A stretch of 64,000 nucleotides of DNA from a virus. Where the stretch lies: positions 1-64,000 of the IMG/VR virus record IMGVR_UViG_3300022926_000007; one strand, written 5' to 3'. Positions within the stretch are counted from its first letter, which is position 1, and every line of letters starts with the position of its first letter. Positions 1 through 64,000 of the stretch are shown piece after piece. Under the pieces are notes generated by a model. That model was not told the origin of the DNA. It did no database searches and was given only the letters and a program-made list of their open reading frames with translations. The translations under genes and the position numbers were made by a program.

Positions 1-136
1 CATCAACTTTTATTTCAGTTGTTGTAGTATTAGCGCATCCTATACCAATTATTGTGTCGTAACTGTCAGCCGTAAATACTGTTTCAGCTGAAGTTCCAAC
101 ATTTCTTGCTGTATATCTTCTAAAATTTTGTGCCAT
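1..136 (-). CDS. 5' end of a virion-associated protein (partial)
   Basis: The first 45 codons of a leftward gene that leaves the window at its left edge. It starts with ATG at 134-136 and begins MAQNFRRYTARNVGTSAETV, followed by a Thr- and Ile-rich stretch that looks like beta structure. Small proteins starting in nearly this way recur in the structural region of T4-like marine phages (recalled, not searched). A TATAAATA late promoter lies just upstream at 152-159, so late expression as a virion protein is the natural reading. Molecular function unknown; the rest of the protein lies outside the window. Confidence 0.7.
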   Translation of the reverse strand, partial: MAQNFRRYTARNVGTSAETVFTADSYDTIIGIGCANTTTTEIKVD

Positions 137-151
137 ATTTTCTTTCTCTTT

Positions 152-159
152 TATTTATA
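152..159 (-). promoter_or_regulatory. T4-type late promoter (TATAAATA)
   Basis: On the minus strand the sequence reads TATAAATA, the T4 late promoter -10 element, 16 bases upstream of the ATG at 136. It overlaps the last codons of the preceding gene. Confidence 0.7.
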
Positions 160-628
160 ATGCAATCGCCATTGCAATAGCAAATCCCGTTGACGCTTTG
201 TTGTCTAATTGTGTTTGTAAATTACTTGTTACTCCATTTAAATACTGAAATTCTGTATTTGAAACTGATCCATCTGCTATTTGAGTTGCATCTAGTGCTG
301 AAATACCCGATTGTACATAAGAGGTAATTTGACTTGCTTCTATATATTTTTCAACACCGCCATCTGAAATAGCAAACTTATCTGTATCAGCAATTGTGAT
401 ACTAGAACCATCAGTCATGCCATCAATATTTAAAATAGCCTCGACTTCACCCCACTCTAATGCTGTAGCACCAGAGTTTACTTTTAATATTTGTCCAGCA
501 GTACCAAGTGTATTAAGACCTGTACCACCATCAGCATAACCAATTGTATCTGATGTTGTAAATTCAGCAAGGCCTGTGGGATCACCACTGCCGTTAAATA
601 TTCCTTTTATAGGTACTTGATCTGCCAT
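155..628 (-). CDS. Tail-fibre-like virion protein, 157 aa
   Basis: Begins MADQVPIKGIFNGSGDPTGL and contains the GYADGGTGLNTLGTAGQILKV-type segment followed by a 'W-G-E' step, a phrase common in fibre proteins of marine T4-like phages. The second half is rich in Asp, Ser and Ile (DGSSITIADTDKFAISDGG) and has the low-complexity beta-helical look of a fibre shaft. No enzymatic motif is visible. It is separated by one base from the next upstream gene (start 628, neighbour stop 630), so the two are probably translated from one late transcript. Probably a short fibre or fibre-adaptor subunit; receptor specificity cannot be read from the sequence. Confidence 0.65.
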   Translation of the reverse strand: MADQVPIKGIFNGSGDPTGLAEFTTSDTIGYADGGTGLNTLGTAGQILKVNSGATALEWGEVEAILNIDGMTDGSSITIADTDKFAISDGGVEKYIEASQITSYVQSGISALDATQIADGSVSNTEFQYLNGVTSNLQTQLDNKASTGFAIAMAIAL

Positions 629-629
629 A

Positions 630-1082
630 TTATGCTAACACCAAAGTTGTTTTTGATGTTCCTCCTCTTGTTGTAAATGGTATATAAAGACTTGTAACAG
701 CTGTACCTAATGTGGATCCTGTTGTACTAGGATCTATATAGGTAGATGTTCCATTTCTTTTTACAAATGTTATACCACTTGATGTGCCAACGGTTAACGT
801 ATCAGTTGATGCATCAGTTGTAACAACATTTAATCCGCCACCAACAACTGTTAATGTATCTGTACTTGAGTCTGCTGAAATATCAGATTGACCAGATACA
901 GATATAGTTGTAAAAGAATTACCACTACTACCACCACCACTACCACCACCAATTTCCTTTATGGTGCCATTATCATTAATATAAAATTTTTGTGCCGAGG
1001 TATCAATTGCAACCTCACCATTTACGATATTACTCGTAGTTGGAGTGGCAGTACCTCGTTTTAATTTTATAACAGTCGCCAT
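630..1082 (-). CDS. Fibre/adaptor protein with IKLKRG N-terminal motif, 150 aa
   Basis: The N-terminus MATVIKLKRGTATPTTSNIV followed by NGEVAIDTSAQKFYIND is a recurrent opening of marine myovirus fibre proteins: a short beta-strand module, then a glycine-rich linker (GGGSGGGSSG, about residues 46-55). The C-terminal 95 residues are Thr/Ser-rich with repeated STDTLTV elements. The related opening IKRSGV...GELAY occurs in the next gene, so the two are probably paralogous modules. Late expression is suggested by an AATAAATA element at 1092-1099. Likely a virion fibre subunit; the exact position on the particle is unknown. Confidence 0.65.
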   Translation of the reverse strand: MATVIKLKRGTATPTTSNIVNGEVAIDTSAQKFYINDNGTIKEIGGGSGGGSSGNSFTTISVSGQSDISADSSTDTLTVVGGGLNVVTTDASTDTLTVGTSSGITFVKRNGTSTYIDPSTTGSTLGTAVTSLYIPFTTRGGTSKTTLVLA

Positions 1083-1091
1083 ATTTTTTTC

Positions 1092-1099
1092 TATTTATT
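1092..1099 (-). promoter_or_regulatory. Late promoter variant (AATAAATA)
   Basis: Minus-strand AATAAATA ten bases upstream of the ATG at 1082. It matches NATAAATA, a relaxed form of the T4 late element, with the same placement as the perfect copies elsewhere in the window. Confidence 0.5.
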
Positions 1100-1105
1100 T
1101 ACGAT

Positions 1106-3706
1106 TTAACTATACGTTCCGCCGTCAATACTTGTAACTGTAACAGTACCACTTGTAACTGTAAAGTTATCTGAACTAAATGAAGCAACACCTTTATTTG
1201 ATGTTGTTGCCAATTCAGCAGCAATCGTTAAAGTGTTTGCTAATATGCTTGTGTCAATACCTTCACCGTCTGTTATAGTTAGTGTTTCTCCTAATGCTAT
1301 TGCATCTGTAGAAGAGTCTCCACCAGCAATTGTAAATGTAGAATTAGCAAGTTTTGCATTTGTAACATCACCATCTGTAATTTTTGCAGTTGTTACTGAA
1401 TTTGATGCTAATTCATTATCTGTAATTCCACCTGACTTAACTTGTAAAGCATTTGAACTAATTTCAATTGTTGAGTCATCAACGTTAGCAGAAAATTCTG
1501 TACCAGTTAATGTTAATGCACCAGCAGAAGCAGCACTATAAACTGCTGTTTCAGCAATTTGTGAAAATGTAATATTTGTAGTACCAAAAGTAATAGTACC
1601 TTCAGTATTCATTACATATAATTCACCAGCACCTGTATCTCCTTCTTTAACGAAGAAAGCATCACCTTGACCAAGTGCGTCTGGATCAGAAACACCATAA
1701 CTATCAGTATCAGTTGCTCTTGTTAATTCCCAATTTGTTGCACCACTACCTACATCTGATACGTAGTAAATACCGTTATGAGCAGCGTTAGTTTGATTGT
1801 AAACTAAAACTCTATCATTTAAACTTAAAGTAACACCGTCAATACTAAGTGCAGCCTGTGTGCCAGCGTTTGTTAACGTTGCACCTACACCTGAAGTACC
1901 GTTATTATAAGTTGCGTTTAAGTTTGAAGGAGCTTCAACTCTTACTGGATCATGGTAATGAATACCAGCAGCAGCAATTGTATCAACGTATGCTTTTGTA
2001 GCAGCGTCTGTTCCATCTGTAGGAGTTCCTAGTGATGTAATTTTTGCACTATTAACATCTACAGTACCAGCACCATTTGGACTTAATGAAATATTACCAT
2101 CAGTATTAGTTGCGGTAATATCGTTACCGTTAATATTAATATTATCTACTTGTAATTCAGTAACAGCACTTGTAGCACCTATAGAACCACCATTAATTGT
2201 AGCACCATCAATAGTACCGCCATTAATATCTGGAGATGTTAAAACTTTATTTGATAAAGTTTGTGAATCAGTTAATGTAGCAACTGAAGAATCAATATTG
2301 ATTGTTAGTGTTTGTCCTGAACCCGCAGTATCAATTCCAGTTCCACCTGCAATAGTTAATGCCTGTGAATCTAAATCAACAGTAAGAGCACCGCCTGTAT
2401 CACCTTGAAAGTCTAAGACTTGTGCTGTAACCGAGTTATCAACATAATCTTTAACAGCAGCAGAAGTAGGAATAGTTGTATCGTTATCGTTTGAACCAAT
2501 TCCTTCAGACTCTATTACAATAGCTGAACCAGCAAAATCAGCAACTTCAATATTTGATATTGAGTTACCAGTACCGTTAGCGTCAAAAGTTTTGTTTGTT
2601 AATGTATCTGTACTTGAAGCTGTTATGTAAGAACCTAAATCAGAAATTTGTGATTCAGTAATACTTAATGCAGCCTCGTGTTGTGTTACACTTGATTCTG
2701 TAATGTTAGCATCGGGTACGTTTGCCCAAGTAACAGAAGCAGTTAAATCATTTGTTTCTGATGTTAGGTATGATTGTAAATCAGATATATCTGCCTCAAC
2801 AATTGTTATCGTGTTGTTTGCGGTATCAATTGTTTTGTTTGTTAAAATGTGAGTTGATGAAGCTGTTAATACGTCAGCGTGTGTACTAATTGTAATTGTA
2901 TCACCCGAAACTGAAGTATCAATGTTTGTACCACCAGTAAATGTTAATGTATCTGTTCCTAATGCAACACCATCGTCTGTACCACTATCAGCAGCAATAT
3001 CTAAAGTTGTTGATATTGTAGCCGTACCAGCCGCTGTTAAACGACCTTGTTGATCAACAGTAAATGTTGGAATTGCAGTTGAAGAACCATAACTACCTGG
3101 AGTTACAGCAGTATCATCTAAGTCTATTTTAATTTCGTTATCTGTATCAATAGATGTAGTAATTCCTGTATCACCAGTAAACGTTAAAGTTTGACCAGTA
3201 GTAAATGTGTCAGTACCACTATCACCAGCAATTGTAAATGAACCAGATGGTACAGCAGCAAAACTTAAATTACCTGAACCGTCAACTGTTAAGAATTGTC
3301 CATTACTAAAACTTCCTGGTAGTGTGTAAGTGATATCTGAAGTAACACTATTAGGTGCTTTTAAGGCAACGAAATGAGCACCGTTATTAGTTCCTTCATT
3401 AAATTTAATTGTACCACCAATAGTTGTAGAGTTACCAATATTTAATGTGCTAATTGCACTATTTGAATCTGTAGATAAAAGTTTTGATGCTTCTAACGTA
3501 CCAAAAGTTGTTGGATATTTTGATGTAAAATATTTACCACCAATTACTTCTATATTAGCGGCTACGCCGTTAGTTTCTGTACCTGTTCCTATATAAAGAC
3601 GATCACCACCCGTACCATTATAATATGAATAGGCCAGTTCACCTTGTGCTAGTTCTGAAGGTGAACCAACTACACCTGAACGTTTAATTTGTAATATTGT
3701 TGCCAT
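1106..3706 (-). CDS. Large repeat-rich tail fibre protein, 866 aa
   Basis: The largest gene of the left fibre block. Residues 1-60 are an N-terminal attachment module (MATILQIKRSGVVGSPSELA, then GELAYSYYNGTGGDRLYIG). The remainder is built from degenerate repeats such as DSGTDTFTTGQTLTFTGDTG, TLTNKTFDANGTGNSISNIE and SETNDLTASVTWANVPDANI, typical of a trimeric beta-structured fibre shaft. About residues 575-690 form a distinct domain (AAAGIHYHDPVRVEAPSNLN through TEGTITFGTTNITFSQIAET). That domain recurs almost unchanged in the protein at 34285-35460, and parts are nearly identical at DNA level. Ribosome site AGGAGA lies nine bases before the ATG. Probably a receptor-binding or long fibre; no lyase or hydrolase motif seen. 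Confidence 0.75.
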   Translation of the reverse strand: MATILQIKRSGVVGSPSELAQGELAYSYYNGTGGDRLYIGTGTETNGVAANIEVIGGKYFTSKYPTTFGTLEASKLLSTDSNSAISTLNIGNSTTIGGTIKFNEGTNNGAHFVALKAPNSVTSDITYTLPGSFSNGQFLTVDGSGNLSFAAVPSGSFTIAGDSGTDTFTTGQTLTFTGDTGITTSIDTDNEIKIDLDDTAVTPGSYGSSTAIPTFTVDQQGRLTAAGTATISTTLDIAADSGTDDGVALGTDTLTFTGGTNIDTSVSGDTITISTHADVLTASSTHILTNKTIDTANNTITIVEADISDLQSYLTSETNDLTASVTWANVPDANITESSVTQHEAALSITESQISDLGSYITASSTDTLTNKTFDANGTGNSISNIEVADFAGSAIVIESEGIGSNDNDTTIPTSAAVKDYVDNSVTAQVLDFQGDTGGALTVDLDSQALTIAGGTGIDTAGSGQTLTINIDSSVATLTDSQTLSNKVLTSPDINGGTIDGATINGGSIGATSAVTELQVDNININGNDITATNTDGNISLSPNGAGTVDVNSAKITSLGTPTDGTDAATKAYVDTIAAAGIHYHDPVRVEAPSNLNATYNNGTSGVGATLTNAGTQAALSIDGVTLSLNDRVLVYNQTNAAHNGIYYVSDVGSGATNWELTRATDTDSYGVSDPDALGQGDAFFVKEGDTGAGELYVMNTEGTITFGTTNITFSQIAETAVYSAASAGALTLTGTEFSANVDDSTIEISSNALQVKSGGITDNELASNSVTTAKITDGDVTNAKLANSTFTIAGGDSSTDAIALGETLTITDGEGIDTSILANTLTIAAELATTSNKGVASFSSDNFTVTSGTVTVTSIDGGTYS

Positions 3707-3718
3707 TTTTTTTCTCTC

Positions 3719-3943
3719 CTAAAAGTTACCACCGTTTAATTTTAGTGTACCTCTCTCTGTTTTAATATTTGTTCTAGTTATAAATTTATCACTCGTAGCA
3801 TCATATTGAAGAATAGAACCATCTTCTAATGTTGTTGCATTAACATCAGTTAAACTTGTTAATTTTGATTTTTGGCTTGCACTAGGAACAGTAACGGATA
3901 CTTTTTGAGTACCTGGTGAATTGATTCTAGCTGTAACTGCCAT
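3719..3943 (-). CDS. Small fibre-associated protein, 74 aa
   Basis: Begins MAVTARINSPGTQKVSVTVP and continues with SQKSKLTSLTDVNATTLEDG and SILQYDATSDKFITRTNIKT, phrases that also occur inside large marine phage fibre proteins. It may be a detached fibre segment or a small collar/adaptor subunit. It lies 12 bases upstream of the large fibre gene and is preceded by two late-promoter-like elements. No catalytic or membrane features. Confidence 0.6.
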   Translation of the reverse strand: MAVTARINSPGTQKVSVTVPSASQKSKLTSLTDVNATTLEDGSILQYDATSDKFITRTNIKTERGTLKLNGGNF

Positions 3944-3986
3944 TTGTAGTTCTCTCTTTTATAATATTATTGTGTACTACTCACAA

Positions 3987-4005
3987 TATTTATGTAATAT
4001 TTATA
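3987..4005 (-). promoter_or_regulatory. Paired late promoter elements
   Basis: Two minus-strand copies in tandem: TATAAATA at 3998-4005 and CATAAATA at 3987-3994, 44-55 bases upstream of the ATG at 3943. They occupy the only non-coding gap (3944-4024) between the two neighbouring genes. Confidence 0.6.
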
Positions 4006-4024
4006 ATAAAATATTACTTAATAA

Positions 4025-4369
4025 TTAAATAGTTACATTTGGACTGACAGTTATAATTCCTTGTATTACTCGAATTACAGAATTATCAGATGCTTTCAAT
4101 AACTCAACATCATAAACGTATCTAGCAGGTGCTTCTAAATTACTTGTTTCAGTTGGAGATAAAGATAATGTGATTATACCTGTGGTAGGATCACCATTAA
4201 TTGAGGTATTTATTGTTGTTCTTGTTCTGGTCGAGGCATAACCTAATGCCATTTTAGCAGAAGCACTATATCCTGTTAAGTCAAATGCACTTCCATCTGT
4301 ATCTTTTACAGTTACATCTGAAGTAAATGTAGCTCCTTGTTCAATGTATAGGTTAGCCGTCGCAGCCAT
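4025..4369 (-). CDS. Ig/BppU-like small virion protein, 114 aa
   Basis: Begins MAATANLYIEQGATFTSDVT followed by VKDTDGSAFDLTGYSASAKM. Alternating hydrophobic and Thr/Ser residues end in VIQGIITVSPNVTI. This resembles the N-terminal beta-sandwich of baseplate upper proteins (BppU-type) that bind fibres to baseplates; the family is inferred from pattern only. The gene is nine bases downstream of the 72-aa gene at 4378-4596 and probably shares its late promoter. Likely a small structural component. Confidence 0.55.
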   Translation of the reverse strand: MAATANLYIEQGATFTSDVTVKDTDGSAFDLTGYSASAKMALGYASTRTRTTINTSINGDPTTGIITLSLSPTETSNLEAPARYVYDVELLKASDNSVIRVIQGIITVSPNVTI

Positions 4370-4377
4370 TTAGTTTT

Positions 4378-4596
4378 TTATTCCTCTTTTTCTTCAACAA
4401 TCTCTTTAGGTTCTTGTTCTTTAACTAATTTCTCTATCTTTTTATTATAAAAGTCTGTCAAAACATCAATTTTTTCTAATTCTACTTGATGTCTTGCTTT
4501 AGAGTTTAGAATTTCCTGTCTTGCAATTAGTGTGTTTTTCAAATCAAGACTCAAACTTTGTTCATCATATTGTTTTCCATTTATGGTTATTGACAT
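4378..4596 (-). CDS. Small charged coiled-coil protein, 72 aa
   Basis: The N-terminus MSITINGKQYDEQSLSLDLK resembles a short family of phage proteins with an ITINGKxY opening (recalled as DUF6447-like, not verified). The rest is a heptad-like helix (residues 20-60) ending in an acidic Glu/Lys tail (EPKEIVEEKEE). Preceded by a late promoter, so probably made with the virion proteins. It is the last phage-core gene before the accessory island begins at 4653. Function unknown. Confidence 0.6.
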   Translation of the reverse strand: MSITINGKQYDEQSLSLDLKNTLIARQEILNSKARHQVELEKIDVLTDFYNKKIEKLVKEQEPKEIVEEKEE

Positions 4597-4639
4597 AATA
4601 TTCTCCTCGTTTATGGTTATAAATTTATATCTATAGTAC

Positions 4640-4647
4640 TATTTATA
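4640..4647 (-). promoter_or_regulatory. T4-type late promoter (TATAAATA)
   Basis: Minus-strand TATAAATA, 44 bases upstream of the ATG at 4596, in the short gap that separates the core fibre genes from the accessory island. Confidence 0.65.
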
Positions 4648-4652
4648 ATACA

Positions 4653-5525
4653 TTATTTAAGTTTGTCAAAAATTACAGGTTGATAATTTTCTATTGATTT
4701 TGAGTAATCAAATGCCGTTCTCCATAGTTGTCTATCTTTATTTTTAACAGCTGATCTTCTATGACTTGTAATTAGTTGATCCATAAACAATAAATCACCC
4801 TTTCTAAACACATGGTGTATCATGTATTTTGATCTTGTTACATCATTCCATAATTTATTATAAAATGTATCAAAATCTTCTATTTCTTTACCATCTCTAT
4901 ACCATGCTTTATATAGATAGATAAACATAGGATACAAATATTCTTTGCCGTTTACAGGATGTTTTGCAACTAAAGGTCGTCTATCTATTTCTTCTTTATA
5001 ATGTTTTTGTCCTGTTCTAAAGTTTTGTTCACCAACATTTTTGTATGCTTTAGAATAGACACCATCATCTCTCCATATTCGTGCTCGATCACCTTCATTA
5101 TTAAGATTTATATCTATACTTCTATAATAATTTTTATCTTCTTCAGATAAATTTTCAAAAGCATATTGTTGATTTACAATTGAAAGAACAGTATCTATAC
5201 ATTCTTCAACACAATATAATCCTACACAAATTTCTTTAAAGTTATATCTTCCAGTACCATTTGCATGCCATTCTAGTTCTGTTGGACCAAACATACCAAT
5301 TGGTTTGCCATTAATAACAGCACCTGACACAATACTTATTTGTGGTGAGTCTTTTGGATTCATAAAGTAGTCCAATTCTTCTACCTCACCTATTCTTGCA
5401 CAAACTTGAGCAAGTTGCTGTCTTGTTAAATCTTGTTCATGTAAAACAACAGAGCCTTCATTAACAATTTTATAAACTAATTCTGTTAACTCTTTATCTG
5501 TATAATTTATTATTTGTTTACTCAT
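4653..5525 (-). CDS. TauD/TfdA-like Fe(II)/2-oxoglutarate oxygenase, Asn variant
   Basis: About 290 aa with TauD-like landmarks: the first metal-site motif is ELEWHANGTGR (His87-x-Asn89) and the distal region is GDLLFMDQLITSHRR (His255, Arg257, the latter for 2-oxoglutarate). In TauD enzymes the first motif is HxD or HxE; here Asp is replaced by Asn, and the paralogue at 8162-8977 has the same change. Either an unusual iron site or altered chemistry is implied. The start at 5525 is preferred over 5552 because its ATG overlaps the previous stop as ATGA, like most junctions in this operon. Last gene of the leftward arm of the island. Substrate unknown. Confidence 0.75.
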   Translation of the reverse strand: MSKQIINYTDKELTELVYKIVNEGSVVLHEQDLTRQQLAQVCARIGEVEELDYFMNPKDSPQISIVSGAVINGKPIGMFGPTELEWHANGTGRYNFKEICVGLYCVEECIDTVLSIVNQQYAFENLSEEDKNYYRSIDINLNNEGDRARIWRDDGVYSKAYKNVGEQNFRTGQKHYKEEIDRRPLVAKHPVNGKEYLYPMFIYLYKAWYRDGKEIEDFDTFYNKLWNDVTRSKYMIHHVFRKGDLLFMDQLITSHRRSAVKNKDRQLWRTAFDYSKSIENYQPVIFDKLK

Positions 5526-6406
5526 AAATTTTCTAACAATGGTGTTATACAAATTCTTGCTGTATCATTCCATTTCATTCTACGTCTTTCAGCATAATAC
5601 TCATCTCTAGTGGTTGCTAAATAAAAACAATCAGACGGTTTAAAGCTATATTCATTACAAATTTGTACTTGTTTTTCTCTATACTTATTCCACATTTCAT
5701 CAACTTTAAAATTACTTATTATTAATTCTATAGTTTTAACGCCATTATAATTCCAATTCTCAAATCTTTTTAATCTATCAAGTGTAGAATGTGGTTCTTT
5801 TGTATATACTAATCCAAGTCGTTGACCTATAAGACCAAATCCTTTAGAAAAACTAAAAAAAACTTGTTCAGTATTTTTTGGTAGATTTATTCTTTGAATA
5901 TTTGTTGAACCTACATAAGTACAATCTAAAATTACAGGTGCTTCAATTTTACCTGGATCAAAATAATTTCCATCAGCAGCTGAGGGTATTGATATATACA
6001 GAGGTTTATTATTATCTATTTTGCCTTTCAATGCTGCTCTTCCAGTTTCCTCATTCATATATTGACCCGGCACATCACAAGTTACAATACTAGGTCTACT
6101 TATAATGTCAGCATATTCATATTCACCGTAACAAAGTTTTTGCCACTCTCTTTTTTCTGTCATTACCCAATGATGAATAGCATCTGTTGTACCATTTGTA
6201 AAATAACAATAATTGAAATCTGATAAATCTATTATTTCACTTACCCATTTTCTATGTAATTCTTCTACCTTATTTAAATCATTTGTTGCATGACCACTAC
6301 CTCTTTTATAATAAGTATCTGAAATTAGTTGTTGACTTATTATATCTTTTACTTCTTTAAATGTTGGTACGTCTACCCAACGATTATCTTTTAATTTTTC
6401 CTTCAT
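5522..6406 (-). CDS. PLP-dependent aminotransferase-like protein, 294 aa
   Basis: Fold-type I PLP enzyme pattern: FTNGTTDAIHHW near residues 69-80 (cofactor phosphate loop), PVILDCTYVGS (Asp for the pyridine nitrogen) and FFSFSKGFGLIGQRLGLVY with the probable Schiff-base lysine K188 and the following Arg. At 294 aa it is shorter than ordinary aminotransferases (about 380-420) and seems to have a reduced C-terminal domain. ATGA overlaps at both ends couple it to the oxygenase genes on each side, suggesting that the amine product or substrate is shared in one pathway. The specific substrate cannot be assigned. Confidence 0.7.
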   Translation of the reverse strand: MKEKLKDNRWVDVPTFKEVKDIISQQLISDTYYKRGSGHATNDLNKVEELHRKWVSEIIDLSDFNYCYFTNGTTDAIHHWVMTEKREWQKLCYGEYEYADIISRPSIVTCDVPGQYMNEETGRAALKGKIDNNKPLYISIPSAADGNYFDPGKIEAPVILDCTYVGSTNIQRINLPKNTEQVFFSFSKGFGLIGQRLGLVYTKEPHSTLDRLKRFENWNYNGVKTIELIISNFKVDEMWNKYREKQVQICNEYSFKPSDCFYLATTRDEYYAERRRMKWNDTARICITPLLENL

Positions 6407-7023
6407 ATATTCAGTAAGTCGTCTGTACCGTCTAAAGTAAACATTAAAGCTATTCTAGGTTTTTTACTCATATTTACAACAGCATGTTTATAACCTATAT
6501 TTAAAAAATATGCTTGTCCATCTTCAAGGTTATACGCTTCAATCTTATCATTTCTTTTAAATAAATTAATTACATTATTGTCACCATATATAGGCACTAT
6601 ACATCTAACACCATAACTTACATCATAATCAACATGCCAAGGTATCATTTTACCAGGCGCTAATTTTGTTATTCTTATTCTACTTGCAGGTGCTTTACAT
6701 TGAGATACAATATTTTCAAAATAACTACCTTTATAAATTTCAGTTGGCATATTATATAAATGTTCTTCTTTTCTTTTTAATCTTTCTTTTATACTTGTTG
6801 TATGAGATAAAATTTCACTAGGTGTTGTTAAATTTATTTGTTCAAAATTATCATATACACTTTTTACCAAATCTTCATGGTTCATACATAACATTGGATT
6901 GGCAGACCTAACGTCAACAAACGTATCTGCTATTAAATCAGTTGACTTTCTTAACTGTGCTAAATTAATATTTAAATTTAAATTAGCTATTGTTGGTAGA
7001 TTGTGTTTCGATAATTTCTCCAT
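6403..7023 (-). CDS. Aspartyl/asparaginyl beta-hydroxylase-like 2OG oxygenase, 206 aa
   Basis: The core reads RITKLAPGKMIPWHVDYDVS (first His with a following Asp), then an IPIYGDNNVINLF strand, GQAYFLNIGYKHAVVNMS (second His) and KPRIALMFTLDG (Arg that would bind 2-oxoglutarate). This order is characteristic of the Asp/Asn hydroxylase (AspH-like) branch of the cupin oxygenases. Unlike the two TauD-like proteins of the same operon it keeps HxD. It overlaps the upstream GNAT frame by about 40 bases. The natural substrate could be a free amino acid, a peptide or a glycan-linked residue. Confidence 0.7.
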   Translation of the reverse strand: MEKLSKHNLPTIANLNLNINLAQLRKSTDLIADTFVDVRSANPMLCMNHEDLVKSVYDNFEQINLTTPSEILSHTTSIKERLKRKEEHLYNMPTEIYKGSYFENIVSQCKAPASRIRITKLAPGKMIPWHVDYDVSYGVRCIVPIYGDNNVINLFKRNDKIEAYNLEDGQAYFLNIGYKHAVVNMSKKPRIALMFTLDGTDDLLNI

Positions 7024-7588
7024 TGTGTTCTCTTTCTATTATAAAATTAGATTTAGGTTGCCAGTTGTAGTCACCTTGTAATCTAATACTATAAACATAC
7101 TGTAACATTGTACCTGTTTTAAACAAAAACTTTGTTTCTAATTTTAAATTTTTGTACCACTCTCCATTTATAAATTTTTTAAATGCAGTATCAGTCATCT
7201 TTCTTTTTCTTTGATATAGATTATTTATTGCTCTATTTTTAATGTCATGTGTAATGTAAAGTATCTTAAATCCTTTTTCTCTTGCCCACTTTATCTGGTG
7301 TTCAGCCATAATTAATCCACAATGAGTATGTCTATATTCTTTTAAGATATGATAACGACAAACTCGCACTGCTACAGTTGGATCGTTTGTATAGTGTGAA
7401 CTTTCAGCAGCTGATATTGATATTAACTTATCATCTTTAAAACACATCCACGTTTCTATATTAGGATTATCAGGATTATATTTTTTATAAGTTATACTAT
7501 TATTGCCTTCATTAAAAGTTTGTAATCTAAATCTCTCAATTAAAGGCCAATACTTATTAGGATTTTCTGAATATCTTTTTACTATCAT
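6983..7588 (-). CDS. GNAT-type N-acetyltransferase-like protein, about 201 aa
   Basis: The central segment VRVCRYHILKEYRHTHCGLI with AEHQIKWAREKGFKILYITH follows the GNAT pattern of a beta-bulge, a degenerate pyrophosphate-binding turn and a helix, and NRAINNLYQRKR is a typical GNAT C-terminal 'N-x-x-A' segment. The start at 7588 (MIVKRYSENPNK) is chosen because this ATG forms an ATGA overlap with the methyltransferase stop; a longer frame to 7615 has no comparable signal. Acyl acceptor unknown. The long C-terminal tail (about 50 residues, polar) is unexplained. Confidence 0.6.
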   Translation of the reverse strand: MIVKRYSENPNKYWPLIERFRLQTFNEGNNSITYKKYNPDNPNIETWMCFKDDKLISISAAESSHYTNDPTVAVRVCRYHILKEYRHTHCGLIMAEHQIKWAREKGFKILYITHDIKNRAINNLYQRKRKMTDTAFKKFINGEWYKNLKLETKFLFKTGTMLQYVYSIRLQGDYNWQPKSNFIIEREHNGEIIETQSTNNS

Positions 7589-8193
7589 ACATGAGCAATA
7601 AGTCTTCGACCACAAAATATTTCTGCCTCAACAATATATTGTTCTTTAAATTTATATTGTTGCATATTGTTTGTAATTGTTTTTAACTTTAATTTTTCTT
7701 CATAGTATTTTTGTGTGTGATACGGTTCTTGTATTACAGCATTTTTACATTGATAGTAATTCATTATATCAGTAAACATTTTATAATGATTTTCTTCATA
7801 TAACAAAACACCACTAAAAATAATACAATCTACTTTGTAATCTACTGATTTTAGATTTGCCCAATCTCTTACTTCGTACTCAATGTTGTTTTCATTAATC
7901 CATCTTTTTTGAGCAAACTCTATAGGCTCTGGCGATGTATCAAAACCGTAGTAACGATAATCTTTATAATTTTTTTCACGTAAAAAATCATTGATAGGTC
8001 CATGTCTGCAACCAATATCAACAATACCTTTATAATTATTTTTTATAATTATTTCTGCTTGTTTTTCAAATATAGGTTTTGCTTCTAAAGTATCTAAGTA
8101 TGACATATCTCTTAAACTATACTGTCTTTTCATAGGTATTTCACCAGTTTTAGTTGTGATATTAGGCCAAGGTATAGATTTGTTTAAAGTCAC
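7585..8193 (-). CDS. Class I SAM-dependent methyltransferase
   Basis: Motif I is GIVDIGCRHGPINDF (SAM-binding glycine loop), followed by an acidic strand end YRYYGFDTSPEPIEFA and a motif IV-like VDCIIFSGVLLYEEN. About 200 aa, normal for small-molecule methyltransferases. The start is ambiguous: a GTG at 8193 has GGAGGA six bases upstream and is preferred over the TTG at 8199, while an internal ATG at 8133 with GGTGAA is possible. The gene overlaps the upstream oxygenase by about 30 bases. Methyl acceptor unknown; context suggests a step in the island pathway rather than DNA methylation, since no DNA-recognition region is seen. Confidence 0.75.
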   Translation of the reverse strand: MTLNKSIPWPNITTKTGEIPMKRQYSLRDMSYLDTLEAKPIFEKQAEIIIKNNYKGIVDIGCRHGPINDFLREKNYKDYRYYGFDTSPEPIEFAQKRWINENNIEYEVRDWANLKSVDYKVDCIIFSGVLLYEENHYKMFTDIMNYYQCKNAVIQEPYHTQKYYEEKLKLKTITNNMQQYKFKEQYIVEAEIFCGRRLIAHV

Positions 8194-8977
8194 TTGCAAT
8201 CCTCCATAATAGTCTATTGTTATCCATCACAGGTGTTCTACGGTGTAAACTTGTAAATTGATCCATTAATAACAAGTCACCCTCTTTAAAAATGTGATGA
8301 TATTGATATTGTGATTTAAATATTTTAGGTTTTAATTTATTAATCATTTCTTCAGCGTCTATTTGTTTTTTACCTTCCCACGCTTTTGTTATAAAATGAT
8401 ACGGAAAATAAAAATATTCTAAGCCTGTATGGGGATGTTTATCAACTAGTTTACGAATACTTCCTTTGTTTTTACTCATAAATTCTAATTCGGGATCGTC
8501 ATCCTCTAAATTGTATATTGTATTGTTTTTAAATTTTAATCTTATTGTAATTGATCTCCAATAATTCTTTTCATCATCTGACATATCATAAAATGGTTGT
8601 TGAGTGTTACAGACACTTAAAGTTGTATTAATATCTTCTTTTACACAATACAAGGCAATTAAAATTTTGTCTATCAAATGCCTAGAATTTCCATTTGAAT
8701 GCCAACCTAATTCTGTATCTCCAAACATACCTATTTTTTTACCATCAACTTTTTTACCTGTAACTAAAAAGATTTCTGGATAATCTTTTGGATTCATAAA
8801 CAAGTTAGGAGCCTCACACTCACCAAATCTTTTCATTGTATCAATATATTCTTTTTCATTTAATTGTTGATTATAGAATACAGCTACACCTTGTTGATGT
8901 ACATTTTTTGCAACATCAAGTAATTCTTCATTAATCATATCTTTTATTTGTTTATCTATTTTTTTAGGGTATATCAT
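8162..8977 (-). CDS. TauD/TfdA-like 2OG oxygenase paralogue, Asn variant, 271 aa
   Basis: Clear paralogue of the protein at 4653-5525: both share the FMNPKDxPxI segment, GKxIGMFGxTELxWHxNG, and a GDLLxMDQ...HRR distal motif. Here the metal motif is LGWHSNGNSRH (His93-x-Asn95) with distal His245 followed by Arg-Arg. The same Asp-to-Asn replacement in both copies indicates an inherited feature rather than a random inactivation. ATGA overlap with the upstream gene. Two related but diverged copies in one operon suggest two successive or parallel oxidations. Substrate unknown. Confidence 0.75.
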   Translation of the reverse strand: MIYPKKIDKQIKDMINEELLDVAKNVHQQGVAVFYNQQLNEKEYIDTMKRFGECEAPNLFMNPKDYPEIFLVTGKKVDGKKIGMFGDTELGWHSNGNSRHLIDKILIALYCVKEDINTTLSVCNTQQPFYDMSDDEKNYWRSITIRLKFKNNTIYNLEDDDPELEFMSKNKGSIRKLVDKHPHTGLEYFYFPYHFITKAWEGKKQIDAEEMINKLKPKIFKSQYQYHHIFKEGDLLLMDQFTSLHRRTPVMDNNRLLWRIASDFKQIYTLA

Positions 8978-9633
8978 AATATATTTTCTACCATTTCTTT
9001 AAAATCTTTATAGTCTAATATCTTAGGTATGTTATTCCATCTTGTTACCCAAGCACATCTAGGTGCTTCTGTAATAACTACTCTATGCATAATATCAGTT
9101 CTAATTAACACTGGTCTATTTTCTAAAACTATTTCACCTATTTTTCTATCACTTAAAAACTTTTCAAACTCGGGTGTGTATTGACCCATTTCTTTTTGTG
9201 CTTTAAACTCATGGTAGTATGCATGACCATGTGCGTTTTTTTCAGGCAAATAAACTTCTTCATCTTTTGTTTCAAAATAATCAATACGAGATTTACCAAA
9301 CACAGGTATAACAATGTTATAACCATTAGGGTGTTCAGTATCTAAATCTATATCTGTATGAGCAAATACATCTTTTTCTGTACTATCAGCTGTATTGAAA
9401 CCTGTTGAACGAAATTGATAATGTGGATGTACTTTTCTATGTTTAGATAATATAGGATTAAATACTTGTTCATATCCCGTAGGTTTACCTGTTTTATTAT
9501 CTTCAAGTGAATAACTTACAAATGGTGTTTTACCAAATGTATTGTTAACATTACTTTTAACTTTATTGTACAAAGACAAAAGTAATTCTGTATCAGTTGC
9601 TACGTTTATGTATTCAGCTACACCTTGTATCAT
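8974..9633 (-). CDS. Probable cupin-fold 2OG oxygenase, 219 aa
   Basis: Contains DVFAHTDIDLDTEH (His-x-Asp), a following strand GYNIVIPVFGKSRIDYFETK and a distal ENRPVLIRTDIMHRVVITEA with His, then PRCAWVTRW with a basic residue. The spacing fits a Fe(II)/2OG double-stranded beta-helix of phytanoyl or AspH type, though overall similarity to a named family was not recognised. It sits between the TauD-like gene and the peroxiredoxin, with ATGA overlaps on both sides, so it is expressed with them. Less certain than the other oxygenases of this operon. Confidence 0.55.
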   Translation of the reverse strand: MIQGVAEYINVATDTELLLSLYNKVKSNVNNTFGKTPFVSYSLEDNKTGKPTGYEQVFNPILSKHRKVHPHYQFRSTGFNTADSTEKDVFAHTDIDLDTEHPNGYNIVIPVFGKSRIDYFETKDEEVYLPEKNAHGHAYYHEFKAQKEMGQYTPEFEKFLSDRKIGEIVLENRPVLIRTDIMHRVVITEAPRCAWVTRWNNIPKILDYKDFKEMVENIL

Positions 9634-10061
9634 AGTTTATATAAAACACCATCTATAAATGGGTCCTCAAATTCTTTTGTTATACTTCCATTTTCAACTA
9701 ACAAAGCATATCGTTCACTTCTTACACCAAAACTGTCTCCCCAATCAACATCTTTTTTAAGATGTTTTGTAAACACTGCCAATGGATCAGATACACTATC
9801 TATTTCAGAATGACCATGTTGTTTATTCCAAACATCCATGACATATGCGTCATTAACACTTACAAATATTACTTTATCTACACCAAATAATTTTAACTTA
9901 TCTAATTTTTCTGCAAACCCTGGAAGATGTTTATTTGTACAAGTGTTTGTAAATGCACCAGGAATACCACATAATATAATTTTTAATTTATCGTCTACTT
10001 CATAGGGTACAATTTTTTTATCTTTTAAAATGTAAAGACCTTTACTACTTATTTTTTCCAT
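9630..10061 (-). CDS. Peroxiredoxin, Prx5-like, 143 aa
   Basis: Contains IPGAFTNTCTNKHLPGF with the peroxidatic cysteine at residue 41 in the PGAFTxTC context diagnostic of the Prx5/AhpC-TSA group, and GVRSERYALLVENG, which supplies the conserved arginine. At 143 aa it is slightly shorter than free-living Prx5 proteins (about 160). It reduces peroxides using thiols. Located in an operon of iron oxygenases it could protect them, or the host, from peroxide by-products. ATGA overlap with the oxygenase downstream and 13-base overlap with the FMN reductase upstream. Confidence 0.8.
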   Translation of the reverse strand: MEKISSKGLYILKDKKIVPYEVDDKLKIILCGIPGAFTNTCTNKHLPGFAEKLDKLKLFGVDKVIFVSVNDAYVMDVWNKQHGHSEIDSVSDPLAVFTKHLKKDVDWGDSFGVRSERYALLVENGSITKEFEDPFIDGVLYKL

Positions 10062-10630
10062 TTACTATCCCATTCATTATATTTTTTCTGCCAATCACTT
10101 ACTTGATCTAGCATGTTTTTGTTAATTATTTCTTTACTCTCACTTTCGACAAACTTGTAATTATCTGGTACTAACTTTTCCCAACAATCATGTTTTACAA
10201 ACATTTTTTTTACGTTACCACCTAACTTTTCTAACAACTCTTTTGTCATATCAAAATGTCTATCGCCAGCACCTTTTTTAACAGGTGTAAATGATATAAC
10301 ATATATTTCTTTATTTGATATTGAATACTGTTGACCTAAATCTGCATTATAATATGCCTTTACAACTAACCAGTCCATAAGATTTTTAAAACCTACACAA
10401 TAATGACCAGTGTATTCAGGTATAGAAAAAACTAATTTATCACTTTTACTTAATATATTGTCTATAGCTTCTACCTCTTTAGGAATAATACCGTCTGGTC
10501 TATTTGAATTGCAAATAGGTAAATCCAATTTAATGATGTTTGAAAATTTGATGTAGTGGTCCATTAATAATAGACCTCTATAACTCATAGAGCTTTCACT
10601 ATAACTAAAAGATACTGCTGTCGTATTCAT
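10049..10630 (-). CDS. NAD(P)H-dependent FMN reductase-like flavodoxin-fold protein
   Basis: Residues 1-60 form a flavodoxin-like beginning (TTAVSFSYSESSMSYRGLLL). The hallmark is LVFSIPEYTGHYCVGFKNLM followed by DWLV, equivalent to the PEYNGS...KNALDWLS motif of NADPH-dependent FMN reductases. Length 193 aa is normal. It would deliver reduced flavin or electrons, plausibly to nitroreductase-like or other redox enzymes of the island. The last gene before a short gap (10631-10655) to the desaturase gene. Confidence 0.75.
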   Translation of the reverse strand: MNTTAVSFSYSESSMSYRGLLLMDHYIKFSNIIKLDLPICNSNRPDGIIPKEVEAIDNILSKSDKLVFSIPEYTGHYCVGFKNLMDWLVVKAYYNADLGQQYSISNKEIYVISFTPVKKGAGDRHFDMTKELLEKLGGNVKKMFVKHDCWEKLVPDNYKFVESESKEIINKNMLDQVSDWQKKYNEWDSKWKK

Positions 10631-10655
10631 AATTTAAAAATCAATATAATATATA

Positions 10656-11285
10656 TTACTTAAATAACTTCTCTGCTAACCAACCACCTGTATCGTATTT
10701 GTGTAATCGTATTCTTTTAAAATTGTCATGGTGATTTCTATGATATCCTTCACCTGCAATAAAAAAGTTTAACCATGGTACATTTGCACCACCTGGAGTT
10801 CTATGACCTACTGTATTTAATAAACCAAATCCTATTTTAGCAAATACAAATGGTACAACACAAAATGATATCCAAAAGTACGGACTAATTAAAAAACTAA
10901 TTATATTTACTGAAATTAAAATATGTAACCAGTATTTGTGGCAAAAAACTAGTCTAGGATTTTTATACAAATCTCTAGCATATTTACTTGGTATATTTTT
11001 TATATCCCATGTTGTAAATAATACTTTCCAAAAACCTACATACTTAGATGCATGAGGGTCTTCTGGACCATCTGAATGTTTGTGATGAATACGATGGCTT
11101 GCAATCCAACCAATGGGTGTTCTTATACATGCAATCATCAGCATTGAAAGACCTAACACTTCAAACCATACAGGAACTTTAAACTGATTGTGACAATAAT
11201 GTCTATGTAATAAAATACTAGCACCTAAGTGTGAAATTATTTCGGACCAAATGACACCTATAAAAATAGCAAATAACCAATCCAT
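10656..11285 (-). CDS. Membrane fatty-acid desaturase-like protein, 209 aa
   Basis: Three histidine boxes of the integral membrane desaturase superfamily are present: HRHYCH (His27-His32), HRIHHKH (His64-His70) and, near the C-terminus, GEGYHRNHH. Hydrophobic segments lie before box 1, around residues 40-55 and between boxes 2 and 3 (YWLHILISVNIISFLI and following). It most resembles acyl-CoA delta-9 desaturases but is short (usually about 290-330 aa), retaining mainly the catalytic core. It would act in the host inner membrane on acyl chains. Electron donor could be the neighbouring flavin reductase, by inference. Confidence 0.8.
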   Translation of the reverse strand: MDWLFAIFIGVIWSEIISHLGASILLHRHYCHNQFKVPVWFEVLGLSMLMIACIRTPIGWIASHRIHHKHSDGPEDPHASKYVGFWKVLFTTWDIKNIPSKYARDLYKNPRLVFCHKYWLHILISVNIISFLISPYFWISFCVVPFVFAKIGFGLLNTVGHRTPGGANVPWLNFFIAGEGYHRNHHDNFKRIRLHKYDTGGWLAEKLFK

Positions 11286-11291
11286 TATATT

Positions 11292-11579
11292 CTATTGACC
11301 CTCTAAACTATAAGATACTGAATTTTCAGAACAAAAGTTTTCTAAATTTTGACCGTTTTGTGTATTAACTGGTTCATTTATAAATTCCTGATAGGCAGCT
11401 TGATCTACAAAGACTGTTGTCCAAGTTTCTACTAAACCATCAACAGTTTTAACAGGTTTTTGTGTTATTTTACCTTGGTCAAAATAACTATCAATCAAAG
11501 CTAATATGTCATTGTTCCAAAAGTTAATTTCAACACCTTCGTTTGGTTTTTGATAAACGTTTCTAAATGTATAACTCAT
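11292..11579 (-). CDS. Hypothetical protein, 95 aa
   Basis: Not recognised. Begins MSYTFRNVYQKPNEGVEINF; contains a WTTVFVDQAAYQEFINEP segment reminiscent of small alpha-beta sandwich (ferredoxin-like/ABM) proteins, but this is weak. No signal peptide or membrane segment. It sits within the leftward arm of the island between the desaturase and an oxygenase gene. A TATAAATA occurs five bases before its ATG and might be a late promoter or chance. Confidence 0.5.
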   Translation of the reverse strand: MSYTFRNVYQKPNEGVEINFWNNDILALIDSYFDQGKITQKPVKTVDGLVETWTTVFVDQAAYQEFINEPVNTQNGQNLENFCSENSVSYSLEGQ

Positions 11580-11587
11580 AATACTAT

Positions 11588-12037
11588 TTATATAACCCCT
11601 ACTATATGTATTCTATCCAGCATGGAGGCGTTTAATGCTGTGTGATTTTTTGTTGTATCAACTACATGATAATTACCATCTGCAGGATAATGAAAAATTT
11701 GTTTATCTATAATTATAAAACAACTTTCATTTGTTTCAATAGGTATGTGTATTCTTTTTGATAAATCTTTATGATAAGTATAACATGTTTTAGGTTTTAA
11801 ATTCATTACTCTGGTACGATACATTTTTAAATCTGATAAAATACTGTTAATATAAGGCAGATCAAAAATAAATGTGCTAAAATCTGTTTCTTTATATCCC
11901 ATTTCATATTTTTCATTCCATTTACCCACACCCCAAAATGGATCTAAATTATCTTTGGTACCTTGAAGACAAATTTGTTCATCAAACTTAGGTAATAGCT
12001 TTAGTTCACTTTTTATTTTTTCTATATCTAAGGACAT
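11588..12037 (-). CDS. Small 2OG oxygenase-like protein (Asp/Asn hydroxylase type), 149 aa
   Basis: The C-terminal half shows CYTYHKDLSKRIHIPIET (His-x-Asp plus a basic residue), CFIIIDKQIFHYPADGNYHV and DTTKNHTALNASMLDRIHIV, i.e. first His, cupin strands, distal His and an Arg. This is a compact AspH-like arrangement, shorter than usual because the N-terminal part is only about 85 residues. It is the fifth iron-oxygenase-like gene of this arm. It overlaps the SDR gene upstream by 10 bases. Substrate unknown. Confidence 0.6.
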   Translation of the reverse strand: MSLDIEKIKSELKLLPKFDEQICLQGTKDNLDPFWGVGKWNEKYEMGYKETDFSTFIFDLPYINSILSDLKMYRTRVMNLKPKTCYTYHKDLSKRIHIPIETNESCFIIIDKQIFHYPADGNYHVVDTTKNHTALNASMLDRIHIVGVI

Positions 12038-12462
12038 ACAGTTATCTCTTTGACTCTATGTGGTTGATTTAACACCCAATCTATAATTGAAATACAATAA
12101 TCAATAGACATTTTTTTACTGTCTATATTAGCACTTCTTGGTGAGTCAAAATAACCAAAGTTAATTATACAAGTGTCAACACCTTCATAATAAAGTTGTT
12201 CATTTACATCTCTTAGTGTTTTCTTTTCAATACCATATCTATACATTTCTTTGTGACCTTTTATCCAATCACTTCCTGCAGACCCTATATTGATTATTTT
12301 TTTATGAAGTTTTGCAGCCTTATAAAGCAATTCTACTTGTTGAAAACCATCATGCTTACAATTAATGAATATATCACAATTATTTAAGTCATCAACTGTA
12401 TCATATTTTTCATTTAATACTTTACCAAGGCCTCTACGAGTACCAGTAATATAGAATTTCAT
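12028..12462 (-). CDS. Short-chain dehydrogenase/reductase-like protein, about 144 aa
   Basis: Starting at the ATG at 12462, the protein opens MKFYITGTRRGLGKVL, a TGxxxGLG Rossmann nucleotide-binding loop. It then has CDIFINCKHD (NAG-like position), INIGSAGSDW (catalytic Ser) and YRYGIEKKTL (Tyr-x3-Lys). At about 144 residues it is a minimal SDR, lacking much of the usual 250 aa. An in-frame extension to 12588 is open but would cross the divergent promoter and is not protein-like, so it is rejected. First gene of the leftward arm of the island. Probably an NAD(P)H-dependent oxidoreductase or nucleotide-sugar modifying enzyme. Confidence 0.65.
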   Translation of the reverse strand: MKFYITGTRRGLGKVLNEKYDTVDDLNNCDIFINCKHDGFQQVELLYKAAKLHKKIINIGSAGSDWIKGHKEMYRYGIEKKTLRDVNEQLYYEGVDTCIINFGYFDSPRSANIDSKKMSIDYCISIIDWVLNQPHRVKEITVCP

Positions 12463-12476
12463 ATACTTATTTAGAC

Positions 12477-12513
12477 GATAAATATTGACAAATTTATCAA
12501 AATGTGTTATAAT
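12477..12513 (+). promoter_or_regulatory. Composite late (GATAAATA) and perfect sigma-70 promoter
   Basis: GATAAATA at 12477-12484 is directly followed by TTGACA at 12485-12490, a 17-base spacer and TATAAT at 12508-12513. This is an exact sigma-70 consensus. The ATG of the first rightward gene is at 12520, where transcription from this promoter would begin, so that transcript would be leaderless. Confidence 0.85.
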
Positions 12514-12519
12514 ATATAT

Positions 12520-13389
12520 ATGAAAATTGTAAATATAGTGTGTACAAGTAAGCCTGGTGATGGTCTCTTTCATTATAGTTATGAACACTGTTGCTATCTT
12601 AACTCAATTGGCATTAAAAGTCAACTAGTAATTTTGACACATCACAAATTTAGTCAACAAGACTATATTAATGCTATTAATGAATGTTATATAAAATACG
12701 AAAATGTGGTATTTAACTTTTATACACCTTCATCAAACGATATAACATTAATACTAGGAAGAAGTATGTTGACACTAGCATACTTGAACAAAAGCTCATA
12801 CACAAATGATCAATTACTTACTTTACATTTGTTGTTTAGTGGTAACCTCATATCTGTATATTCAGAAAATCATCCTAAAGAATATTCAAACGCCGTAGAT
12901 TATTTTAAACCAAAAAAGATATACGACTTATGCGATTATGATGTTTATCCTAATGGCATAGGAGAACAATTTGAAAAAATAATAAACTTTAGTATTTACA
13001 AACCAGTTAAATCAGATATACAATTTAAGTATCTGTTTTTAGGTACAAATGAAATATACTATAGAGAAATAGAAAAACACATAGACAAATATCCAAATCA
13101 CGGTATTGTAACTTACAATGAAAAGTGGATTAATCCTAAGTTAAATAATCTATTCGTACCTATTAAAAATATATTAGGAAAATTTGAAACATATGTTTAT
13201 ACAAAACCTAATTTTGACCCAGCACCTAGATTATTTGTAGAGTTTAAATGGTTAGGTAAAAAAGTAGATTATTTAAGAGATAAAAGTATGAAAGACGGTG
13301 GTATGGTTTATTGGAACAGACCTGTGCCTACGAAACAGATTTATAAAGACAATATAAATATTTTAGTTGATTTAATTAAAAGAATATGA
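12520..13389 (+). CDS. Glycosyltransferase-like protein (GT-B type), about 290 aa
   Basis: Begins MKIVNIVCTSKPGDGLFHYS, an N-terminal Rossmann-like opening of the sort seen in GT4-type glycosyltransferases. FKYLFLGTNEIYYREIEKHI marks a second Rossmann-like half. Towards the C-terminus FDPAPRLFVEFKWLGKKVDY resembles the region that contacts the nucleotide sugar. No DxD, as expected for GT-B. The start at 12520 is chosen over 12502 because the perfect promoter lies between them. First gene of the rightward arm. Family assignment is tentative. Confidence 0.55.
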   Translation: MKIVNIVCTSKPGDGLFHYSYEHCCYLNSIGIKSQLVILTHHKFSQQDYINAINECYIKYENVVFNFYTPSSNDITLILGRSMLTLAYLNKSSYTNDQLLTLHLLFSGNLISVYSENHPKEYSNAVDYFKPKKIYDLCDYDVYPNGIGEQFEKIINFSIYKPVKSDIQFKYLFLGTNEIYYREIEKHIDKYPNHGIVTYNEKWINPKLNNLFVPIKNILGKFETYVYTKPNFDPAPRLFVEFKWLGKKVDYLRDKSMKDGGMVYWNRPVPTKQIYKDNINILVDLIKRI

Positions 13390-14153
13390 AAAAAATATTA
13401 TTAGTTAGTGGTGATAGTTTTAGTGACAAAAACTTCTCTACAACGATTCATCCAGAATTAGACACATCTTGGCCTAAATGGCCTGAACTCTTAGCCGACA
13501 AGTTAAATATGGAATGTATTAACATAGCAAAATCTGGTGCAGGTAATGATTATATCTATGAAGCATTAGTTGATACTTTACAAAACATTGACAAAGAACA
13601 AATAGGATTAGTAATAGCAGCTTGGTCTCAATGTCAAAGAAGAAGTTGGCAAGAATCAAAAAATCTATATTGGAAAAACAGTAGAGTGGATACAAAGGGT
13701 GATGTATTCTATTGGACAAAAAGAACTATGAGATATTGGTATAGTTTTCAAGTATTATGTGAAAGATATAATTTACCGTATAAACAATTTCAAATGATTT
13801 CACTTTTTCAAGGATGGTTAAACGGTTTACATCAAAACGACCATGAGGTATATAAAAATAAATTAAATCCAGATCCTAATTTTATAGAAAAACATATTTA
13901 TCCAGGTGATAAAAATAAAGATGAAAAAATCTTAACAAACATGGTATTTAACCATGAAGATCATATTAATACTAAAAACTTTATAGGTTGGCCAATATTT
14001 TTTAGATTTGGAGGTTTTCACGTTGAGTATAAAGTATTAAGAGATGCAAACCATCAACCGTTAGATGGCATGATAATATCTAAACATGATGCTCATCCTA
14101 CAGCAAAAGGTCAAAAGGCAATAGCGGAGTTTATATATGACAGGTTGGGATAG
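13386..14153 (+). CDS. SGNH/GDSL hydrolase-like protein, 255 aa
   Basis: Block I is LVSGDSFSDKN (GDS with the nucleophilic Ser), a middle block SGAGNDYIYE supplies Gly and Asn, and the C-terminal block DAHPTAKGQ gives the Asp-x-x-His dyad. This is the SGNH hydrolase order (esterase, O-acetylhydrolase or acyltransferase). The central part is Trp- and Tyr-rich. Its place behind a glycosyltransferase and ahead of a sugar aminotransferase suggests work on a glycan ester. ATGA overlap with the previous gene; its 3' end overlaps the DegT gene by 17 bases. Confidence 0.75.
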   Translation: MKKILLVSGDSFSDKNFSTTIHPELDTSWPKWPELLADKLNMECINIAKSGAGNDYIYEALVDTLQNIDKEQIGLVIAAWSQCQRRSWQESKNLYWKNSRVDTKGDVFYWTKRTMRYWYSFQVLCERYNLPYKQFQMISLFQGWLNGLHQNDHEVYKNKLNPDPNFIEKHIYPGDKNKDEKILTNMVFNHEDHINTKNFIGWPIFFRFGGFHVEYKVLRDANHQPLDGMIISKHDAHPTAKGQKAIAEFIYDRLG

Positions 14154-15399
14154 AGAATATTTAAAACATAAAGACGAATACCTAGAACTTTTTGATAAGT
14201 CAATGCAAAAAGAACAAGAAAGTAATGTTGAGTTTTTGGAAGATAAACTTAAACTACTCACAGGTAGAAAATATGCTGTAGTTTGTAGTAATGGCACAGA
14301 CGCATTACATTTTGCTTTAAGAAGTTTAGATATAAAAAAAGGCGATGAGGTATTGACAACTAATTTTTCTTGGATTTCTACTGCGTCTTGTATATCTATG
14401 GTCGGTGCAACACCTGTATTTTGTGAAATTGATATATCATCTTATCATATGTCATTAGATAGTATTAAACGTATGTATTCGGATAAAGTCAAAGCAATAG
14501 TTTATCCACATCTATTTGGTAATATGTCAGATACAAAAGAGATAATAGATTTTTGTAAAGAAAAAAATATTACATTTATAGAAGACGCAGCTCAGTCGTT
14601 AGGCGCAAGTCTTAATGGTGTCAAAGCAGGATCAATAGGTGATATATCAACGTTAAGTTTTAACGCAAACAAAGTTGTTGCTGGGATTGCAGGAGGCGGA
14701 GCTATACTTACAGATGATAAAGATAAAGCAGAGATATTTAAAAAATTAAGAAGACACGGCAATAATGAAATATTAGGTTATAACTCTAAAATGTTGTTAA
14801 TGAACGCTGAGTTTATAAACTTTAGATTAAACAAAATGAAAGAATGGCAATCTAAAAGACAGGAAATCGCAAAACAATATAATGAACAATTAAAAGATTA
14901 TGTCACAATACAACCCACAACAAACGGCCTTGATCATAATTATCACAAATATGTTATTAGACTGCCCAACAAAGAGATACGAGATGAATTGAAAAATACC
15001 TTAAACGCAAAAGTACATTATGATAAGCCATTATCAGAAAATGTTATGTATAAAAACATTGAATATAGAAAAGATAAAACTTATGAAAGTAAGTTAGTTT
15101 GCGACACAATACTAACTTTACCTATTCATCCATATATGACACAATCAGAAATAGATAAAATAATTAATGTAATTATTATTACCTTAGAACACAAAAATAA
15201 TAAATTTGTAAACAATATGAAAAAGATATTGGGTAATAACTTATTTGATAAAGAATTACTTAAAGAAACTACTGAAGATATTTACGATTATATTGTTGAA
15301 AAAATATATCAATTGCCAGAGTACATTGAAGAAGTTGAATTTAAAGATAAGAGAAAACTGAAGATAGCATTTAATAAATTTTACAATAAAATAAAATGA
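14137..15399 (+). CDS. DegT/DnrJ/EryC1/StrS-type sugar aminotransferase, 420 aa
   Basis: Typical nucleotide-sugar aminotransferase: VCSNGTDALHFALRSL, TTNFSWISTASCISMVGATP, then IEDAAQSLGAS (PLP-contacting Asp) and TLSFNANKVVAGIAGGGAIL with Schiff-base lysine K179. It makes aminosugars from keto-sugar nucleotides with Glu as donor. Residues 1-350 cover the family; the last 60-70 residues (from FVNNMKKILGNNLFDKELLK) are a Lys-rich helical extension not usual for the family. The presence of this enzyme is the best single argument that the island modifies or makes a glycan. Confidence 0.85.
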   Translation: MTGWDREYLKHKDEYLELFDKSMQKEQESNVEFLEDKLKLLTGRKYAVVCSNGTDALHFALRSLDIKKGDEVLTTNFSWISTASCISMVGATPVFCEIDISSYHMSLDSIKRMYSDKVKAIVYPHLFGNMSDTKEIIDFCKEKNITFIEDAAQSLGASLNGVKAGSIGDISTLSFNANKVVAGIAGGGAILTDDKDKAEIFKKLRRHGNNEILGYNSKMLLMNAEFINFRLNKMKEWQSKRQEIAKQYNEQLKDYVTIQPTTNGLDHNYHKYVIRLPNKEIRDELKNTLNAKVHYDKPLSENVMYKNIEYRKDKTYESKLVCDTILTLPIHPYMTQSEIDKIINVIIITLEHKNNKFVNNMKKILGNNLFDKELLKETTEDIYDYIVEKIYQLPEYIEEVEFKDKRKLKIAFNKFYNKIK

Positions 15400-15986
15400 A
15401 TTTTGCAAATATAAGACTCAATATAGAAAATAGTCCTAGATGCACATTAGAATGTCCTCTTTGTAAAAGAACTACATACTTTGATTTAAACAATACCAAA
15501 ATAGTTCCTGGTGTTGATTTGTCCCTAAAAGATTTTAAAAAATGTTTAGATTTCTTTAAAGGTGGAATTACATTTGGTGGTCAATTGTCTGATCCGATAT
15601 TTAATAAAGATTTAATAGAAATGTTAAAGATGTGCAAAGAAAACGAAGTTGATACAAGTGTTTTAACAGCAGCTACAGGTAGAAAAGAAGATTGGTACAA
15701 AAAAGCTTTCTCAGCAAACCCAAATGCTGAATGGACGTTTGGTATAGATGGCCCTCCACATTTAAGTCATAAGTATAGAAAGAATCAGAATGGTGAATTT
15801 TTATTTGAAATGATGATAATGGCAAAAGAAATGGGATTAAAAGTGTATTGGCAATATATTGTTTTTGATTACAACGAAAAACATTTAGAAGATTGTAAAA
15901 AATATTCAAAACTTTTAAAAATAGATATGGAAATATTATATTCTCAAAGAAGTAAAAGGGATAAAGGTGATTTTACGTATGAATAA
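15396..15986 (+). CDS. Radical SAM core protein, N-terminal part of a split enzyme
   Basis: The 4Fe-4S radical SAM motif is CTLECPLC (CxxxCxxC) near residue 17-24, followed by LKMCKENEVDTSVLTA and WTFGIDGPPHLSHKYRKN, the usual GG(E/D)P-like and substrate strands. At 196 aa it ends where a SPASM/auxiliary cluster domain would start; that domain is encoded at once by the next gene, in another frame, with an 8-base overlap. So the pair looks like one 330-aa radical SAM/SPASM protein divided in two, either naturally or by a sequence error near the AAAAGGG run at 15954-15960. Confidence 0.75.
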   Translation: MNFANIRLNIENSPRCTLECPLCKRTTYFDLNNTKIVPGVDLSLKDFKKCLDFFKGGITFGGQLSDPIFNKDLIEMLKMCKENEVDTSVLTAATGRKEDWYKKAFSANPNAEWTFGIDGPPHLSHKYRKNQNGEFLFEMMIMAKEMGLKVYWQYIVFDYNEKHLEDCKKYSKLLKIDMEILYSQRSKRDKGDFTYE

Positions 15987-16374
15987 TAAACTTAAAAAAT
16001 ATAAATCTGAACTTACTTTTCCTGATAAAGATAAAAATGAATTAAAGCCTAAATGTATTTTTGAAAACCAAGAACTTACCTTATCAAGTATGGGATATTT
16101 TACACCTTGTTGCTGGGTTGATGACGAGTTATATAGAAATCAACCTTGGGTAAAAAGTTTATTTAAAGAGCATTTAAAATTACAAAATAATGAAAAAGTT
16201 GAAGACATTTTTAAAAGTAAAGAATGGACAGATTTTTATAATATGTTAAGAAATAATCCCAAAGATGCTCCACCTGTATGTTATAAATTTTGTAGTAAAG
16301 GTGTCATTACAAGAAAAATAAAAAAAAAAGAACATGAAAAAAATAACTCAATTTATACAATGGTAAAACACTAA
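15979..16374 (+). CDS. SPASM-like C-terminal cluster domain, split partner
   Basis: About 131 aa starting at the ATG at 15979 (an upstream in-frame GTG exists at 15967). It carries a cysteine pattern typical of an auxiliary Fe-S domain: KCIFENQELTLSSMGYFTPCCW, that is C, then CC about 20 residues on, and PPVCYKFCSK near residue 105. It lacks CxxxCxxC, so it cannot act alone as a radical SAM enzyme. The ATG lies within the last codons of the preceding core gene, suggesting translational coupling or a frameshifted fusion. Confidence 0.7.
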   Translation: MNNKLKKYKSELTFPDKDKNELKPKCIFENQELTLSSMGYFTPCCWVDDELYRNQPWVKSLFKEHLKLQNNEKVEDIFKSKEWTDFYNMLRNNPKDAPPVCYKFCSKGVITRKIKKKEHEKNNSIYTMVKH

Positions 16375-17198
16375 TGAAAACCTTAGACGAAATACAAGAT
16401 AATTATTTAGCTATAGACTTCTTTTTGTCAATGTCATGTAATAAGAATTGTCATTACTGTACAAGTTATACTTTAGAAATGAGAAATCTAACAGTTGATA
16501 TGAACTTTTTAAAACAAACTTTAGGTTATCTTAAAAATTATAAAATTAGAATATGTCTATTAGGTGGTGAACCTGGCCTTATCAAAAACTTAGATGATGT
16601 AATAAATGAAATAAAAAAATATCCTAACTTTGTATGTTCAGTATTATCTAATTCATTTGTTCGTAAAAGATATCCACATATACTTGAAGATAGAGATATA
16701 CTTTATGTTGAACACAATATATTAGATTGGTATGAAAATGAAGTAACAAAATTAGGTAACTTTGATTATATACCTGAAAATGATTTTAACAATTATAATG
16801 TTGTTGTAAGAACGCCTAACTATTACAAATATAAAGATAATCATCCTGATGTATTACAAAAATTAAATCACAAAAACACAATGTGGAAAGCATTTAATGG
16901 TAGGTCAAAAGATTTTACAGATGTTATACAAGCAGATGAAATTGATCGTAAAATGTGTGCGGCCTTTCCTATGGTGCCAGTTATTGATTTTGAAAAGAAA
17001 CATATTGTACATTGTAGTAAAAAGTTTGCTAACAATACCGAACTATCTAAAACATTTGAACTGACACAAGAAAATATTGATAAGATGATGAACTTTAGAT
17101 TGTTTAAATATGAAAATTATTGTAAGACCTGTACTGAATGGGTACAACCAAAAGGACATTTTCCTATGAGAAAATATGCAAAGGTACTAAATGACTAA
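16374..17198 (+). CDS. Radical SAM protein, 274 aa
   Basis: Motif SMSCNKNCHYCTSYT gives CxxxCxxC around residues 20-27, followed by ICLLGGEPGLIKN (the GGEP SAM-binding motif) and SVLSNSF. The C-terminal part has HCSKKF and YCKTCTEWVQPKGH, suggesting a second, partial cysteine cluster. The length is short for a SPASM enzyme. TAATG overlap with the preceding gene and ATGA with the carbamoyltransferase place it firmly in the operon. Radical chemistry on a sugar or small molecule is likely; the reaction cannot be specified. Confidence 0.8.
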   Translation: MKTLDEIQDNYLAIDFFLSMSCNKNCHYCTSYTLEMRNLTVDMNFLKQTLGYLKNYKIRICLLGGEPGLIKNLDDVINEIKKYPNFVCSVLSNSFVRKRYPHILEDRDILYVEHNILDWYENEVTKLGNFDYIPENDFNNYNVVVRTPNYYKYKDNHPDVLQKLNHKNTMWKAFNGRSKDFTDVIQADEIDRKMCAAFPMVPVIDFEKKHIVHCSKKFANNTELSKTFELTQENIDKMMNFRLFKYENYCKTCTEWVQPKGHFPMRKYAKVLND

Positions 17199-18675
17199 AA
17201 TATATTCTGTAGCACTAAACTTACATGATCACAATACCTATGATGGTGTGTTTCATAATCAAAGAGAAAGATTTACAAGATTTAAACATAATCTACCTTA
17301 TCATGCTGAGGCTTATGCTCATCAATCAGATATTTTAAATCCTGCAGATTATAGACTAAACAATGAATTTGTAAAACAATATTTTGTTAGAAAAGAAGAT
17401 GTATTAGCATTTACATATACCTATGGTGGTGTTAGAATGTGTAAAGATATGTTACCGCAAGATGTATTCAAATATGAACCTAAAAAACTATGGGATTATT
17501 ACTACAAAGATGGATTATATTTTATAGATCATCATCAATCTCACGCCACTTATGCCTTTATTAATTCAGGTTTTGAACAATCGGATATATTAGCAATTGA
17601 TGGTATAGGATCAAAATATAGATGTGTGTTTTTTGATAAAGACCAAAATTTAATGGATTTGTCTGATAAGTTACCTATAGGTTGGTTATGGAATCATATG
17701 TCTAACTTTACAGGTTTTGGCACACTAGGTGCAAGTAAACTAATGGGACTAGTTGCATATGGTAAATTTAGTCAATACTACTATAATATTTTTCAAAGAA
17801 TATTAAACGGCCCGATTACTGAAAAAAAACAAGATTTTTCCTACATAAGTATAGACAATTATGGATTGCACGATTTAGCCCACACACTACAAGTATTTAC
17901 AATGGATAAGATAGAAGAATACGTATATCCACTAAAAAGTTGTGACAATCTTTGTATTGCTGGTGGTGTTGCATATAACGGTTATATGAATGAAGAATTT
18001 ACAAAACATTATAAAAATGTATTTGTACCACCTGCTGTTGGTGATGAAGGACAGGCAATCGGTACATATCAACACGCTGACTACATATTAAATAACAATA
18101 TACACAAATCAGAAACATTTGCTGGTAAACAATATGAATATAATGAAGGTGAACAAGTGAATTATAAAGAGGTTGCACAAGCAATTGCTGACGGTAAAAT
18201 AGTTGGTTGGTTTCAAGGAAAATCTGAAAGTGGCAATCGTGCATTAGGTAATAGAAGTATATTAGCTGATCCTCGTAATCCTGACATCAAAGATATTATT
18301 AATCATACCATAAAAATGAGAGAAGACTTTAGACCATTTGCACCTGCTGTTTTAGAAGAACACTATAAAGAATATTTTGATACAAGATTACCCAGTCCTT
18401 ATATGAGTAGAATATGTAAAGTTAAAACTGATAAAGTGCCAGGCATAACACATAAAGATAATACCGCAAGAATACAAACAGTTAATAAAAAATTTAATGA
18501 AAAGTTTTATAACATTATAAATGAGTTTTACAAAATAACAGGCGTACCAATGTTATTAAACACAAGTTTTAATTGTCAGGAACCCATAGTAGAAACACCC
18601 GAACAAGCTATTAGAACATTCAAACGAACAGCATTAGATATATTAGTTATAAATGATAAGATTTTAAAAAAATGA
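17191..18675 (+). CDS. Carbamoyltransferase (NodU/CmcH family), 494 aa
   Basis: N-terminal actin-like domain with YFIDHHQSHATYAF (metal-binding His pair) and ILAIDGIGSKYR, then CIAGGVAYNGYMN, VGDEGQAIGTY and a C-terminal YrdC-like part with WFQGKSESGNRALGNRSILA and MLLNTSFNCQEPI. These are signature segments of NodU/CmcH/TobZ O-carbamoyltransferases, which transfer carbamoyl from carbamoyl phosphate through carbamoyl-AMP to a hydroxyl of a sugar or antibiotic. It is somewhat shorter than the usual 540-600 aa, mainly before the HHxSHA motif. Suggests that the island product bears an O-carbamoyl group. Confidence 0.88.
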   Translation: MTKIYSVALNLHDHNTYDGVFHNQRERFTRFKHNLPYHAEAYAHQSDILNPADYRLNNEFVKQYFVRKEDVLAFTYTYGGVRMCKDMLPQDVFKYEPKKLWDYYYKDGLYFIDHHQSHATYAFINSGFEQSDILAIDGIGSKYRCVFFDKDQNLMDLSDKLPIGWLWNHMSNFTGFGTLGASKLMGLVAYGKFSQYYYNIFQRILNGPITEKKQDFSYISIDNYGLHDLAHTLQVFTMDKIEEYVYPLKSCDNLCIAGGVAYNGYMNEEFTKHYKNVFVPPAVGDEGQAIGTYQHADYILNNNIHKSETFAGKQYEYNEGEQVNYKEVAQAIADGKIVGWFQGKSESGNRALGNRSILADPRNPDIKDIINHTIKMREDFRPFAPAVLEEHYKEYFDTRLPSPYMSRICKVKTDKVPGITHKDNTARIQTVNKKFNEKFYNIINEFYKITGVPMLLNTSFNCQEPIVETPEQAIRTFKRTALDILVINDKILKK

Positions 18676-19367
18676 AACATTTTGATTTATTAGAGCAAAA
18701 AAGAAAACACGTTAAAACTTATAGTGAAAAAATACCTCCTAAGAAGTTAATAGAACAGGCATTATGGAAAGCGTGGAAAACTTCTCCTTCTAAAAATAAT
18801 GCTATGGCATATCAAGTAATAGTTTGGGGACCTGATAAAGAATTAGAAAAGGCAGCTATTCATAGTTTAGTTGTAAAAAATCACAAACACGCTGAAGATA
18901 GAGCTGTTGAAAAAAAGTTAATGAATAAAACTCAAGATGTTAAATTGGGTGTAGTTGAAAACCCATATTATCGACACATAAAAGAAAATCCGTATTTAAT
19001 AACAATACATAGTAGAATAGCAAAACCAAATAAATTTTATGAAGAACAGATAAAAACAGGACACTTTTACGATCAAGCATATAATCCAGAAGATATAATA
19101 GACTCTGTAGCTGTTGAAGTAGGTATATTTGCAGCTAATTTGACAAACTATTTACTAGAAGAAGGATTAGATATGTCTTATAATTCTTGTTTCAAAAGAG
19201 ATATTAAAGACTGGCACAACGTTGGTTTATATATGGTTAAACAAAGACCGATCACAATGATATCTTGTGGTTATGCTGAAAGGTATAGACGTGATGATTT
19301 AAAAAGTTGTGGAAAAGAAACTTGGGATATAAAACCTGAAATAAATGATATTGTAAAATGGATATAG
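18672..19367 (+). CDS. Nitroreductase-like FMN oxidoreductase, 231 aa
   Basis: Residues 20-55 (PPKKLIEQALWKAWKTSPSK then NNAMAYQVIVWGP) match the N-terminal FMN-binding helix and 'S-x-x-N-x-Q-x-W' pattern of nitroreductases. Later VGIFAANLTNYLLEEGLDMS corresponds to the dimer helix, and ITMISCGYAE to the final FMN-contact strand. Overlaps: ATGA with the carbamoyltransferase, 10 bases with the methyltransferase. May reduce an enoyl or nitro/imine group in the island product; the true substrate is unknown. Confidence 0.7.
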   Translation: MKHFDLLEQKRKHVKTYSEKIPPKKLIEQALWKAWKTSPSKNNAMAYQVIVWGPDKELEKAAIHSLVVKNHKHAEDRAVEKKLMNKTQDVKLGVVENPYYRHIKENPYLITIHSRIAKPNKFYEEQIKTGHFYDQAYNPEDIIDSVAVEVGIFAANLTNYLLEEGLDMSYNSCFKRDIKDWHNVGLYMVKQRPITMISCGYAERYRRDDLKSCGKETWDIKPEINDIVKWI

Positions 19368-19948
19368 ACTTACAATTATTTAAAAATATAATGGCAGAGG
19401 CCAGACACAATGATGATCTTTTAGACTCATATAGTCCTAATCAATTTAAATCAAAAGAGGTATTAATTAATCACATTAATAGTTTAAATATTTTAAATGA
19501 TAAATCTGAAATTATAATACTAGGAAGTTGGTATGGCAGTATATTAATTCCTGCATTTAAACAAGTTAAACGAATTACCGCTATAGATTTAGATAAAAAT
19601 GTTATTAGTATTGCTAAAAACAGATTATTTAATCATTATAAAAATGTAGATTTTATTACCAGTGATGTTTTTGACAAAAACAGATATGGTAGAATACAAA
19701 ATGCCACTTTAATTATTAATACGTCTTGTGAACATATGAAACCTATGAATGAATTAAAGGCTTTAGAAAATTCAAAATCATATTTTGCTTTTCAGTCTAA
19801 TAATATGTTTAATATACCTACACACATCAATTGTGTAAATAACATAGAAGAATTTAAAGAACAAATGCCAAGTAACGCAAAAATAATGATTGAAGATCAC
19901 ATTAAAGATGATAGAGGCACTAGATTTTTATTAATAGGTAAATTATGA
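19358..19948 (+). CDS. Class I SAM-dependent methyltransferase-like protein, 196 aa
   Basis: Motif I is IIILGSWYGSILIPAF (a degenerate glycine loop), motif II RITAIDLDKNVISIAKNRL with the acidic residue for the ribose, and a motif IV-like ATLIINTSCEHM. The fold is a plain Rossmann methyltransferase without an obvious target domain. The first glycine pair is replaced by G-S-W-Y-G, so SAM binding could be weaker than usual. Probably O- or N-methylates an intermediate. Confidence 0.65.
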   Translation: MDIDLQLFKNIMAEARHNDDLLDSYSPNQFKSKEVLINHINSLNILNDKSEIIILGSWYGSILIPAFKQVKRITAIDLDKNVISIAKNRLFNHYKNVDFITSDVFDKNRYGRIQNATLIINTSCEHMKPMNELKALENSKSYFAFQSNNMFNIPTHINCVNNIEEFKEQMPSNAKIMIEDHIKDDRGTRFLLIGKL

Positions 19949-20808
19949 AAAGAGTAATTTATAGTTTTTACATTGACATTCCTAAAGATGAATTAGATAT
20001 ATTTGACAAAAATATACTTAAAAAAAATCATACACCAATAAATTATGTGACTAAAGATGCATTTAAACAAAACTATTCTAAGTTAGTGGCCTGCAAACAA
20101 TGGTATGCTGATCAAATAAATGTACCTTTTAAGATGTTTGAATATGATACTAATTTTATATTATATAAAGATAACCTACAATCAAAATATCCATTTCTAA
20201 CAACCTACAATGTGGTTAATTTTTATAAACTACATTTACTGTATGAGCTATCTAAACAATATGATGAAATACTTTATTTAGATTTTGATGTTGTGCCTAT
20301 GAAGTCAGACAACTTTTTTGAAACTTGGGACTTATCAAAAGGTATAGCGATCCATCACAATACACATAAAGTAATTAAGATGGAAGCGGTAACCGAATAT
20401 TCACAAACTATTCGTAGTCCAACATCAAAATACTATAATACTCAAGCTATGTTATTAGATAGAGGTTTGAATCCTGTACATAAGGTTGTAAACACAGGTA
20501 TTGTTGGTGCAAGTAAAAAACATTTACAACAACTTAAATACTTTGATAATTTTGATTCGGATATGAAAGAAATGAGTAAACTAACAACAGGCCATGATAT
20601 GTTTCCAAAAAAAATAACAAACTTTTTTGGTTGGGATAATGAAACACTTTTTGCAGTTAAACTTGCAGAAAACAAAGTAGATGTACAATGGTTAGATGAC
20701 AACTGGCACTATTTTTTTTCAACACAAGGTTTTATACCAAAAGATATAGTATTATGTCATACTATTAATAAACAATTTGATGTTGTTTGGAGAGCATATA
20801 ATGCTTAA
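19945..20808 (+). CDS. GT-A glycosyltransferase-like protein, 287 aa
   Basis: Contains YDEILYLDFDVVPMKSDNFF, a DxD metal/nucleotide-sugar motif after a hydrophobic strand, and later NTGIVGASKKHLQQL and HDMFPKKITNFFGWDNE, a pattern of acceptor-side motifs found in GT8- or GT32-like enzymes. No membrane segment. Three further GT-like genes lie in this arm. It is coupled by an ATGA overlap to the methyltransferase and overlaps the next GT gene by 8 bases. Confidence 0.7.
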   Translation: MKRVIYSFYIDIPKDELDIFDKNILKKNHTPINYVTKDAFKQNYSKLVACKQWYADQINVPFKMFEYDTNFILYKDNLQSKYPFLTTYNVVNFYKLHLLYELSKQYDEILYLDFDVVPMKSDNFFETWDLSKGIAIHHNTHKVIKMEAVTEYSQTIRSPTSKYYNTQAMLLDRGLNPVHKVVNTGIVGASKKHLQQLKYFDNFDSDMKEMSKLTTGHDMFPKKITNFFGWDNETLFAVKLAENKVDVQWLDDNWHYFFSTQGFIPKDIVLCHTINKQFDVVWRAYNA

Positions 20809-21541
20809 AATTTGTACAGTTTATTTCAAAGGTACATATACTCCAGACTATGTGTCAAAACTTTATAGATCATTAAAAAGAAACAGTACAATACCTTTTC
20901 AATTTATATGTTTAAGTGATACAGATGTTGAAGCTGATATTGTGTTACCGTATAATCACCATAGTCATGTAAAAAAACATTGGCATAAGTTAAAGTTTTT
21001 TAGTCCACAGTTTGCTTATCAACAACCAGGTGATGATATTATCATAATGGACATAGATCAAGTTATTACAAATAACGTAGATGACTTATTAAACTATCCT
21101 GTAAATGAGAATGAACTTGTAAGTTATGGACAATGGTGGGATATTAAATTAAAATTAAATGGTGGATTTTACAAATTTAAATCTGGTAGTTTAAAAACTG
21201 TATGGGATGATTTTGCACTAAATCCTGAATACTGGCAGTTACACTATTATAATAAGGGTGATGTTCACACAAAGTATTATGGAGAACAAAATTATGTTAA
21301 TTGGAAAGTACAAGAACACAATATAAAACTAACTTTAACACCACAACAATGGTTATGTAAATATACAGATGATTTTAAACAAAATTTAAAATTAAATAAA
21401 ATTTATAGCAAAAAGTTTAATACAGATTATATGATATTAGATAATGTTAATAAATATATAAAGATTATTCACTTTACAGGTATTAATAAAACAATACATA
21501 ACAGTAATCATAAATTTTTAAAGGAATATTGGAATGAGTAG
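20801..21541 (+). CDS. GT-A glycosyltransferase-like protein, about 246 aa
   Basis: Begins MLKICTVYFKGTYTPDYVSK; contains FQFICLSDTDVEADIVLPYN and DDIIIMDIDQVITNNVDDLL with the DxD motif, and NGGFYKFKSG as a possible acceptor loop. The start at 20801 is taken rather than 20777 because GGAGAG lies a few bases upstream and the overlap with the preceding gene is then only 8 bases. Related in layout to the preceding gene and to 22409-22993, suggesting a set of sequential sugar transfers. Confidence 0.7.
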   Translation: MLKICTVYFKGTYTPDYVSKLYRSLKRNSTIPFQFICLSDTDVEADIVLPYNHHSHVKKHWHKLKFFSPQFAYQQPGDDIIIMDIDQVITNNVDDLLNYPVNENELVSYGQWWDIKLKLNGGFYKFKSGSLKTVWDDFALNPEYWQLHYYNKGDVHTKYYGEQNYVNWKVQEHNIKLTLTPQQWLCKYTDDFKQNLKLNKIYSKKFNTDYMILDNVNKYIKIIHFTGINKTIHNSNHKFLKEYWNE

Positions 21542-22412
21542 TAAAGACTGGACAAGAAAAGAGTGGGAAGAGTGGTATAAAAAAACCATGTATTCATTTG
21601 ATATTGAAAGACAAAGTGTATTAAATGCTCAAAAGTGTCAAAGAAATTGGGATAGAACAAGAAAAATATTACCAGAAGTAAGAGATCACTTTTTATGGTT
21701 AGCACAAAACGCTCCATCAAAACAATATGAAGCGTATTATGATGTATACTGGACTGATAATAAAGAAGTAATAGATGAATGTTCTAACTATACATGGGGA
21801 AATACACATAGTAGAACACCACCATCTAATTGGAAAAATTCTCAACAAAGAGCTTCACTCTATATTTTATTTGTAGGAAAAGAACCAGAAACTCGATTAA
21901 ATTGTAATGCAGATGGAACTTTAAAAGAAAATTCACACCATGAAAGATGGCTTAATGCTTACGTAAGTATAGGTATTGCAATGGGTTTAATTTTACAGTC
22001 TGCAAACAAATTAGGACTATCTACAGGATGTAATAAAAGTCATAATGACATAAACGGTGATGATTATTGGCCTAAAAGATTAGGTATATTAGAAGATGTA
22101 GATAAAGGTAAAAAATTAATATCTTATGGCATTGGTATAGGGTTTCCTATAAAAGGTAAACCAAGATATTGGTCAGATCAAACTGAATTAATGATAGGTG
22201 CGGCTAACGGAAGTAAAATTACTACAACTAATATGGAAAAACATCCTAGAACTGGTCACTCTATGAGAAAAGTAAAAATAGTTGATATTACAAAACACGC
22301 AGGAGAAACTATAGAGGATCCATATGGCAATTTTCATAAAATTCCAGATGAGTCTTTAACAAAAATAAATACACCAAGGATAAGAAAAATTAATCTTATT
22401 GAAATAAAATGA
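21534..22412 (+). CDS. Second nitroreductase-like protein, 292 aa
   Basis: WLAQNAPSKQYEAYYDVYWT aligns with the SPS/N-Q-P-W FMN motif of nitroreductases, and NAYVSIGIAMGLILQSANKL with GLSTGCNKS is the characteristic dimer helix and following loop. The first 45 residues are Trp/Lys/Glu-rich and unusual. Conserved-looking ISYGIGIGFPIKGKPRY would be the last FMN strand. It differs strongly from the other nitroreductase at 18672-19367, so it is not a recent duplicate. Possible role: reduction of an oxidised intermediate. Confidence 0.65.
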   Translation: MSSKDWTRKEWEEWYKKTMYSFDIERQSVLNAQKCQRNWDRTRKILPEVRDHFLWLAQNAPSKQYEAYYDVYWTDNKEVIDECSNYTWGNTHSRTPPSNWKNSQQRASLYILFVGKEPETRLNCNADGTLKENSHHERWLNAYVSIGIAMGLILQSANKLGLSTGCNKSHNDINGDDYWPKRLGILEDVDKGKKLISYGIGIGFPIKGKPRYWSDQTELMIGAANGSKITTTNMEKHPRTGHSMRKVKIVDITKHAGETIEDPYGNFHKIPDESLTKINTPRIRKINLIEIK

Positions 22413-22993
22413 GAATAATTTGTTGTAGATTTGGTAATAAATTTACTCAATGGCATGTTGATAACTTAAAACACATGATAGACGAATACTCTGGTCTAAA
22501 ATATGATAGTTTTGAAGTTATTGAAGATGATCTATACGGCAATTGGTTTAACAAGTTTCAAATGTATGATAGATTTAGAGATAGTGAAAATTTATATTTT
22601 GATTTAGATGTAGTTATCTATGACAGACTTCCTAATCTTATAAGAAAAAACTTTACACTATTAGATGACACATGGTGGAGAGAACCAGCTCATACACCTT
22701 TAAATTCATCAATAGTATCTTGGACAGGTGATGTATCTTATATATGGAATAAGTTTAAAGAAAATGATAAAGAATATATTAAAACATACACTAAAGGCAG
22801 TGATGAATGGTACTACAAAAATATAAAATATGAAACTTACGATAGAATATGTCCATCAATAAAAGATTATATTTATCAAAAACCACCACAGTTCAGTATA
22901 TGTACACTTGGACAAATGCACCACTTACAAGAAGAAGGATGGACAGGTTGGTATTCTAATTATTTTTTATCTAAACACTCAAACGCAGCTTGA
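22409..22993 (+). CDS. Small GT-A glycosyltransferase-like protein, 194 aa
   Basis: Contains SENLYFDLDVVIYDRLPNLI, a DxD motif in the same setting as in the two GT-A genes upstream, preceded by an N-terminal strand MRIICCRFGNKFTQWHVDNL. The C-terminal half is Trp-rich (DDTWWREPAHTPLNSSIVSW), as in some galactosyl- and glucosyltransferases. At 194 aa it is a minimal GT-A domain. Last gene of the rightward arm; its end overlaps the convergent gene at 22960-23454 by 34 bases, so the island ends abruptly against core genes. Confidence 0.6.
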   Translation: MRIICCRFGNKFTQWHVDNLKHMIDEYSGLKYDSFEVIEDDLYGNWFNKFQMYDRFRDSENLYFDLDVVIYDRLPNLIRKNFTLLDDTWWREPAHTPLNSSIVSWTGDVSYIWNKFKENDKEYIKTYTKGSDEWYYKNIKYETYDRICPSIKDYIYQKPPQFSICTLGQMHHLQEEGWTGWYSNYFLSKHSNAA

Positions 22994-23454
22994 AGAACAT
23001 TTATTTTGTTACTAGCTTGTCTTAGTTTCTTTTTTGCGTTTTCATTTTTAGAATCTCTTATTTCTTCCAACTCAAACAACGCAAGTTTTAAAGCAAACAA
23101 ATGATCTTCATTTTCAATATTTTTGAAAATAGCATTTACCAATGAAGGATAAAATTTTGTATTTAAATCTGCATTACCTAATATTAGTCCTTGTTTTTTA
23201 GCAATATTGACTATCGAGTCTTCAAACAACTTTTGCTCTGTTTTATTTTTTTGATAAGTTGACTCATGTAATTGATCAATATTCATATACTTTATAAGTG
23301 CTTGATATTGAGGATTATTTTCTTCGTATGGTATGATGGTTGTAAATACTGATTTTTTATCTTCAACTGTTGTTTGCACTTCTATATTTTTTCTTTCGTT
23401 ATCTATAAAATATGCAGTTAAGAAATTGTCTTTTAAAAATTCTTCAGTTAACAT
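22960..23454 (-). CDS. Hypothetical coiled-coil protein, 164 aa
   Basis: Begins MLTEEFLKDNFLTAYFIDNE; the middle is a short beta segment (VQTTVEDKKSVFTTIIPYEE) and the last 60 residues are a charged helix (FALKLALFELEEIRDSKNEN, then KKKLRQASNKINVLQAAFEC). Not assigned. With a late promoter immediately upstream it is likely a virion-related or assembly protein. Its final codons overlap convergently with the last island gene. Confidence 0.55.
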   Translation of the reverse strand: MLTEEFLKDNFLTAYFIDNERKNIEVQTTVEDKKSVFTTIIPYEENNPQYQALIKYMNIDQLHESTYQKNKTEQKLFEDSIVNIAKKQGLILGNADLNTKFYPSLVNAIFKNIENEDHLFALKLALFELEEIRDSKNENAKKKLRQASNKINVLQAAFECLDKK

Positions 23455-23479
23455 TTTTGTTCTCCTTTATATATTCATA

Positions 23480-24421
23480 CTAAGATTTATTTATACGTAA
23501 ATAATAAGTATTCGCTGTTACTGCTGTTCCATCTGGAAATTCTTGTGCTCTATAGTCGTCTGTGTTTACATACAATTGTTGATAGTTACCAGAACCATTT
23601 AAAATAGTATCACCCATTCCAGAACCTCTTGTATTACCAGAACCAGATGTTCCTAAATTATAACTAATTGAATAGCCATCAGCAGATGAAGCTGCTGTAT
23701 ATCTTATCCATTCTTGTACTAATGAATTAAATGTAGCAGATGTAAACTGTTGAATGTTATTTGATGCGTTAACATAATATGGCAACGTAAAAGTAGGTGC
23801 TGAACCATTTACTCTATGTAAATAATAATTTGTAATTGTTGTTGGTTGATCCAGTGTTTCTGGAATACCACCAGCAGTATATAAACTTGTATCAGCTCTT
23901 GTATCTGTAAATATCGCTGTTGCTGAACCACTTACTTCAGTTGCACCAGCAACAGATGAAGAACTTGAAATAAAATAAGTTCCTGCTTGTTGTGTAGTTG
24001 TAGTTGCGGCTGTTAGTAAATCTATTGCTGGATGTAAAAAAGTATCTTTTACATCTTGTAAATTCATTGCTTGTATTTGACCACTTGCATTGTAGTATGA
24101 TGGCCAAGTTTTACCTGTATCAGTTGTAGGTGTTACTGCTGCTGTAGTTTGATTAATTTTTGAATAACTTACTGTTACTGTACTAGGTTCTGCTGTTGTA
24201 GCTTCACTTGGGAATGCTGTTGTACTTGTTGAATAAGAACCAGCTTGTTTTCTTGTATCCGTAATTGTTCCTAGATTACCACCTGAACTAACTACTGATA
24301 ATGCAACACTAGGATTCAATGAATATTGATAAATTACTTGATCTACTATCGAGTCAACCATTGAGGTTGACATCTCTCTTAAATTTCCACTTACTTCATA
24401 TAAAGGTTTTCTAACTGCCAT
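23480..24421 (-). CDS. Conserved virion structural protein, 313 aa
   Basis: Begins MAVRKPLYEVSGNLREMSTS and has repeated Thr/Ser/Gly-rich beta segments with aromatic turns (TGKTWPSYYNASGQIQAMNL, TITNYYLHRVNGSAPTF, TANTYYLRINKS). A protein with this opening is common beside the tail genes of T4-like marine phages (recalled). Precise role unknown; possibly a neck, collar or fibre protein. Preceded by a late promoter at 24452-24459, and its own 3' end carries the late promoter of the next gene. Confidence 0.65.
   Translation of the reverse strand: MAVRKPLYEVSGNLREMSTSMVDSIVDQVIYQYSLNPSVALSVVSSGGNLGTITDTRKQAGSYSTSTTAFPSEATTAEPSTVTVSYSKINQTTAAVTPTTDTGKTWPSYYNASGQIQAMNLQDVKDTFLHPAIDLLTAATTTTQQAGTYFISSSSSVAGATEVSGSATAIFTDTRADTSLYTAGGIPETLDQPTTITNYYLHRVNGSAPTFTLPYYVNASNNIQQFTSATFNSLVQEWIRYTAASSADGYSISYNLGTSGSGNTRGSGMGDTILNGSGNYQQLYVNTDDYRAQEFPDGTAVTANTYYLRINKS
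23488..23495 (-). promoter_or_regulatory. T4-type late promoter (TATAAATA)
   Basis: Minus-strand TATAAATA inside the last codons of the 313-aa gene, 34 bases upstream of the ATG at 23454. Confidence 0.65.
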
Positions 24422-24451
24422 AATATCTCCATTATTTAATATTAATAAATC

Positions 24452-24459
24452 TATTTATA
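24452..24459 (-). promoter_or_regulatory. T4-type late promoter (TATAAATA)
   Basis: Minus-strand TATAAATA in the 43-base gap between two virion genes, 31 bases before the ATG at 24421. Confidence 0.7.
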
Positions 24460-24464
24460 ATATT

Positions 24465-25316
24465 TTATGCTCCTGCTCCATATATTGTTTTTACAACTGT
24501 ACCTGATGAGTTTAAAATCTGTAGTGTAACAACGTTTTTAAGTTGATCTTGTCCTATTGCGTCATCAGCCATTTTAGCTTCTGATATTTGATTGTCAGCA
24601 ATATCGTCTGTTGATATTGTACCATTTGCAATCATTGTACTTGTAACAACACCCGAACTTCCTGTGGTTATAATTGTACCAGTTTCATTTGGCAAAGTTA
24701 TTGTTCTATCTGCTGTTGGATCTTGTGCTATTAAATTTATCTCATAAGTATCTGAAGTAGCACCTTCAAAATATAAACCTTCTTTAGTATAAATGTATCC
24801 TAACGTTTCTATATGTTTTGAACCAAAATATACAGATGCTCCTGAACTACTTATATTGTCAGCGGTTAATGTTCCAGTTACAGTTAAATTATCATCAACA
24901 GTAATTAAAGATGTGTCTGAAGAACTAATTGTATTGCCAGCAACTTGAATAGTTCCTAATGAATGTGTACCAGTTCCTTGTGCTGTAAATTCACCTGTAA
25001 CAGTTACATCATTTGGCAATCCAATTGTTAAAATATCAGGACCACTAACCACAGCAGTAATTTGATTTGTTGTTCCATTAACAGTTAATGTTTCACCACC
25101 TCCAATAATTTGAGATGTTGAAGAACTGTCAGTAATTGTCCAACCTGCAGTAGATGTAGCAATACTAATGGTTTCATTCATAGCATCAACTAAATTAGTT
25201 GAACTAATAGCACCAGATAGATTTGCAATATCACCAAAATCATTAGCCGCTAAATCATTAAATTGCGTTCTAAACGTTTCTAGTGTATCGGTTACTGTTA
25301 TATTTTTTACAGCCAT
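24465..25316 (-). CDS. Fibre-like protein sharing C-terminal tag with 34285-35460, 283 aa
   Basis: Begins MAVKNITVTDTLETFRTQFN. Contains GTHSLGTIQVAGNTISSSDT and YFGSKHIETLGYIYTKEGLYFE, shaft-like repeats of marine phage fibres. The last residues, LQILNSSGTVVKTIYGAGA, closely match LQILDSSGSVLKSLYGTGT at the end of the protein at 34285-35460, indicating a shared terminal module (possibly trimerisation or attachment). No enzyme motif. Probably a tail-fibre or baseplate spike component. Confidence 0.65.
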   Translation of the reverse strand: MAVKNITVTDTLETFRTQFNDLAANDFGDIANLSGAISSTNLVDAMNETISIATSTAGWTITDSSSTSQIIGGGETLTVNGTTNQITAVVSGPDILTIGLPNDVTVTGEFTAQGTGTHSLGTIQVAGNTISSSDTSLITVDDNLTVTGTLTADNISSSGASVYFGSKHIETLGYIYTKEGLYFEGATSDTYEINLIAQDPTADRTITLPNETGTIITTGSSGVVTSTMIANGTISTDDIADNQISEAKMADDAIGQDQLKNVVTLQILNSSGTVVKTIYGAGA

Positions 25317-25352
25317 TATTGTTTAACTACCTCTTTACCAGTTTCTATTATC

Positions 25353-25577
25353 TTAATGTTTTTCATCAACCACCTTTAATAATAATTGTTTAATTTCTGT
25401 TAATTCATTTTTTAATGTATTAATATCTCTAATCATTTCTCTCAATTTGTCACTTTCTTTATTTTTTTGAGTGACTCTTTGCATATATGCGAAATACCCT
25501 TTTCGATCAGAATTAACAATAGCTTGTGTTCTTGTATCTTTTATAAAACTTCTATCTTGTTCTATTACTTTTCTCAT
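25353..25577 (-). CDS. Small coiled-coil protein, 74 aa
   Basis: Begins MRKVIEQDRSFIKDTRTQAI; residues 35-70 form a regular heptad helix (KLREMIRDINTLKNELTEIK). Its start overlaps the preceding gene's stop by one base (TAATG type), so it is translated with the DUF4815-related fragment. A similar small coiled-coil protein follows this structural gene in other T4-like marine phages (recollection). Possibly a virion bridge or chaperone. Confidence 0.6.
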   Translation of the reverse strand: MRKVIEQDRSFIKDTRTQAIVNSDRKGYFAYMQRVTQKNKESDKLREMIRDINTLKNELTEIKQLLLKVVDEKH

Positions 25578-27163
25578 TACGTTGCCAATGCGATTGCTCT
25601 TAAATCTGTTACTCTTGGTGGATAAGCAGGATTAGTTCCTGTCATTACCATTTTAATTGCAAATGATGTAAACTCTCCAAGACCATCTACAGTAAATTTT
25701 TGTTCATTGTAACTTGTATTATATTCTGGACTATAAGGCGTTTGTGAACGACTTTCAGAATAATTAATTGTATCGTCTGCTAAACCTGTTGAATTAAAGT
25801 AAACATAAGGAATTTCATCAAAAGGTCTACTATCATCAACATGTCTAATTTTAAATAACATTTTAATATTAGATGTAGGATAATTGTTTGCACTTATTCT
25901 AACATCTAATGCTGTTGCTGGGTTATCTAATAAAATTTCTTTTGTAATATATTTTGCAGCTGCACTTCCGCCAGTTGCTGATGTTTCATCTACAAAATCT
26001 GTTGTGTTTGAATTATTAGGATCATCTAAACGATTTGTAATTAAAATCATATTTGCTCTAGCTAAATCAATAACAGGAGAAATATTTTCGTGTTGTGTTG
26101 ACATTTCAAATTTATATGTTAGTGATTTATTTCCAGCAAAATGAGTTGTTTCATTTATAGGTGAAGCAACTTGTTGTTGTTCAGTTATATAAAAATTATC
26201 ATTTGGAACAACTTCATTTTCGGTTTGAGCTACATAAGATGTTTCACTGCCGTGTATAGATTGTTTTGAAATTGTTGTAAGTCTATGTGTTACTGAAGTA
26301 TCTCCAGGATGCATAAACCCTATTTGAGGTTGTACAACTTCAAATGCGATATTTCTTGTAGCAGTAACAGATGAGCCACCAACACTTCCTGTTGAAGTTG
26401 CTGAGTCACCAGATATTGTAATTGTATAACTATCTAAAGTTACATTTCCAATATCATGCGTACCATTGATAGCACTTCCTAAAATACCGTTATAGTCTGT
26501 ACCATCAGTTAAACCAGCAATTGTAACTTTATCTGGTTTATCGTCATTCATACCGTGATTTGGGTGATTAATTTTTACAATAGAAGGATTTGAACCAAAT
26601 GTTGATCCAGATCCTGCTGTTTTATTAGTTTCAATAGGATTATTTTCTAAAGTTTCAGCAGTTAAAGCTGAGTTATTAAATGTTACAGTACCAGTTGTGT
26701 TTGTTGTAAAGTTTGCTTTTTTTATTGAGAATTTAATGTCTTGTAGAGGTGACTCGTTTTGTCCACCTACGTTTTGTGATTTAAATAAAGAGCCAACTGC
26801 AGGTTGTTCCGAAACTCGTCTTGAGCCTCCAATAACTGTTTGTCCTAATTCAGAAACATATAAAACATATTTTGTACTATTTGCTGTTATACCAATAGCA
26901 TAACTTATACCACCCTTTAAAAATACTGGTGAATCAAAAGTAAATGTTGTAGCTGTTGTACCATCAGTTGATGTGTTTACATCAGCGGCCGCTTTTGTGA
27001 CTACACTAAATGGTAATATTTTTGAACCAGGTCTATCTCTATAAGTTTCTAATAGAGCAACATTAATAGGCTGAATCGTATCTTTTTCACTAAAATATAA
27101 GTCTAGTGATGTTACAAAACACCCTTCTTCTACCTGATTTACAAATGTTTGAGCTATTGCCAT
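25577..27163 (-). CDS. C-terminal part of a DUF4815-type structural protein, 528 aa
   Basis: The protein opens AIAQTFVNQVEEGCFVTSLD followed by LYFSEKDTIQPINVALLETY and RPGSKILPFS. In related marine myoviruses this stretch (AQTF..G.F.TS.DLFF..KD...PV) lies inside one large structural polypeptide, not at an N-terminus. Here it is a separate gene beginning exactly at that point, joined by TAATG to the 1853-aa gene upstream. The remainder is beta-rich and ends PPRVTDLRAIALAT, a usual C-terminus of the family. It should still assemble with the other half in the virion. Confidence 0.75.
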   Translation of the reverse strand: MAIAQTFVNQVEEGCFVTSLDLYFSEKDTIQPINVALLETYRDRPGSKILPFSVVTKAAADVNTSTDGTTATTFTFDSPVFLKGGISYAIGITANSTKYVLYVSELGQTVIGGSRRVSEQPAVGSLFKSQNVGGQNESPLQDIKFSIKKANFTTNTTGTVTFNNSALTAETLENNPIETNKTAGSGSTFGSNPSIVKINHPNHGMNDDKPDKVTIAGLTDGTDYNGILGSAINGTHDIGNVTLDSYTITISGDSATSTGSVGGSSVTATRNIAFEVVQPQIGFMHPGDTSVTHRLTTISKQSIHGSETSYVAQTENEVVPNDNFYITEQQQVASPINETTHFAGNKSLTYKFEMSTQHENISPVIDLARANMILITNRLDDPNNSNTTDFVDETSATGGSAAAKYITKEILLDNPATALDVRISANNYPTSNIKMLFKIRHVDDSRPFDEIPYVYFNSTGLADDTINYSESRSQTPYSPEYNTSYNEQKFTVDGLGEFTSFAIKMVMTGTNPAYPPRVTDLRAIALAT

Positions 27164-30100
27164 TATATTGTTCCTCTAGTTTTATTTATTCTATTTTTTT
27201 TTATTTTTCCAATCACACGACAAATTGGTTTACCTATATTGTGTAATAGACTTCCAATAATTGTTTTCTCACCCGCAAGATATTTTGCCCAATGTGGAAC
27301 TAAATGTTTTGTAAAGAAGAACGCAATTTTACCAATTTTTGTATTTGATTTCATTTCTTCAATTAATGGATAAGCCCAAGCGTGATAACCTATCATCAAT
27401 TCTGGATCATTTAACATAGCCCATTTACCATATTCTTCGTCAAGTTCCCATAATCGTTTATCTAATAATCCAAGTTCATAGATATAATCACAAAGAACCT
27501 TACCACCAGAAGAGCCTTTATTGTGTACTACATATCCGTCAGCGATGTATGAATTATCATTTGAAACATTAAAGTTATATAAAGGCAATTGAGGATTGTT
27601 GATTACTTTTGAATTAATACTAGTAATTTCAACTAAACCATTGTTTGTTACAAGTTTATCACCAACTTTTAATTCACCTTTTAATTGTTCATAAAGTTCT
27701 ACACCATCACGTTCTTTTGTTTTTTCTGGTTTAATAGATTTCCAACCTTCTTCTGTCATAAATGGGTGTTCAGAAGTAAAGAAGTAATGTTCATTATCAT
27801 TAAATGAGTATAATTTTCTTTCAGCCAATAAAGTAGGATCTAATTTAATAACTGTGTTTTCTTCTTTGTATCCTTTTACTTTATCGCCAACTACAACATC
27901 TTCAATATTTTTAAATGTGCCATCAGCCATTGAAACTTTAGTACCTGCTATGAAACAACTACCACCAATACCAGCTTTATTATCTTTTATAGCTTGAGCA
28001 GTTTTTGCTCTTTCTGCATTTCTTTCTTTTAAATCTGAATAAGTTCTAACATTTGGATCATTATCATCTGGATCTATCCTATCTGGAAGACCATCTTTAT
28101 CTCTATCTTCCCATCCACCACTATCATTATTATCTGTTCCTCTATTTGAACCAGAAGATGAACCACCTGAAGAATAAGTTGTTGATGAAGTAATTTCTCT
28201 TACAGAATTTTCTTCTAATAGTTTTGTTTCTATAACATCTGGAACACGAGTTGCATAAACTGTTTCTTGTTCTGTTACTAACAATCCTTGTGCTCTATAT
28301 TTTGTAGAAGCAAATGATTCATTATTTCTACCTGTTCTAAAGTTTGACTGTGAGTCTGTAATTTTAAATACTCTTTCTCCACATCTCCATTTTGGATTAC
28401 CACTTACAGATGGATTTGGAATAGCAAATGTTCCTGAAAGTGAACCATTAGCATCAGATGTTAATTGTCCACCTAAAGAACCTCCAGTAGGTGTTACATA
28501 TGAATCAACATCTACATCTTCAAAATAAGCATAATGTTTAGATAAAGGTTTTAACCCCGTTACTGTAAATGAAATTGTTTTAGACCTGATATAGGGTACA
28601 TAAGATAAATCAACAAGTCTTTCTCCAAATGATTGTTGAACTACTTGTGATGATAATTCTCTCTTTAATCCTGAACGTGTAGCACTACCTGTTCTTCCTT
28701 CTTTAACAGTTGTTTGATTACCACTATGTGTTTTTTCTATAAATGTTCCTGTCCAGTTATTTTGCCATTCATTCCATACTGTTCCTGTTCGGTGAGATGG
28801 ATTTGGAATATCTTTGATACTATTATAAAGTAAATCATTATTTACAACTAAATCTGGAGATGTTTTTGTATCTTTCCATTCATCAAATTCAGGTGTGATT
28901 TTCATATTTCCAACATATGTAAAAACATTAAATGGATTTACATTTACTGTTGTTGTAGCACTTAAATTAGAAACCAATTCTACTTCCGTGTAAGGTAAGG
29001 TAATTAAGTCACCTGTTTTTTGATAACCAGCAGCTGTTCTAGCTGTATCATTTGTTGCTGTTTCTATCAAAGAAACTTGATCTGTAAAACATCTTGGTCT
29101 TACAACACCATTTTCTAAATCCATAGAACATTGATAATCTGAATTTGTAGTATCTCCTACATTATGACCTTTAAAAGTATCTACTAAAAATCCATTTTTA
29201 AATCTGTTAAAACCATTAGCGTCTTGTATTTCTAAATTTAATGTTTCTTGTTCTAATAAAGATAAACTTGTATAATACTCTAAATTTTTAATTCTACTTT
29301 CTAACTTACCAATATCTCTCATTGTATATCTTCTATTATCTACAGGAATGACTGTAACATCACTTGTACTAAAAGTATATGCAGGTAATCTCAAATAACA
29401 TAGAATAATAGAGTTATCAATTGTATCAGGTCTTTGAGGATCAACAGCCGAAGCACCTCTTGCTTGTTTAAACTGGCCACTTGTTGTCATATAGATTGCA
29501 TCTATACGAGAGAGATAAAATTCAAAATCTGCTCTAAAATTTGATCCTGGTTTTGGAATATCTACTGAAACAGCATTCGTACCAGTAAAGTTTTTAGCAC
29601 CTGTTGCATCTTTATCATTGTATCCTATAACATTACTATCATCTGCAACTCTTGGTCTAAAATCAACACACTCTCTTAACTCTAATGTTTCTCCTTTATT
29701 TTCAGATTTAAATGTAGGAATATTTGTATAATCAATCGCATAACTATCTACACTAAAATAATCTCCAGCGCCGTGTGTAAAGTAATCAAAATTAATTAAT
29801 AATTGTCCAGTAGGTACTTGAGAACCTGACTTTAATTTAAGTCTACCTAAATCATAAAAATTATCTCTTTGACCATTGTCCAAATCAAATCTATCAGTTA
29901 TGTTTGTATGTGAAGTAGTAGCAGCAGTTGCAAAATCTGGAGACATATAAACAGAATTTAATTGATAAATGTCTGCCTTACCTAAAGATATTATTGAATT
30001 TGTTGCTGTTGCTTCTGTTGTAATACTTGTTGTAGCGCCTGAAACTAAAGTTTTTAATTTTTCTACTGCAACATTTCTAACTATTGTTGCTGTAAATTTA

Positions 30101-32724
30101 ACTTCAGAGTTTCCATAGTTTGAACCCAAGTCAATAGTTAACTGATTTGAATTACCTGATAATGAAAATATTGTATTACCTTCGTGGTTATTTCCTGATA
30201 AAGAAGTTATTTCACCAACTTCACCTGATGATGAACCTGCAGTTATATGCATTAACGCATAATCTCCTGAAGATAACGAAGCAAAAGTTTCATTTGAACC
30301 TGCATTAAAAATACCAATACCATCACCTGTTAGAGTCGTAACAAATTGTCTTCTAACGGTAAATGATGTGTCAGTTAATCCGTTGTTTGTAGCAGTTTTT
30401 AAAGTTTTAATAACTTTTTCTGGTAATTTATAAACTAAAGTATTGTTTGTTGTTTCTTGTAATTTTGTTCTTCTTCTTTCAACTGGTGAGGCCGTTGTAA
30501 CATCAGAACCACCTACAGCGGCAGATAATGTTAAACTTGTATCACTTACAATTGCTAATACAGTAGCAGTTAATTCTTCTCCAGTATTATCAGTAAATAC
30601 AATTGTGTCCCCACTTATTAATTCTGTTGTAAATTTTGTTCCTTGACCAATAACATCAGCACTACTATTTGCTACACTAATAGTTCCTGTTAAAGTATAT
30701 TGTGAATCATCTGTTGAAGATGTTGCATTACTTGTTAATACTGTATCTGCTGTAAACGCTGGTGTATTAGCTTGATAAATTTGTTTTACATTTTTAAAAT
30801 CATATACAATAACAGATTTAAAATAATTTGTATCTGTAGTTATGACTGCTGTATTACTTGAAGTAGCACCTGTAATTGTATCACCAGCAGTAAAAGTTCC
30901 ACTTTTGTTTGATATAACTACGATACCATTTTGAGCTGTTCCACCTGAAGTGTAACCACTAAATCCTGAAGTATCAGTAGCAATTGTAAATTCGCTAGCA
31001 CCTGTAACAATAATTTCATATGTGTTACCATTTACTTCAGTCATACCACCAACGCTGTCAAAAGTAACATTTTGTCCTGTTGATAAATTGTGTGATGATG
31101 ATGTTGTAACAGTTAATAAAACTGCTGATGTTGCCACCATATTTGAAATAGCAGCTGTAACTGAAGTCGAAGCGGCCTCTACAATACCACTTGCGCCTGA
31201 TACATTTGTTACAGTTTCACCTGTTGTAAGTGAATGTGCTAATTTTGTTCTTAAATGTGTAAATGCTGTAATATTAAATAAACCTAATTTATAATTTGAT
31301 GTAGTATTAGATGATGACGCACCAACTGTACCTGAATTGTATTCAAAAAATCTAGGATGTGCTACACCTATTTGATGTATGTCAGTACCTACGCCACTAT
31401 TTGCTGAACCACGTGAAGAAGTCGCTTCTTTATATAAAGATACTTCTTTATAAGCTTCTGTATCACCAGCAACTGTATCTACATCTGGCGATCCATAAAT
31501 GTTTGAAACTTCTACAAAATTACCTAACGCTAATCCAGTTGTAGAATTATTAACTGTTTTAAAATCTCTGGACTTATCTATTGTAACATATTTTGTAGCT
31601 ATAGTTTCTAACTCATAACCTTGAACATATGCTTTACCTGATCCTAATCCAATAGCTAATCTTGCTTTTGATTCTTCAGCTGTTAAATCAAATTCGTAAC
31701 GTGGATCTAATACTGTTCCTACTCTTGTTGTATCTGGTCTATAAATACCTCTTTCATATTGAGATATAGTTGAGTCAAAATGATGTTCTCTTACATCAAT
31801 GTCAAAATTTCTTACAACATAGTTTCCTGATTCATCAAATGTTCTACGAGCAAGTGTGTCAGCAATTAAACTATAATCTGTTTTTATAACTTTTGTAATT
31901 AAGTTACCATTATCAATTCTTAATAATTCTATAAAGTCATCATCTTCAGTAGATGTTAAATCTTTTTTAGCAAGTGTTAATGTAATTTTAAATCTATGAG
32001 CGCCTGGTGCATTTACATTTGAAGAACCTTGAGCGTTATCATTTAAAGAGGTATCATCTGAAGGTGTAATTAAACTTTCTGTAATTGTAAATCCAACTTT
32101 AAAACTAGGGTTTACAAAATAAGGTTCTAATATTATTGTTTGTGCTTCATTTTGTACAAAAAATCCATTTACATAATAAATTCCAGCTTCTACTCTCACA
32201 GCAGATCCAGTTCCTACTGCATTTGAGTCAATAGGTAATGCTACTCCATTTGTACCTACTGTAGCAGTTTCACCACCATCTCCTGTTAAAGTTTCTGTAC
32301 TAACAAATCTATTAATAACTCCAGCACTAGCACCTGTACTTGCTGTTTTTGTATAGTTGACAAATATTGTTGCGGCTTCTGTATCAGTAGCAGCAGTTGC
32401 ATTTATAACTTCAGCAACTACACCATTCGTGTCACCTGTAAAAATTGTACCAATTAAATCAGATACATTTGAAGTTGAAAATGTTGAAAGTTTAACGAAA
32501 TGATAAGTGTTTATATATTGTATTTCACCAGGAATAACTTGAGCGCCATCTTTAAATATGTGATCTCCAAATCTTTTAATTTGATTTTGAAGTATTGATT
32601 GTACTTGAGTTAATTCTCTTGCTTGAACAGCAAATCCAGGACGAAATAAAATTTTATGAAATCTTTTTGACTCTAAATAATCATCAAAGTACGGACTAAT
32701 ATTAAAATCAGTTTTTGTGGCCAT
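27163..32724 (-). CDS. DUF4815-type structural protein carrying a Hint domain, 1853 aa
   Basis: Residues 1-80 (FNISPYFDDYLESKRFHKIL, FRPGFAVQARELTQVQSILQ) are the diagnostic start of the DUF4815 tail/baseplate protein of T4-like marine phages. A long beta-rich body follows. Around 1538-1559 there is a Ca-binding-like stretch, DRDKDGLPDRIDPDDNDP. Residues 1590-1735 form a Hint/intein-like domain: it starts SCFIAGTKVSMADGT (Cys1590) and ends YIADGYVVHNK (Asn1735). The residue after Asn is Lys, not Cys/Ser/Thr, so cleavage is more likely than splicing. A 118-aa C-terminal segment (CDYIYELGLLDKRLWELDEE ...) follows. The family's normal C-terminal part is the next gene. Confidence 0.8.
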   Translation of the reverse strand: MATKTDFNISPYFDDYLESKRFHKILFRPGFAVQARELTQVQSILQNQIKRFGDHIFKDGAQVIPGEIQYINTYHFVKLSTFSTSNVSDLIGTIFTGDTNGVVAEVINATAATDTEAATIFVNYTKTASTGASAGVINRFVSTETLTGDGGETATVGTNGVALPIDSNAVGTGSAVRVEAGIYYVNGFFVQNEAQTIILEPYFVNPSFKVGFTITESLITPSDDTSLNDNAQGSSNVNAPGAHRFKITLTLAKKDLTSTEDDDFIELLRIDNGNLITKVIKTDYSLIADTLARRTFDESGNYVVRNFDIDVREHHFDSTISQYERGIYRPDTTRVGTVLDPRYEFDLTAEESKARLAIGLGSGKAYVQGYELETIATKYVTIDKSRDFKTVNNSTTGLALGNFVEVSNIYGSPDVDTVAGDTEAYKEVSLYKEATSSRGSANSGVGTDIHQIGVAHPRFFEYNSGTVGASSSNTTSNYKLGLFNITAFTHLRTKLAHSLTTGETVTNVSGASGIVEAASTSVTAAISNMVATSAVLLTVTTSSSHNLSTGQNVTFDSVGGMTEVNGNTYEIIVTGASEFTIATDTSGFSGYTSGGTAQNGIVVISNKSGTFTAGDTITGATSSNTAVITTDTNYFKSVIVYDFKNVKQIYQANTPAFTADTVLTSNATSSTDDSQYTLTGTISVANSSADVIGQGTKFTTELISGDTIVFTDNTGEELTATVLAIVSDTSLTLSAAVGGSDVTTASPVERRRTKLQETTNNTLVYKLPEKVIKTLKTATNNGLTDTSFTVRRQFVTTLTGDGIGIFNAGSNETFASLSSGDYALMHITAGSSSGEVGEITSLSGNNHEGNTIFSLSGNSNQLTIDLGSNYGNSEVKFTATIVRNVAVEKLKTLVSGATTSITTEATATNSIISLGKADIYQLNSVYMSPDFATAATTSHTNITDRFDLDNGQRDNFYDLGRLKLKSGSQVPTGQLLINFDYFTHGAGDYFSVDSYAIDYTNIPTFKSENKGETLELRECVDFRPRVADDSNVIGYNDKDATGAKNFTGTNAVSVDIPKPGSNFRADFEFYLSRIDAIYMTTSGQFKQARGASAVDPQRPDTIDNSIILCYLRLPAYTFSTSDVTVIPVDNRRYTMRDIGKLESRIKNLEYYTSLSLLEQETLNLEIQDANGFNRFKNGFLVDTFKGHNVGDTTNSDYQCSMDLENGVVRPRCFTDQVSLIETATNDTARTAAGYQKTGDLITLPYTEVELVSNLSATTTVNVNPFNVFTYVGNMKITPEFDEWKDTKTSPDLVVNNDLLYNSIKDIPNPSHRTGTVWNEWQNNWTGTFIEKTHSGNQTTVKEGRTGSATRSGLKRELSSQVVQQSFGERLVDLSYVPYIRSKTISFTVTGLKPLSKHYAYFEDVDVDSYVTPTGGSLGGQLTSDANGSLSGTFAIPNPSVSGNPKWRCGERVFKITDSQSNFRTGRNNESFASTKYRAQGLLVTEQETVYATRVPDVIETKLLEENSVREITSSTTYSSGGSSSGSNRGTDNNDSGGWEDRDKDGLPDRIDPDDNDPNVRTYSDLKERNAERAKTAQAIKDNKAGIGGSCFIAGTKVSMADGTFKNIEDVVVGDKVKGYKEENTVIKLDPTLLAERKLYSFNDNEHYFFTSEHPFMTEEGWKSIKPEKTKERDGVELYEQLKGELKVGDKLVTNNGLVEITSINSKVINNPQLPLYNFNVSNDNSYIADGYVVHNKGSSGGKVLCDYIYELGLLDKRLWELDEEYGKWAMLNDPELMIGYHAWAYPLIEEMKSNTKIGKIAFFFTKHLVPHWAKYLAGEKTIIGSLLHNIGKPICRVIGKIKKNRINKTRGTI
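27183..27190 (-). promoter_or_regulatory. Late promoter variant (AATAAATA)
   Basis: Minus-strand AATAAATA 20 bases upstream of the ATG at 27163, within the last codons of the Hint-bearing gene; it could give the C-terminal fragment its own late transcript. Confidence 0.5.
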
Positions 32725-32741
32725 TTCTATCCCTATGTATG

Positions 32742-34235
32742 TTAAAATTCTATAATCAGTTTAATATTTTCTGTTTGATCTACAGCTCTTGATATTGGTG
32801 TTCTATTTTCAACATATAAAACATCTCCTGTATCGTGGTCGATTTCAGGTACAGAATATCCTGAAGCAAAAATAACATTATTAACTGGTGATGAAGCAGA
32901 TGTGTCGGGTGTGCCTGTTGCACTTGAACTTTGTCCTGTAATTACGTTTGCACCAGAAAAATCAATTAAATTACCGTTACTGTCAATACCAGCATCACTA
33001 TGTCTTGTCTGAATGTAATATAAAATATTATTTGTTGAATCCCATTCTACAACTTTACCAACAGCACCTGTTGTTGCTTGATTAATTTCTTCATCAACTG
33101 TAAATGTACCTGGTGTTGGTGAAGCAGCAATTTTAATTGCCTTTGTTAATCTGGCTGTTGTTGATGTTACAGCAGAAGAATTTTTTGTAGGATCTCTTAA
33201 CAAAACAATTTTTCTAAAATCGTTTACAGCAGAAAAGTCTCCTGTATTTGCAGATTCACTACCTTCTAATGAAGTATTTAACATCACAAAGAAACCACCC
33301 AATTCTTCTAAAGCATTTGCACCATGTCCACCTTTTGGAGGAATGATTACATCTAATTCAGCGCCAGATAAACCTGTAGCACCAGCGGCAACAATTTGAG
33401 CATTACTTACTGTTGCAAATGTATAATTTACACCAGCAGTTGTTACGGTTACTGAAGATACTAAACCACCCGAAACTACAACTTCGCATAGTCCGCCTGA
33501 TCCATCACCTCTTATTGGAATATTTGAAAATGTTCCGTTTGTACCACCCGAACCAGCAGATTTGATTTTAATAATATCTATTGCACCATTAATAGCATTA
33601 GATATTACGTTTAAATGATCTGTTCCTGCATTTGCATTTGTAGGAATTGCCATAAAATCTGTTGATAGAAAATTAGATTGTTGAGCAGCAGATAAGGTAT
33701 ACATATATTTCCATATGTAACCGTCTGTAGTTGTAATAGGAGTTGTCGATACTCCAGTAGGTTCATCATTGACTGTTGCACCATTATTATTATCTAAACA
33801 CTTATAAACGTTTCTATCTGACGACAAAACATAAAAAGTAGAATCGAATAAAGTAATTGCACCACTAGTAGATGTTATTCTAGTTGAAGTAGAACCAGTT
33901 GTATATTCTCCATAATCATGTCTGTAAATATCGTAAACTGTACCAGATGTCCAGTTTCTTCTTGGAATTACAAAAGAAATATCTGATCCTGTAATTCTTT
34001 TAGCCGCAGTTAATTCATCAAATGTATAAAATTCATTAACTACTGTATCACCAGGAGTTGTAGGATTTGAATCTGTACCCTCATAATCAGTACGTCCATC
34101 AGCTCTAGTTAAGGTACCCCAAGCCTGAGGTCTTCCAATACCTAGATAGTATATGTTATTTGCGGGTTCTGAGAAAGACTCATGAAATTGTTCCGCATTA
34201 TTTAATCTAAACTTATTTGTTATAATTGCTGGCAT
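32742..34235 (-). CDS. 8: Baseplate wedge protein gp8, 497 aa
   Basis: Several T4 gp8 landmarks are present in order: IITNKFRLNNAEQFHESF with YYLGIGRPQAWG near the start, SFVIPRRNWTSGT, YKCLDNNNGA, TTDGYIWKYMYTL, and the C-terminal YVENRTPISRAVDQTENIKL ending in IIEF (T4: ENRPPI..A.DQTEEINILF). T4 gp8 is 334 aa; the extra length is an Ile/Gly-rich insertion in the middle (about residues 210-400). Dimeric gp8 joins gp6, gp7 and gp10 in each baseplate wedge. Gene order 25-6-7-8 around it matches T4. Late promoter at 34255-34262. Confidence 0.85.
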   Translation of the reverse strand: MPAIITNKFRLNNAEQFHESFSEPANNIYYLGIGRPQAWGTLTRADGRTDYEGTDSNPTTPGDTVVNEFYTFDELTAAKRITGSDISFVIPRRNWTSGTVYDIYRHDYGEYTTGSTSTRITSTSGAITLFDSTFYVLSSDRNVYKCLDNNNGATVNDEPTGVSTTPITTTDGYIWKYMYTLSAAQQSNFLSTDFMAIPTNANAGTDHLNVISNAINGAIDIIKIKSAGSGGTNGTFSNIPIRGDGSGGLCEVVVSGGLVSSVTVTTAGVNYTFATVSNAQIVAAGATGLSGAELDVIIPPKGGHGANALEELGGFFVMLNTSLEGSESANTGDFSAVNDFRKIVLLRDPTKNSSAVTSTTARLTKAIKIAASPTPGTFTVDEEINQATTGAVGKVVEWDSTNNILYYIQTRHSDAGIDSNGNLIDFSGANVITGQSSSATGTPDTSASSPVNNVIFASGYSVPEIDHDTGDVLYVENRTPISRAVDQTENIKLIIEF

Positions 34236-34254
34236 AATTTTTCTCTATATTGTA

Positions 34255-34262
34255 TATTTATA
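34255..34262 (-). promoter_or_regulatory. T4-type late promoter (TATAAATA)
   Basis: Minus-strand TATAAATA 20 bases before the gp8 ATG, in the 49-base gap to the fibre gene; a GAGA ribosome site follows. Confidence 0.75.
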
Positions 34263-34284
34263 CACTTTCTTTTAATGTTTTAAA

Positions 34285-35460
34285 TTAAGTTCCTGTTCCA
34301 TATAATGATTTTAAGACACTTCCGGATGAGTCTAAAATTTGTAAATTTACAGCACCATTCAGTTGAGTTGAGGTAATTCCACCATTTTTAACTTGCAATA
34401 CTCCTGAATTGACATTGATTGTATTATCATCATAATCTACAGAAAAAATTGTTCCTGTAATATCTATACCATCACCACCTGTAAAAGCTGGTAATGTTGA
34501 AATTTGGGAGAAATTGATATTTGTAGTACCAAAAGTAATCGTACCTTCAGTATTCATTACATACAATTCACCAGCACCAGTGTTACCTTCACTCACAAAG
34601 AAAGCATCACCTTCTCCTAAAGCATCAGGATCAGAAACACCATAACTATCAGCATCAGTTGCTCTTGTAAGTACCCAAGCAGTTGCTCCATCACCAACAG
34701 TTGTTACTGTGTAAATACCATTATGAACAGCGTTAGTTTGATTGTAAACTAAAACTCTATCGTTTGTACTTAGAGTAATACCGTCTATAATTATAGCTGT
34801 TAAAGTTCCATTGTTTGTTAACGTTGCACCTACACCTGAAGTACCGTTATTATAAGTTGCGTTTAGATTTGTTATAGCTTCTACTCTTACAGGATCATGG
34901 TAATGAATACCAGCAGAAGCAATTGTATCAACATAAGTTTTAATTGCTTTTGCTGAAGCAAGAGTATTATGTAATGATGAAACTGTAGTTAAATCAGTAT
35001 CTAAAACACCAGACGCTAAGTCAGCAACTTCTATATTTGAAATTGAGTTACCAGTGCCATTTGCGTCAAATGTTTTATTTGTAAATGATATTGTAGAACT
35101 TGCTAAATCACTTATTTGTGATGAAGTTATAGATAAAGCAGCTTCGTGTTGTGTTACTGAACTTTGAGTTATGTTAACATCAGGCACATCTGCCCAAGTA
35201 ACAGATGATGTTAAATCATTTGTTTCTGAAACTGAAGTTATATAGCCAGTATCATTTGTCCATTGTGATATATTTCCTGACTTGTTTGTTAAAGTATGTG
35301 TAGATGATGCTGTTAGTACATCTGAATTTAATGTTGTACCATCACCTATTGCTGTATAAATTTCATTGAAATTATCATTAATTAGATCACCAGCATCACG
35401 TAATGTTGAACCTGTACCATCATTTTGTATAGTTCCGATATTTATTGTTTGTTTTGTCAT
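34285..35460 (-). CDS. Fibre-like protein paralogous to the 866-aa fibre, 391 aa
   Basis: Begins MTKQTINIGTIQNDGTGSTL with RDAGDLINDNFNEIYTAIGD, a common fibre N-terminus. About residues 160-310 (TIASAGIHYHDPVRVEAITN to TEGTITFGTTNINFSQI) match the 866-aa fibre protein almost residue for residue; several DNA stretches are identical (for example around 34820-34863 and 1877-1920). The C-terminal tag LQILDSSGSVLKSLYGTGT is shared with 24465-25316. Its insertion between gp7 and gp8 suggests fibre-gene shuffling. Possibly an alternative or accessory fibre. Confidence 0.7.
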   Translation of the reverse strand: MTKQTINIGTIQNDGTGSTLRDAGDLINDNFNEIYTAIGDGTTLNSDVLTASSTHTLTNKSGNISQWTNDTGYITSVSETNDLTSSVTWADVPDVNITQSSVTQHEAALSITSSQISDLASSTISFTNKTFDANGTGNSISNIEVADLASGVLDTDLTTVSSLHNTLASAKAIKTYVDTIASAGIHYHDPVRVEAITNLNATYNNGTSGVGATLTNNGTLTAIIIDGITLSTNDRVLVYNQTNAVHNGIYTVTTVGDGATAWVLTRATDADSYGVSDPDALGEGDAFFVSEGNTGAGELYVMNTEGTITFGTTNINFSQISTLPAFTGGDGIDITGTIFSVDYDDNTINVNSGVLQVKNGGITSTQLNGAVNLQILDSSGSVLKSLYGTGT

Positions 35461-35473
35461 AACTCTCTCTTAC

Positions 35474-35481
35474 TATTTATA
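35474..35481 (-). promoter_or_regulatory. T4-type late promoter (TATAAATA)
   Basis: Minus-strand TATAAATA 14 bases upstream of the ATG at 35460, with AGAGAGAG between them as ribosome site. Confidence 0.75.
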
Positions 35482-35483
35482 TA

Positions 35484-38093
35484 CTATCCAGCATCCATTG
35501 TATTATTAGTGTTATCAAATGTTATGGAAGTTTGATCCATTGTTGATTGTGAAATAACACCAACCTGAGCAGGTATAGTAAAATTTGTTTTAAGTTTTCT
35601 TCCATCTTCATTGGAAGTCATTAAAAAGATTGCGTTTGAACCGTCTAAAGATGTTCTAGTTCCTTGAACTTTAATATCATTTAATATTTGAAAAGTAATA
35701 CCACTACTACTAAAAGAATTGTTTGCAGTAACTCCAAATGCAGTATTAGCAAATTTATTTAAAACACCAAATCTTGGTCCAGCGTATGCAAATCCTTGTC
35801 TTACATTTACTAAGTCACCCAATGAATTAGATAAATTTCTTCTCACTCTACTTACATAATCTATATTTATAGGTTGTGTTTTTAAGGTAACATCTCTTGT
35901 TGTTTTATCAAATGGAGTAATAGTACTAGTATCAAAATCTGCTGATACAGCTAATTCAGGATTTGTTCTTAAAGTTGTTCCATCAGTTTCAGTTCCTAAT
36001 CTTCTTCCTACAATTGTAGAATATAATTTTGTTAAAATATTTCTTAGAATTTCTGTAATTCCAGAATTAATTCCAGTAATTCTCTTAATTTGTAAATTTA
36101 ATCTACTTGTTAAATCAACTTGTCCTGTAAAATAAAAACCAGCGGTGTGCATTGTCTTTTTAAAAGAATTACGCCAACTATTAATTGATTGACCAACTTT
36201 TAATACATAAGAAAAGTCCTGATAGTATAAACTATCTTGTATCTTCATTGTTTGTTCAGAAACAAATCCATCTTCGTTTAAAAACTTACCGTCTGTATCA
36301 CCTACAGAAACAATGTTTACGCTAATATTTGCAACATCTAATTTGTTTAAAACTGAACTACCGCCACTTGAAGATGTTATAGTTTCTTCAATCGAAAAAT
36401 TACCTGTTACATTTTTAAGTTTTAATAAATTTCTATCACTATCATAGTTAACTATTGTTCCCGTAGTACCTGAAGAACTACCTGTAACTGTGTCATTTAT
36501 GTTAAAATTTCCTGTTACTGTAGTTAAAATTAAATTTTGATAAAAACTTAAAGTAGGAGGTGATGGAGAATTTTCATAACCTTCTCCTAATTCATTTGTT
36601 TTTATTCCTATAATTCTTCCTATTTCAGATCCATAAGTTAATAATTTTGCACCTACACCAGATGAAGATGTAATCGATACTAGAGGTAAAGAAATATATC
36701 CAGAACCAGAATTTGTTATATAAACATCTGTAATATCTCCTACACCAGTTCCTTCTTCTTGTACTATTTTATTTCCTGAATATGTATCATCACTTGTAGT
36801 TTCATCTTCTAATACAATATGATCTTCTGTTGTTGATGTTGAAGTTTCTTGCGTAAATCCACCATTGACAACTGAAACAAATCCAGATGCATTAACTCCT
36901 TGAGTTCCTATATTATTAAAAACTAAATTATCACCCATAGAATAATCTAAACCACTGTCATCAACAATTATTTCAGTAATACCTCCAGAACCAATATCAT
37001 TTATAGAAAATCTAGCACCAGTCCCTCCTCCATTTACAGAAATTAAATCTGTATATGAGTAAAGATTACCATCATTAATTGTTGTTTTTGTTCCGGGTAT
37101 ACCTGTAATATTTGCTTTAATAAAATAATCGTCTGTGTCTGAAAATGTTCCTCTAATTTCTTCACCTATAGAAAATGTTCCATCATAAGAACCATCATTA
37201 ATAACAAATTCAGAAATTATTTGATTACCTAAAATAAGTTTTTTTACTGATTCAACAATAGCAGTTGCACCTGAAGTTTGGCCTGTAATAGTACGACCTA
37301 CTAAATTAATTGTATTACCAGTCGTTGATATAGCTCTTAAAACTTTTTGTGTGTCCCATTGTCCGTCAGAAACACGTAACATTTGTTCTCTAGGATAAAA
37401 TATTTCAGAATCTTCGTTAAATAGTAATCTAAAAAATAATTCGTGGCCTCTATTAGTACCTTTTGCTTTATAAAGTGATTTTACATTTTTAATAAGGTTT
37501 CTTTTATTAACACCAGCATTTAAATTTTCTGGTAATGTATTTAAAAATTCATTTCTAAATTTTGTTAAAAAGTTTGAAATAACTTTATCGGGATCTCTAA
37601 AGTTTAATAATTCTTGTATATTAGTTACAGGATTTGGACTGTAGTTATTAATAACAGCGCTTGCGTTTGAAGAAGCACCTAATACTGTTTCGCCTATAAT
37701 AAATTTATCTTGTGCTGAAATAAACAAGCGGCCATTATTTAAATCTTCAGCAAGAACTGTAGTCGTAGCGCCTGAAGTTTGACCTGTGATAGTTTCACCT
37801 CTTGTAAATTTACCAAAGGCTGAACTTTCTAAAATGATTTTATCACCAGCGTCTAATTGTGTTCTATCAGAATCAATACGAGAACCATCTAATAACAAAG
37901 CATTTGTTTGTGCTGTTTCTGTTTCTAATTGAATACCGTCTGTAGTTTGTACCGAAGTTACATCTAACTCGGCAGATTCCATAAAAGTGTAATATGTTTT
38001 TACAAACTCTAAAAATTTAGGGTGTTGTTCAACAACGAACTCTGGAGCCTGACTATTAATCAGTTTTGATATTTTGTCTTTAAAAGTTGCCAT
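35484..38093 (-). CDS. 7: Baseplate wedge protein in gp7 position, 869 aa
   Basis: Begins MATFKDKISKLINSQAPEFV and EQHPKFLEFVKTYYTFMESA, then a helical region (VISNFLTKFRNEFLNTLPEN, KNVKSLYKAKGTNRGHELFF, RLLFNEDSEIFYPREQMLRV). The middle holds several GxxITGQTSGAT-type repeats, and ends with a beta-rich part. It lies between gp6 and gp8 exactly where T4 has gene 7 (1032 aa), and its size is compatible. Direct motif evidence for T4 gp7 is weak, so the symbol rests on position. TAATG overlap with gp6. It would link wedge proteins 6, 8, 10 and 25. Confidence 0.65.
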   Translation of the reverse strand: MATFKDKISKLINSQAPEFVVEQHPKFLEFVKTYYTFMESAELDVTSVQTTDGIQLETETAQTNALLLDGSRIDSDRTQLDAGDKIILESSAFGKFTRGETITGQTSGATTTVLAEDLNNGRLFISAQDKFIIGETVLGASSNASAVINNYSPNPVTNIQELLNFRDPDKVISNFLTKFRNEFLNTLPENLNAGVNKRNLIKNVKSLYKAKGTNRGHELFFRLLFNEDSEIFYPREQMLRVSDGQWDTQKVLRAISTTGNTINLVGRTITGQTSGATAIVESVKKLILGNQIISEFVINDGSYDGTFSIGEEIRGTFSDTDDYFIKANITGIPGTKTTINDGNLYSYTDLISVNGGGTGARFSINDIGSGGITEIIVDDSGLDYSMGDNLVFNNIGTQGVNASGFVSVVNGGFTQETSTSTTEDHIVLEDETTSDDTYSGNKIVQEEGTGVGDITDVYITNSGSGYISLPLVSITSSSGVGAKLLTYGSEIGRIIGIKTNELGEGYENSPSPPTLSFYQNLILTTVTGNFNINDTVTGSSSGTTGTIVNYDSDRNLLKLKNVTGNFSIEETITSSSGGSSVLNKLDVANISVNIVSVGDTDGKFLNEDGFVSEQTMKIQDSLYYQDFSYVLKVGQSINSWRNSFKKTMHTAGFYFTGQVDLTSRLNLQIKRITGINSGITEILRNILTKLYSTIVGRRLGTETDGTTLRTNPELAVSADFDTSTITPFDKTTRDVTLKTQPINIDYVSRVRRNLSNSLGDLVNVRQGFAYAGPRFGVLNKFANTAFGVTANNSFSSSGITFQILNDIKVQGTRTSLDGSNAIFLMTSNEDGRKLKTNFTIPAQVGVISQSTMDQTSITFDNTNNTMDAG

Positions 38094-39949
38094 TAGTAAT
38101 TAGATGTTACTGTGTAACCTACACCAGCGTCAGCGGAACCTCCAACAAAGGTATCTGCCTCTACTGTGATTGTTGAATTTGCTGTATCTATTTCTAAAAT
38201 CTGATCTCTTACAGGAACAATATCATAAGAAGCAGGCTCAACTGTAACCTCTATTACAGACGAAGCAGAACCTCTAATATTTTCTATTGAAGCAATATCT
38301 AAAGAGTTAATTGTAATTTGACCTGTTGTATAGTCAACAGTACCTTGTGTATTATTTACATATGTTCTAATTCCAGAAACAAGATAATATCTTCTTACAT
38401 TACCTTGTCCATCATCATCAAGGTAATAAACATTTGTTGTATCACCTGTCACTTTAAATCCTGATGTAGTGATTACACCACCTGTACCAGATTTGTGACC
38501 TGTATGTGGATTAAAAATACCGTTTCTGAAATAAATGTCATATCTTGTGGATGATCCAATAGTCGGTGTAAGAGTTTTTCTAATTTTTAAACTTGTGACA
38601 TTTGATAAAATACTTGTATCAGCATCATCTATTAAACCTGTAATTTTTGAATGTCTAAACACACCATCAAATTTTTGTAATGTGTCTTTATTGTAATTTG
38701 AAATAGCAGTTAAAACTTCAGACTCTAAAGTGTCAGCTGTTTTGGTAGTTGCCTTTTCATCATACTTTATGTTTGATGTTAAAAGTATTTTTGTAATTTC
38801 TGGATCAACAATTTCTGGTCTTACAGAAGCCACATTGAATTTTTTTAATTGTGTTACAATAGATTGTTTAGTTGCGTCTGTTAAAGTAGAACCTGAAGCG
38901 GCCTTAATAGCAATTTTTACAACACCATAAATTGGCGTTTCATCATCTTCGCCACCCCAAGCTGAAACTGATTGAGCATTAGGATACAATTCTTGTACAA
39001 GTGTTTCATAATCACCTGTTGTAACTGCTCTATCTTGTCTAGCATATTGTAAAGGAGCATTAAATCGAATTGACTCTTTACTTTGTGGTTCAGCACCACC
39101 TTGAGCACTTGAAACTGTAGTAATTGTAACGTCTGAAAAAGTTTCAATAGCACCTGACAAAGCAAAAGTTGAAGCACCATTAGCTTCAGTTTTATTTGTA
39201 ACAATATATTCTAATATTACAATATTACCATCACTTAATGCTCGGCCTATAACACCATCTCCAAAATAAACTTCAAACTTACCATCTTCAACTTCTTGTA
39301 AAAAATAAACTCTACTTGTTGAATCTAAACTTGTAAAACCTGTAGCTAAAGTATATGTCGCTGTTGTTGAATCAGATGATGAGTTTTGAATTTGTACTTT
39401 TAAAGTTGTTGTGTCTGCTCTATTACTAGGTATTATAAAACTCTGGTCAGGATCGGATGTATTAACTGTGTATCTGTAAGTTACTAAAGTACCTTCAAAA
39501 ACAGGAATATTAGAAAACTGATAAACACCATTTGTGGGCGTTAGTGTGTGAGAAGCATTAGTAACAAATTGATAAGAAGTATCGTTTACACTTGTTGTAA
39601 AAACTGTTCCTTTGGCCATTGTAATGGAATCGCCTGAAGCATTATTGACTAAAATATTTAATGAAGCTGAAGGAGCTTTTGCTGAAGTAGGAGTGTAACC
39701 TAACATCTTTGCTAATGACACAATATTTTTTCGAATGTCGGCACTATCTAAGTACATTTCATTTGCTAACATATTAGCATTAAAACCTAGATAATGTGTA
39801 TTGTAAGCTAATAAATCTAAAAGTATGGAAAAACCTGATCCTTCAAAATCATAGTCCTGAAATTCTGATTGTGATTGTAAAAATGTTTTTAAATTTTGTT
39901 TTACTAAATCAAAATCTAAATCTGAAACTGTTAATTTATTACTTGCCAT
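38093..39949 (-). CDS. 6: Baseplate wedge protein gp6 (J-like), 618 aa
   Basis: The N-terminal signature LTVSDLDFDLVKQNLKTFLQ with QDYDFEGSGFSILLDLLAYN and THYLGFNANMLANEMYLDSA is diagnostic of T4 gp6, and later EVYFGDGVIGRALSDGNIVI and ARQDRAVTTGDYETLVQELY match the baseplate J-like core. T4 gp6 is 660 aa. Dimers of gp6 form the continuous ring of the baseplate wedge. Adjacent to gp25 by a single-base gap, as in T4-like genomes. Confidence 0.9.
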   Translation of the reverse strand: MASNKLTVSDLDFDLVKQNLKTFLQSQSEFQDYDFEGSGFSILLDLLAYNTHYLGFNANMLANEMYLDSADIRKNIVSLAKMLGYTPTSAKAPSASLNILVNNASGDSITMAKGTVFTTSVNDTSYQFVTNASHTLTPTNGVYQFSNIPVFEGTLVTYRYTVNTSDPDQSFIIPSNRADTTTLKVQIQNSSSDSTTATYTLATGFTSLDSTSRVYFLQEVEDGKFEVYFGDGVIGRALSDGNIVILEYIVTNKTEANGASTFALSGAIETFSDVTITTVSSAQGGAEPQSKESIRFNAPLQYARQDRAVTTGDYETLVQELYPNAQSVSAWGGEDDETPIYGVVKIAIKAASGSTLTDATKQSIVTQLKKFNVASVRPEIVDPEITKILLTSNIKYDEKATTKTADTLESEVLTAISNYNKDTLQKFDGVFRHSKITGLIDDADTSILSNVTSLKIRKTLTPTIGSSTRYDIYFRNGIFNPHTGHKSGTGGVITTSGFKVTGDTTNVYYLDDDGQGNVRRYYLVSGIRTYVNNTQGTVDYTTGQITINSLDIASIENIRGSASSVIEVTVEPASYDIVPVRDQILEIDTANSTITVEADTFVGGSADAGVGYTVTSNY

Positions 39950-39950
39950 T

Positions 39951-40376
39951 TTATCTTAATCTTTCTAAAAATGTTGTTACAACAACTGGTTCGTTTGTAG
40001 CCACTACATAAAAGTAAATAGAAACTTTTAATCTATTTTTATCAGGTTCATCATCCACAGTTACATTTTGTAATGAAGCTCTAGGTTCATAGTTTTTAAT
40101 AATTTCTTCAATTTTTCTTTTTAAAAATATACCTGTTATAGGTGTAAAATTTTCAAAAAGTAGACCTCTAACTCCACTACCCAATTCTGGATGAAAAGGC
40201 CTCTCATAAAAATTAGTTTGTATCAAATTTTTAACACTTCTTTTTACAGCGTCAACATCTTCAACTTTAGGTATATCATTTGTAACAGGATTTCTTGTAA
40301 AGTTTAAATCCAAATCTGAATAGATTTTGTTACTTCTTTTACTCTTATTTGTGCTTGAAGCGTCATAACTTGCCAT
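39951..40376 (-). CDS. 25: Baseplate wedge protein gp25, 141 aa
   Basis: IYSDLDLNFTRNPVTNDIPK, then VKNLIQTNFYERPFHPELGS and LLFENFTPITGIFLKRKIEE are the hallmark segments of gp25/GPW (ERPFxPELG). Length close to T4 gp25 (132 aa). It initiates the sheath and clamps gp6 and gp53 in the wedge. A late promoter lies immediately upstream (40385-40392). Confidence 0.92.
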   Translation of the reverse strand: MASYDASSTNKSKRSNKIYSDLDLNFTRNPVTNDIPKVEDVDAVKRSVKNLIQTNFYERPFHPELGSGVRGLLFENFTPITGIFLKRKIEEIIKNYEPRASLQNVTVDDEPDKNRLKVSIYFYVVATNEPVVVTTFLERLR

Positions 40377-40384
40377 AGTAGTAA

Positions 40385-40392
40385 TATTTATA
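40385..40392 (-). promoter_or_regulatory. T4-type late promoter (TATAAATA)
   Basis: Minus-strand TATAAATA only eight bases before the gp25 ATG, so the message would have an extremely short leader. Confidence 0.7.
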
Positions 40393-40394
40393 CA

Positions 40395-40682
40395 CTATCC
40401 AGCGAAAACATTTGAAGAACCTTCAGCCACACTAGTACAACCAGATATAGCGTCACCAACTCTTCCACAACCTTTACCGTTGATAAAAACAGTAGTTGAA
40501 CCTACAGCAATAGGTGCTGTATGAGGTGGGCACACAGCTGCTGGTAATAAATGTGATGTGTTATTATCACCTTGACGTGAAACAGGAATACTATTTACTC
40601 TTACGTTTGGAGATCCTTCAGCTCTTGTCATTCCTGAACAATGAGCCACATCTGCATCACCTATTCTAGTTACCGCTGGCAC
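40395..40682 (-). CDS. PAAR-repeat spike tip protein, 95 aa
   Basis: MPAVTRIGDADVAHCSGMTR, SPNVRVNSIPVSRQGDNNTS, CPPHTAPIAVGSTTVFINGK and CGRVGDAISGCTSVAEGS form the repeated PAAR pattern with His/Cys residues suited to bind the apical metal ion. PAAR proteins sharpen the tip of the gp5 central spike (T4 gp5.4). At 95 aa it is a bare PAAR domain without effector extension. Located next to gp25, consistent with T4 gene order 5-5.4-25-6. Confidence 0.88.
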   Translation of the reverse strand: MPAVTRIGDADVAHCSGMTRAEGSPNVRVNSIPVSRQGDNNTSHLLPAAVCPPHTAPIAVGSTTVFINGKGCGRVGDAISGCTSVAEGSSNVFAG

Positions 40683-40869
40683 GTGTCATTAACTCCTTTA
40701 AATAATCATCAAACTTTGACATTTGATTATGTTGTTCTTCGGTATGTGGTTCAGGTGGATAATCAGGTTTAAATGATATTACGTGTTCAAAACTACTTGG
40801 TATATCATTAAACTTATTATATTTCTCTAATTTGCCATTTCTTCTTATGACAAACTCACCTGTTAACAT
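40666..40869 (-). CDS. Hypothetical small protein, 67 aa
   Basis: Begins MLTGEFVIRRNGKLEKYNKF; ends in a polar helix SKFDDYLKELMTRASGN. Not recognised. It overlaps the PAAR gene by 17 bases and the 47-aa gene upstream by one base (TAATG), so it belongs to the same operon. Possibly a small baseplate assembly factor, by context only. Confidence 0.6.
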   Translation of the reverse strand: MLTGEFVIRRNGKLEKYNKFNDIPSSFEHVISFKPDYPPEPHTEEQHNQMSKFDDYLKELMTRASGN

Positions 40870-41012
40870 TATTTACCTTGTTTGTTATAAACTTTAAATG
40901 AACGTTTTTTATGTTTGTTCATTGAACTTTTTTTAACTTTTTTACTTGTGCCTTGTGAAGTCTTTTTAGGCATTCTTTCGTGTTTTACAAAACCTTTTGA
41001 TAATTTCGCCAT
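40869..41012 (-). CDS. Highly basic small protein, 47 aa
   Basis: Opens MAKLSKGFVKHERMPKKTSQ and continues with Lys- and Ser-rich sequence to KVYNKQGK; more than a third of the residues are Lys, Arg or His. TAATG junctions at both ends place it firmly in a translationally coupled chain between the 68-aa and 67-aa genes. Similar tiny basic genes (starting MAKLSKGF or with MPKKTSQG) occur beside baseplate genes in marine T4-like phages as far as I recall. Possibly nucleic-acid or virion binding. Confidence 0.65.
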   Translation of the reverse strand: MAKLSKGFVKHERMPKKTSQGTSKKVKKSSMNKHKKRSFKVYNKQGK

Positions 41013-41218
41013 TATTTACCTAATTTCTTTTTTCTTCCAAGAGGTAATTGAATTGAACTTACAACCTTTTTGCCTTTTTTACTAATATACTCAAATCCAA
41101 CAAGTTGATTTTTAAATTTTTCTTGTATAGACTTTACGGCCTTCTTAAAACTTGTATTTTCGTTTTTTTCTTCTTGTCCTTTGTCGTTCCAAAATAAGAA
41201 CTCTCTCATTTTTGCCAT
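41012..41218 (-). CDS. Hypothetical small basic protein, 68 aa
   Basis: Begins MAKMREFLFWNDKGQEEKNE; the C-terminal half (FKNQLVGFEYISKKGKKVVS, QLPLGRKKKLGK) is basic. Not recognised. One-base overlap with the 47-aa gene downstream and two-base gap from the Cys-rich gene upstream. No membrane or signal features. Confidence 0.55.
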   Translation of the reverse strand: MAKMREFLFWNDKGQEEKNENTSFKKAVKSIQEKFKNQLVGFEYISKKGKKVVSSIQLPLGRKKKLGK

Positions 41219-41220
41219 TT

Positions 41221-41412
41221 TTATACTCCATTAAACGAATCATAATCCATTGAATCGTATGTTACTTCATTTTCATCAAAATCATTATTTTTTTCGTGTC
41301 GGCAATAACTACAACACAAAATTTCACCGTTTCCATCATAATTTTTCATACAATGGCCGCCACAATGGCAATCGTGCCCACAATTTTGACATTTCTGAAT
41401 TTTTTTTGTCAT
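41221..41412 (-). CDS. Cys/His-rich probable zinc-binding protein, 63 aa
   Basis: Contains CQNCGHDCHCGGHCMKN followed by CCSYCRHE: eight cysteines and three histidines inside 35 residues, in CxxC-type pairs, then a strongly acidic tail (NDFDENEVTYDSMDYDSFNG). Such a protein must bind zinc or another metal. Could be a transcription or assembly accessory factor. A GATAAATA late-like element lies just upstream. No family recognised. Confidence 0.6.
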   Translation of the reverse strand: MTKKIQKCQNCGHDCHCGGHCMKNYDGNGEILCCSYCRHEKNNDFDENEVTYDSMDYDSFNGV

Positions 41413-41418
41413 TATTAA

Positions 41419-41426
41419 TATTTATC
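41419..41426 (-). promoter_or_regulatory. Late promoter variant (GATAAATA)
   Basis: Minus-strand GATAAATA seven bases upstream of the ATG at 41412, at the head of the chain of small genes leading to PAAR and gp25. Confidence 0.5.
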
Positions 41427-41636
41427 TTAAAAATTACAGCTTATTTCTGCTTTCGGTTTTCCGTTTTTTAATAAATCTCTAATTTTTTCTTCGGTATTTT
41501 CTTTTTTTTCTTGTGATTCGTCTTTTTTTTGTGATTCTAGCTCAACTCCTGGCAAAAAACGACATTTTTCAACATTTTTAACACAGGAAGAGAACAAAAT
41601 AAGAACAAATAACAAAAAAATGTGATTTTTCTTCAT
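41427..41636 (-). CDS. Small lipoprotein, 69 aa
   Basis: MKKNHIFLLFVLILFSSC is a signal peptide with a lipobox-like end (F-S-S-C), giving an outer-membrane lipoprotein of about 52 residues with a further two Cys and a Lys/Glu-rich middle (SQKKDESQEKKENTEEKIRD). Size and type fit an outer-membrane spanin (Rz1-like) subunit or a superinfection/exclusion lipoprotein, but no inner-membrane spanin is adjacent, so the role is open. Confidence 0.65.
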   Translation of the reverse strand: MKKNHIFLLFVLILFSSCVKNVEKCRFLPGVELESQKKDESQEKKENTEEKIRDLLKNGKPKAEISCNF

Positions 41637-41654
41637 TTTTTTTGCTTTTTTTGC

Positions 41655-41683
41655 TTGACTTTTATGTATTTATCTGGTATATT
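41655..41683 (+). promoter_or_regulatory. Sigma-70-type promoter (TTGACT-N17-TATATT)
   Basis: TTGACT at 41655-41660 and TATATT at 41678-41683 with a 17-base spacer. It points rightwards into the small-gene module that ends with tRNA-His. Confidence 0.75.
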
Positions 41684-41719
41684 GGACGAGTAATGACAAC
41701 AAAAACAAAGGAAAACACA

Positions 41720-42055
41720 ATGTTAAACAAAAAAGAAAAAAACAAACACAATATATCATTATCACTTTTAAAATCAATTAAGTATATTGATAAAAATGAT
41801 TATGATTTAGTTAATAAAGTAACAAAAATGAAAAATGATAGTAATAAAACTTATTATTTCATTAATTATGATAGTGTTACGCCTTCATATGTTGTGAAAG
41901 AAACTATCAGACCTTTCAATAGAACGAAGAAATATATTTCTAGTCAAAAACCTGTGATGAAAATATCTTCAATCTATAATCAATCTATGTATAGAACAAT
42001 TGATATACAAAAATATATTGATATTATTAACAAAGAAGAAAAGAAAGTAGCATAA
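41720..42055 (+). CDS. Hypothetical basic protein, about 111 aa
   Basis: The start at 41720 (MLNKKEKNKHNISLSLLKSI) is preferred because AAAGGA lies seven bases upstream; an earlier ATG at 41693 and further upstream frame lie at or before the expected transcription start. Lys/Tyr/Asn-rich (YYFINYDSVTPSYVVKETIR). No domain recognised. First gene of the rightward early-type module, directly behind a sigma-70 promoter, so probably an early host-interaction protein. Confidence 0.6.
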   Translation: MLNKKEKNKHNISLSLLKSIKYIDKNDYDLVNKVTKMKNDSNKTYYFINYDSVTPSYVVKETIRPFNRTKKYISSQKPVMKISSIYNQSMYRTIDIQKYIDIINKEEKKVA

Positions 42056-42231
42056 TGACAAATATTTTATCTATTACTACTATTGTTTCATTAATATTAG
42101 CTGCTGGCGCCATTGAAGATTGTGGTGGCGCCTGTATTGGAAACGAAAATTGGACAGCATTTTTTATTTGCTTGACAATTGCTATGATTTGTGGTATACT
42201 AACCATATTAACACTTAAAAAAGGAGACTAA
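42055..42231 (+). CDS. Small membrane protein with two helices, 58 aa
   Basis: Starts at the ATG overlapping the preceding stop (TAATG). Begins MTNILSITTIVSLILAAGAI, a first membrane segment, then a short Cys-containing loop (EDCGGACIGNENW) and a second membrane segment AFFICLTIAMICGILTILTL ending KKGD. The next promoter (42172-42200) lies within its 3' half. Role unknown; could affect the host membrane early in infection. Confidence 0.6.
   Translation: MTNILSITTIVSLILAAGAIEDCGGACIGNENWTAFFICLTIAMICGILTILTLKKGD
42172..42200 (+). promoter_or_regulatory. Sigma-70-type promoter (TTGACA-N17-TATACT)
   Basis: TTGACA at 42172-42177, 17-base spacer, TATACT at 42195-42200. Transcription would start near 42207, ahead of AAGGAG and the ATG at 42235. 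Confidence 0.75.
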
Positions 42232-42234
42232 ACT

Positions 42235-42597
42235 ATGATAAAAGTAGAAAAAACAGCAAATACACTAGACGAAGGAATTAAAAACTTAATGGCTGGTGCT
42301 AAACAAGACTATGTAAGAATGTCAACAATGGGTGGCAAAGAACTTACTGGTTATTCTAAAGAACAAGTTGACAATTGGGATATGAAAACAAGAGTTTCAT
42401 TCGGTAAAAAGTATATTAAAGTTGTACAAGATACTGGTGTTTTTTGTTTTATTGCTAAAGAAGACTTTAAACATTTTAAAAAAGGTGATATATTAAAAGC
42501 GGCTGGTTGGAATGCTCCTGCTTTAAACTCACCAAGAGGAAATGTATTAACAGGTAACTATCCAATTCAATGGACAGGTCCATTATATTTAAAATAA
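42235..42597 (+). CDS. Conserved hypothetical phage protein, 120 aa
   Basis: Begins MIKVEKTANTLDEGIKNLMA; the C-terminal part (DTGVFCFIAKEDFKHFKKGD, ILKAAGWNAPALNSPRGNVL) has the look of a compact alpha-beta domain. Strong ribosome site AAAGGAG ten bases upstream. Own sigma-70 promoter just before it, so early expression likely. Not assigned to a family. Confidence 0.65.
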   Translation: MIKVEKTANTLDEGIKNLMAGAKQDYVRMSTMGGKELTGYSKEQVDNWDMKTRVSFGKKYIKVVQDTGVFCFIAKEDFKHFKKGDILKAAGWNAPALNSPRGNVLTGNYPIQWTGPLYLK

Positions 42598-42618
42598 AAT
42601 AATAAAGGAGAAAACACT

Positions 42619-42858
42619 ATGATGATAGAAACACTAAACAAAATGAGTATCACTCAATTAAATGATACCAAGGCTATGATTGATGTATTAATCAAGTCTA
42701 AAGTTAAAAACGAAATGAAGGTTGGCACAAAGGTGAATGTTGTACAAAAAACTAAAAAGACGCCTGGTGTAATTACCAAAATTATGAATAGTAAATGTCT
42801 GGTTGATTTATCAGGCAGAATCTATAGAGTACCAATGACAATGTTGGAGGTAGCATAA
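42619..42858 (+). CDS. Small protein with SH3/KOW-like C-terminus, 79 aa
   Basis: N-terminal helix (MMIETLNKMSITQLNDTKAM, IDVLIKSKVKNE) followed by a small beta barrel-like stretch MKVGTKVNVVQKTKKTPGVI, TKIMNSKCLVDLSGRIYRVP. That resembles KOW/SH3-like nucleic-acid or protein adaptor modules. GGAG ribosome site; its stop shares a base with the next ATG (TAATG). Function unknown. Confidence 0.6.
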   Translation: MMIETLNKMSITQLNDTKAMIDVLIKSKVKNEMKVGTKVNVVQKTKKTPGVITKIMNSKCLVDLSGRIYRVPMTMLEVA

Positions 42859-43130
42859 TGTTGTACGCTGATAAAGTTATGAATACTGATTATTACCAAA
42901 AACTAAAAAAGGTTAGTAATAGTATTGCTAAAAAATATAAAGGCCACCCTTTAGAGAAAGGAATAGCCAAAGGCATACCAATGAAGTATCTGCCTTTGTT
43001 TAAAGAGTTTTCTAAAAAAGTAAAACCTTTAAGAATAAGATATAGAGGCAATTCAAAACCAGGTTATAGACGGCCAAGGGATTATGTTCATATGGCCTAT
43101 GCTGATACTTTTGCCATTTATTACAGATGA
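42858..43130 (+). CDS. Hypothetical basic protein, 90 aa
   Basis: Begins MLYADKVMNTDYYQKLKKVS; the centre is Lys/Gly-rich (KKYKGHPLEKGIAKGIPMKY) and the end KPLRIRYRGNSKPGYRRPRD is strongly basic with HMAYADTFAIYYR. A nucleic-acid-binding role is possible from charge alone. Overlaps both neighbours (TAATG in, ATGA out). Confidence 0.6.
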   Translation: MLYADKVMNTDYYQKLKKVSNSIAKKYKGHPLEKGIAKGIPMKYLPLFKEFSKKVKPLRIRYRGNSKPGYRRPRDYVHMAYADTFAIYYR

Positions 43131-43297
43131 TAAAATATCAAGTTACAAAAGACGGCAAGATTTTAAAAGAGTTTGATAATGATTGGGATGCCGCCATCTT
43201 TGCCTGTAATAATGAATACGGACCAGGTATGAAAATATATACAAACTCAAAAGAGAAAACAGAAAGTTGGATACACTTTGAATACAAAAAAATATAA
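43127..43297 (+). CDS. Hypothetical small protein, 56 aa
   Basis: ATG overlaps the previous stop as ATGA. Begins MIKYQVTKDGKILKEFDNDW and ends KTESWIHFEYKKI, with DAAIFACNNEYGPGMKIYTN in between: an alternating pattern that fits a small beta-hairpin protein. Not recognised. Part of the early-type small-gene chain. Confidence 0.6.
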   Translation: MIKYQVTKDGKILKEFDNDWDAAIFACNNEYGPGMKIYTNSKEKTESWIHFEYKKI

Positions 43298-43517
43298 AAT
43301 AGATTATTATTTAAAATGGATAGCGACAGGCCTATTAATTATCGGCGCCGCTCTTAATTCACTTAATATCTATCCATATGGACCTTTAATGAATTTATTA
43401 GGTGGCTTTGTATGGTTGGCTGTTTCAGTTATGTGGAAAGAAGCCGCCTTAATTACAACTAATGTTGTTTTAGCTAGTGTAACTATTATAGGATTAGTTT
43501 ACACGTATTTCTTTTAA
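43278..43517 (+). CDS. Small integral membrane protein, about 79 aa
   Basis: Three membrane segments: WIATGLLIIGAALNSLNIY, LMNLLGGFVWLAVSVMW and TTNVVLASVTIIGLVYTYFF. The frame starts with TTG at 43278 and overlaps the previous gene by 20 bases; no ATG is available before the first helix, so TTG initiation is inferred. Directly followed by tRNA-His, whose first base is the next nucleotide after the stop. Similar small membrane proteins are common in marine T4-like phages. Confidence 0.6.
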   Translation: MNTKKYKIDYYLKWIATGLLIIGAALNSLNIYPYGPLMNLLGGFVWLAVSVMWKEAALITTNVVLASVTIIGLVYTYFF

Positions 43518-43594
43518 GCAGACGTAGCTCAATTGGTTAGAGCGCTGGTTTGTGGAACCAGAGGTTGATTGTTCGATTCAATCCGTCTGTACCA
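43518..43594 (+). tRNA. tRNA-His (anticodon GTG), CCA encoded, no G(-1)
   Basis: Full cloverleaf: acceptor GCAGACG pairs with CGTCTGT (first pair G-U), D stem GCTC/GAGC, anticodon stem CTGGT/ACCAG with loop TTGTGGA (anticodon GTG), T stem GATTG/CAATC with TTCGATT loop, discriminator A and encoded CCA. The base before position 1 is A and the discriminator is A73, so the universal G(-1):C73 identity pair of tRNA-His is absent. That state is known from a group of alphaproteobacteria including Pelagibacter. Confidence 0.93.
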
Positions 43595-43620
43595 GTTTCT
43601 TTGTTGTTGATTGTTAAAGT

Positions 43621-43676
43621 GAGAGGTGCTTGTGTGTGGAGGTAAGCACCTCTCTATGAGAGAGCTACGCTCTCTC
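43621..43676. terminator. Tandem hairpins at a convergent gene junction
   Basis: An 11-bp perfect stem GAGAGGTGCTT/AAGCACCTCTC (43621-43631 with 43644-43654) is followed by an 8-bp stem GAGAGAGC/GCTCTCTC (43658-43665 with 43669-43676). They separate the rightward tRNA from the leftward peptide gene. No long T run follows either, so a processing or transcript-protecting role is also possible. Confidence 0.6.
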
Positions 43677-43702
43677 GTGGTGTGGTATAGTTATTTATAC
43701 AC

Positions 43703-43897
43703 TTACCAATTATTTGTGGATTTAACTTTTGTGTGAGCTAAGACTTTATCTTTGTTTGGTCCGTGTTTAACAATGTAACCAGATGTTCCACCAGCATTGA
43801 TGTCAACTTCTTTTCTGGCACTAAACAAAGCTTTTGTTTTTTTCTCAAGCTCTTTAGACTTACTATAACCTGTAAGTAATCTTGTATGTCTTTCCAT
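43703..43897 (-). CDS. Short peptide behind a glutamine riboswitch, 64 aa
   Basis: Begins MERHTRLLTGYSKSKELEKK; the C-terminal half is AGGTSGYIVKHGPNKDKVLA then HTKVKSTNNW. No family recognised. It has a strong ribosome site AAGGAGG and is the first frame after the glutamine-riboswitch-like element at 43918-43970, so it fits the definition of the 'downstream peptide' that gives the Downstream-peptide RNA its name. A small amphipathic, basic protein; an effect on host nitrogen metabolism is a reasonable but untested guess. Confidence 0.75.
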   Translation of the reverse strand: MERHTRLLTGYSKSKELEKKTKALFSARKEVDINAGGTSGYIVKHGPNKDKVLAHTKVKSTNNW

Positions 43898-43917
43898 AAC
43901 ACCCTCCTTTTTAAAGT

Positions 43918-43970
43918 TAGGTGCGTTCCTTCGGCATTTGCCTACTTCCGTCCGTTTCAGGATGAACGTA
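43918..43970 (-). promoter_or_regulatory. Glutamine riboswitch (glnA / Downstream-peptide type)
   Basis: On the minus strand the element reads, in pieces, ACGTTCATCC, TGAAACGGAC, GGAAGTAGGC, AAATGCCGAAGG, AACGCACC. CGTTC pairs with GAACG (P1), TCC with GGA (P2) and GGC with GCC (P3), giving the three-way junction. GGAAGTAGG and CCGAAGGAACGC are the invariant core of the glutamine-binding aptamer as I remember it. Downstream, CACCT..CTTT can pair with AAAGG..GGGTG, covering the ribosome site of the 64-aa gene, which would serve as expression platform. Confidence 0.85.
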
Positions 43971-43976
43971 TATTAT

Positions 43977-43984
43977 TATTTATA
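43977..43984 (-). promoter_or_regulatory. Late promoter upstream of the riboswitch (TATAAATA)
   Basis: Minus-strand TATAAATA directly before the aptamer; a late transcript starting here would carry the complete riboswitch. Confidence 0.6.
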
Positions 43985-44033
43985 ACAGATATGTGCCTAA
44001 AACATATCTAATATGAATATAACACATATCTGT
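43985..44033. repeat. 11-bp inverted repeat overlapping a promoter (operator candidate)
   Basis: ACAGATATGTG at 43985-43995 and its exact complement CACATATCTGT at 44023-44033, with a further direct ACATATCT copy between them. The right arm lies in the spacer of the sigma-70 promoter at 44016-44044 and the left arm just past its start site, as expected of a repressor-binding arrangement. Confidence 0.6.
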
Positions 44034-44044
44034 ATAAATGTCAA
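44016..44044 (-). promoter_or_regulatory. Sigma-70 promoter (TTGACA-N17-TATATT) for the riboswitch gene
   Basis: Minus strand: TTGACA at 44039-44044, 17-base spacer, TATATT at 44016-44021. Start expected near 44009, about 40 bases before the aptamer. Confidence 0.75.
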
Positions 44045-44046
44045 TG

Positions 44047-44526
44047 TTAAAATTTTGATAAGAAGTTTGCGATTTGTTTGACAAATGGAAGTAATGTAAA
44101 CGCCATTATCAAATTTACACCAGTATGTGCTAAAGCGATATGTCTTGTAATTCCTTGTGGTATTCCATCAGATACTAAAAATCCAGCAATCCATATTGTA
44201 CCTGTTGTACCTATGTTTGCCCCTAATACGGCGGCTATGGCCGCTGGTAATGGAACGGCACCAGAGGCAACAAGAGCTATGATTGCTGTCGTTGATAGTG
44301 ATGATGATTGCCAAAGTAATGTCATAATGATACCACCAAAAAACATATAAACTGTATTGTGTGTAAAATAAGATAAGTGATCTAAATTACCCATTGATTT
44401 CATTCCACCTGAAAACATTTTCAAACCAATATAAAATACCACTAGACCTACAAGGGTAGTGATTATAGGATTCCCTAATTCCATTTCTTTGACCTTTTTG
44501 ATTAGTTTTTTAAATGAAGACCTCAT
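44047..44526 (-). CDS. Half-size Na+/phosphate cotransporter, 159 aa
   Basis: Contains MTLLWQSSSLSTTAIIALVA (the QSSS motif), VPLPAAIAAVLGANIGTTGT (GANIGTT motif) and hydrophobic segments at about residues 20-40, 62-75, 80-105, 107-120 and 137-150. These are the signatures of the Na/Pi cotransporter family (NptA/YjbB, PF02690-type). Normal members have two inverted Na_Pi repeats and over 300 aa; this one has a single repeat and might work as a dimer. It would raise phosphate uptake in the infected cell, an auxiliary metabolic gene. Lies directly beside the riboswitch promoter. Confidence 0.85.
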   Translation of the reverse strand: MRSSFKKLIKKVKEMELGNPIITTLVGLVVFYIGLKMFSGGMKSMGNLDHLSYFTHNTVYMFFGGIIMTLLWQSSSLSTTAIIALVASGAVPLPAAIAAVLGANIGTTGTIWIAGFLVSDGIPQGITRHIALAHTGVNLIMAFTLLPFVKQIANFLSKF

Positions 44527-44574
44527 CTAAAAAATATTTAGAACTAGAAAAGTGATTGTAACAAAAGTTTAATA

Positions 44575-45861
44575 CTATTGTATGATAAGGTAAATACTAC
44601 TATCCGTTGTAAGTTTTTTGGATGTAAAGTAATTAAACTTCATATGATTTTCAAAAGACTTTGGTTTCATTAAAAAAGAATACATATAACTCATTAAGTT
44701 GGCAAATCTATCTTGTACTAGTTTGTCACCTCTTTTAAACAATCGTATGGCCTCATCATAGTTTTCAATTGTATTTGACAATCGTTTATACTTACTAAAC
44801 ATTTCTTTTAATTCTCTTTGTGCTACACTATAACTTGATTGATTTACACCACCACCTCTTAATTTGTAATTATATTCTTCATCTACATATTTTGTATAAG
44901 CCTTAGCATCAACGGCGCCTGTTTGAAAACCAGCACCAATAAAACGGCCTTCTAATGAAACGTTTAATGTAGTAGCACTTGCCTTAAAACCCACACGAAC
45001 AGCAAAACCAGATTTAGTTATAACAATAAAATTATTAAAACTTTCTGATAAATCCACTCTATCAAACTTTAAATCTAAATCTAACTTTTGTGTCATTAAT
45101 TTACTCGGGTCAATAATAGAAGAAGTTGCTCTTGGCTTTTCTACTTGTTTAAGTGAAATAGGAATAACATCTCTTTTTTTAAAGGCCTTTGTTAATTCAC
45201 CATTTAACTCATTGGCCGATTTAGAATTTAATAAAGGTTTCATATTATAATTTTTACGTATCATCCATACATCACCTGGATTCCAGTTATCATCTAATTT
45301 ACCCGTTAACCCACGAGCTAGTTTATATAACTCATTGGTCATTGGACCTTTTTGTCTTTCGTAATGATAACCTTTTTTTAGTTTATACTTTTTTAATTCA
45401 TTTAATTGCTTTAAAGCACTTTCATAATAAAAACTATCAAACAATGTTTCATACACACCTTTAATTTTTCCCACCATTGATTTAACTTGTTCCTCTTTTA
45501 AAGTACGGCCTGTTTCAATATAACTTTCAAATAGATGCATTGATACTAATTCTTTTATTTCAGTCAATACATTGGTTTTTGATTTGGCGTTGGCCGTATA
45601 GTGATTAAATGAACCGTTAATAGAACTTTCAGATCCTTCAATTAACACAATCTTATTTTTACTATCTTTAAGTACAATGGATTTATTGCCTTTGGCCAAT
45701 TCTATAAACTTATTGGCCTTAACTTTTCTACGTATAATTAAAAACACAGATTTACCTGGCACATAACCCTCTTTTTTAAACAAGGCACTATTTACAGGCT
45801 TATCTTTTAATATAACTCTATGGTTTTCACCATACTTTTTATTTTCTACGATTGACGCCAT
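44575..45861 (-). CDS. Hypothetical protein, 428 aa
   Basis: Begins MASIVENKKYGENHRVILKD. Contains a helical, Lys-rich centre (LNELKKYKLKKGYHYERQKG), the phrase GDVWMIRKNYNMKPLLN and a later beta region (LDLDLKFDRVDLSESFNNFI, VITKSGFAVRVGFKASATTL). No transmembrane or enzymatic motif recognised. Late promoter at 45885-45892, so probably a virion or internal head protein made late. It occupies the space between the phosphate-transporter gene and baseplate genes. Confidence 0.6.
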   Translation of the reverse strand: MASIVENKKYGENHRVILKDKPVNSALFKKEGYVPGKSVFLIIRRKVKANKFIELAKGNKSIVLKDSKNKIVLIEGSESSINGSFNHYTANAKSKTNVLTEIKELVSMHLFESYIETGRTLKEEQVKSMVGKIKGVYETLFDSFYYESALKQLNELKKYKLKKGYHYERQKGPMTNELYKLARGLTGKLDDNWNPGDVWMIRKNYNMKPLLNSKSANELNGELTKAFKKRDVIPISLKQVEKPRATSSIIDPSKLMTQKLDLDLKFDRVDLSESFNNFIVITKSGFAVRVGFKASATTLNVSLEGRFIGAGFQTGAVDAKAYTKYVDEEYNYKLRGGGVNQSSYSVAQRELKEMFSKYKRLSNTIENYDEAIRLFKRGDKLVQDRFANLMSYMYSFLMKPKSFENHMKFNYFTSKKLTTDSSIYLIIQ

Positions 45862-45884
45862 AATTCTCTCTCTTTATACTTCAA

Positions 45885-45892
45885 TATTTATA
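45885..45892 (-). promoter_or_regulatory. T4-type late promoter (TATAAATA)
   Basis: Minus-strand TATAAATA 24 bases upstream of the ATG at 45861, followed by GAGAGAGA ribosome site. Confidence 0.7.
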
Positions 45893-45937
45893 GAATGGCA
45901 AGAGATTTTTTCCGAGTTTCCGGTGGTTAAGTGGCCT

Positions 45938-46201
45938 CTAAGGCTTAATTCTTAATAGTATCTTTTTAATGTTTTCATACCAGAATATACCACTTTGTCG
46001 TAGTTTATTGTTAGAACTACGTAACTTCTCCAGACTATTACGTAACCGTGTAACTTGTGCCTTTGTAAGTCGTTTATCATTTTGTTGTAAATGTTCTAAC
46101 TTTTCTATTATATCATCTATTTGAATACAAGTGTAATCAGGTATCTTTGGTGCCTTCTTTTTTAGATAAGGTAGAGTAAAACTCTTAGGCCATTTTGCCA
46201 T
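45938..46201 (-). CDS. Hypothetical helical basic protein, 87 aa
   Basis: Begins MAKWPKSFTLPYLKKKAPKI; residues 25-70 are a coiled-coil-like helix (IDDIIEKLEHLQQNDKRLTK, AQVTRLRNSLEKLRSSNNKL). Net positive. AAAGGA lies nine bases before the ATG. No family recognised; the 349-base region before it is non-coding. Confidence 0.55.
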   Translation of the reverse strand: MAKWPKSFTLPYLKKKAPKIPDYTCIQIDDIIEKLEHLQQNDKRLTKAQVTRLRNSLEKLRSSNNKLRQSGIFWYENIKKILLRIKP

Positions 46202-46550
46202 AGTAGTATGTCCTTTGTAAGTAACAGGCCAGTTGTTAAGGGGAATGTAGAATAATATTACTTTAATATTTAGGAGATAAAGTCGTCTTCCTACGTGTAT
46301 TTTTATCCGAGGGGTTTTTTCTATAAAAGGAAGTGTATTAAGTTGTCTAGCTGGACTCTAAGCTTTTCCTGATGGTTCAACACCACTATGTATAAGATAT
46401 AGAAACTCTACAAGGTGGCCATTTAAATATGGCCTCCAATATATCTATTAACATCTTTATTACATTTATAGTTTAGCAAGCCGCTCCAGTTTGCATAAGC
46501 ACTTTTCCACCACAGGTTTTCGAGCCATAAAAAACACGGCCATATATAAG
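46202..46550. other. Non-coding gap of about 350 bases
   Basis: No convincing gene on either strand; the longest plausible frame is 20 codons (46466-46528, minus). A hairpin GGCCAT/ATGGCC (46417-46422 with 46429-46434), extended by two more pairs after a mismatch, is the only clear structure. No late or sigma-70 promoter was found, so the region may be an untranslated leader for 45938-46201 or a trailer of the gp5-like gene. Confidence 0.6.
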
Positions 46551-47453
46551 CTAAGGGTTTAAGTCTATTGTAGAGCCTGTATGTATTACTGCTCCAGTTG
46601 TGTTACTTGTCTTTGTACCACTTATGGTTTCTGTTTTATTACCTGCTACGGCCACGTTTAGATTGCCGTTTATCTTTAAGTCGTAGTCGCCGTTAACTAT
46701 GACATCTTTGTCGCCTTGTATATAGACCTTGTTGTCGTTGGTGATTAAGATGTACTTGTCGTTTTTTATTATTTCAATGGTATCACCGTTTGCTGTCATT
46801 TCAATAGAAGTGCCTGACTTGTGACGTAGGTGTATTCGTTCTTTGGTGTCCGTATCATCAAATTCCATTATATGGCCAGACTCACTTTCGTAAACGTGAT
46901 TGTATGGATAAACGGCCGCATAATCAATTTCAGGTTGTGACCAAGTATTATTTACTCCTACAATATTGGTAATCCTATCGGCCTTTCGTGTCGTCAATGA
47001 CGCTGCCTCTTTGTCTGGATTATTAACGGCCAACCTATTGGTATCTGGCTCATCTACCTCTCGTGGATAGACCGACTTTGTTTCGTCATCTGGCCTTGGA
47101 TTTGGGTCATTAAACCCCTTATTTGGATTTCCCAATAAAGACGGCCTGCCAGGTAAACTACCTAACACTATAGGCTCTTGTAAGTCTTCATCTCTAAAAT
47201 ATCCAAACACCCAACTACCTTCAACAAAGGCCGAAGGTGATTGGCCAATTCCTGATATGCCGGCTGATGTAGTAGGTAACAAACAAGTTGCCCAAGGTAA
47301 ATCGGCCGTTGGTAATTTAATCTTGTCTTGTGTATGATAACCAATACAACGTACACGCACACGGCCAGTGTATTGAGGGTCTTGCCTGTCTTCAACTACG
47401 CCATTGAACCAGATGAAACCGTTACGGCCTAGAAAATTTTTGTCTGTAATCAT
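46551..47453 (-). CDS. 5: Central spike/hub protein gp5-like, without lysozyme domain, 300 aa
   Basis: The N-terminal half is an OB-fold spike domain (FIWFNGVVEDRQDPQYTGRV, RVRCIGYH, LPWATCLLPTTSAGISGIGQ, PSAFVEGSWVFGYFRDEDLQ, EPIVLGSLPG), as in T4 gp5 and VgrG. The C-terminal part (ERIHLRHKSGTSIEMTANGD onwards, with GDKDVIVNGDYDLKINGNLN) is a needle-like beta-helix. The lysozyme domain of T4 gp5 between the two is missing and replaced by a short linker. The needle would be capped by the PAAR protein at 40395-40682. Confidence 0.88.
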   Translation of the reverse strand: MITDKNFLGRNGFIWFNGVVEDRQDPQYTGRVRVRCIGYHTQDKIKLPTADLPWATCLLPTTSAGISGIGQSPSAFVEGSWVFGYFRDEDLQEPIVLGSLPGRPSLLGNPNKGFNDPNPRPDDETKSVYPREVDEPDTNRLAVNNPDKEAASLTTRKADRITNIVGVNNTWSQPEIDYAAVYPYNHVYESESGHIMEFDDTDTKERIHLRHKSGTSIEMTANGDTIEIIKNDKYILITNDNKVYIQGDKDVIVNGDYDLKINGNLNVAVAGNKTETISGTKTSNTTGAVIHTGSTIDLNP

Positions 47454-47500
47454 TTTTATTTTTACCGATAATTGTCGCCTTTTAATTCACTCACTATACG

Positions 47501-47749
47501 CTATTTTAACCTATTTCTTCGTACTGTACGCAAATGGCCTATTCTATTACTTATACCACTTATAAGGCCTCGTATATACCCAAACCCTTGTCCCATATAG
47601 AAACAGGCAGTCGCCAGACTGACTTTAGCTTCGTGGCCTTCTAGTTTACCCTTGTAGAACCTCATATATTGTCTTCTATCATATTCCTCTATCAGTCTAT
47701 CGGAGAGGTGGCCGTATGAAGTTCTTATCTTGTTATATAATTTGTTCAT
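47501..47749 (-). CDS. Hypothetical basic protein, 82 aa
   Basis: Begins MNKLYNKIRTSYGHLSDRLI and continues EEYDRRQYMRFYKGKLEGHE; the middle contains FYMGQGFGYIRGLISGISN, a weakly hydrophobic stretch, and the end RIGHLRTVRRNRLK is very basic. Located between the gp5-like spike and the hub protein. Unassigned; expression as part of the hub operon is likely. The stretch 47750-47875 upstream has no gene. Confidence 0.5.
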   Translation of the reverse strand: MNKLYNKIRTSYGHLSDRLIEEYDRRQYMRFYKGKLEGHEAKVSLATACFYMGQGFGYIRGLISGISNRIGHLRTVRRNRLK

Positions 47750-47875
47750 TGTCTTTATTTACTTGCCTTTCACTTTCATTTGTGTTATATTGTAGGCCAT
47801 ATACTCATATGTTGATTGGTGGCCTGCTCCACAGCGCTCGGAAGCGTCGGAAACTCTCTTATTCTCTATACCTCT

Positions 47876-49378
47876 CTAAAATCCATCTCCTATACTCTCG
47901 TTGTAATAGTTTTGATCTATTTCGTAGATGTTTTCTACTTTTCTTGTAAAATCCTTTAATGTAGGTGTAAATTCTGTGGTTTCGGCAACAAACTCGGTGT
48001 TTACACTATCTTTCATACACTTTAGTACCATTTCGTGTCTTAATAGTGTTGGATTAATAATATGTTTTACTGCCATTACCAAGTATCGGCCAGAATAAAA
48101 AGGATTAGACTCTTGTGTGTCGCCTTCTTCTATAAGTGGTCGCATAAGAGGTATATCAAAGGTAATGACATCTCCGGCGTTGATGGCAGTATTACCAAAC
48201 ACTTGTAGAGATAGATTAATATTGTTCATAGCCAGTCTTTGTGAGTTCTTTTGTTGTACTGTGACTTTTGGATCTATAATTTCATAATCATTGTGTATTT
48301 TACTTGTGTTTGACTCAACCATTACTCTGGCGTCTGAATGTTGTCCAAAGTCTTTTCTTGTATCTTCGTATGGGTGTATAGGTAGTACGCCCTTAAATCT
48401 TGCCTTTTCACCGCCACTATCAAATTCTAAATGAAAATGGTTTTTAAAGTCTGCAAAGTAGTCATAGTTCTTTTCTTCGTATGTCTTGTAAAATGTGTCG
48501 TGTGTAAACAATTTAGAGGCATATAAACCCTTGTTGACATTTTCTAACATATTGACTGGTCGTTCAAACTCGTACTTAATCACACCTTTCATATCCATTT
48601 CTACATCTTTTACGTTCTTGTCTGTATTTGAGTTGGCAATTTGATAATAGTAATTAAACTTAATAGGTCGTGGCATATTACCACCCGAAGCAATCATTGA
48701 CTCTAAACTTCTAAAGTGATAACCGTCTGTTGTTTCGTAAAAGAAATAACCTGCGTTGTTGTATTTCTGTGATATGGCGTCTTTGCCTAATAGTTGTATT
48801 GCTCTAAAAGGTTTAAAATTAGGTACAACAATCTTTGTGTTGGTGTTTGTGGGTTCAATAAAAAATCTTTTTTTAGAGTTTAGATATAATGGGTCACGTA
48901 ATATTGAGTTTACGCCGTTCTCTACTGGTCCTGCGTACGCCTGACTGACTCTTGTAATACTGTTTCTGTACGCCTCTGGCGAACAAAATAATATTCTATA
49001 CCGTTGTGCTCTAGGATTGGTTTGATCTACTTCTACTTTTTCTATTTTGTATATCTGAAATGGAAAACCCTCACCTCTTACATTGTTATAGCCTGGCAGA
49101 CCTGGAGTATTAAATTTAAGTTCTAACTTTTCTAAACCTGTTATTGGCAGTATTGTTCGTATATCTTGTGCATCATATACTGTTACTGAACCAAGTATTG
49201 AATTGCTTAATATGTCTTCTTTTAATTCTAAAAATTGTATAACACCACCAGACACTAAATCCATCTCATAGTTTACACCTTCCTCATCATTACGTCTATA
49301 AGATAGTATATTACAAATTTCTAAATTGTAATCACCGGCCTGTTCTATAATATTAGGATTCTTTTCATCAACTGCCAT
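47876..49378 (-). CDS. Baseplate hub protein (gp27-like position), 500 aa
   Basis: Begins with a beta domain (DYNLEICNILSYRRNDEEGV, IQFLELKEDILSNSILGSVT, VYDAQDIRTILPITGLEKLE) followed by hub-like motifs EGFPFQIYKIEKVEVDQTNP and, near the C-terminus, FYSGRYLVMAVKHIINPTLL then RHEMVLKCMKDS, the usual final strands of tail protein D/gp27-type hub domains. It lies just upstream of the gp5-like spike, where the hub trimer protein belongs. T4 gp27 is 391 aa; the extra length is internal. Forms the cylinder onto which the spike docks. Confidence 0.7.
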   Translation of the reverse strand: MAVDEKNPNIIEQAGDYNLEICNILSYRRNDEEGVNYEMDLVSGGVIQFLELKEDILSNSILGSVTVYDAQDIRTILPITGLEKLELKFNTPGLPGYNNVRGEGFPFQIYKIEKVEVDQTNPRAQRYRILFCSPEAYRNSITRVSQAYAGPVENGVNSILRDPLYLNSKKRFFIEPTNTNTKIVVPNFKPFRAIQLLGKDAISQKYNNAGYFFYETTDGYHFRSLESMIASGGNMPRPIKFNYYYQIANSNTDKNVKDVEMDMKGVIKYEFERPVNMLENVNKGLYASKLFTHDTFYKTYEEKNYDYFADFKNHFHLEFDSGGEKARFKGVLPIHPYEDTRKDFGQHSDARVMVESNTSKIHNDYEIIDPKVTVQQKNSQRLAMNNINLSLQVFGNTAINAGDVITFDIPLMRPLIEEGDTQESNPFYSGRYLVMAVKHIINPTLLRHEMVLKCMKDSVNTEFVAETTEFTPTLKDFTRKVENIYEIDQNYYNESIGDGF

Positions 49379-49379
49379 T

Positions 49380-49916
49380 TTATACTCTAACTAGTTTTTC
49401 AAATTCTGTTTCAAATGCTCTTAAAAAACCTGGTTTTAATAATTTAATTTGTCTTTTCTTATCTTGTAATCTTTGTTCGTATTCATAATTAGTGACAGCA
49501 ACTGCTCCTGGTTGTGTGCTATTGACTTCTATTAAATAATCATAGTCATCAGGACCATTTGATGTTGTTGTACCACTTGATTGTGTTATTTCATAATGAT
49601 GAATACCACTCGGGTTGGCATATTTGTCTTTTACATATGACTCAAATGCTTGATATGATAACGGCCAGTCATAGTATCTATCTTTTATATTATTCAATAA
49701 TAGTATAACATAATAATATCTAACTGATCCATATATCTTGTAGGCAATTGTTTCAGGTGAATCACCACTATCTACATCATATTTGTCAAATAATTCGACA
49801 TTATCTCTAATTGACTCTTTTACTTTAACTCGTCTTAATATATCTGTTACAAGTTTATAGTTCTTTGTGTTGTCTATGTCGTATAGTATTTTAGGAAACT
49901 TTTCAAAATATGCCAT
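49380..49916 (-). CDS. 53: Baseplate wedge protein gp53, 178 aa
   Basis: Opening AYFEKFPKILYDIDNTKNYK and VTDILRRVKVKESIRDNVEL, then YDVDSGDSPETIAYKIYGSV with RYYYVILLLNNIKDRYYDWP are the recognised features of gp53, including its LysM-like part. Slightly smaller than T4 gp53 (196 aa). It finishes the wedge and touches gp25 and gp6. TAATG overlap with gp48. Confidence 0.88.
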   Translation of the reverse strand: MAYFEKFPKILYDIDNTKNYKLVTDILRRVKVKESIRDNVELFDKYDVDSGDSPETIAYKIYGSVRYYYVILLLNNIKDRYYDWPLSYQAFESYVKDKYANPSGIHHYEITQSSGTTTSNGPDDYDYLIEVNSTQPGAVAVTNYEYEQRLQDKKRQIKLLKPGFLRAFETEFEKLVRV

Positions 49917-51061
49917 TAGTGACCTCTTTCAATATCTGATTTAGTAATAAATGTAGTTTCTTTAAACGCTAAAGTTAAATTTGTCTGTACAGGCGGAGCA
50001 CCCTTTATAGTTTCTCCTAAACCTGTATTCATAATGTATTCATTAAACGAGCTAAACTTACCTTCAGGTCCATATGTTACGTCCATAGTTTCTAATACAC
50101 TTCTTGTAATTTTATTTAAAAAATCGTTTATATTATTTTTGTAATAATAAAATATTTCAAATTCTGAAGGCACTTTAAAAACTCTTCCACCTACAGATGA
50201 AGCGTCATAGCCTGGATGCATATGATATTTAAATAACCATATAATGTTATGTACCATTTCCATTTCATCTTCACTTTTAGGGAAAAATGTAAATGTATAA
50301 TTAAATGATCTAAAATTTGGTTTATTAAAAAATTGTTCTTCGTGTGGGTTAATAGCAATACCTAATGCCTTTGAACCTAATTTTACAGGATCACCTATTG
50401 AAGCATTACCAAATAAATCACCAACTGCTTTACCCAATTCAGTAGCCGCACCACCTACAGCACCACCAGCTAATGTTTTAAATTTTTCAAAAGCGCCTGT
50501 AGCGTTTTTAGCTTCACCTATAGTTCCTAATAATTGTCCTGATAAGTCTGTAGGTTCTGTATCATATGTCATTCCATAACTAACTTTAACTCCTGGAGGT
50601 AAATACAATGCGATAGCACCTGTTGATACGCTATGTGTTGGAAATTTTGATATTACACTATTGTTTGATTTTAGAGATCCTGGATTTACACCTTGTTGAT
50701 TAACCCTTAAATCTTTTATTTCTGGATCACCTGTATCTCTACCGCCTCCTCCACGACCAATAATTGGTTTTGCCAAACCCACTCTAGCCGCCATTACTTT
50801 GTCACTAGAAGTACCACTACCAAAATTATTTGATATACAATAAAATATAACATAGTGACCTAAACCCTCACTACCAATATCTAATGGATATCTTAATCCA
50901 GCAAATTTCAATGGATCTTTTTTCATTGATTCTTGTATTGAATCTGTAATTTCTGTTGCTGATGTATTTGTAATAGAATCAACAAATTTACCTGTAGAAT
51001 TATTAGATTTAGAATTTAATAATCTATTAGCTCTAAATTGTTGTAGTGGTATGTTCGCCAT
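49916..51061 (-). CDS. 48: Baseplate tail-tube cap gp48, 381 aa
   Basis: Contains GLRYPLDIGSEGLGHYVIFY, VSTGAIALYLPPGVKVSYGM, RSFNYTFTFFPKSEDEMEMV, HNIIWLFKYHMHPGYDASSV and KVPSEFEIFYYYKNNINDFL: the tube-like fold of gp48 as found in marine T4-like phages. T4 gp48 has 364 aa. Together with gp54 it caps the hub and starts tube assembly. Its promoter faces that of gp4 in a 27-base divergent gap. Confidence 0.78.
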   Translation of the reverse strand: MANIPLQQFRANRLLNSKSNNSTGKFVDSITNTSATEITDSIQESMKKDPLKFAGLRYPLDIGSEGLGHYVIFYCISNNFGSGTSSDKVMAARVGLAKPIIGRGGGGRDTGDPEIKDLRVNQQGVNPGSLKSNNSVISKFPTHSVSTGAIALYLPPGVKVSYGMTYDTEPTDLSGQLLGTIGEAKNATGAFEKFKTLAGGAVGGAATELGKAVGDLFGNASIGDPVKLGSKALGIAINPHEEQFFNKPNFRSFNYTFTFFPKSEDEMEMVHNIIWLFKYHMHPGYDASSVGGRVFKVPSEFEIFYYYKNNINDFLNKITRSVLETMDVTYGPEGKFSSFNEYIMNTGLGETIKGAPPVQTNLTLAFKETTFITKSDIERGH

Positions 51062-51066
51062 AAATA
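51059..51066 (+). promoter_or_regulatory. Late promoter variant for gp4 (CATAAATA)
   Basis: Plus-strand CATAAATA overlapping the first codon of gp48, 23 bases before the gp4 ATG at 51089. Confidence 0.55.
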
Positions 51067-51080
51067 ACCTTTGTTAGTAA

Positions 51081-51088
51081 TATTTATA
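51081..51088 (-). promoter_or_regulatory. T4-type late promoter for gp48 (TATAAATA)
   Basis: Minus-strand TATAAATA ending at the base before the gp4 ATG and 20 bases upstream of the gp48 ATG; AAAGGT serves as ribosome site. Confidence 0.7.
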
Positions 51089-51526
51089 ATGAAAAAGAGA
51101 GCAACATATAAGGGTATTTACAGACCCACCAACCCTAGCAAATACGCTGGCGACCATACAAGAATAGTCTATCGTTCAAATTGGGAGCGTAAGTTTATGG
51201 TCTATTGTGATAAAAATGAGGATATTATATATTGGGCAAGTGAAGAATTAGCTATACCATATGTTAATCCACTTGATCGTAAAGTTCACCGTTACTATCC
51301 TGACTTTATCATAAAAACCAAAAAAGGCAAGCGTTATATGATAGAGATAAAACCATCAGCACAAACTAAAAAACCTACACCCAAACTAAAAAAATCAAAG
51401 GCATTTATGAGGGAGAGTTTAGAGTATATCAAAAATGTGGCTAAATGGCAAGCCGCTGATGTCTATTGTAATGATAATGGTTTAGAATTTAAAATCTTTA
51501 CTGAAAAAGAATTAGGTATTTACTAA
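51089..51526 (+). CDS. 4: Head completion nuclease-like protein gp4, about 145 aa
   Basis: MKKRATYKGIYRPTNPSKYA, then IVYRSNWERKFMVYCDKNED, IIYWASEELAIPYVNPLDRK and HRYYPDFIIKTKKGKRYMIE with IKPSAQT match gp4 of T4-like phages (150 aa). The pattern PDF...IEIKP is the D-(E)xK core of a PD-(D/E)XK nuclease, with the YRSxWE segment as helix 1. The start at 51089 is taken since the late promoter and gap precede it. gp4 is needed for head-tail joining. It is the only rightward gene within the leftward hub cluster and overlaps the tape-measure stop by four bases. Confidence 0.85.
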   Translation: MKKRATYKGIYRPTNPSKYAGDHTRIVYRSNWERKFMVYCDKNEDIIYWASEELAIPYVNPLDRKVHRYYPDFIIKTKKGKRYMIEIKPSAQTKKPTPKLKKSKAFMRESLEYIKNVAKWQAADVYCNDNGLEFKIFTEKELGIY

Positions 51527-53721
51527 AAGTCGTTTACTCTCTCAGCATAGTTGTCAACATCAACATTTAATTTACCTGTGTAAATATTTTGATTACTATT
51601 ATTACTTACATTATTGACATTGTTATTTGATACTGCCATAGCAGAAGCGGCCTGTGTTGATTGACCTGAATCTAATATGTCTTTTACACTTCTCAAATCA
51701 TTTGGTTTAAACTTGTTCAAAACTGGTGAATCTGGTGGGTAATATTTACCATCTTCAGGATTTAAAACCATATTCATCATTCTATCTTTTGCTATATCTG
51801 CTCTTGTTTTAGGTTTTGTTTCTGTTGGTATATCACCGAATTGAGCATTTTCTTCAGGCATTTTATTTTTATCCATAATTGCCATAGTAGCAGCCGATAT
51901 AGGACTAACTTTTGCTAAACCTCTCAATACTGTTTTAAATTTAGAAAATATACTTTTCTTATCGCCTGGTTTTTGTGTTTCAGTCTGATCGCCAGCAGCA
52001 TTTTCCATAGCAGCTTCTCCAGCAATATCGCCTGCTGTGCCTGCCTCTTCTCCTTGAAAACCTTTGAAGAAACCTTTAACTTTATCAAACATTGTTTTAC
52101 CTGCTTCTTCGGTTCCTATTTTTTTAGCATCAGCATAAGCGTTTTGTTGTGCTCTATTAATAATCTCACTTGCTTTATTATTTCTAATCATACCATTAAA
52201 ATATGCTGCTGAAGCAAATCCTAAATTTCTACCTCTGCCAAATATTTGATCTTGTACTTTATCAAATATTATCTTTTCAGCGTCTTTAGCTTTATCAGGA
52301 TCATTTTTTAATAATTTTTGAAAGTCTTTATTTTTATATAATTCATAGTAATATCCAAATATATCGTTATATAACTTCATATAACCATTTTTAGCAATTT
52401 CTTGTTCGGCATCATTTAAATTAATTTGACTAGTTTTTGATACAGCAAATTTCTTACCATCTTTTTCAATAATATCTTCGGTACTTCTAGCTCCTTCACC
52501 CTCTTTTAATTCTCTACTTTGACCAGCAAAAGTATCACCAAACATCATTTTATCAAAATCAGCACTTGATTTTTGTCCTGCTTTAGTTTTTCCTAATTTC
52601 AATCTCTCTACCGCTAATATTGAAGCCATATCTCCTTCAACACCTGTAACTTTTCCACCCTCAACTTTTGCTGTAGCTGATAAATCAGGTTTTTTAGTCA
52701 TATCAATGCCTTTTTTGGCCTCTTTCATTTCAGGTGCTTTCTCAGCTTCTTTACTTAAATCTTTAGGATTAAGTTTATCGTAATTATATTTTTTAGCCAG
52801 TTCTTCTTCATTTTTTTTCTTTTTAGCCGCTTCTGCTTCTTTTTCTGCTTTAGTTTTAAATAATCCTTTACCTAATTTAGAACCACCAAAACCACCTATT
52901 AAACCACCTATTAAACCACCGATTGCCGTACCTATTACAGGAACAACAGAACCAATAGCAGCACCAGTAGCCGCTCCAGCAAGAGATCCAGCTACAGCAC
53001 CTCCTGTTCCTACCATACTTTCTTGTGCCTCACTAGCGCCGTAATCATCACCTTCAGCTTGTGATTTTTTCATATCAGAATAATCTAACATCAAAGATGG
53101 TATAGCAAATAGAGCAGATAAGACACCAGCTTTACCTGTAGCCATTTTTGATAAACCTCCTAAACTTCTTTTTCCTAATGCTTTTGCTGTACCACCTACA
53201 CCTAATTTTTTAGCAGCTCTAGGGTCATAACCTTTATTTACACCAAAAAATCTTTCAGTACCTCCACCTAATTTTGAACCTCTTAATTTTAGTAATTGTT
53301 TAGCACCAGCAGTTCCAGCAGTACCTAGTCCTAAAAATGCTAATGCTTTACCCATAATCCCCATTCCACCACCTTCACCACTCATTGTTTTAGGTGAGCC
53401 TGTTACACCACTAGGACCCATAGCACCACCTCTTGCCATAGTTTTTTTTAGTTCTCTGGCTAATTCAGTTTGTTGATCTTTAGCTCTACGCTGTTTATCT
53501 CTTTCAAAACCTACCATAGCAGACATTGAATAAGATATTTTTTGTAAATGATTGTTTTGTTTTAAACTATTTTCTTTTAAATCAGATAATATTTTATTTT
53601 CTTTAATTTCAATATCTAAACTATCTTTATTACCCATAACACGTCTACCACCTAAATTAGGTTTCATAGACTTAACTACTTCTTTTGCTAATTCGTCTTT
53701 TAGTACATATTGTTCGGGCAT
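51523..53721 (-). CDS. Tape measure / baseplate hub protein (gp29-like), 732 aa
   Basis: Helical N-terminal region with coiled-coil (IEIKENKILSDLKENSLKQN), Gly-rich GMGIMGKALAFLGLGTAGT, hydrophobic Ala/Gly segments (GAVAGSLAGAATGAAIGSVV, PVIGTAIGGLIGGLIGGFGG), long Lys/Glu-rich helical tracts and an Asn-rich tail (SNNNVNNVSNNSNQN). This is the composition of tape measure proteins; it lies between the chaperone-like genes and gp48, as T4 gp29 (590 aa) is functionally placed. Length sets tail length. Assigned on composition and gene order. Confidence 0.75.
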   Translation of the reverse strand: MPEQYVLKDELAKEVVKSMKPNLGGRRVMGNKDSLDIEIKENKILSDLKENSLKQNNHLQKISYSMSAMVGFERDKQRRAKDQQTELARELKKTMARGGAMGPSGVTGSPKTMSGEGGGMGIMGKALAFLGLGTAGTAGAKQLLKLRGSKLGGGTERFFGVNKGYDPRAAKKLGVGGTAKALGKRSLGGLSKMATGKAGVLSALFAIPSLMLDYSDMKKSQAEGDDYGASEAQESMVGTGGAVAGSLAGAATGAAIGSVVPVIGTAIGGLIGGLIGGFGGSKLGKGLFKTKAEKEAEAAKKKKNEEELAKKYNYDKLNPKDLSKEAEKAPEMKEAKKGIDMTKKPDLSATAKVEGGKVTGVEGDMASILAVERLKLGKTKAGQKSSADFDKMMFGDTFAGQSRELKEGEGARSTEDIIEKDGKKFAVSKTSQINLNDAEQEIAKNGYMKLYNDIFGYYYELYKNKDFQKLLKNDPDKAKDAEKIIFDKVQDQIFGRGRNLGFASAAYFNGMIRNNKASEIINRAQQNAYADAKKIGTEEAGKTMFDKVKGFFKGFQGEEAGTAGDIAGEAAMENAAGDQTETQKPGDKKSIFSKFKTVLRGLAKVSPISAATMAIMDKNKMPEENAQFGDIPTETKPKTRADIAKDRMMNMVLNPEDGKYYPPDSPVLNKFKPNDLRSVKDILDSGQSTQAASAMAVSNNNVNNVSNNSNQNIYTGKLNVDVDNYAERVNDF

Positions 53722-53725
53722 TTAA

Positions 53726-54055
53726 TTATTTCTTATCTGATTTTGCTCTACTACCTGTGTATAGACCAAACCAAGCCGCTCCAGCACCAACTACGATTGA
53801 TACTAAGCCTGATTGTTCCATAGTAGGACTTGATAAATTCATATACCAAATTACTACTTTATATAATAGATAAATGTATGTAGATATAAACACTCTTGGA
53901 AATATTCTCCAACTATCTACTGCTCTTGCCAAATGAATTAATTTAGCGTATGGATTAGGTCCTAAATCTTTTACAGATGTGTCAACTTCTAATTCTACGT
54001 TTACTTTTTTTGATACCTCTTTTTTATCAGATGGTACTGTAATACTCTCTTCCAT
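53726..54055 (-). CDS. Small membrane protein, holin-like candidate, 109 aa
   Basis: Residues 1-45 are polar; two hydrophobic stretches follow, VFISTYIYLLYKVVIWYM and SGLVSIVVGAGAAWFGLYTG, ending in a basic tail SRAKSDKK. Two helices, a short loop and a positive C-terminus fit class II holins, and a conserved PTMEQSGLVSxVVGAGAAWF stretch is familiar from marine myoviruses (recalled). No lysis gene is adjacent, the M15 endolysin being at 61131-61598. TAATG overlap with the frameshift ORF. Confidence 0.6.
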   Translation of the reverse strand: MEESITVPSDKKEVSKKVNVELEVDTSVKDLGPNPYAKLIHLARAVDSWRIFPRVFISTYIYLLYKVVIWYMNLSSPTMEQSGLVSIVVGAGAAWFGLYTGSRAKSDKK

Positions 54056-54240
54056 TACTTCATCTCCCTTTTTCTTTTATCACGCTCTTCTTTTAGATGA
54101 GCGACCAACAGATTGATATACACCTCCCTCTCCCAAGGCAACATATTTTCTAACTCCGTCAATGAATATTTATGATGTTGCATCAAAGCAAAGTTAGTTT
54201 CAAAATAGTTTTGTAAACTATCGTGTGAGAGGGCTATCCG
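54055..54240 (-). CDS. Short frame expressed by -1 frameshift from gp26 (61 aa)
   Basis: An open frame without a good start: from the slippery site it reads RIALSHDSLQNYFETNF then ALMQHHKYSLTELENMLPWE and REVYINLLVAHLKEERDKRK. The first possible ATG is 20 codons in (54183), yet the preceding residues look like genuine protein. A perfect T TTT TTC heptamer at 54240-54246 immediately before the gp26 stop would join it to gp26 by a -1 shift. Its position between gp26 and the tape measure is that of the T part of G/GT-type tail chaperones. An independent 42-aa product from 54183 remains possible. Confidence 0.7.
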   Translation of the reverse strand, partial: RIALSHDSLQNYFETNFALMQHHKYSLTELENMLPWEREVYINLLVAHLKEERDKRKREMK

Positions 54241-54246
54241 AAAAAA
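54205..54246 (-). promoter_or_regulatory. -1 frameshift signal: slippery heptamer plus hairpin
   Basis: Minus strand GAT TTT TTC GGA TAG: the heptamer T TTT TTC (54240-54246) is followed three bases later by the gp26 stop, and 18 bases beyond the heptamer by a 7-bp hairpin ATAGTTT/AAACTAT with an ACA loop (54205-54221). All parts are directly visible; frameshifting itself is inferred. Confidence 0.7.
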
Positions 54247-54950
54247 TCGTATAATCCTTCCAATGTTACCTTACTTTTAACATTGGTCTTTGGATTTACA
54301 ACTTCTACCTCTTTTGTCAATTTAGGTGCCGTATCATAAAATCTCTTAATTTTATTTAATATTTGAGCATCTAAATTTTCTAAAAATTCGTTCATCTCCT
54401 CTTTAGTGTAATCAGAACCAGTATATGTTTTTTCACCATAATATATTGTATCAATACCTCTTGCCATTATATTAAATAAGTCTGCTGTATCGGCCGCTGT
54501 TAAGTCTTTAATTTCCTCAACATCATCAATACTAGGATATCTTAAAAATATTCCTATTTTCTTATCTTTATCAATAACAATCTCATTTGAATGTTCTTCA
54601 TCAACTTGAACCTCTATTTTAGTTAAGTCAATATCAACATCAGCATAAGTTTCATTGTCATCAGGACATAATACTTTTAATTTTGAAATCTCACCTACTG
54701 ACTTTGCTCGTATTTGTAAAAATACATATTCAAGGTCAAATAGTGGAGAGTTTTCTACATCAATAGTATTAAATGTACAAGATTTTACAATATCTTTTAC
54801 AGCACGAATAAGTGCTTGTTGTCCACCATCTTCTAAAGCCAATAATAAAACTTTTTCTTCTTTTACTAAAAAAGGTCTATATTCTATTTTTTGATCTTTA
54901 GAGGGAAGTGTCAACTCATATCTTGGCGCCTCAATTTTTGGTAAAGCCAT
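54234..54950 (-). CDS. 26: Baseplate hub assembly protein gp26-like, 238 aa
   Basis: ALPKIEAPRYELTLPSKDQK, EYRPFLVKEEKVLLLALEDG, DLEYVFLQIRAKSVGEISKL and PDDNETYADVDIDLTKIEV are strong matches to the gp26/gp51 T4 base-plate family (PF12322-type), and the C-terminus NPKTNVKSKVTLEGLYDFFG is the family's usual end. Length close to T4 gp26 (208) and gp51 (249). Acts in hub assembly; gene position suggests a tail-assembly chaperone. A -1 shift at its last codons would add 61 residues. Confidence 0.85.
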   Translation of the reverse strand: MALPKIEAPRYELTLPSKDQKIEYRPFLVKEEKVLLLALEDGGQQALIRAVKDIVKSCTFNTIDVENSPLFDLEYVFLQIRAKSVGEISKLKVLCPDDNETYADVDIDLTKIEVQVDEEHSNEIVIDKDKKIGIFLRYPSIDDVEEIKDLTAADTADLFNIMARGIDTIYYGEKTYTGSDYTKEEMNEFLENLDAQILNKIKRFYDTAPKLTKEVEVVNPKTNVKSKVTLEGLYDFFG

Positions 54951-54971
54951 AATTTACTCCTTCTATTTTAA

Positions 54972-56147
54972 TTATAAAAATGGTGGAAATACTCTTCCAC
55001 CTGTTATTCTACCGATTGGTAAACCTCTCTTAACTTGATTTACTACATCACGTCCTGCTCTTCTTAATTCAGGAGGTAGTTTACTTAAAAACCCACTAGG
55101 TTTTTTAATAAGTGATTTCTTTTTACCTGCCAAAGGATTAACTGAATATATTTGTGACGTTGGTAAAAACTGTCCTTCACCACCTTGACCTATATTCATA
55201 TTATCTCCTATGCCTTCAAATTCTGGTTTTTCTGTTGAACCAAATCCAACTCCTGGCATACCATCAAGTGTCAAGTTTCTCCAAGTTCTATAAGCAAACG
55301 TGATTGGTAAATTGTGTACTGTCGCCGTATTACTATATTCTAAAGAGGCAGTACCAATTGTTTCAGGATAAACTTCAAACAATCTAACAGCATATGTAAT
55401 TTGTGTAGCAACTTCGGCCTTGCCTGCTATATCATCACCACCTGACTCTATTGTTTCAACTGAATTACCTAATTGGTAAATATCAATTGTACCAACATAA
55501 TTATCATAGTAATTCATATTGTGGCTATCTATATCAAACATAGCCTTTTGCCAGTTTTCAAAAAATGATCTTTGTCTTAAATATTTGTCGCCATAAAAAC
55601 TCATTTCTATTTGACCAGGAAAAGTGTATGATGTTGGCATTTTTCTTTGAGGACCATAAGTTATGTATTCTGTTGATTCTATATCTCTACTAGGAAATTC
55701 TGCCTTGTTACACATAGCATTAACGGTTCTTACCATTGTAGATGATGTTAATTCATTAGGAGCAACTACACTTGTTTCACCACTATTTGAATCAAAAAGT
55801 AAACTATTTGGTAAATTAATTTGAACAATAAATCTATTTGTAAAAGCAAAACCCTCACCTTGGCCGACCATCGCTAAAAATCTGCCTATTGTTGTTTCTC
55901 CTTGTCGTCTTGTTTTTTTACTATCATCACCTGTTAAATCTGAACCTCTTTGTACTCTTGCTGATTTAGCACCTTTAGCCGCTTGAGCAATTCTAGCTTC
56001 TGCTGTATTTACAATTCTTTCACCTGATGGACCTGCTTCTCTACCAATTCTAGGATCACTTTCAACATTATCTAAAGACTTATCCCTAGGTAAACCAAGT
56101 CTAATATCAAAATTTCCTATTCTTCGGCCGCCTTTTAAAATCGCCAT
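54972..56147 (-). CDS. 54: Baseplate tail-tube initiator gp54, 391 aa
   Basis: A disordered basic N-terminus (first 90 residues) is followed by a tube-like fold: GFAFTNRFIVQINLPNSLLF, MCNKAEFPSRDIESTEYITY, GPQRKMPTSYTFPGQIEMSF, YGDKYLRQRSFFENWQKAMF and QITYAVRLFEVYPETIGTAS. These resemble the gp19 tail tube but with the longer tail of gp54. T4 gp54 has 320 aa. It binds gp48 and seeds tube polymerisation. Preceded by the 22-aa micro-ORF through a TAATG junction. Confidence 0.82.
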   Translation of the reverse strand: MAILKGGRRIGNFDIRLGLPRDKSLDNVESDPRIGREAGPSGERIVNTAEARIAQAAKGAKSARVQRGSDLTGDDSKKTRRQGETTIGRFLAMVGQGEGFAFTNRFIVQINLPNSLLFDSNSGETSVVAPNELTSSTMVRTVNAMCNKAEFPSRDIESTEYITYGPQRKMPTSYTFPGQIEMSFYGDKYLRQRSFFENWQKAMFDIDSHNMNYYDNYVGTIDIYQLGNSVETIESGGDDIAGKAEVATQITYAVRLFEVYPETIGTASLEYSNTATVHNLPITFAYRTWRNLTLDGMPGVGFGSTEKPEFEGIGDNMNIGQGGEGQFLPTSQIYSVNPLAGKKKSLIKKPSGFLSKLPPELRRAGRDVVNQVKRGLPIGRITGGRVFPPFL

Positions 56148-56215
56148 TATTTACCTTTACATTGACATTGTTTTATGCCAAATATTTTTGCTATAATTTT
56201 TTTAATTGTTTTCAT
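56147..56215 (-). CDS. 22-residue basic micro-ORF
   Basis: Opens MKTIKKIIAKIFGIKQ and ends with a Cys-x-Cys pair and a Lys-rich tail. It starts inside the stop of the preceding gene (TAATG) and ends inside the start of gp54 (TAATG). Such double coupling, with no wasted base, suggests that it is translated. The N-terminal 15 residues would form an amphipathic cationic helix. Alternatively it is only a spacer that carries ribosomes to gp54. Confidence 0.55.
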   Translation of the reverse strand: MKTIKKIIAKIFGIKQCQCKGK

Positions 56216-56766
56216 TAAATCATTCTCCTACTATCAGAATAAACTTTATTTGTTCCTGCTTTCTTAAATTGTTGTACAGGTAGATAAACAGCCAAAGCTG
56301 CCTCATCAAAATCTATTTTTAAAAACTGTGATCTCACGTGACTATACAAATATTTTTTAATTGTTGGTTTTACTAAATTAATTCCTTTAACATCATCATA
56401 ATTCGCTTCAAACTTTGTAGTTGATTTCATACCACCATCAGCAAATTTTTGTAATCTTTGTAATAAGTTAAATCTTAACAAATATGGTAAATAGTGAAAA
56501 TTTAAACCTAAAAAACCACCTTTAATTGGTTCAAGTGGTAAGACTAGTGGAAAAGTGTCATAATATGGTAGTTTCTGTTTTGTTTTAGGGTCATAAAAGA
56601 ACATATTTAATCTACCAGCACTAGGTCTACCAATTAACTTACCTTGATTCATTAACTTTCTGGCCGTCACTCTATCAGCGATAGAAGCTACATTACTTCT
56701 ATACCAAGCTGCTGATTTTCTTATGCCACCTTGCTTATCTACAAGTGGATCTAGTATATTTGCCAT
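56215..56766 (-). CDS. Conserved T4-like myovirus protein, possible DNA end protector, 183 aa
   Basis: KSAAWYRSNVASIADRVTAR, GRPSAGRLNMFFYDPKTKQK, LPYYDTFPLVLPLEPIKGGF, LGLNFHYLPYLLRFNLLQRL and VRSQFLKIDFDEAALAVYLP are conserved-looking segments. I recall that proteins like this are labelled DNA end protector (gp2-like) in cyanophage genomes, but T4 gp2 itself is longer (274 aa) and I cannot confirm the link. Late promoter only five bases before the ATG. Probably a structural or head-finishing protein. Confidence 0.6.
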   Translation of the reverse strand: MANILDPLVDKQGGIRKSAAWYRSNVASIADRVTARKLMNQGKLIGRPSAGRLNMFFYDPKTKQKLPYYDTFPLVLPLEPIKGGFLGLNFHYLPYLLRFNLLQRLQKFADGGMKSTTKFEANYDDVKGINLVKPTIKKYLYSHVRSQFLKIDFDEAALAVYLPVQQFKKAGTNKVYSDSRRMI

Positions 56767-56771
56767 AACAA

Positions 56772-56779
56772 TATTTATA
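56772..56779 (-). promoter_or_regulatory. T4-type late promoter with near-leaderless start
   Basis: Minus-strand TATAAATA separated by five bases from the ATG at 56766; transcription would start at or within the start codon. It follows the gp32 terminator directly. Confidence 0.65.
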
Positions 56780-56785
56780 CGCTGA

Positions 56786-56823
56786 AAATAAAAAAAGAGG
56801 CCGTTATTTCTAACGGCCTCTTA
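56786..56823 (-). terminator. Intrinsic terminator of gp32
   Basis: Minus strand: stem AGAGGCCGTTA / TAACGGCCTCT (11 bp, loop GAAA) followed by a run of T. It ends the leftward transcript 25 bases after the gp32 stop and isolates it from the late genes beyond. Confidence 0.92.
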
Positions 56824-56848
56824 AGCATTCAGTTATGAGAGAGATAGA

Positions 56849-57739
56849 TTACTCTTCCTCAGCTAATTTACTAAAGTAAGATAACGTATCGTCATCATCA
56901 CTAGCTTCTGGTTGAGCACTAACTGGTGTGCTTTTCGCTGTATCGTTGGTTTTTGGCGGGAGGTTTGCATTTTCAACGGTACTAGCGTTTCTATCACCCG
57001 TAATTACCCTATTCAGTTTCTCTTTAAGTTCATCATAGGTTTTAAAATTACTAGGGTCAAGGAAAGGTTTAAGAGCATATTGTTTTGACCAGATTTCTTT
57101 AATCTTGTCATCACTTTCAGCAAGAGTTGACACGCCTTCAAATTCAGACTTGTCATAGTTCCAATAACCATCAACTTTTCTGATTTTTAGTTTAAAGTTA
57201 GCACCTTTCCAAAAATCAAATGGGTTAATTGGTTGTTCATCATCAAATGCTGGTTGCATCGCTTCAGTAATCTTATCAAATATCTTTTTACCAAATTTAA
57301 ATAAAAATACTTTACCCTCATTTTCTGGATGTTTAGGGTCTGAAACAACTAATATATTAGAGTAGTAAGATAATTTTCTTTTTCTTTTTCTTGCTATCTC
57401 TTTATCACTATCTAAACCTGTATTCCATAGTCTTGTATTTTCTTCTGACACAGGATCTTTTTGGCCTAGTGTTGTTAGTGAGTTCTCAATATACCAGCCA
57501 CCTTTGTCTTGGAAAGCGTGTGACCAAATTCTTTGCCAAGGTAAATCTTCACCCTCAACTGCCGGCAAAAATCTAATAACAGCATAACCGTTACCAGTTT
57601 TATCTAACTCTGGTTTCCAAAATCTGTCGTCTTGGTATTTGTTTTTATTTGATTGATCTTCTGGAGCAAGATTTTGCTCTAGTGCTTTTGTAAGTTTGTC
57701 AAAATTACTTGACGAGCTTTTTAATGTTTCAAAGTCCAT
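56849..57739 (-). CDS. 32: Single-stranded DNA-binding protein gp32, 296 aa
   Basis: DDRFWKPELDKTGNGYAVIR with FLPAVEGEDLPWQRIWSHAF, QDKGGWYIENSLTTLGQKDP and NTGLDSDKEIARKRKRKLSY are the OB-fold core of gp32. YYSNILVVSDPKHPENEGKV and FLFKFGKKIFDKI follow. The C-terminal tail SDDDDTLSYFSKLAEEE is acidic, as needed to contact replication partners. The Cys/His zinc ligands of T4 gp32 are absent. Coats ssDNA in replication and recombination. Downstream intrinsic terminator and long leader upstream as described separately. Confidence 0.92.
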   Translation of the reverse strand: MDFETLKSSSSNFDKLTKALEQNLAPEDQSNKNKYQDDRFWKPELDKTGNGYAVIRFLPAVEGEDLPWQRIWSHAFQDKGGWYIENSLTTLGQKDPVSEENTRLWNTGLDSDKEIARKRKRKLSYYSNILVVSDPKHPENEGKVFLFKFGKKIFDKITEAMQPAFDDEQPINPFDFWKGANFKLKIRKVDGYWNYDKSEFEGVSTLAESDDKIKEIWSKQYALKPFLDPSNFKTYDELKEKLNRVITGDRNASTVENANLPPKTNDTAKSTPVSAQPEASDDDDTLSYFSKLAEEE

Positions 57740-57784
57740 ATTTTCTCCTTATTACTTTGTATTCGTTGTATTTGTGTAGGCTGT

Positions 57785-57913
57785 TTAATCGCCTTCATTT
57801 TTATTTATAAGAGTTCTTGTTTTTTTTTTATTTTTCTTTGTAAAAAAGTTTTCAATGCTAGAAAAGAAATCATCAATAGCTCCTAAAATTCTATACATTA
57901 TTTTATCAAACAT
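57785..57913 (-). CDS. Small amphipathic protein upstream of gp32, 42 aa
   Basis: Opens MFDKIMYRILGAIDDFFSSI with an amphipathic helix, continues ENFFTKKNKKKTRTLINKNE and stops after Gly-Asp. GAGG lies seven bases upstream of the ATG. It is the first frame on the gp32 leader transcript. It may be a genuine small protein or a leader peptide. The late promoter at 57802-57809 lies within its 3' end. Confidence 0.55.
   Translation of the reverse strand: MFDKIMYRILGAIDDFFSSIENFFTKKNKKKTRTLINKNEGD
57802..57809 (-). promoter_or_regulatory. Late promoter for gp32 (TATAAATA)
   Basis: Minus-strand TATAAATA 63 bases upstream of the gp32 ATG; gives gp32 a second, late promoter besides the sigma-70 promoter at 58136-58164. 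Confidence 0.6.
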
Positions 57914-58129
57914 AATTACCTCTTAATATGTACCTGGTGGGACTTATTGGTTTACCCACAAGCTTTCCAGAAGCGTCCAATCTAATTTTAGATGGTCTGT
58001 ACTCACAGCAAAATAGTGTGTCTTCAGCCACTAGGCCGTAACCCTCACTACCCTCGCCTTACACCCGCTTAAGCGTTGTTCAGCCACAAGGCCAATCAAA
58101 GTTCGAATCTTTAATTGTTTTAACATATT
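57914..58129 (-). ncRNA. Long structured leader ahead of the 42-aa gene and gp32
   Basis: About 215 untranslated bases, richer in G+C than the genes around it. On the minus strand it contains a direct repeat GGCCTTGTGGCTGAA / GGCCTAGTGGCTGAA about 60 bases apart, the palindrome CGCTTAAGCG, a hairpin ATCTAA/TTAGAT, and GTGGG/CCCAC pairing 30-50 bases before the 42-aa gene. No known riboswitch class was recognised. It may be a cis-regulator of gp32 (autoregulation is known in T4) or a stable RNA. Confidence 0.55.
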
Positions 58130-58135
58130 CTGTAT

Positions 58136-58164
58136 AATATAACACACTTTGACTAAAAAGTCAA
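58136..58164 (-). promoter_or_regulatory. Sigma-70-type promoter (TTGACT-N17-TATATT)
   Basis: Minus strand: TTGACT 58159-58164, 17-base spacer, TATATT 58136-58141. Both hexamers are the same as in the promoter at 41655-41683. Reads into the gp32 leader. Confidence 0.78.
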
Positions 58165-58167
58165 TGC

Positions 58168-59031
58168 TCATTTGATATTAAATCTCTTTTTAAATTCAGC
58201 CATATCAATATATTTTAGGTTTATGACCGTACCATCCCATTCTAATACAGGTTTATTAACTTCATTCATATCTCTTAAATTAGGGTTGACCTTGTAAAAT
58301 TGTATCTTTTTATGTGTGTTTCTACCATTAAAGTCCCAAAATGTCTGTTTCCATTGTTGTACCCAATTGACACTTGGTGTAGGTGAGTGATCTGCCACAA
58401 CATAATTGTCTGTGCCTTTGTACATATTGTTGACTTTACCAGTTGTACTATTCAAATCGTGGCCAACTAGATAAATTTCATCAGGTTGTTCTTTGACACA
58501 GGCAATATAACCTGAAGTAGGACCAGCTGCCCAACCTGGATCTTTCTTTTTATCTAATATGTCATTTATACAATTTGACTTATCATTATCTTTTATCCAA
58601 GAAATCTTAATTGTTTTTTGTTGTACGTGTTTTTTTTGTTTTGATTTATCTTTTTTAATTATGTTCACAGCACCAGCCACACTTGAACCGTGCATTACAA
58701 AATGATTTGTTTCTGGTGTTCTTTTATTTTCATAAAAGGCGCCTTCTTCTCTTGCCAATTTTATATCATCTTCACTTACACCAGACTTAATCATATTTTC
58801 ATATAGTTCAGCAGGTACTTTTGACCAGTTTCTAAAATAACATTCATTTTCATATGGGTAATCACTATGATATATTTCGTGCATTATACCTTGGTCTACA
58901 GCTACTAATACATCTGGTGTAAAATCTCTATATAGGGCATTACAACCATATATCTTACCGTGTTCTCTTAACTGTCTTAAATCTATACTTCTACGGCTTT
59001 CACCATTTCCAATACAAAATACTCTTTTCAT
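58168..59031 (-). CDS. Conserved phage protein of unknown function, 287 aa
   Basis: Begins KRVFCIGNGESRRSIDLRQL and REHGKIYGCNALYRDFTPDV, then LVAVDQGIMHEIYHSDYPYE, a Rossmann-like opening with G-x-G-x-S that recalls nucleotide-binding proteins. Later GWAAGPTSGYIACVKEQPDE and IYLVGHDLNSTTGKVNNMYK. This protein is widespread next to gp32/gp59 in T4-like marine phages as far as I recall, always unassigned. ATGA overlap with gp59 suggests that it belongs to the replication operon. Confidence 0.65.
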   Translation of the reverse strand: MKRVFCIGNGESRRSIDLRQLREHGKIYGCNALYRDFTPDVLVAVDQGIMHEIYHSDYPYENECYFRNWSKVPAELYENMIKSGVSEDDIKLAREEGAFYENKRTPETNHFVMHGSSVAGAVNIIKKDKSKQKKHVQQKTIKISWIKDNDKSNCINDILDKKKDPGWAAGPTSGYIACVKEQPDEIYLVGHDLNSTTGKVNNMYKGTDNYVVADHSPTPSVNWVQQWKQTFWDFNGRNTHKKIQFYKVNPNLRDMNEVNKPVLEWDGTVINLKYIDMAEFKKRFNIK

Positions 59032-59639
59032 TTGTTTACAAATACATCTTTCATAATCAGTTTACATTCTGTTTCATTAAACCGAATAAAAGGTTTTAGT
59101 CTGGTAAGCGTAGATGAGATTTTAGGCCATACAACTTTCTCGGTAATTTTTTTATTCCAATTCTTACTAAACGATAAGATTTGGTCAAGCACAATGATGG
59201 TCTGCTGAGCCGCTCTTTTTTGAATAAGTAAACGTAAAAGTCGTGGATGTTGTCCATTATGGCAAACGAAACCATCATCAAAACGAATATTATTCCGAAT
59301 AAAGTCATCACTAATCCGTACGCAATCAGCCCTAAAATGGTAGGCAAATGCTTCTTTACGCTTTTTATAATCCAAGTAAACATCTCTACCATCTCTTTGT
59401 AAAAGATTACCAACCCATCCCTTGCTATCTGTAGCAAAGTTAGCAACAAAGAAATCAAGTATATCATTTTGTCCATATTGTTTGCTCAGTTTGTGAAAGA
59501 AGTATCTATCATTTCTTTTGGTAAATGTTTCAAGTTTACAGTTGACTTTTCCACCATATTGTATATAGTCATAATTTTTTGTGGTAAAATGTAGTTTAAC
59601 ACCCAAATAAACTTTAAATACATCAAACCCTCCATACAT
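59028..59639 (-). CDS. 59: Helicase loader gp59, 203 aa
   Basis: FDVFKVYLGVKLHFTTKNYD, YIQYGGKVNCKLETFTKRND, RYFFHKLSKQYGQNDILDFF and FVANFATDSKGWVGNLLQRD follow the T4 gp59 sequence closely in order (T4: YKLYLMIKQHM, YDVIKYN, RRDKYFFQKLSEKY, FISNLVAN..WIGD). T4 gp59 is 217 aa. It loads the gp41 helicase onto gp32-coated forks, fitting its place two genes upstream of gp32. Confidence 0.88.
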   Translation of the reverse strand: MYGGFDVFKVYLGVKLHFTTKNYDYIQYGGKVNCKLETFTKRNDRYFFHKLSKQYGQNDILDFFVANFATDSKGWVGNLLQRDGRDVYLDYKKRKEAFAYHFRADCVRISDDFIRNNIRFDDGFVCHNGQHPRLLRLLIQKRAAQQTIIVLDQILSFSKNWNKKITEKVVWPKISSTLTRLKPFIRFNETECKLIMKDVFVNK

Positions 59640-59642
59640 AAA

Positions 59643-59858
59643 TTAAATAGGCAATTGGCCACACTTCGGATACTTTAACATCCTCTTATTGGTTGCTTCT
59701 AATTTGATTTTTTCTTTTAATGATTTTGAAATAAGTTTTGATACTGTGCCTGGATCTATTTCGTTTTCTTCACAAAATAATAGCACGGCGTCCATATGAG
59801 AACACCTTTTTTCTTTGACTAGACTTTCAATTTTTAAACTAAATTCTTTACTGTTCAT
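59643..59858 (-). CDS. 33: Late-transcription co-activator gp33, 71 aa
   Basis: From the ATG at 59858: MNSKEFSLKIESLVKEKRCS, HMDAVLLFCEENEIDPGTVS, KLISKSLKEKIKLEATNKRM. This matches the short gp33 of marine T4-like phages, which bridges RNA polymerase and the sliding clamp. T4 gp33 is longer (112 aa). The start is set by AAAGGT before it; the frame open to 59891 would run through the leader hairpin. Its presence fits the many TATAAATA promoters of the window; the gp55 late sigma is not in this window. Confidence 0.78.
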   Translation of the reverse strand: MNSKEFSLKIESLVKEKRCSHMDAVLLFCEENEIDPGTVSKLISKSLKEKIKLEATNKRMLKYPKCGQLPI

Positions 59859-59874
59859 TTCACACCTTTCATAA

Positions 59875-59907
59875 ATGGGGGTTACTACCACTAGCGTTCA
59901 CCCCCAT
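59875..59907 (-). promoter_or_regulatory. Leader hairpin of gp33
   Basis: Minus strand ATGGGGGT and ACCCCCAT pair perfectly over eight bases (59900-59907 with 59875-59882), with a 17-base loop. It lies between the promoter and the ribosome site of gp33 and could modulate translation or protect the message. Confidence 0.6.
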
Positions 59908-59923
59908 AGTTATAACCATTACC

Positions 59924-59952
59924 AATATAACATAATGGTCTTAAATTGTCAA
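59924..59952 (-). promoter_or_regulatory. Sigma-70 promoter (TTGACA-N17-TATATT) for gp33-gp59
   Basis: Minus strand: TTGACA at 59947-59952, 17-base spacer, TATATT at 59924-59929. Reads into gp33, gp59 and the 287-aa gene. Confidence 0.8.
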
Positions 59953-59954
59953 TG

Positions 59955-60290
59955 TTATTTTGGCGCTTCTGTTAAATCAAATGTATGAAATAATATACAT
60001 CTTTCAGCGCCACTTGGTACATCAATAGTTGCTGATGTTTGAGTACCGTCTTCAGATATATAATAAGTTATCATAAAAACAGGTTGACCACCTTCTACCA
60101 TTCCTTCTCTACCCAATGATATACTTACTGGTTTAAACTTATAATGTTTTAGATAGTTTTCTATTTTTTCTGGTGTTGAACACAAAGCTGGTATTTGTTG
60201 AAAATAATAATCACCATAATCGTCTGAATGGTCAGCATTAACAGAAAAAACAAATAAACTTAATATAAAACTTAAAATTAATTTCTTCAT
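59955..60290 (-). CDS. Exported (periplasmic) protein of unknown function, 111 aa
   Basis: MKKLILSFILSLFVFSVNAD is a typical Sec signal peptide (cleavage after NA). The mature part has ALCSTPEKIENYLKHYKFKP, VSISLGREGMVEGGQPVFMI and IDVPSGAERCILFHTFDL, with two cysteines that could form a disulphide. No known fold assigned, although I recall relatives in marine phages and bacteria. A phage protein exported during early infection, placed between the exonuclease and gp33 genes, is unusual. Confidence 0.7.
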   Translation of the reverse strand: MKKLILSFILSLFVFSVNADHSDDYGDYYFQQIPALCSTPEKIENYLKHYKFKPVSISLGREGMVEGGQPVFMITYYISEDGTQTSATIDVPSGAERCILFHTFDLTEAPK

Positions 60291-60327
60291 AGCCTCCTTG
60301 CTGATAAAACGAGGCCACCTTTTTGAT

Positions 60328-61023
60328 CTACTTGCTTATTTTATCTTTGTTTAATTCTTCATAATATTTATAAAAGCCATCAATTGCCTTCATAAGGTCT
60401 TGTTCGTAATCTTTCTTTTCTTTGATAAAACATTGTGAAGTACCATCTTCACTTGCTAATAAAATAACCACTTGTTCTATTGGTGTACCAAATGTTTCTT
60501 CATACATATGAGCATATGCTGTAGTTTGCATAAAGTAATTATCAATCCAACTTTCTTCTCTTTGTTTGTTGGCCGTTTTAAAATCAATTACAGATAGTTT
60601 ACCATTGTATTCAGCAACACAGTCCACTTGACCAGCAATTGTAAGTTTTTTACTATACATAATTGCCTCTAGTAAATGTATGTTATCTATTTGATCTATG
60701 TAAGGTTTTAATAGTTTGAATAAACCTAATGGTAACACATCACGGATTGATGGTGTTTCGTTCTTAATATATTGTTCTACTAAAGTGTGAGTAGCTTTAC
60801 CTCTACGAGCTGCTCTACCCATTTCCCATTGAGCAACTTTCTCACCAATACTGTCACGCCATTTTTGTAAACCATCTTTTTTAAGTTGGCCTAATACTGT
60901 TGTAACTGATGGATAATTTTTACCGTCTATATTGTAAAATCTAAAACCATCTACTTTCATACCTTTGGTTTTAGGAAGTAATGTCTTGTCTAAATCTATA
61001 AATTTAAATTCTTTTTTTGCCAT
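60328..61023 (-). CDS. PD-(D/E)XK exonuclease, RecB/Cas4-like, 231 aa
   Basis: Contains GKNYPSVTTVLGQLKKDGLQ, GKATHTLVEQYIKNE (helix-1 His), HLLEAIMYSKKLTIAGQVDC and LSVIDFKTANKQREESWIDN: GxVD followed by DFK is motif II/III of PD-(D/E)XK nucleases, and YFMQTTAYAHMYEETFG is the QxxxY motif of the RecB/Cas4/lambda-exonuclease type. Close in layout to phage exonucleases and MGME1. It likely acts in recombination or host-DNA breakdown. Own sigma-70 promoter upstream (61054-61082). Confidence 0.85.
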   Translation of the reverse strand: MAKKEFKFIDLDKTLLPKTKGMKVDGFRFYNIDGKNYPSVTTVLGQLKKDGLQKWRDSIGEKVAQWEMGRAARRGKATHTLVEQYIKNETPSIRDVLPLGLFKLLKPYIDQIDNIHLLEAIMYSKKLTIAGQVDCVAEYNGKLSVIDFKTANKQREESWIDNYFMQTTAYAHMYEETFGTPIEQVVILLASEDGTSQCFIKEKKDYEQDLMKAIDGFYKYYEELNKDKISK

Positions 61024-61053
61024 AATATTTCACCTTCATTTATTGTATTCCAT

Positions 61054-61082
61054 AATATATCATAATATAGGGCGTTTGTCAA
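61054..61082 (-). promoter_or_regulatory. Sigma-70 promoter (TTGACA-N17-TATATT) for the exonuclease
   Basis: Minus strand: TTGACA at 61077-61082, 17-base spacer, TATATT at 61054-61059; about 30 bases of leader before the ATG at 61023. Confidence 0.8.
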
Positions 61083-61130
61083 CCCTTAAATGCCCTTTTT
61101 CATATACATATTATTAAGTTCGTCAGGCGT

Positions 61131-61598
61131 TCAGTATTCGTACTTCTCGTATTGTGTCTTACCAAATTGATTTCTAAAAGCTCTCAATAGTTCTTTTCTA
61201 TTTCCTTCTTTTTTGTACGATACGTGTACCCAACCAGAGTTCGGTTCATCTGGACCTTTCCAAAACTCCAATATCATTTGGTCATAATCTAAATTTTGAT
61301 CTATCCAAATTACCAATTCTTGGTTGGAAACTCCAAAGATTTCAAAATCGGCCGCCTGGCCTTTAGCGTGCTGTGAATTTTTGCTTGAGCCAATGGCCTC
61401 ACACAATTCTTCGGATCTAAATCCGGAGCTCACACTTACGACTTTACCAAAGTGATCTCGTACTGGTTGTAAAATTTTTTCACATAATAACTTTAAAGAG
61501 TTAATTTGATCCTCATTAGGATTATTATTAATTCCTTTTCGGTCAGCCGTCTGGCTGGCAACTAGCTCTTTAAGCGTGAAGTTTTTGCTTAATATCAT
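61131..61598 (-). CDS. Peptidase M15-type endolysin, 155 aa
   Basis: KNFTLKELVASQTADRKGIN, VVSVSSGFRSEELCEAIGSS, SQHAKGQAADFEIFGVSNQE and SGWVHVSYKKEGNRK: SGFRS, SQHxxGxAADF and WxHVS give the His-Asp-His zinc site of M15 D-Ala-D-Ala carboxypeptidases/endolysins. No signal peptide, so a holin is required for release. It overlaps the small upstream gene by 29 bases. Main lysis enzyme of the phage, very probably. Confidence 0.88.
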   Translation of the reverse strand: MILSKNFTLKELVASQTADRKGINNNPNEDQINSLKLLCEKILQPVRDHFGKVVSVSSGFRSEELCEAIGSSKNSQHAKGQAADFEIFGVSNQELVIWIDQNLDYDQMILEFWKGPDEPNSGWVHVSYKKEGNRKELLRAFRNQFGKTQYEKYEY

Positions 61599-61740
61599 TT
61601 AGTTTATCCTTTGCTTTTAATTTTAACTTTTTGAGTTCTCTTAATTCAAACCAACTCTTTATACCTCTATCATTATTTCTTCTTTGTTCAATTTCATTTA
61701 CTTTGGTTTTTAGTTCTTTATGTTTTGCTTTCGCTATCAT
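61570..61740 (-). CDS. Small YdcH/DUF465-like helical protein, 56 aa
   Basis: Opens MIAKAKHKELKTKVNEIEQR, then NNDRGIKSWFELRELKKLKL and KAKDKLNDIKQKLHA. The ELKKLKLKxKD segment recalls the DUF465/YdcH helical-hairpin family (LKKxRLxLKDE). Its end overlaps the start of the endolysin gene by 29 bases. Begins two bases before the preceding gene's stop codon (61742). Function unknown. Confidence 0.6.
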   Translation of the reverse strand: MIAKAKHKELKTKVNEIEQRRNNDRGIKSWFELRELKKLKLKAKDKLNDIKQKLHA

Positions 61741-61741
61741 A

Positions 61742-62134
61742 TTAACCTCTCGTTAGTTTTAAGATTTTCTCTATTTGTGCCTTAATGATTGGACCTCTAT
61801 TAGGCCAATGTATGTAAGGCTCGTCACTTTTAGATAGATTATATAAAAATGGTAATATAATCTTTTCTAAATCTTTAAATCTTTGTTGTGTTTCTTCATC
61901 TGATATTTCTTTTGTGATAGTTTCTTTTTCTGCCACAATTTGCATTATCTCATTCATCATTGATTTGATAGATGAAACATCATCTTTGACTTTTGCTATT
62001 TCTAAATTTGAATTTTCTATGACGCTAGGGTCAATAGTTGGTTGTGTTTGTTCGGCAGGTTTTGATACTGGTGTTATACCCCAATCTTCATTAAGGTCAA
62101 ACCCCCTCATATAATCTGGTATATCGTCAGCCAT
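61742..62134 (-). CDS. Conserved hypothetical protein, 130 aa
   Basis: Begins MADDIPDYMRGFDLNEDWGI with TPVSKPAEQTQPTIDPSVIE; residues 50-90 are a coiled-coil (IAKVKDDVSSIKSMMNEIMQ) and the end is DEPYIHWPNRGPIIKAQIEK with ILKLTRG. The DIPDYMRGFDLNEDWGI opening and the YIHWPNRGP phrase are typical of a small conserved protein of T4-like marine phages; role not known. Confidence 0.65.
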   Translation of the reverse strand: MADDIPDYMRGFDLNEDWGITPVSKPAEQTQPTIDPSVIENSNLEIAKVKDDVSSIKSMMNEIMQIVAEKETITKEISDEETQQRFKDLEKIILPFLYNLSKSDEPYIHWPNRGPIIKAQIEKILKLTRG

Positions 62135-62135
62135 A

Positions 62136-62435
62136 TTATTTCCTTTTCCTATGTTTTGCTAATACTTGTTCTGTTTTGGATTGTTTAATAGATTTTTTAC
62201 CATATCTATCTGCTAAAGCACTTTTTGGATGTGCTTCTGCTATTCTACTTAAATTTTCTTTCCATCCACCATCCGTTTTCATTGTTATACCTGAAGCACC
62301 ACTAATAATATTTAGACCTTTAATCACCTGTGTTATGTGTGGATTCTTATCCAAATACTCTTCCATTTCAGAAATAGACATCATTTCATCATATTCTTTA
62401 TTGGTTTTCTTATTTAAAAAAGTATAAATGGGCAT
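62136..62435 (-). CDS. FmdB-like protein without zinc ligands, 99 aa
   Basis: MPIYTFLNKKTNKEYDEMMS with ISEMEEYLDKNPHITQVIKG resembles the FmdB family opening (MPxYxFxC...G) but has no cysteines, so it is a degenerate relative found in T4-like phages. The C-terminal half (WKENLSRIAEAHPKSALADR, then KTEQVLAKHRKRK) is basic. Adjacent, with one-base contacts, to the 62-aa membrane protein. Regulatory or structural role unknown. Confidence 0.6.
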   Translation of the reverse strand: MPIYTFLNKKTNKEYDEMMSISEMEEYLDKNPHITQVIKGLNIISGASGITMKTDGGWKENLSRIAEAHPKSALADRYGKKSIKQSKTEQVLAKHRKRK

Positions 62436-62623
62436 TATTTAAACCAATGATGATATGCTAGATATGGAACCAAAATAGGGTAAACTATATGTTCAACTAT
62501 TTCATATAAAACTAAAAAAGTTAATATTATTGCCCACCATTTAGATGTTTTAGCTTTATCAGCGACATAACCAAAAATCTTAGCGTGAGTTCTACCTATC
62601 TTTTGTATAAGTTTATTGAACAT
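62435..62623 (-). CDS. Small single-pass membrane protein, 62 aa
   Basis: One membrane segment (WWAIILTFLVLYEIVEHIVY, PILVPYLAYHHWF) after a basic N-terminus MFNKLIQKIGRTHAKIFGYV. Topology N-in is predicted from charge. The last residues HHWFK are aromatic. Could be a holin-like or host-membrane protein; it lies near the endolysin (about 0.8 kb upstream of it), which makes a lysis role thinkable but unproven. Confidence 0.55.
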   Translation of the reverse strand: MFNKLIQKIGRTHAKIFGYVADKAKTSKWWAIILTFLVLYEIVEHIVYPILVPYLAYHHWFK

Positions 62624-62624
62624 A

Positions 62625-62846
62625 TTATTGTTTAAAAGGATCTTTTGTTATAAAATACTTTTCTAGCATTTCTAATTGATCGTCATACTCAGCTATAATC
62701 TTTAATTCATTTTCAATTGTTTCTACAACATCTGGATGTTCAGCAATACCATTTACTTTTTGTAATAATATTTCAACATTTGCTCTATGTTTATCTATAT
62801 GTCCTGTAGCGTGTGATTTTAAAGCTTCTATTAATGCTTCTCTCAT
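62625..62846 (-). CDS. Conserved small helical protein, 73 aa
   Basis: Begins MREALIEALKSHATGHIDKH and continues RANVEILLQKVNGIAEHPDV, VETIENELKIIAEYDDQLEM. Entirely helical in appearance, with a conserved-looking AxGHIxKHRxNVE. I recall such a protein in many marine T4-like phages, function unknown. ATGA overlap with the 38-aa frame. Confidence 0.6.
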   Translation of the reverse strand: MREALIEALKSHATGHIDKHRANVEILLQKVNGIAEHPDVVETIENELKIIAEYDDQLEMLEKYFITKDPFKQ

Positions 62847-62959
62847 TGTTCTAACTCCTTTATTTGTTCTTCACTTAATTCAGATTCTTTTAATCCTTCT
62901 CTTAACATTTGTATTTGGGGTCCCGTTATTGTTTCTGTGTAATCAAACTCTATTATCAT
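62843..62959 (-). CDS. Very small acidic protein, 38 aa
   Basis: Opens MIIEFDYTETITGPQIQMLR and continues EGLKESELSEEQIKELEQ. ATGA overlaps on both sides show that it is part of the translated chain between 63162 and 62625. Highly acidic; looks like a strand followed by a helix. No function can be given. Confidence 0.6.
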   Translation of the reverse strand: MIIEFDYTETITGPQIQMLREGLKESELSEEQIKELEQ

Positions 62960-63162
62960 ACTAATCCACTCCATCCATTATCTGGTTCTATTGTTTTTTT
63001 TCTTTTAAAACTACCTTTGCCTTTTTTAGGTTTAACTACCTTTGATTTATACTTCGGTGTTCTAACCTCTTTGGCCATAGGATTAGTTTTAAAAATCCTG
63101 TTGTACTCTTCCTCGTATTTCTTATTAGTTATACGGCTTCTACCGTCCCATTTACCTGGCAT
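62956..63162 (-). CDS. Small basic protein, about 68 aa
   Basis: Start at 63162 (MPGKWDGRSRITNKKYEEEY) is preferred to the frame open to 63219, since this ATG overlaps the end of the previous gene and the upstream residues look unrelated. The centre is KEVRTPKYKSKVVKPKKGKG, strongly basic. Possibly nucleic-acid binding. MPGKWxGxSR-type proteins seem common in marine T4-like phages (recollection). Confidence 0.55.
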   Translation of the reverse strand: MPGKWDGRSRITNKKYEEEYNRIFKTNPMAKEVRTPKYKSKVVKPKKGKGSFKRKKTIEPDNGWSGLV

Positions 63163-63724
63163 TTCCAATACTCTTTTGATACCACTCTGGAACAACTGCT
63201 GGAGCTTTCCAAGTAGCAAATCTTTGTTTCTTCATAATATAATAGTTACGATAACTACCAACTACATCACCTGGTATTTTACATTCATCTGGCATAGCAG
63301 GTGTTGGATCAGTAGCAATTTTATTTATCTCAGCATTTTTAGGTGGGTGTTTTAACAAATCACCTAGTTTTTGAATTGCTAAGTGGTTTTTTGTGTGATT
63401 ATATCTTTTTTTGTATTCTTCATTTAGAGCCATCATATGTCTATACAACCACAAATAGTTATAAGCAGATTCAAATAACCATAATGTACTAGGGTGTTTT
63501 ATCCAGCCTGCCTTATACAATACGGCCTCCATATTTGAATTAGGATGTTTCCATCTTTTTATCTTACGACCATTTTTTGTTTTATCATAGTATTCTGTAC
63601 CATCTAATACTCTATGACAAGTAGATAACAATTGTGCTGATTCTAAAATCATTTTGACCACGTGTTTATCACAACTCATTTGAGCAGCTTTAATAGGGTC
63701 TTTATCTAAGTAAAATATATTCAT
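63152..63724 (-). CDS. Conserved phage protein, 190 aa
   Basis: MNIFYLDKDPIKAAQMSCDK, HVVKMILESAQLLSTCHRVL, HPNSNMEAVLYKAGWIKHPS, TLWLFESAYNYLWLYRHMMA. The Cys-Asp-Lys-His and CHR/HP motifs with many conserved polar residues suggest an enzyme, but no named family is recognised with certainty. Found in many T4-like marine phages by recollection. Late and early promoter signals were not seen near it. Confidence 0.65.
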   Translation of the reverse strand: MNIFYLDKDPIKAAQMSCDKHVVKMILESAQLLSTCHRVLDGTEYYDKTKNGRKIKRWKHPNSNMEAVLYKAGWIKHPSTLWLFESAYNYLWLYRHMMALNEEYKKRYNHTKNHLAIQKLGDLLKHPPKNAEINKIATDPTPAMPDECKIPGDVVGSYRNYYIMKKQRFATWKAPAVVPEWYQKSIGNAR

Positions 63725-63733
63725 TGTACCTCC

Positions 63734-64000
63734 CTAATATACAGCATTTTCATATTTTGTTTGTTTATTTAATTTGCTTTCAACATTATCTATTTTTTTG
63801 TATAAGATAATTAAATCATTTTTCAATTGTTTCATATACATTGATAAATCATAGTCTATACTACCCAACTCTTTTTTTACATCATTTAATTTTTCATCAA
63901 TAAATGAATTGTCAACTGTACTTTCTACTTTTACATCAAGCACTTTATCTTCTAGCATAACCAAACTACGTTTTACTTTTGTTTCAGACTCTTTAATATT
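63734..64000 (-). CDS. Coiled-coil protein, C-terminal part, open at the right edge
   Basis: The frame ends at 63734 (stop) and contains MLEDKVLDVKVESTVDNSFI, DVKKELGSIDYDLSMYMKQL and LKNDLIILYKKIDNVESKLN, a coiled coil. Upstream of the first Met (63958) the frame stays open to the window edge (NIKESETKVKRSLV), so this is either a 74-aa protein or the tail of a longer one. Which of these is right cannot be settled here. Confidence 0.55.
   Translation of the reverse strand, partial: NIKESETKVKRSLVMLEDKVLDVKVESTVDNSFIDEKLNDVKKELGSIDYDLSMYMKQLKNDLIILYKKIDNVESKLNKQTKYENAVY

Follow-up and report, generated by a model that had tools for sequence, protein, structure and literature searches.

An eight-gene core operon among the tail genes of a marine T4-like phage and its possible role in building a carbamoylated glycan

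The window, the whole stretch of 64,000 nucleotides that was analysed, contains an island (4653–22993) whose plus-strand operon has a core of eight genes, B1, B3, B6, B7, B9, B10, B11 and B13. All eight were present in each of the 35 contigs spanning B1–f5, and in 34 of them their order was identical. The inner order of the island (eight-gene core, cassettes and second module) is new, and this operon has not been described as such before; what had been a vague 'variable region with glycosyltransferases' can now be described as an operon of eight defined genes, for which a product and a promoter are predicted. The likeliest role of the operon, tentative as it is, would be to assemble in the cytoplasm a carbamoylated amino-sugar glycan that is placed on the host surface; both acceptor and chemistry are predicted. 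SAR11 bacteria and their phages rank among the ocean's most abundant life forms.

Organization and genomic setting

The coordinates, strands and two divergent operons described in an earlier, sequence-only reading were confirmed. Thirteen minus-strand (A1–A13) and 13 plus-strand frames (B1–B13) give 26 main frames (Table 1), and the two halves are separated by a single gap of 57 bp, exactly 12463–12519 if A13 starts at the ATG at 12462 and B1 at the one at 12520. Same-strand neighbours overlapped by 1–41 bp in 21 of the 24 pairs, the overlaps longer than about 20 bp hinging on the choice of TTG or GTG starts; the exceptions, A9/A10, A10/A11 and A11/A12, were spaced by 6–25 bp. The GC content was 27–29% in the island and 29–38% across the remaining window.

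The source is a T4-like marine phage, a near relative of Pelagibacter phage Mosig, and the host is probably SAR11, as Mosig, the closest isolate, infects HTCC1062. Compared with phage HTVC008M, the island takes up a space between tail genes that is otherwise short, and no homologue of f5 was found at the corresponding site there. On the right side f9 and f10 matched VrlC of Mosig and HTVC008M, followed by gp8: the island adjoins VrlC inside the structural module.

Table 1. Positions in the window of the island genes, the predicted promoter and the flanking virion genes.
Feature	Position	Strand	Evidence
f1–f4 tail-fibre region, left boundary	1106..4596	-	homologues in HTVC008M; f4 preceded by a late-type motif
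A1 TauD-family Fe/2OG oxygenase	4653..5552	-	Pfam TauD 2.6e-19
A2 PLP-dependent aminotransferase-like, 294 aa	5522..6406	-	Pfam Aminotran_1_2 E=0.008, below cut-off; SFSKGFGLIGQRLG motif
A3 Asp/Arg beta-hydroxylase family	6403..7023	-	Pfam 1.1e-6
A4 GNAT acetyltransferase	6983..7615	-	Pfam 3.4e-5
A5 class I methyltransferase	7585..8199	-	Pfam 9e-9
A6 TauD-family Fe/2OG oxygenase	8162..8977	-	Pfam 1.9e-21; dN/dS 0.11
A7 candidate Fe/2OG oxygenase	8974..9633	-	H92-x-D94, H183, R192 invariant in 8 homologues
A8 peroxiredoxin (redoxin)	9630..10061	-	Pfam 2.6e-19
A9 NADPH-dependent FMN reductase	10049..10630	-	Pfam 4.7e-9
A10 membrane fatty-acid-desaturase family enzyme	10656..11285	-	Pfam 2.1e-11; 4 predicted TM segments
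A11, 95 aa	11292..11579	-	no family match; 5 homologues; dN/dS 0.44
A12 Asp/Arg beta-hydroxylase family	11588..12037	-	Pfam 3.7e-9
A13 short Rossmann-like frame (earlier 'SDR')	12028..12462	-	ATG start 12462
Predicted sigma-70-type extended -10 promoter, B operon	12485..12513	+	TTGACA-N17-TATAAT, its one exact occurrence in the window
B1 glycosyltransferase, GT-B-like fold, core	12520..13389	+	AlphaFold pLDDT 77
B2 SGNH/GDSL hydrolase, variable	13386..14153	+	Pfam 8.6e-4, below cut-off
B3 DegT/DnrJ/EryC1 sugar aminotransferase, core	14137..15399	+	Pfam 3.1e-80; invariant Lys179
B4 radical SAM core domain, variable cassette	15396..15986	+	Pfam 1.2e-6
B5 separate SPASM domain, partner of B4	15967..16374	+	Pfam 9e-4
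B6 radical SAM enzyme, core	16374..17198	+	Pfam 2.5e-7; dN/dS 0.115
B7 O-carbamoyltransferase, 494 aa, core	17191..18675	+	Pfam PF02543 and PF16861, 4e-66 and 1e-20; dN/dS 0.126
B8 nitroreductase family, variable cassette	18672..19367	+	Pfam 7.6e-8
B9 class I methyltransferase, core	19358..19948	+	Pfam 2.5e-5, just under cut-off
B10 GT8-like glycosyltransferase, core	19945..20808	+	Pfam GT8 E=0.0085, below cut-off; DxD motif
B11 GT-A-like glycosyltransferase, core	20777..21541	+	phrog_1962 glycosyltransferase 5e-14
B12 nitroreductase-like, variable cassette	21534..22412	+	Pfam 0.0055, below cut-off
B13 GT-A-like glycosyltransferase, final core gene	22409..22993	+	phrog_1962 1.7e-5; invariant DLD; dN/dS 0.12
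f5, convergent flanking gene	22960..23454	-	adjoins B13 in 55 contigs
f6, f7 Ser/Thr-rich tail-region proteins	23480..25316	-	late-type TATAAATA upstream of f6
f9, VrlC-like f10, baseplate gp8 (f11), right virion boundary	25577..34235	-	homologous in HTVC008M; Phage-Gp8 Pfam 4e-18

Recurrence, gene order and selection

The 30 contigs obtained with B13 as an independent bait had the same neighbours as far as the contigs extend. B3–B6 were neighbours in 55 contigs, and B10 had 75 homologues. With the same core order in 34 of the 35 contigs, the homologues were not scattered in unrelated contexts. The sequence-only reading had asked whether the whole set recurs together: it does recur, but not as a single co-inherited set of 26 genes. 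Instead, exchangeable cassettes that turn over lie between the genes of the fixed core, and a second module, A3–A10, recurs in 17 divergent contigs. All eight homologues of A1 were accompanied by A2, and in other contigs the A1–A2 pair sits between A9 and A10. The copy number of B2 differed among contigs, with frequent duplication.

Purifying selection was detected on all genes (core dN/dS 0.11–0.29; A2 0.23; A3, part of the A-module, 0.11), and the dN/dS values gave no sign of the gene degradation that the sequence-only reading had named as evidence against it. Apparently broken copies of A4, B11 and B13 most likely result from tblastn running past overlapping stops or from alternative starts, and they were not counted as pseudogenes.

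The divergences of core and tail genes were correlated (Mantel r 0.76–0.82, with 0.82 for f6) as well as those of the tail genes among themselves (0.68–0.77). By this measure the core tracks the ancestry of the tail genes, and the island is not a recent insertion. A working metabolic island placed amid virion genes, as read earlier, was supported. Host surface-glycan genes acquired by chance and retained as packaging filler can hardly account for the island. 'Stuffer DNA' in headful packaging has been suggested for cyanophage LPS genes (PMC3037559), and the cassettes turn over, but the strong purifying selection, the fixed core order, the co-divergence with virion genes and the failure to find core genes B6 and B13 in SAR11-family genomes argue against it.

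Enzyme families

Most of the enzymes listed in the sequence-only reading were supported by Pfam, PHROG or fold matches, the exception being the 'SDR' A13, for which nothing was found in Pfam or NCBIfam. Pfam identified TauD, Asp/Arg hydroxylase, methyltransferase and radical SAM domains twice each, and a separate SPASM domain. The matches of B12 (nitroreductase), B2 (SGNH), B10 (GT8) and A2 (PLP enzyme) were weak, under the curated cut-offs. By its invariant HTD...H...R pattern alone, A7 resembles a fifth oxygenase; it had no match in the Pfam or PDB profile searches, and its fold model was unusable (pLDDT 40).

All four glycosyltransferase-like genes held up, B1 by its GT-B-like fold, B11 and B13 by PHROG family and B10 by the weak Pfam GT8 match. 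The B1 model had 16 PDB matches at E ≤ 0.001, chiefly GT-B transferases with low TM-scores, while the PDB profile searches of B1 and B13 gave no significant match. The closest solved relatives of B3 were sugar aminotransferases, including QdtB and WbpE. B6 has invariant cysteines (CxxxCxxC and C195/C214/C250/C253); no DesII model matched it as a DesII-type deaminase, and there were weak matches to QueE, NrdG2 and viperin. Its identification as viperin or QueE was rejected, the similarity being confined to the N-terminal part and far below the cut-offs. Members of the radical-SAM/SPASM and Asp-hydroxylase families frequently have peptide substrates, which counts against a host glycan as the product.

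B7 has both the Kae1-like N-domain and the YrdC-like C-domain (Pfam; PDB profile search) and is predicted from its family to carbamoylate a hydroxyl. Both catalytic domains are common to TobZ, NovN, GdmN and NodU, B7 being shorter (494 aa), and in the PDB profile search its nearest matches were the antibiotic O-carbamoyltransferases GdmN, NovN and TobZ. Together with the radical SAM/SPASM, nitroreductase and 2OG oxygenase genes this resembles natural-product clusters. It is nevertheless improbable that the product is a small molecule that diffuses, of the nucleoside-antibiotic kind, or a modified peptide resembling a RiPP: no export gene was found, no peptide precursor was recognised beside the radical SAM genes among ORFs of 60 aa or more, four glycosyltransferases belong to the fixed core, and the SAR11-family relatives of B7 lie among polysaccharide genes.

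Phage carbamoyltransferases can also modify 5hmC, and the enzyme for which this was demonstrated in vitro belongs to the same superfamily as B7 (MetaGPA; PMC8670742). The absence of DNA-hypermodification enzymes claimed in the sequence-only reading is therefore unsafe from sequence alone, and T4 alpha-glucosyltransferase was present low among the fold matches of B1. That B7 carbamoylates a hydroxymethylated base, with B1 as a DNA glycosyltransferase, is still very improbable. B7 was 28% identical to the tested 5hmC enzyme over 236 aa as against 35% over 472 aa to a carbamoyltransferase from a SAR11-family genome, DegT would have no role, and no homologue of thymidylate synthase or dCMP hydroxymethylase was found in six records (including Mosig, three of 129–171 kb and some fragments) in which the positive controls matched.

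Related genes in SAR11-family genomes

Carbamoyltransferases related to B7 were found in 176 of the 297 SAR11-family genomes, with identities of 31–37% across seven compared regions. Where the regions were read, their neighbours are DegT, epimerase/dehydratase, methyltransferase, nucleotidyltransferase and glycosyltransferase genes, so that carbamoylated sugars are probable on the surface of such hosts. B6 and B13 were not found in the 297 genomes, save in one phage-like contig. A recent bacterial donor was rejected: the scan of genome contigs for B6 gave only three MAG contigs. Two had flanking tail genes and the third was a fragment of the B operon, so they are probably misbinned phage.

These results suggest that the virus lineage may keep a sugar pathway of its own, with key enzymes not found in the probable hosts. 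It is unlikely, though conceivable, that the island is a phage-exclusive factory of one viral lineage, not borrowed from SAR11 as a unit, in which dedicated radical SAM, 2OG-oxygenase, carbamoyl- and glycosyltransferase enzymes would attach an unusual carbamoylated glycan straight to the tail proteins of the phage itself, and which would swap cassettes to change recognition by the host or by competing phages.

Promoters and neighbouring tail genes

The position of the predicted sigma-70-type promoter, abutting B1, was kept in most lineages having B1 first. The site had at most one mismatch in 12 of the 32 distinct upstream regions and two mismatches in several more, and none was found upstream of the tail genes f4 and f6. 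The neighbouring tail genes carry putative T4-late-type motifs, with TATAAATA upstream of f4 in 17 of 20 cases and of f6 in 14 of 24; since counts of late-promoter motifs are uninformative at such AT content, they were judged only by where they lie with respect to gene starts. Mosig, L039 and L040 lack the sigma-70 site and have a palindromic late-type motif instead. Several sigma-70 regions also hold the late-like NATAAATA, and the B operon may therefore be expressed both early and late. Both kinds of late motif count against the host-surface reading. The position of the operon between tail genes and its divergence in step with them also do so, being equally expected for virion modification.

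Decoration of the virion is the main rival explanation, possible although doubtful: the same enzymes, acting in the cytoplasm, would glycosylate, hydroxylate, methylate and acetylate tail-fibre proteins rich in Ser and Thr, and adsorption would thereby be shielded or retuned. The island nearly always adjoins f5–f7 or f1–f4, the core divergence follows f6, the Ser+Thr content of f6/f7/f1 is 27%, and the corresponding tail region of HTVC008M encodes four 2OG oxygenases. The enzymes are soluble with no export genes found, and the late-type motif of the three lineages also fits. However, most lineages have the sigma-70-type promoter, Ser/Thr richness is common among phage structural proteins, and adjacency alone is weak evidence, T4-like tail regions being general sites of gene exchange.

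Proposed pathway

For a host-surface glycan, the DegT enzyme (B3) would turn a host keto-sugar nucleotide into an aminosugar, B6 and B9 would alter it, and B7 would attach a carbamoyl group. The glycosyltransferases B1, B10, B11 and B13 would assemble or lengthen a cytoplasmic oligosaccharide, with its decoration varied by the cassettes interspersed in the core and by the minus-strand Fe/2OG oxygenases, GNAT, methyltransferase and desaturase.

Unlike in a Wzx/Wzy O-antigen locus, no flippase, polymerase or membrane initiating transferase was recognised here. A10 is the sole multi-pass protein of the island by TM prediction, the multi-pass proteins in 98 loci were only desaturases and two TctA-like genes, and no Polysacc_synt_3 flippase (PF13440) was found in five records. 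From the lack of flippase, polymerase and ligase and the usual host-type promoter we infer that the product would be placed onto a host envelope glycan precursor, exported by the host machinery. The receptor surface would be altered during infection, acting against co-infecting phages or re-adsorption of progeny. The carbamoylated aminosugar or glycan suggested by the sequence-only reading is most consistent with the enzyme families, while the identity of the sugar, its acceptor and the benefit are given here as predictions. As part of this whole explanation, tentative as it is, the plus operon would belong to one lineage of T4-like SAR11 phages.

Comparison with known phage gene clusters

The enzyme mix was not recognised in the sequence-only reading, but islands of this type had already been described as the pelagimyophage 'host recognition cluster', sugar and radical-SAM genes included (Zaragoza-Solas et al. 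2020, PMC7029224), and the annotated genome of Mosig holds the same genes. The two have in common the large size and variability, the position next to VrlC, and the presence of tail fibres, glycosyltransferases and radical-SAM cassettes, and the present island likewise combines tail fibres with glycosyltransferases and varies between phages. O-chain modification and co-infection avoidance were already proposed in that study, the main text of which does not mention a carbamoyltransferase. Its emphasis is on variability, whereas the present analysis found a core of eight genes that stays the same, another module that recurs, conservation of a promoter motif and a likely absence from hosts. The other boundary of the described cluster is the neck gene gp14; at its left end the window reaches as far as the tail-fibre genes.

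The cyanophages P-SSM2, S-SM2 and S-SSM7 also are marine T4-like phages with LPS-type clusters and carbamoyltransferases (PMC3037559), but these clusters sit near hli03/phoH/tRNAs and not between tail genes. Their carbamoyltransferases were only about 30–37% identical to B7, and B1, B6 and B13 had no match in the three phages.

Mosig EXVC030M (MT647606; PMC7892664) has this divergent island too, and in the same place; most proteins of the core and the module are 44–87% identical, and the phage's announcement does not discuss the island. As this phage and HTCC1062 form a cultured pair, the island is assayable there. Among isolates B6 was found in Mosig only, which also has the B4/B5 split. Mosig differs in being without A1, A11 and A13, in having a different nitroreductase first, in its late-type promoter motif, and in an epimerase beyond f5.

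Genomic position and layout of the island

The closest relative of the 81.7-kb virus record containing the window is Pelagibacter phage Mosig EXVC030M, in which the same divergent island lies between the same genes on both sides. The island boundaries were defined by comparison with the flanks in Pelagibacter phage HTVC008M, which is more distant and has the left flanking genes f1–f4 and the right flanking genes f8–f11. The corresponding f8-to-f4 interval of HTVC008M includes only one structural gene; absent from it are f5, f6 and the entire island. The site corresponds to the pelagimyophage 'host recognition cluster' next to VrlC; an earlier study (PMC7029224) had already noted glycosyltransferases and radical-SAM cassettes there and proposed that the cluster acts in O-chain modification. 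The island type is already known and in part interpreted; in the literature searched, no description was found of the fixed core, second module, cassette logic or promoter, nor of key enzymes apparently missing from SAR11 genomes.

The 26 frames, their strands (A1–A13 minus, B1–B13 plus) and the single divergent gap agreed with the sequence-only reading. Most of its enzyme calls held at the Pfam level, the matches of A2, B2, B10 and B12 being sub-threshold, but its A13 call, an SDR, received no support in the family search. The assignment of A7 as a candidate 2OG oxygenase is based on an invariant HTD...H...R pattern. Island GC is 27–29%, compared to 29–38% across the remaining window.

Recurrent core and variable cassettes

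The carbamoyltransferase (B7) scan of IMG/VR gave 254 relatives, the best 80 of which (76–100% identical) were read. Eight genes, encoding a GT-B-like protein (B1), DegT aminotransferase (B3), radical SAM protein (B6), B7, methyltransferase (B9) and three GT-A-like proteins (B10, B11, B13), were present in all 35 contigs spanning B1 to f5, a count including some near-identical contigs, and their order was identical in 34. With B13 as an independent bait, 30 additional contigs showed the same neighbours within their reach. In the left operon, the order of module A3 to A10 was kept in 17 divergent contigs within their reach, and the position of the A1–A2 pair shifts among contigs. Two contigs, L094 and L097, have the A module on the strand of the B core and immediately after it. 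Recurrence of the set, proposed earlier as a check, was found in related contigs for the eight-gene core and the A3–A10 module.

The SGNH hydrolase (B2), the radical SAM and SPASM proteins (B4/B5, encoded as separate overlapping genes) and the nitroreductase-like B8 and B12 are variable among relatives, being gained or lost, relocated or duplicated. The same gaps between core genes also accommodate two more cassettes: 21 loci have a PP-loop ATPase-like protein, and 22 have a radical SAM protein with a twitch domain (NCBIfam 1.4e-87).

Selection, history and distribution

In every island gene with sufficient data, median dN/dS fell within 0.11–0.56; the lowest values, in A3, A6, B6, B7 and B13 (0.11–0.13), were below those of neighbouring tail genes (0.16–0.34). 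The correlation of B7 protein distances with f5, f6 and f9 distances (r = 0.76–0.82) was as strong as that among the tail genes themselves (r = 0.68–0.77), and judging from this the core is a long-standing resident of the phage lineage.

Among 50,697 phage records, B1, B6 and B13 had no match besides Mosig. In 297 SAR11-family genomes, B6 was found only once, on a phage-like MAG contig, and B13 was not found. The carbamoyltransferase family occurs in 176 of the 297, with 31–37% identity in seven regions compared, and adjoins typical polysaccharide genes in the regions read.

The mosaic contig L084 is 99–100% identical to the window in A1–A13 and B1, dropping to 88–97% in B2–B7 and to just 41–68% in tail genes f1–f4, a pattern that suggests recombination at the end of the island nearest the tail-fibre genes. 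Contigs L103, L104 and L105 (PAFP01000047, PAHC01000009, NYWC01000079), from three bacterial MAGs serving as species genomes, appear to be pelagimyophage DNA.

Expression signals

Promoters were predicted as motif matches. TTGACA-N17-TATAAT with an extended -10 lies upstream of B1, the sole exact match in 64 kb. In most lineages whose operon begins with B1, this sigma-70 type of element likewise sits immediately before that gene. None was present in the f4 or f6 upstream regions examined; T4-late-type TATAAATA was found upstream of f4 in 17 of 20 regions and of f6 in 14 of 24. Mosig, L039 and L040 have instead a palindromic TATTTATATAAATA preceding a nitroreductase-like first gene, and late-like NATAAATA occurs also within several sigma-70 regions. 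Eight sites in the window fit the B1-promoter-like pattern, where shuffled sequence would give 0.7; sites of this kind are early-promoter candidates for the phage group.

Predicted product and acceptor

Sugar aminotransferases, QdtB and WbpE among them, are the nearest solved relatives of B3, and those of B7 are GdmN, NovN and TobZ; the predicted fold of B1 is GT-B-like with low TM-scores. An oligosaccharide with a carbamoylated aminosugar is the product suggested by the four glycosyltransferase-like genes in combination with those for DegT, carbamoyltransferase and methyltransferase. The multi-pass proteins around the operon (98 loci) were desaturases only, plus a TctA-like transporter in two contigs, and no flippase family members were found in five records searched, which argues that the glycan would be assembled in the cytoplasm, with a virion protein or a lipid-linked glycan of the host as acceptor. 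A host glycan is tentatively favoured, given that the promoter is of early type and that polysaccharide clusters of host type contain related enzymes; virion decoration, with a virion protein as acceptor, is the main rival and seems somewhat less likely. DNA base modification is disfavoured, since no hydroxymethylase partner was found in six records. ThyX is present in Mosig and the related record G003.

Further genes

The TctA-like gene possibly encodes a phage-borne nutrient transporter. The epimerase of four related phages, in Mosig just past f5 and absent from the window's record, could be a source of sugar nucleotide.

Coordinates of predicted promoters and additional genes in the window and related phages
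Sequence	Positions	Strand	Feature
Window	43518-43594		single tRNA-His gene (GTG)
Window	44016-44044	minus	B1-promoter-like site, TTGAC...TATGNTATATT type
Window	58136-58164	minus	same type
Window	59924-59952	minus	same type
Window	61054-61082	minus	same type
L016	9193-10458		TctA-like transporter, nine- to ten-pass, near glycan operon
L030	8540-9805		as L016
G001	101305-101820		NAD-dependent epimerase
G002	64575-65090		NAD-dependent epimerase
G003	107989-108504		NAD-dependent epimerase
Mosig	71998-72513		NAD-dependent epimerase
HTVC008M (KC465899)	126105-132312		different cluster (carbamoyltransferase, methyltransferase, UDP-sugar dehydrogenase) close to ribonucleotide reductase genes
HTVC008M (KC465899)	56402-59681		four 2OG oxygenases and ferrochelatase, tail region

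Follow-up and report, generated by a model that had tools for sequence, protein, structure and literature searches.

A gp26 gene and the open frame that continues past its stop codon in the −1 register very likely (probability about 0.93) encode the short and long tail assembly chaperones (TACs) of a T4-like phage related to the pelagiphages. Specifically, in the 64,000-nucleotide stretch of viral DNA analyzed here, which we call the window, gp26 would be TAC-N (238 aa), and a −1 frameshift would fuse it to a gp51 domain to give TAC-NC (298 aa). Programmed −1 frameshifting is very probably by far the best explanation of the arrangement. A sequence-only reading of the window had proposed such a frameshift and likened the product's location to that of the frameshifted tail chaperones of other phages. 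The conserved site, the pN/pS values, and the profile matches support that proposal, and the gp26 structure model fits it with middling scores.

We envision the following mechanism. The majority of ribosomes would terminate at the TAG at 54236, yielding the short TAC-N. At the heptamer T TTT TTC, a minority would move back by one base as 16S rRNA pairs with the sequence GGAAGGA, located 8 nt upstream. Slipped ribosomes would append the 61-residue gp51 domain, yielding the long TAC-NC. Like gpG and gpGT of phage lambda, the two forms probably cover the tape measure protein, whose gene lies downstream, and bring in tail tube subunits.

Organization of the gp26–gp51 locus

The features of the locus, all on the minus strand of the window, are as follows.

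54950..54234, minus strand: gp26, predicted short form TAC-N, 238 aa (PF12322, phrog_150, AF2 model)
54255..54261, minus strand: Shine-Dalgarno (SD)-like GGAAGGA, 8 nt 5′ of the heptamer (sequence; pairing peak and synonymous codon bias in relatives)
54246..54240, minus strand: slippery heptamer T TTT TTC (sequence; 167 of 174 related loci have it in register)
54234..54236, minus strand: gp26 zero-frame stop TAG, one codon (GGA) past the heptamer (sequence)
54055..54240, minus strand: −1 extension, the gp51 domain (TAC-C), 61 codons plus TAA (phrog_634, phrog_150, pN/pS)
54221..54205, minus strand: 7-bp hairpin ATAGTTT-ACA-AAACTAT (sequence; functional role unsupported)
54181..54183, minus strand: internal ATG; annotated gp51 starts of relatives are usually of this kind (sequence)
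54057..54055, minus strand: −1 frame stop TAA (sequence)
53726..54055, minus strand: gene encoding 109 aa (match to phrog_10198, family function unknown)
51523..53721, minus strand: probable tape measure protein, 732 aa (phrog_794, tail length tape measure, E 1.5e-11)

The 3′ end of gp26 reads GAA GGA TTA TAC GAT TTT TTC GGA TAG, so the heptamer does lie one codon before the stop, as had been claimed. Following a slip on the heptamer, the −1 reading is FF-RIALSHDSLQNYFETNFALMQHHKYSLTELENMLPWEREVYINLLVAHLKEERDKRKREMK, with 61 codons past Phe-Phe. The predicted gp26–gp51 fusion is 298 aa long, and its sequence across the shift point is DFFRIALSHDSL. The ATG of the 109-aa gene overlaps the stop of the gp51 domain (TAATG). 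That gene is the only one separating gp26 and its −1 extension from the probable tape measure gene. The placement ahead of a probable tape measure gene, a location typical of TACs, is confirmed, with one small gene intervening, and the tape measure protein is probably the client expected for gp26/gp51 chaperones. Upstream of gp26 lie a tail-tube-like gene and a gene for a DNA end protector. Among named phages, pelagiphages are the closest: the adjoining single-stranded DNA-binding gene shares 83% DNA identity with those of Mosig and HTVC008M, and the closest gp26–gp51 is that of Mosig (57%).

gp26 and gp51 are homologous, and the predicted gp26 fold may be chaperone-like

Over its full length, gp26 matches PF12322 (E 1e-61) and phrog_150 (E 8e-68). 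The −1 product, which had been called protein-like from its letters, is recognizable as gp51: it matches phrog_634, the baseplate hub assembly catalyst family (E 4e-28, model positions 56-115 of 121), and it also aligns to positions 231-281 of phrog_150. In T4, gp51 combines both parts. Its residues 1-201 match PF12322 (E 4e-52), and its phrog_150 match spans both domains. T4 gp26 and T4 gp51 find one another by BLASTP (2e-6 in a single comparison), and the gp26 profile matches the T4-type gp51 profile (E 5e-11, 97%). T4 gp51 thus joins a gp26-like domain and this C-terminal domain within a single frame, and the system is therefore a short/long TAC pair of the lambda G/GT type. Genes 26 and 51 of T4 are separate and divergently transcribed. 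Given their homology, T4 has one gene for the short form (gp26) and another for the long form (gp51). The long form would thus arise by frameshifting from one gene in the window phage and by the use of two genes in T4. T4 gp51 is needed for assembly yet absent from the final particle (PMC3004832).

The AF2 model of gp26 has a pLDDT of 91. Foldseek against the PDB returned no significant match for gp26 or for T4 gp51. In a second look, and only there, TAC structures came to the top for gp26: the best matches were 3FGX (Z 7.8), the HK97 TAC 2OB9 (Z 7.6), and Bacillus subtilis YqbN 3KLU (Z 6.8), all middling by the tool's scale, on which middling means Z below 8; the next entry had Z 5.1. The T4 gp51 model matched 2OB9 with a Z of only 3.7. 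The predicted gp26 fold thus fits a tail assembly chaperone with middling Z values. Homology, gene position, and fold together suggest that gp26 and the fusion act as chaperones.

T4 gp28 was considered as a further paralog, on the strength of a weak hit of T4 gp26 (L081 2803-3429) to phrog_1140, the family of the gp28 hub distal subunit (E 9e-4). The idea was set aside, as Pfam lent it no support.

The slippery heptamer is conserved among relatives

Long −1 continuations are common in the window because neighboring genes overlap: 22 of 65 long ORFs have at least 60 open −1 codons past the stop. Four window ORFs, gp26 included, have a slippery-type heptamer among their final three codons and also continue for 40 codons in the −1 frame. 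Two other long ORFs with long −1 continuations, one near 18672(+) ending in TTTAAAA/AAAAAAA and one near 5524(−) with AAATTTA, likely reflect ordinary gene overlap. Judged on this one sequence, the gp26 pattern is weak to moderate evidence, and the relatives decide.

To assemble relatives, viral contigs were scanned with four gp26 queries and isolate records were added, giving 174 loci, T4 excluded. The comparison across relatives that had been suggested as a check came out clearly: TTTTTTN in register, together with an open −1 frame, occurs in 167 of the 174 loci, representing 111 distinct sequences and 33 clusters (defined at <85% identity of the −1 peptide). Among the seven exceptions is one locus (L036) in which the site is present and the gp26 frame is broken; the rest are contigs that break off at the site or close to it. 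Over the 33 clusters, the heptamer is TTTTTTC in 28, TTTTTTT in three, and TTTTTTA in two. The codon preceding TTT TTC varies (AGT, GAT, AAT, TCT, GCT), yet it ends in T in 33 of 33 clusters, for which codon usage gives a chance of ~10^-6.3. The first Phe codon of the site is TTT in every cluster (codon-usage chance ~10^-4.9). In about 20 distinct sequences (most of L007-L023 and L026-L035), the gp26 stop lies eight codons past the heptamer rather than one, still inside the same overlap.

T4 gp51 is in effect a one-frame version of the fusion, an arrangement that could hint at a single gp26–gp51 gene split in the window by a sequencing or assembly error. The identical split and heptamer recur in more than 100 distinct sequences, and finished isolate genomes show them as well; this conservation refutes the error explanation, to which we assign a negligible probability.

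Protein-level constraint on −1 codons ahead of the internal ATG

In the window, −1 codons 1-18 contain no ATG, GTG, or TTG, in line with the earlier observation that the frame lacks an early initiator. The first candidates are TTG at codon 19 and ATG at codon 20 (54183). Across 53 disjoint pairs of related sequences, −1 codons 3-15, which precede the internal ATG, have a pN/pS of 0.15 (48 nonsynonymous and 73 synonymous changes), and third positions take 69 of the 121 changes. The same bases read in the other two frames give 1.67 and 1.15, and gp26 itself gives 0.17. In 30 of the 33 clusters, the −1 frame has no ATG, GTG, or TTG that could include the conserved first residues. Therefore, either ribosomes would shift from gp26, or the message would be altered by transcriptional slippage, which we judge unlikely.

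These data also bear on the idea that gp51 is a separate small protein, made either from the internal ATG at 54183 or by ribosomes that terminate at the gp26 stop and reinitiate, with the heptamer incidental. Internal starts are annotated in Mosig, Melnitz, and HTVC008M, the Mosig gp51 start being at the same kind of position as ATG 54183, and KVP40-like, Delftia, Stenotrophomonas, and Rhizobium phages have an ATG at the gp26 stop, overlapping it. Against a separate protein stand the strong −1-frame constraint on codons ahead of any start and the 30 clusters that lack a start covering them. In the window, moreover, no Shine-Dalgarno sequence precedes ATG 54183, and the corresponding Met is replaced by Val or Ile in some relatives. 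A separate gp51 would also leave unexplained both the invariant heptamer and the fused gp51 of T4. We consider it very improbable, and the internal ATG as sole start is rejected, since codons ahead of it are already constrained as protein.

A candidate stimulator upstream of the heptamer resembles a Shine-Dalgarno sequence

The preferred reading, ribosomal frameshifting, gains a candidate stimulator from the relatives, in which an SD-like GAGGG/AAGGA located 8 nt upstream of the heptamer is preserved through synonymous codon choice. When 8-mers were scanned against the 16S tail, a sharp pairing peak appeared for those ending 7-9 nt 5′ of the heptamer (mean −6.4 versus 0.1 kcal/mol background). 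Because the peptide at this position is mostly Glu-Gly-Leu, codon choice was tested. The Glu codon is GAG at 16 of 21 sites versus 31% elsewhere in gp26 (p 2.7e-5), and the Gly codon is GGA or GGG at 23 of 31 sites versus 34% (p 5.7e-6), with both p values somewhat overstated, as they take clusters as independent. This codon-level bias supports a genuine Shine-Dalgarno-like stimulator.

The downstream hairpin fares less well. The sequence-only reading was correct that a 7-bp hairpin follows the heptamer; it starts 18 nt beyond it. Its folding z is −1.33, with 24 of 200 shuffles folding equally well or better, and the relatives contain no consensus counterpart of it and no conserved downstream structure. 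As a frameshift stimulator, the hairpin is rejected because it is unconserved and its z-score is weak. Thus, the upstream element is the better candidate.

The alternative of transcriptional slippage, in which the −1 product derives from RNA polymerase slipping on the T tract, draws on the run of six Ts and on a run of eight in HTVC008M. Six Ts, however, are short for RNA polymerase slippage. Moreover, the run is followed by C or A, in step with the gp26 codons, in 106 of the 111 distinct sequences, and the SD-like element is conserved at a distance resembling that found at ribosomal −1 sites. We regard transcriptional slippage as marginally less probable even than a separate gp51.

Relation to known frameshifting systems

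In phage lambda, a −1 frameshift late in the gene for the short form gpG, 5′ of the tape measure gene, adds a C-terminal domain to yield gpGT. The window locus is alike in the location of the proposed shift close to where the short form ends, its position upstream of the tape measure, and the extra C-terminal domain. It differs in having a longer, gp26-type N domain, a T TTT TTC site, a contractile-tailed phage as its bearer, and an additional 109-aa gene ahead of the tape measure gene. Escherichia coli dnaX has a slippery heptamer, an upstream Shine-Dalgarno stimulator ~10 nt away, and a downstream stem-loop, and its frameshift product is the shorter one. The heptamer and the upstream SD are shared with the window; the stem-loop and the shorter product set dnaX apart. 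Among T4-like phages, the abstract of a 2022 study by Vladimirov et al. reportedly names T4 genes 26 and 51 and describes frameshifting as conserved in several groups.

The sequence-only reading knew of no such description for gp26 of T4-like phages. That suggestion of novelty fails because tail assembly chaperone genes of T4-like phages had already been identified (Vladimirov, Gautam and Davidson 2022, Virology 566:9-15, as represented in the papers that cite it). According to those papers, some T4-like phages have a separate short gene and a fused long gene (PMC10885494), and poly-T −1 frameshift signals are known in their TAC-N genes (PMC12846349). As cited there, the T4-like gp26/gp51 TACs follow the same short TAC-N/long TAC-NC logic as the window, which adds a further member from a pelagiphage-like branch. 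Frameshifting in T4-like TACs is thus already known, and the window is a well-supported further case. In the TAC locus of Vandenendeviridae/Andersonviridae, a −1 frameshift occurs at the poly-T site GTTTTT, and the open −1 frame is misannotated as a separate gene (PMC12846349). The window would share the poly-T −1 frameshift; the slippery motif and the phage family differ.

The frameshift reading revises the annotation of many phage genomes, which either omit gp51 or give it as a truncated separate gene. It would also explain two reports from 2010: cyanophage gp51 was described as only ~20% of the length of T4 gp51, and Aeh1 as having no gp51 (Sullivan et al. 2010, PMC3037559), presumably because the gp51 domain is made by frameshifting in these phages. 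Finally, T4 gp26 and gp51, long named hub assembly proteins, are joined to the general tail-chaperone mechanism, in agreement with the 2022 report as its citing papers present it.

Variation among relatives

Aswh_1, Aeh1, Melnitz, and HTVC008M carry the heptamer site and have no usable start ahead of the conserved residues. In Aeh1, the −1 gp51 domain follows GAT TTT TTC GAC TGA. This domain is present yet unannotated past gp26 in both Aeh1 and Aswh_1 (L084 3130-3316; L200 near 1412). By contrast, KVP40-like vibriophages, Delftia W-14, Stenotrophomonas YB07, Rhizobium Y68, and Sinorhizobium M7 have, besides the T-run heptamer, an ATG that overlaps the stop codon of gp26 (TAATG/TGATG), so a fusion and a free gp51 domain are both possible there. 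Among the loci examined, this combination is seen in L083, L191, L194, L197, L198, L199, and L202. Vibriophages D493, 1.244, and VAP7 lack the heptamer and have TAATG.

Enterobacterial Ackermannviridae also lack the heptamer (..[GA]TT TTC AT[TC] T[AG]A); their −1 continuation is conserved and mostly start-less. Six such loci (L195, L196, L203-L206) have a conserved FHLIFEIDL...MPWHL domain in the −1 frame beyond the gp26 stop, frequently unannotated (Cba120, KpS110). A tetramer-like T TTC is the sole slippery candidate at their gp26 end.

We speculate that the gp26/gp51 family has repeatedly rebuilt its means of producing the long form, a possibility we hold tentatively and at somewhat less than even odds. 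Marine and Aeh1-like phages would rely on the heptamer and an internal SD, vibriophages and some others on the heptamer and an ATG overlapping the stop, T4 on gene duplication, and enterobacterial Ackermannviridae on the mostly start-less −1 continuation, in which T TTC would be a less usual slippery site.

In HTVC008M, the gp26 stop comes immediately after the slippery run of eight Ts (L209 655-662), and transcriptional slippage is more plausible in this phage than elsewhere. HTVC008M also has annotated curli secretion genes, csgF, csgG, and csgB, between its single-stranded DNA-binding and tape measure genes (L208 2563-4558).
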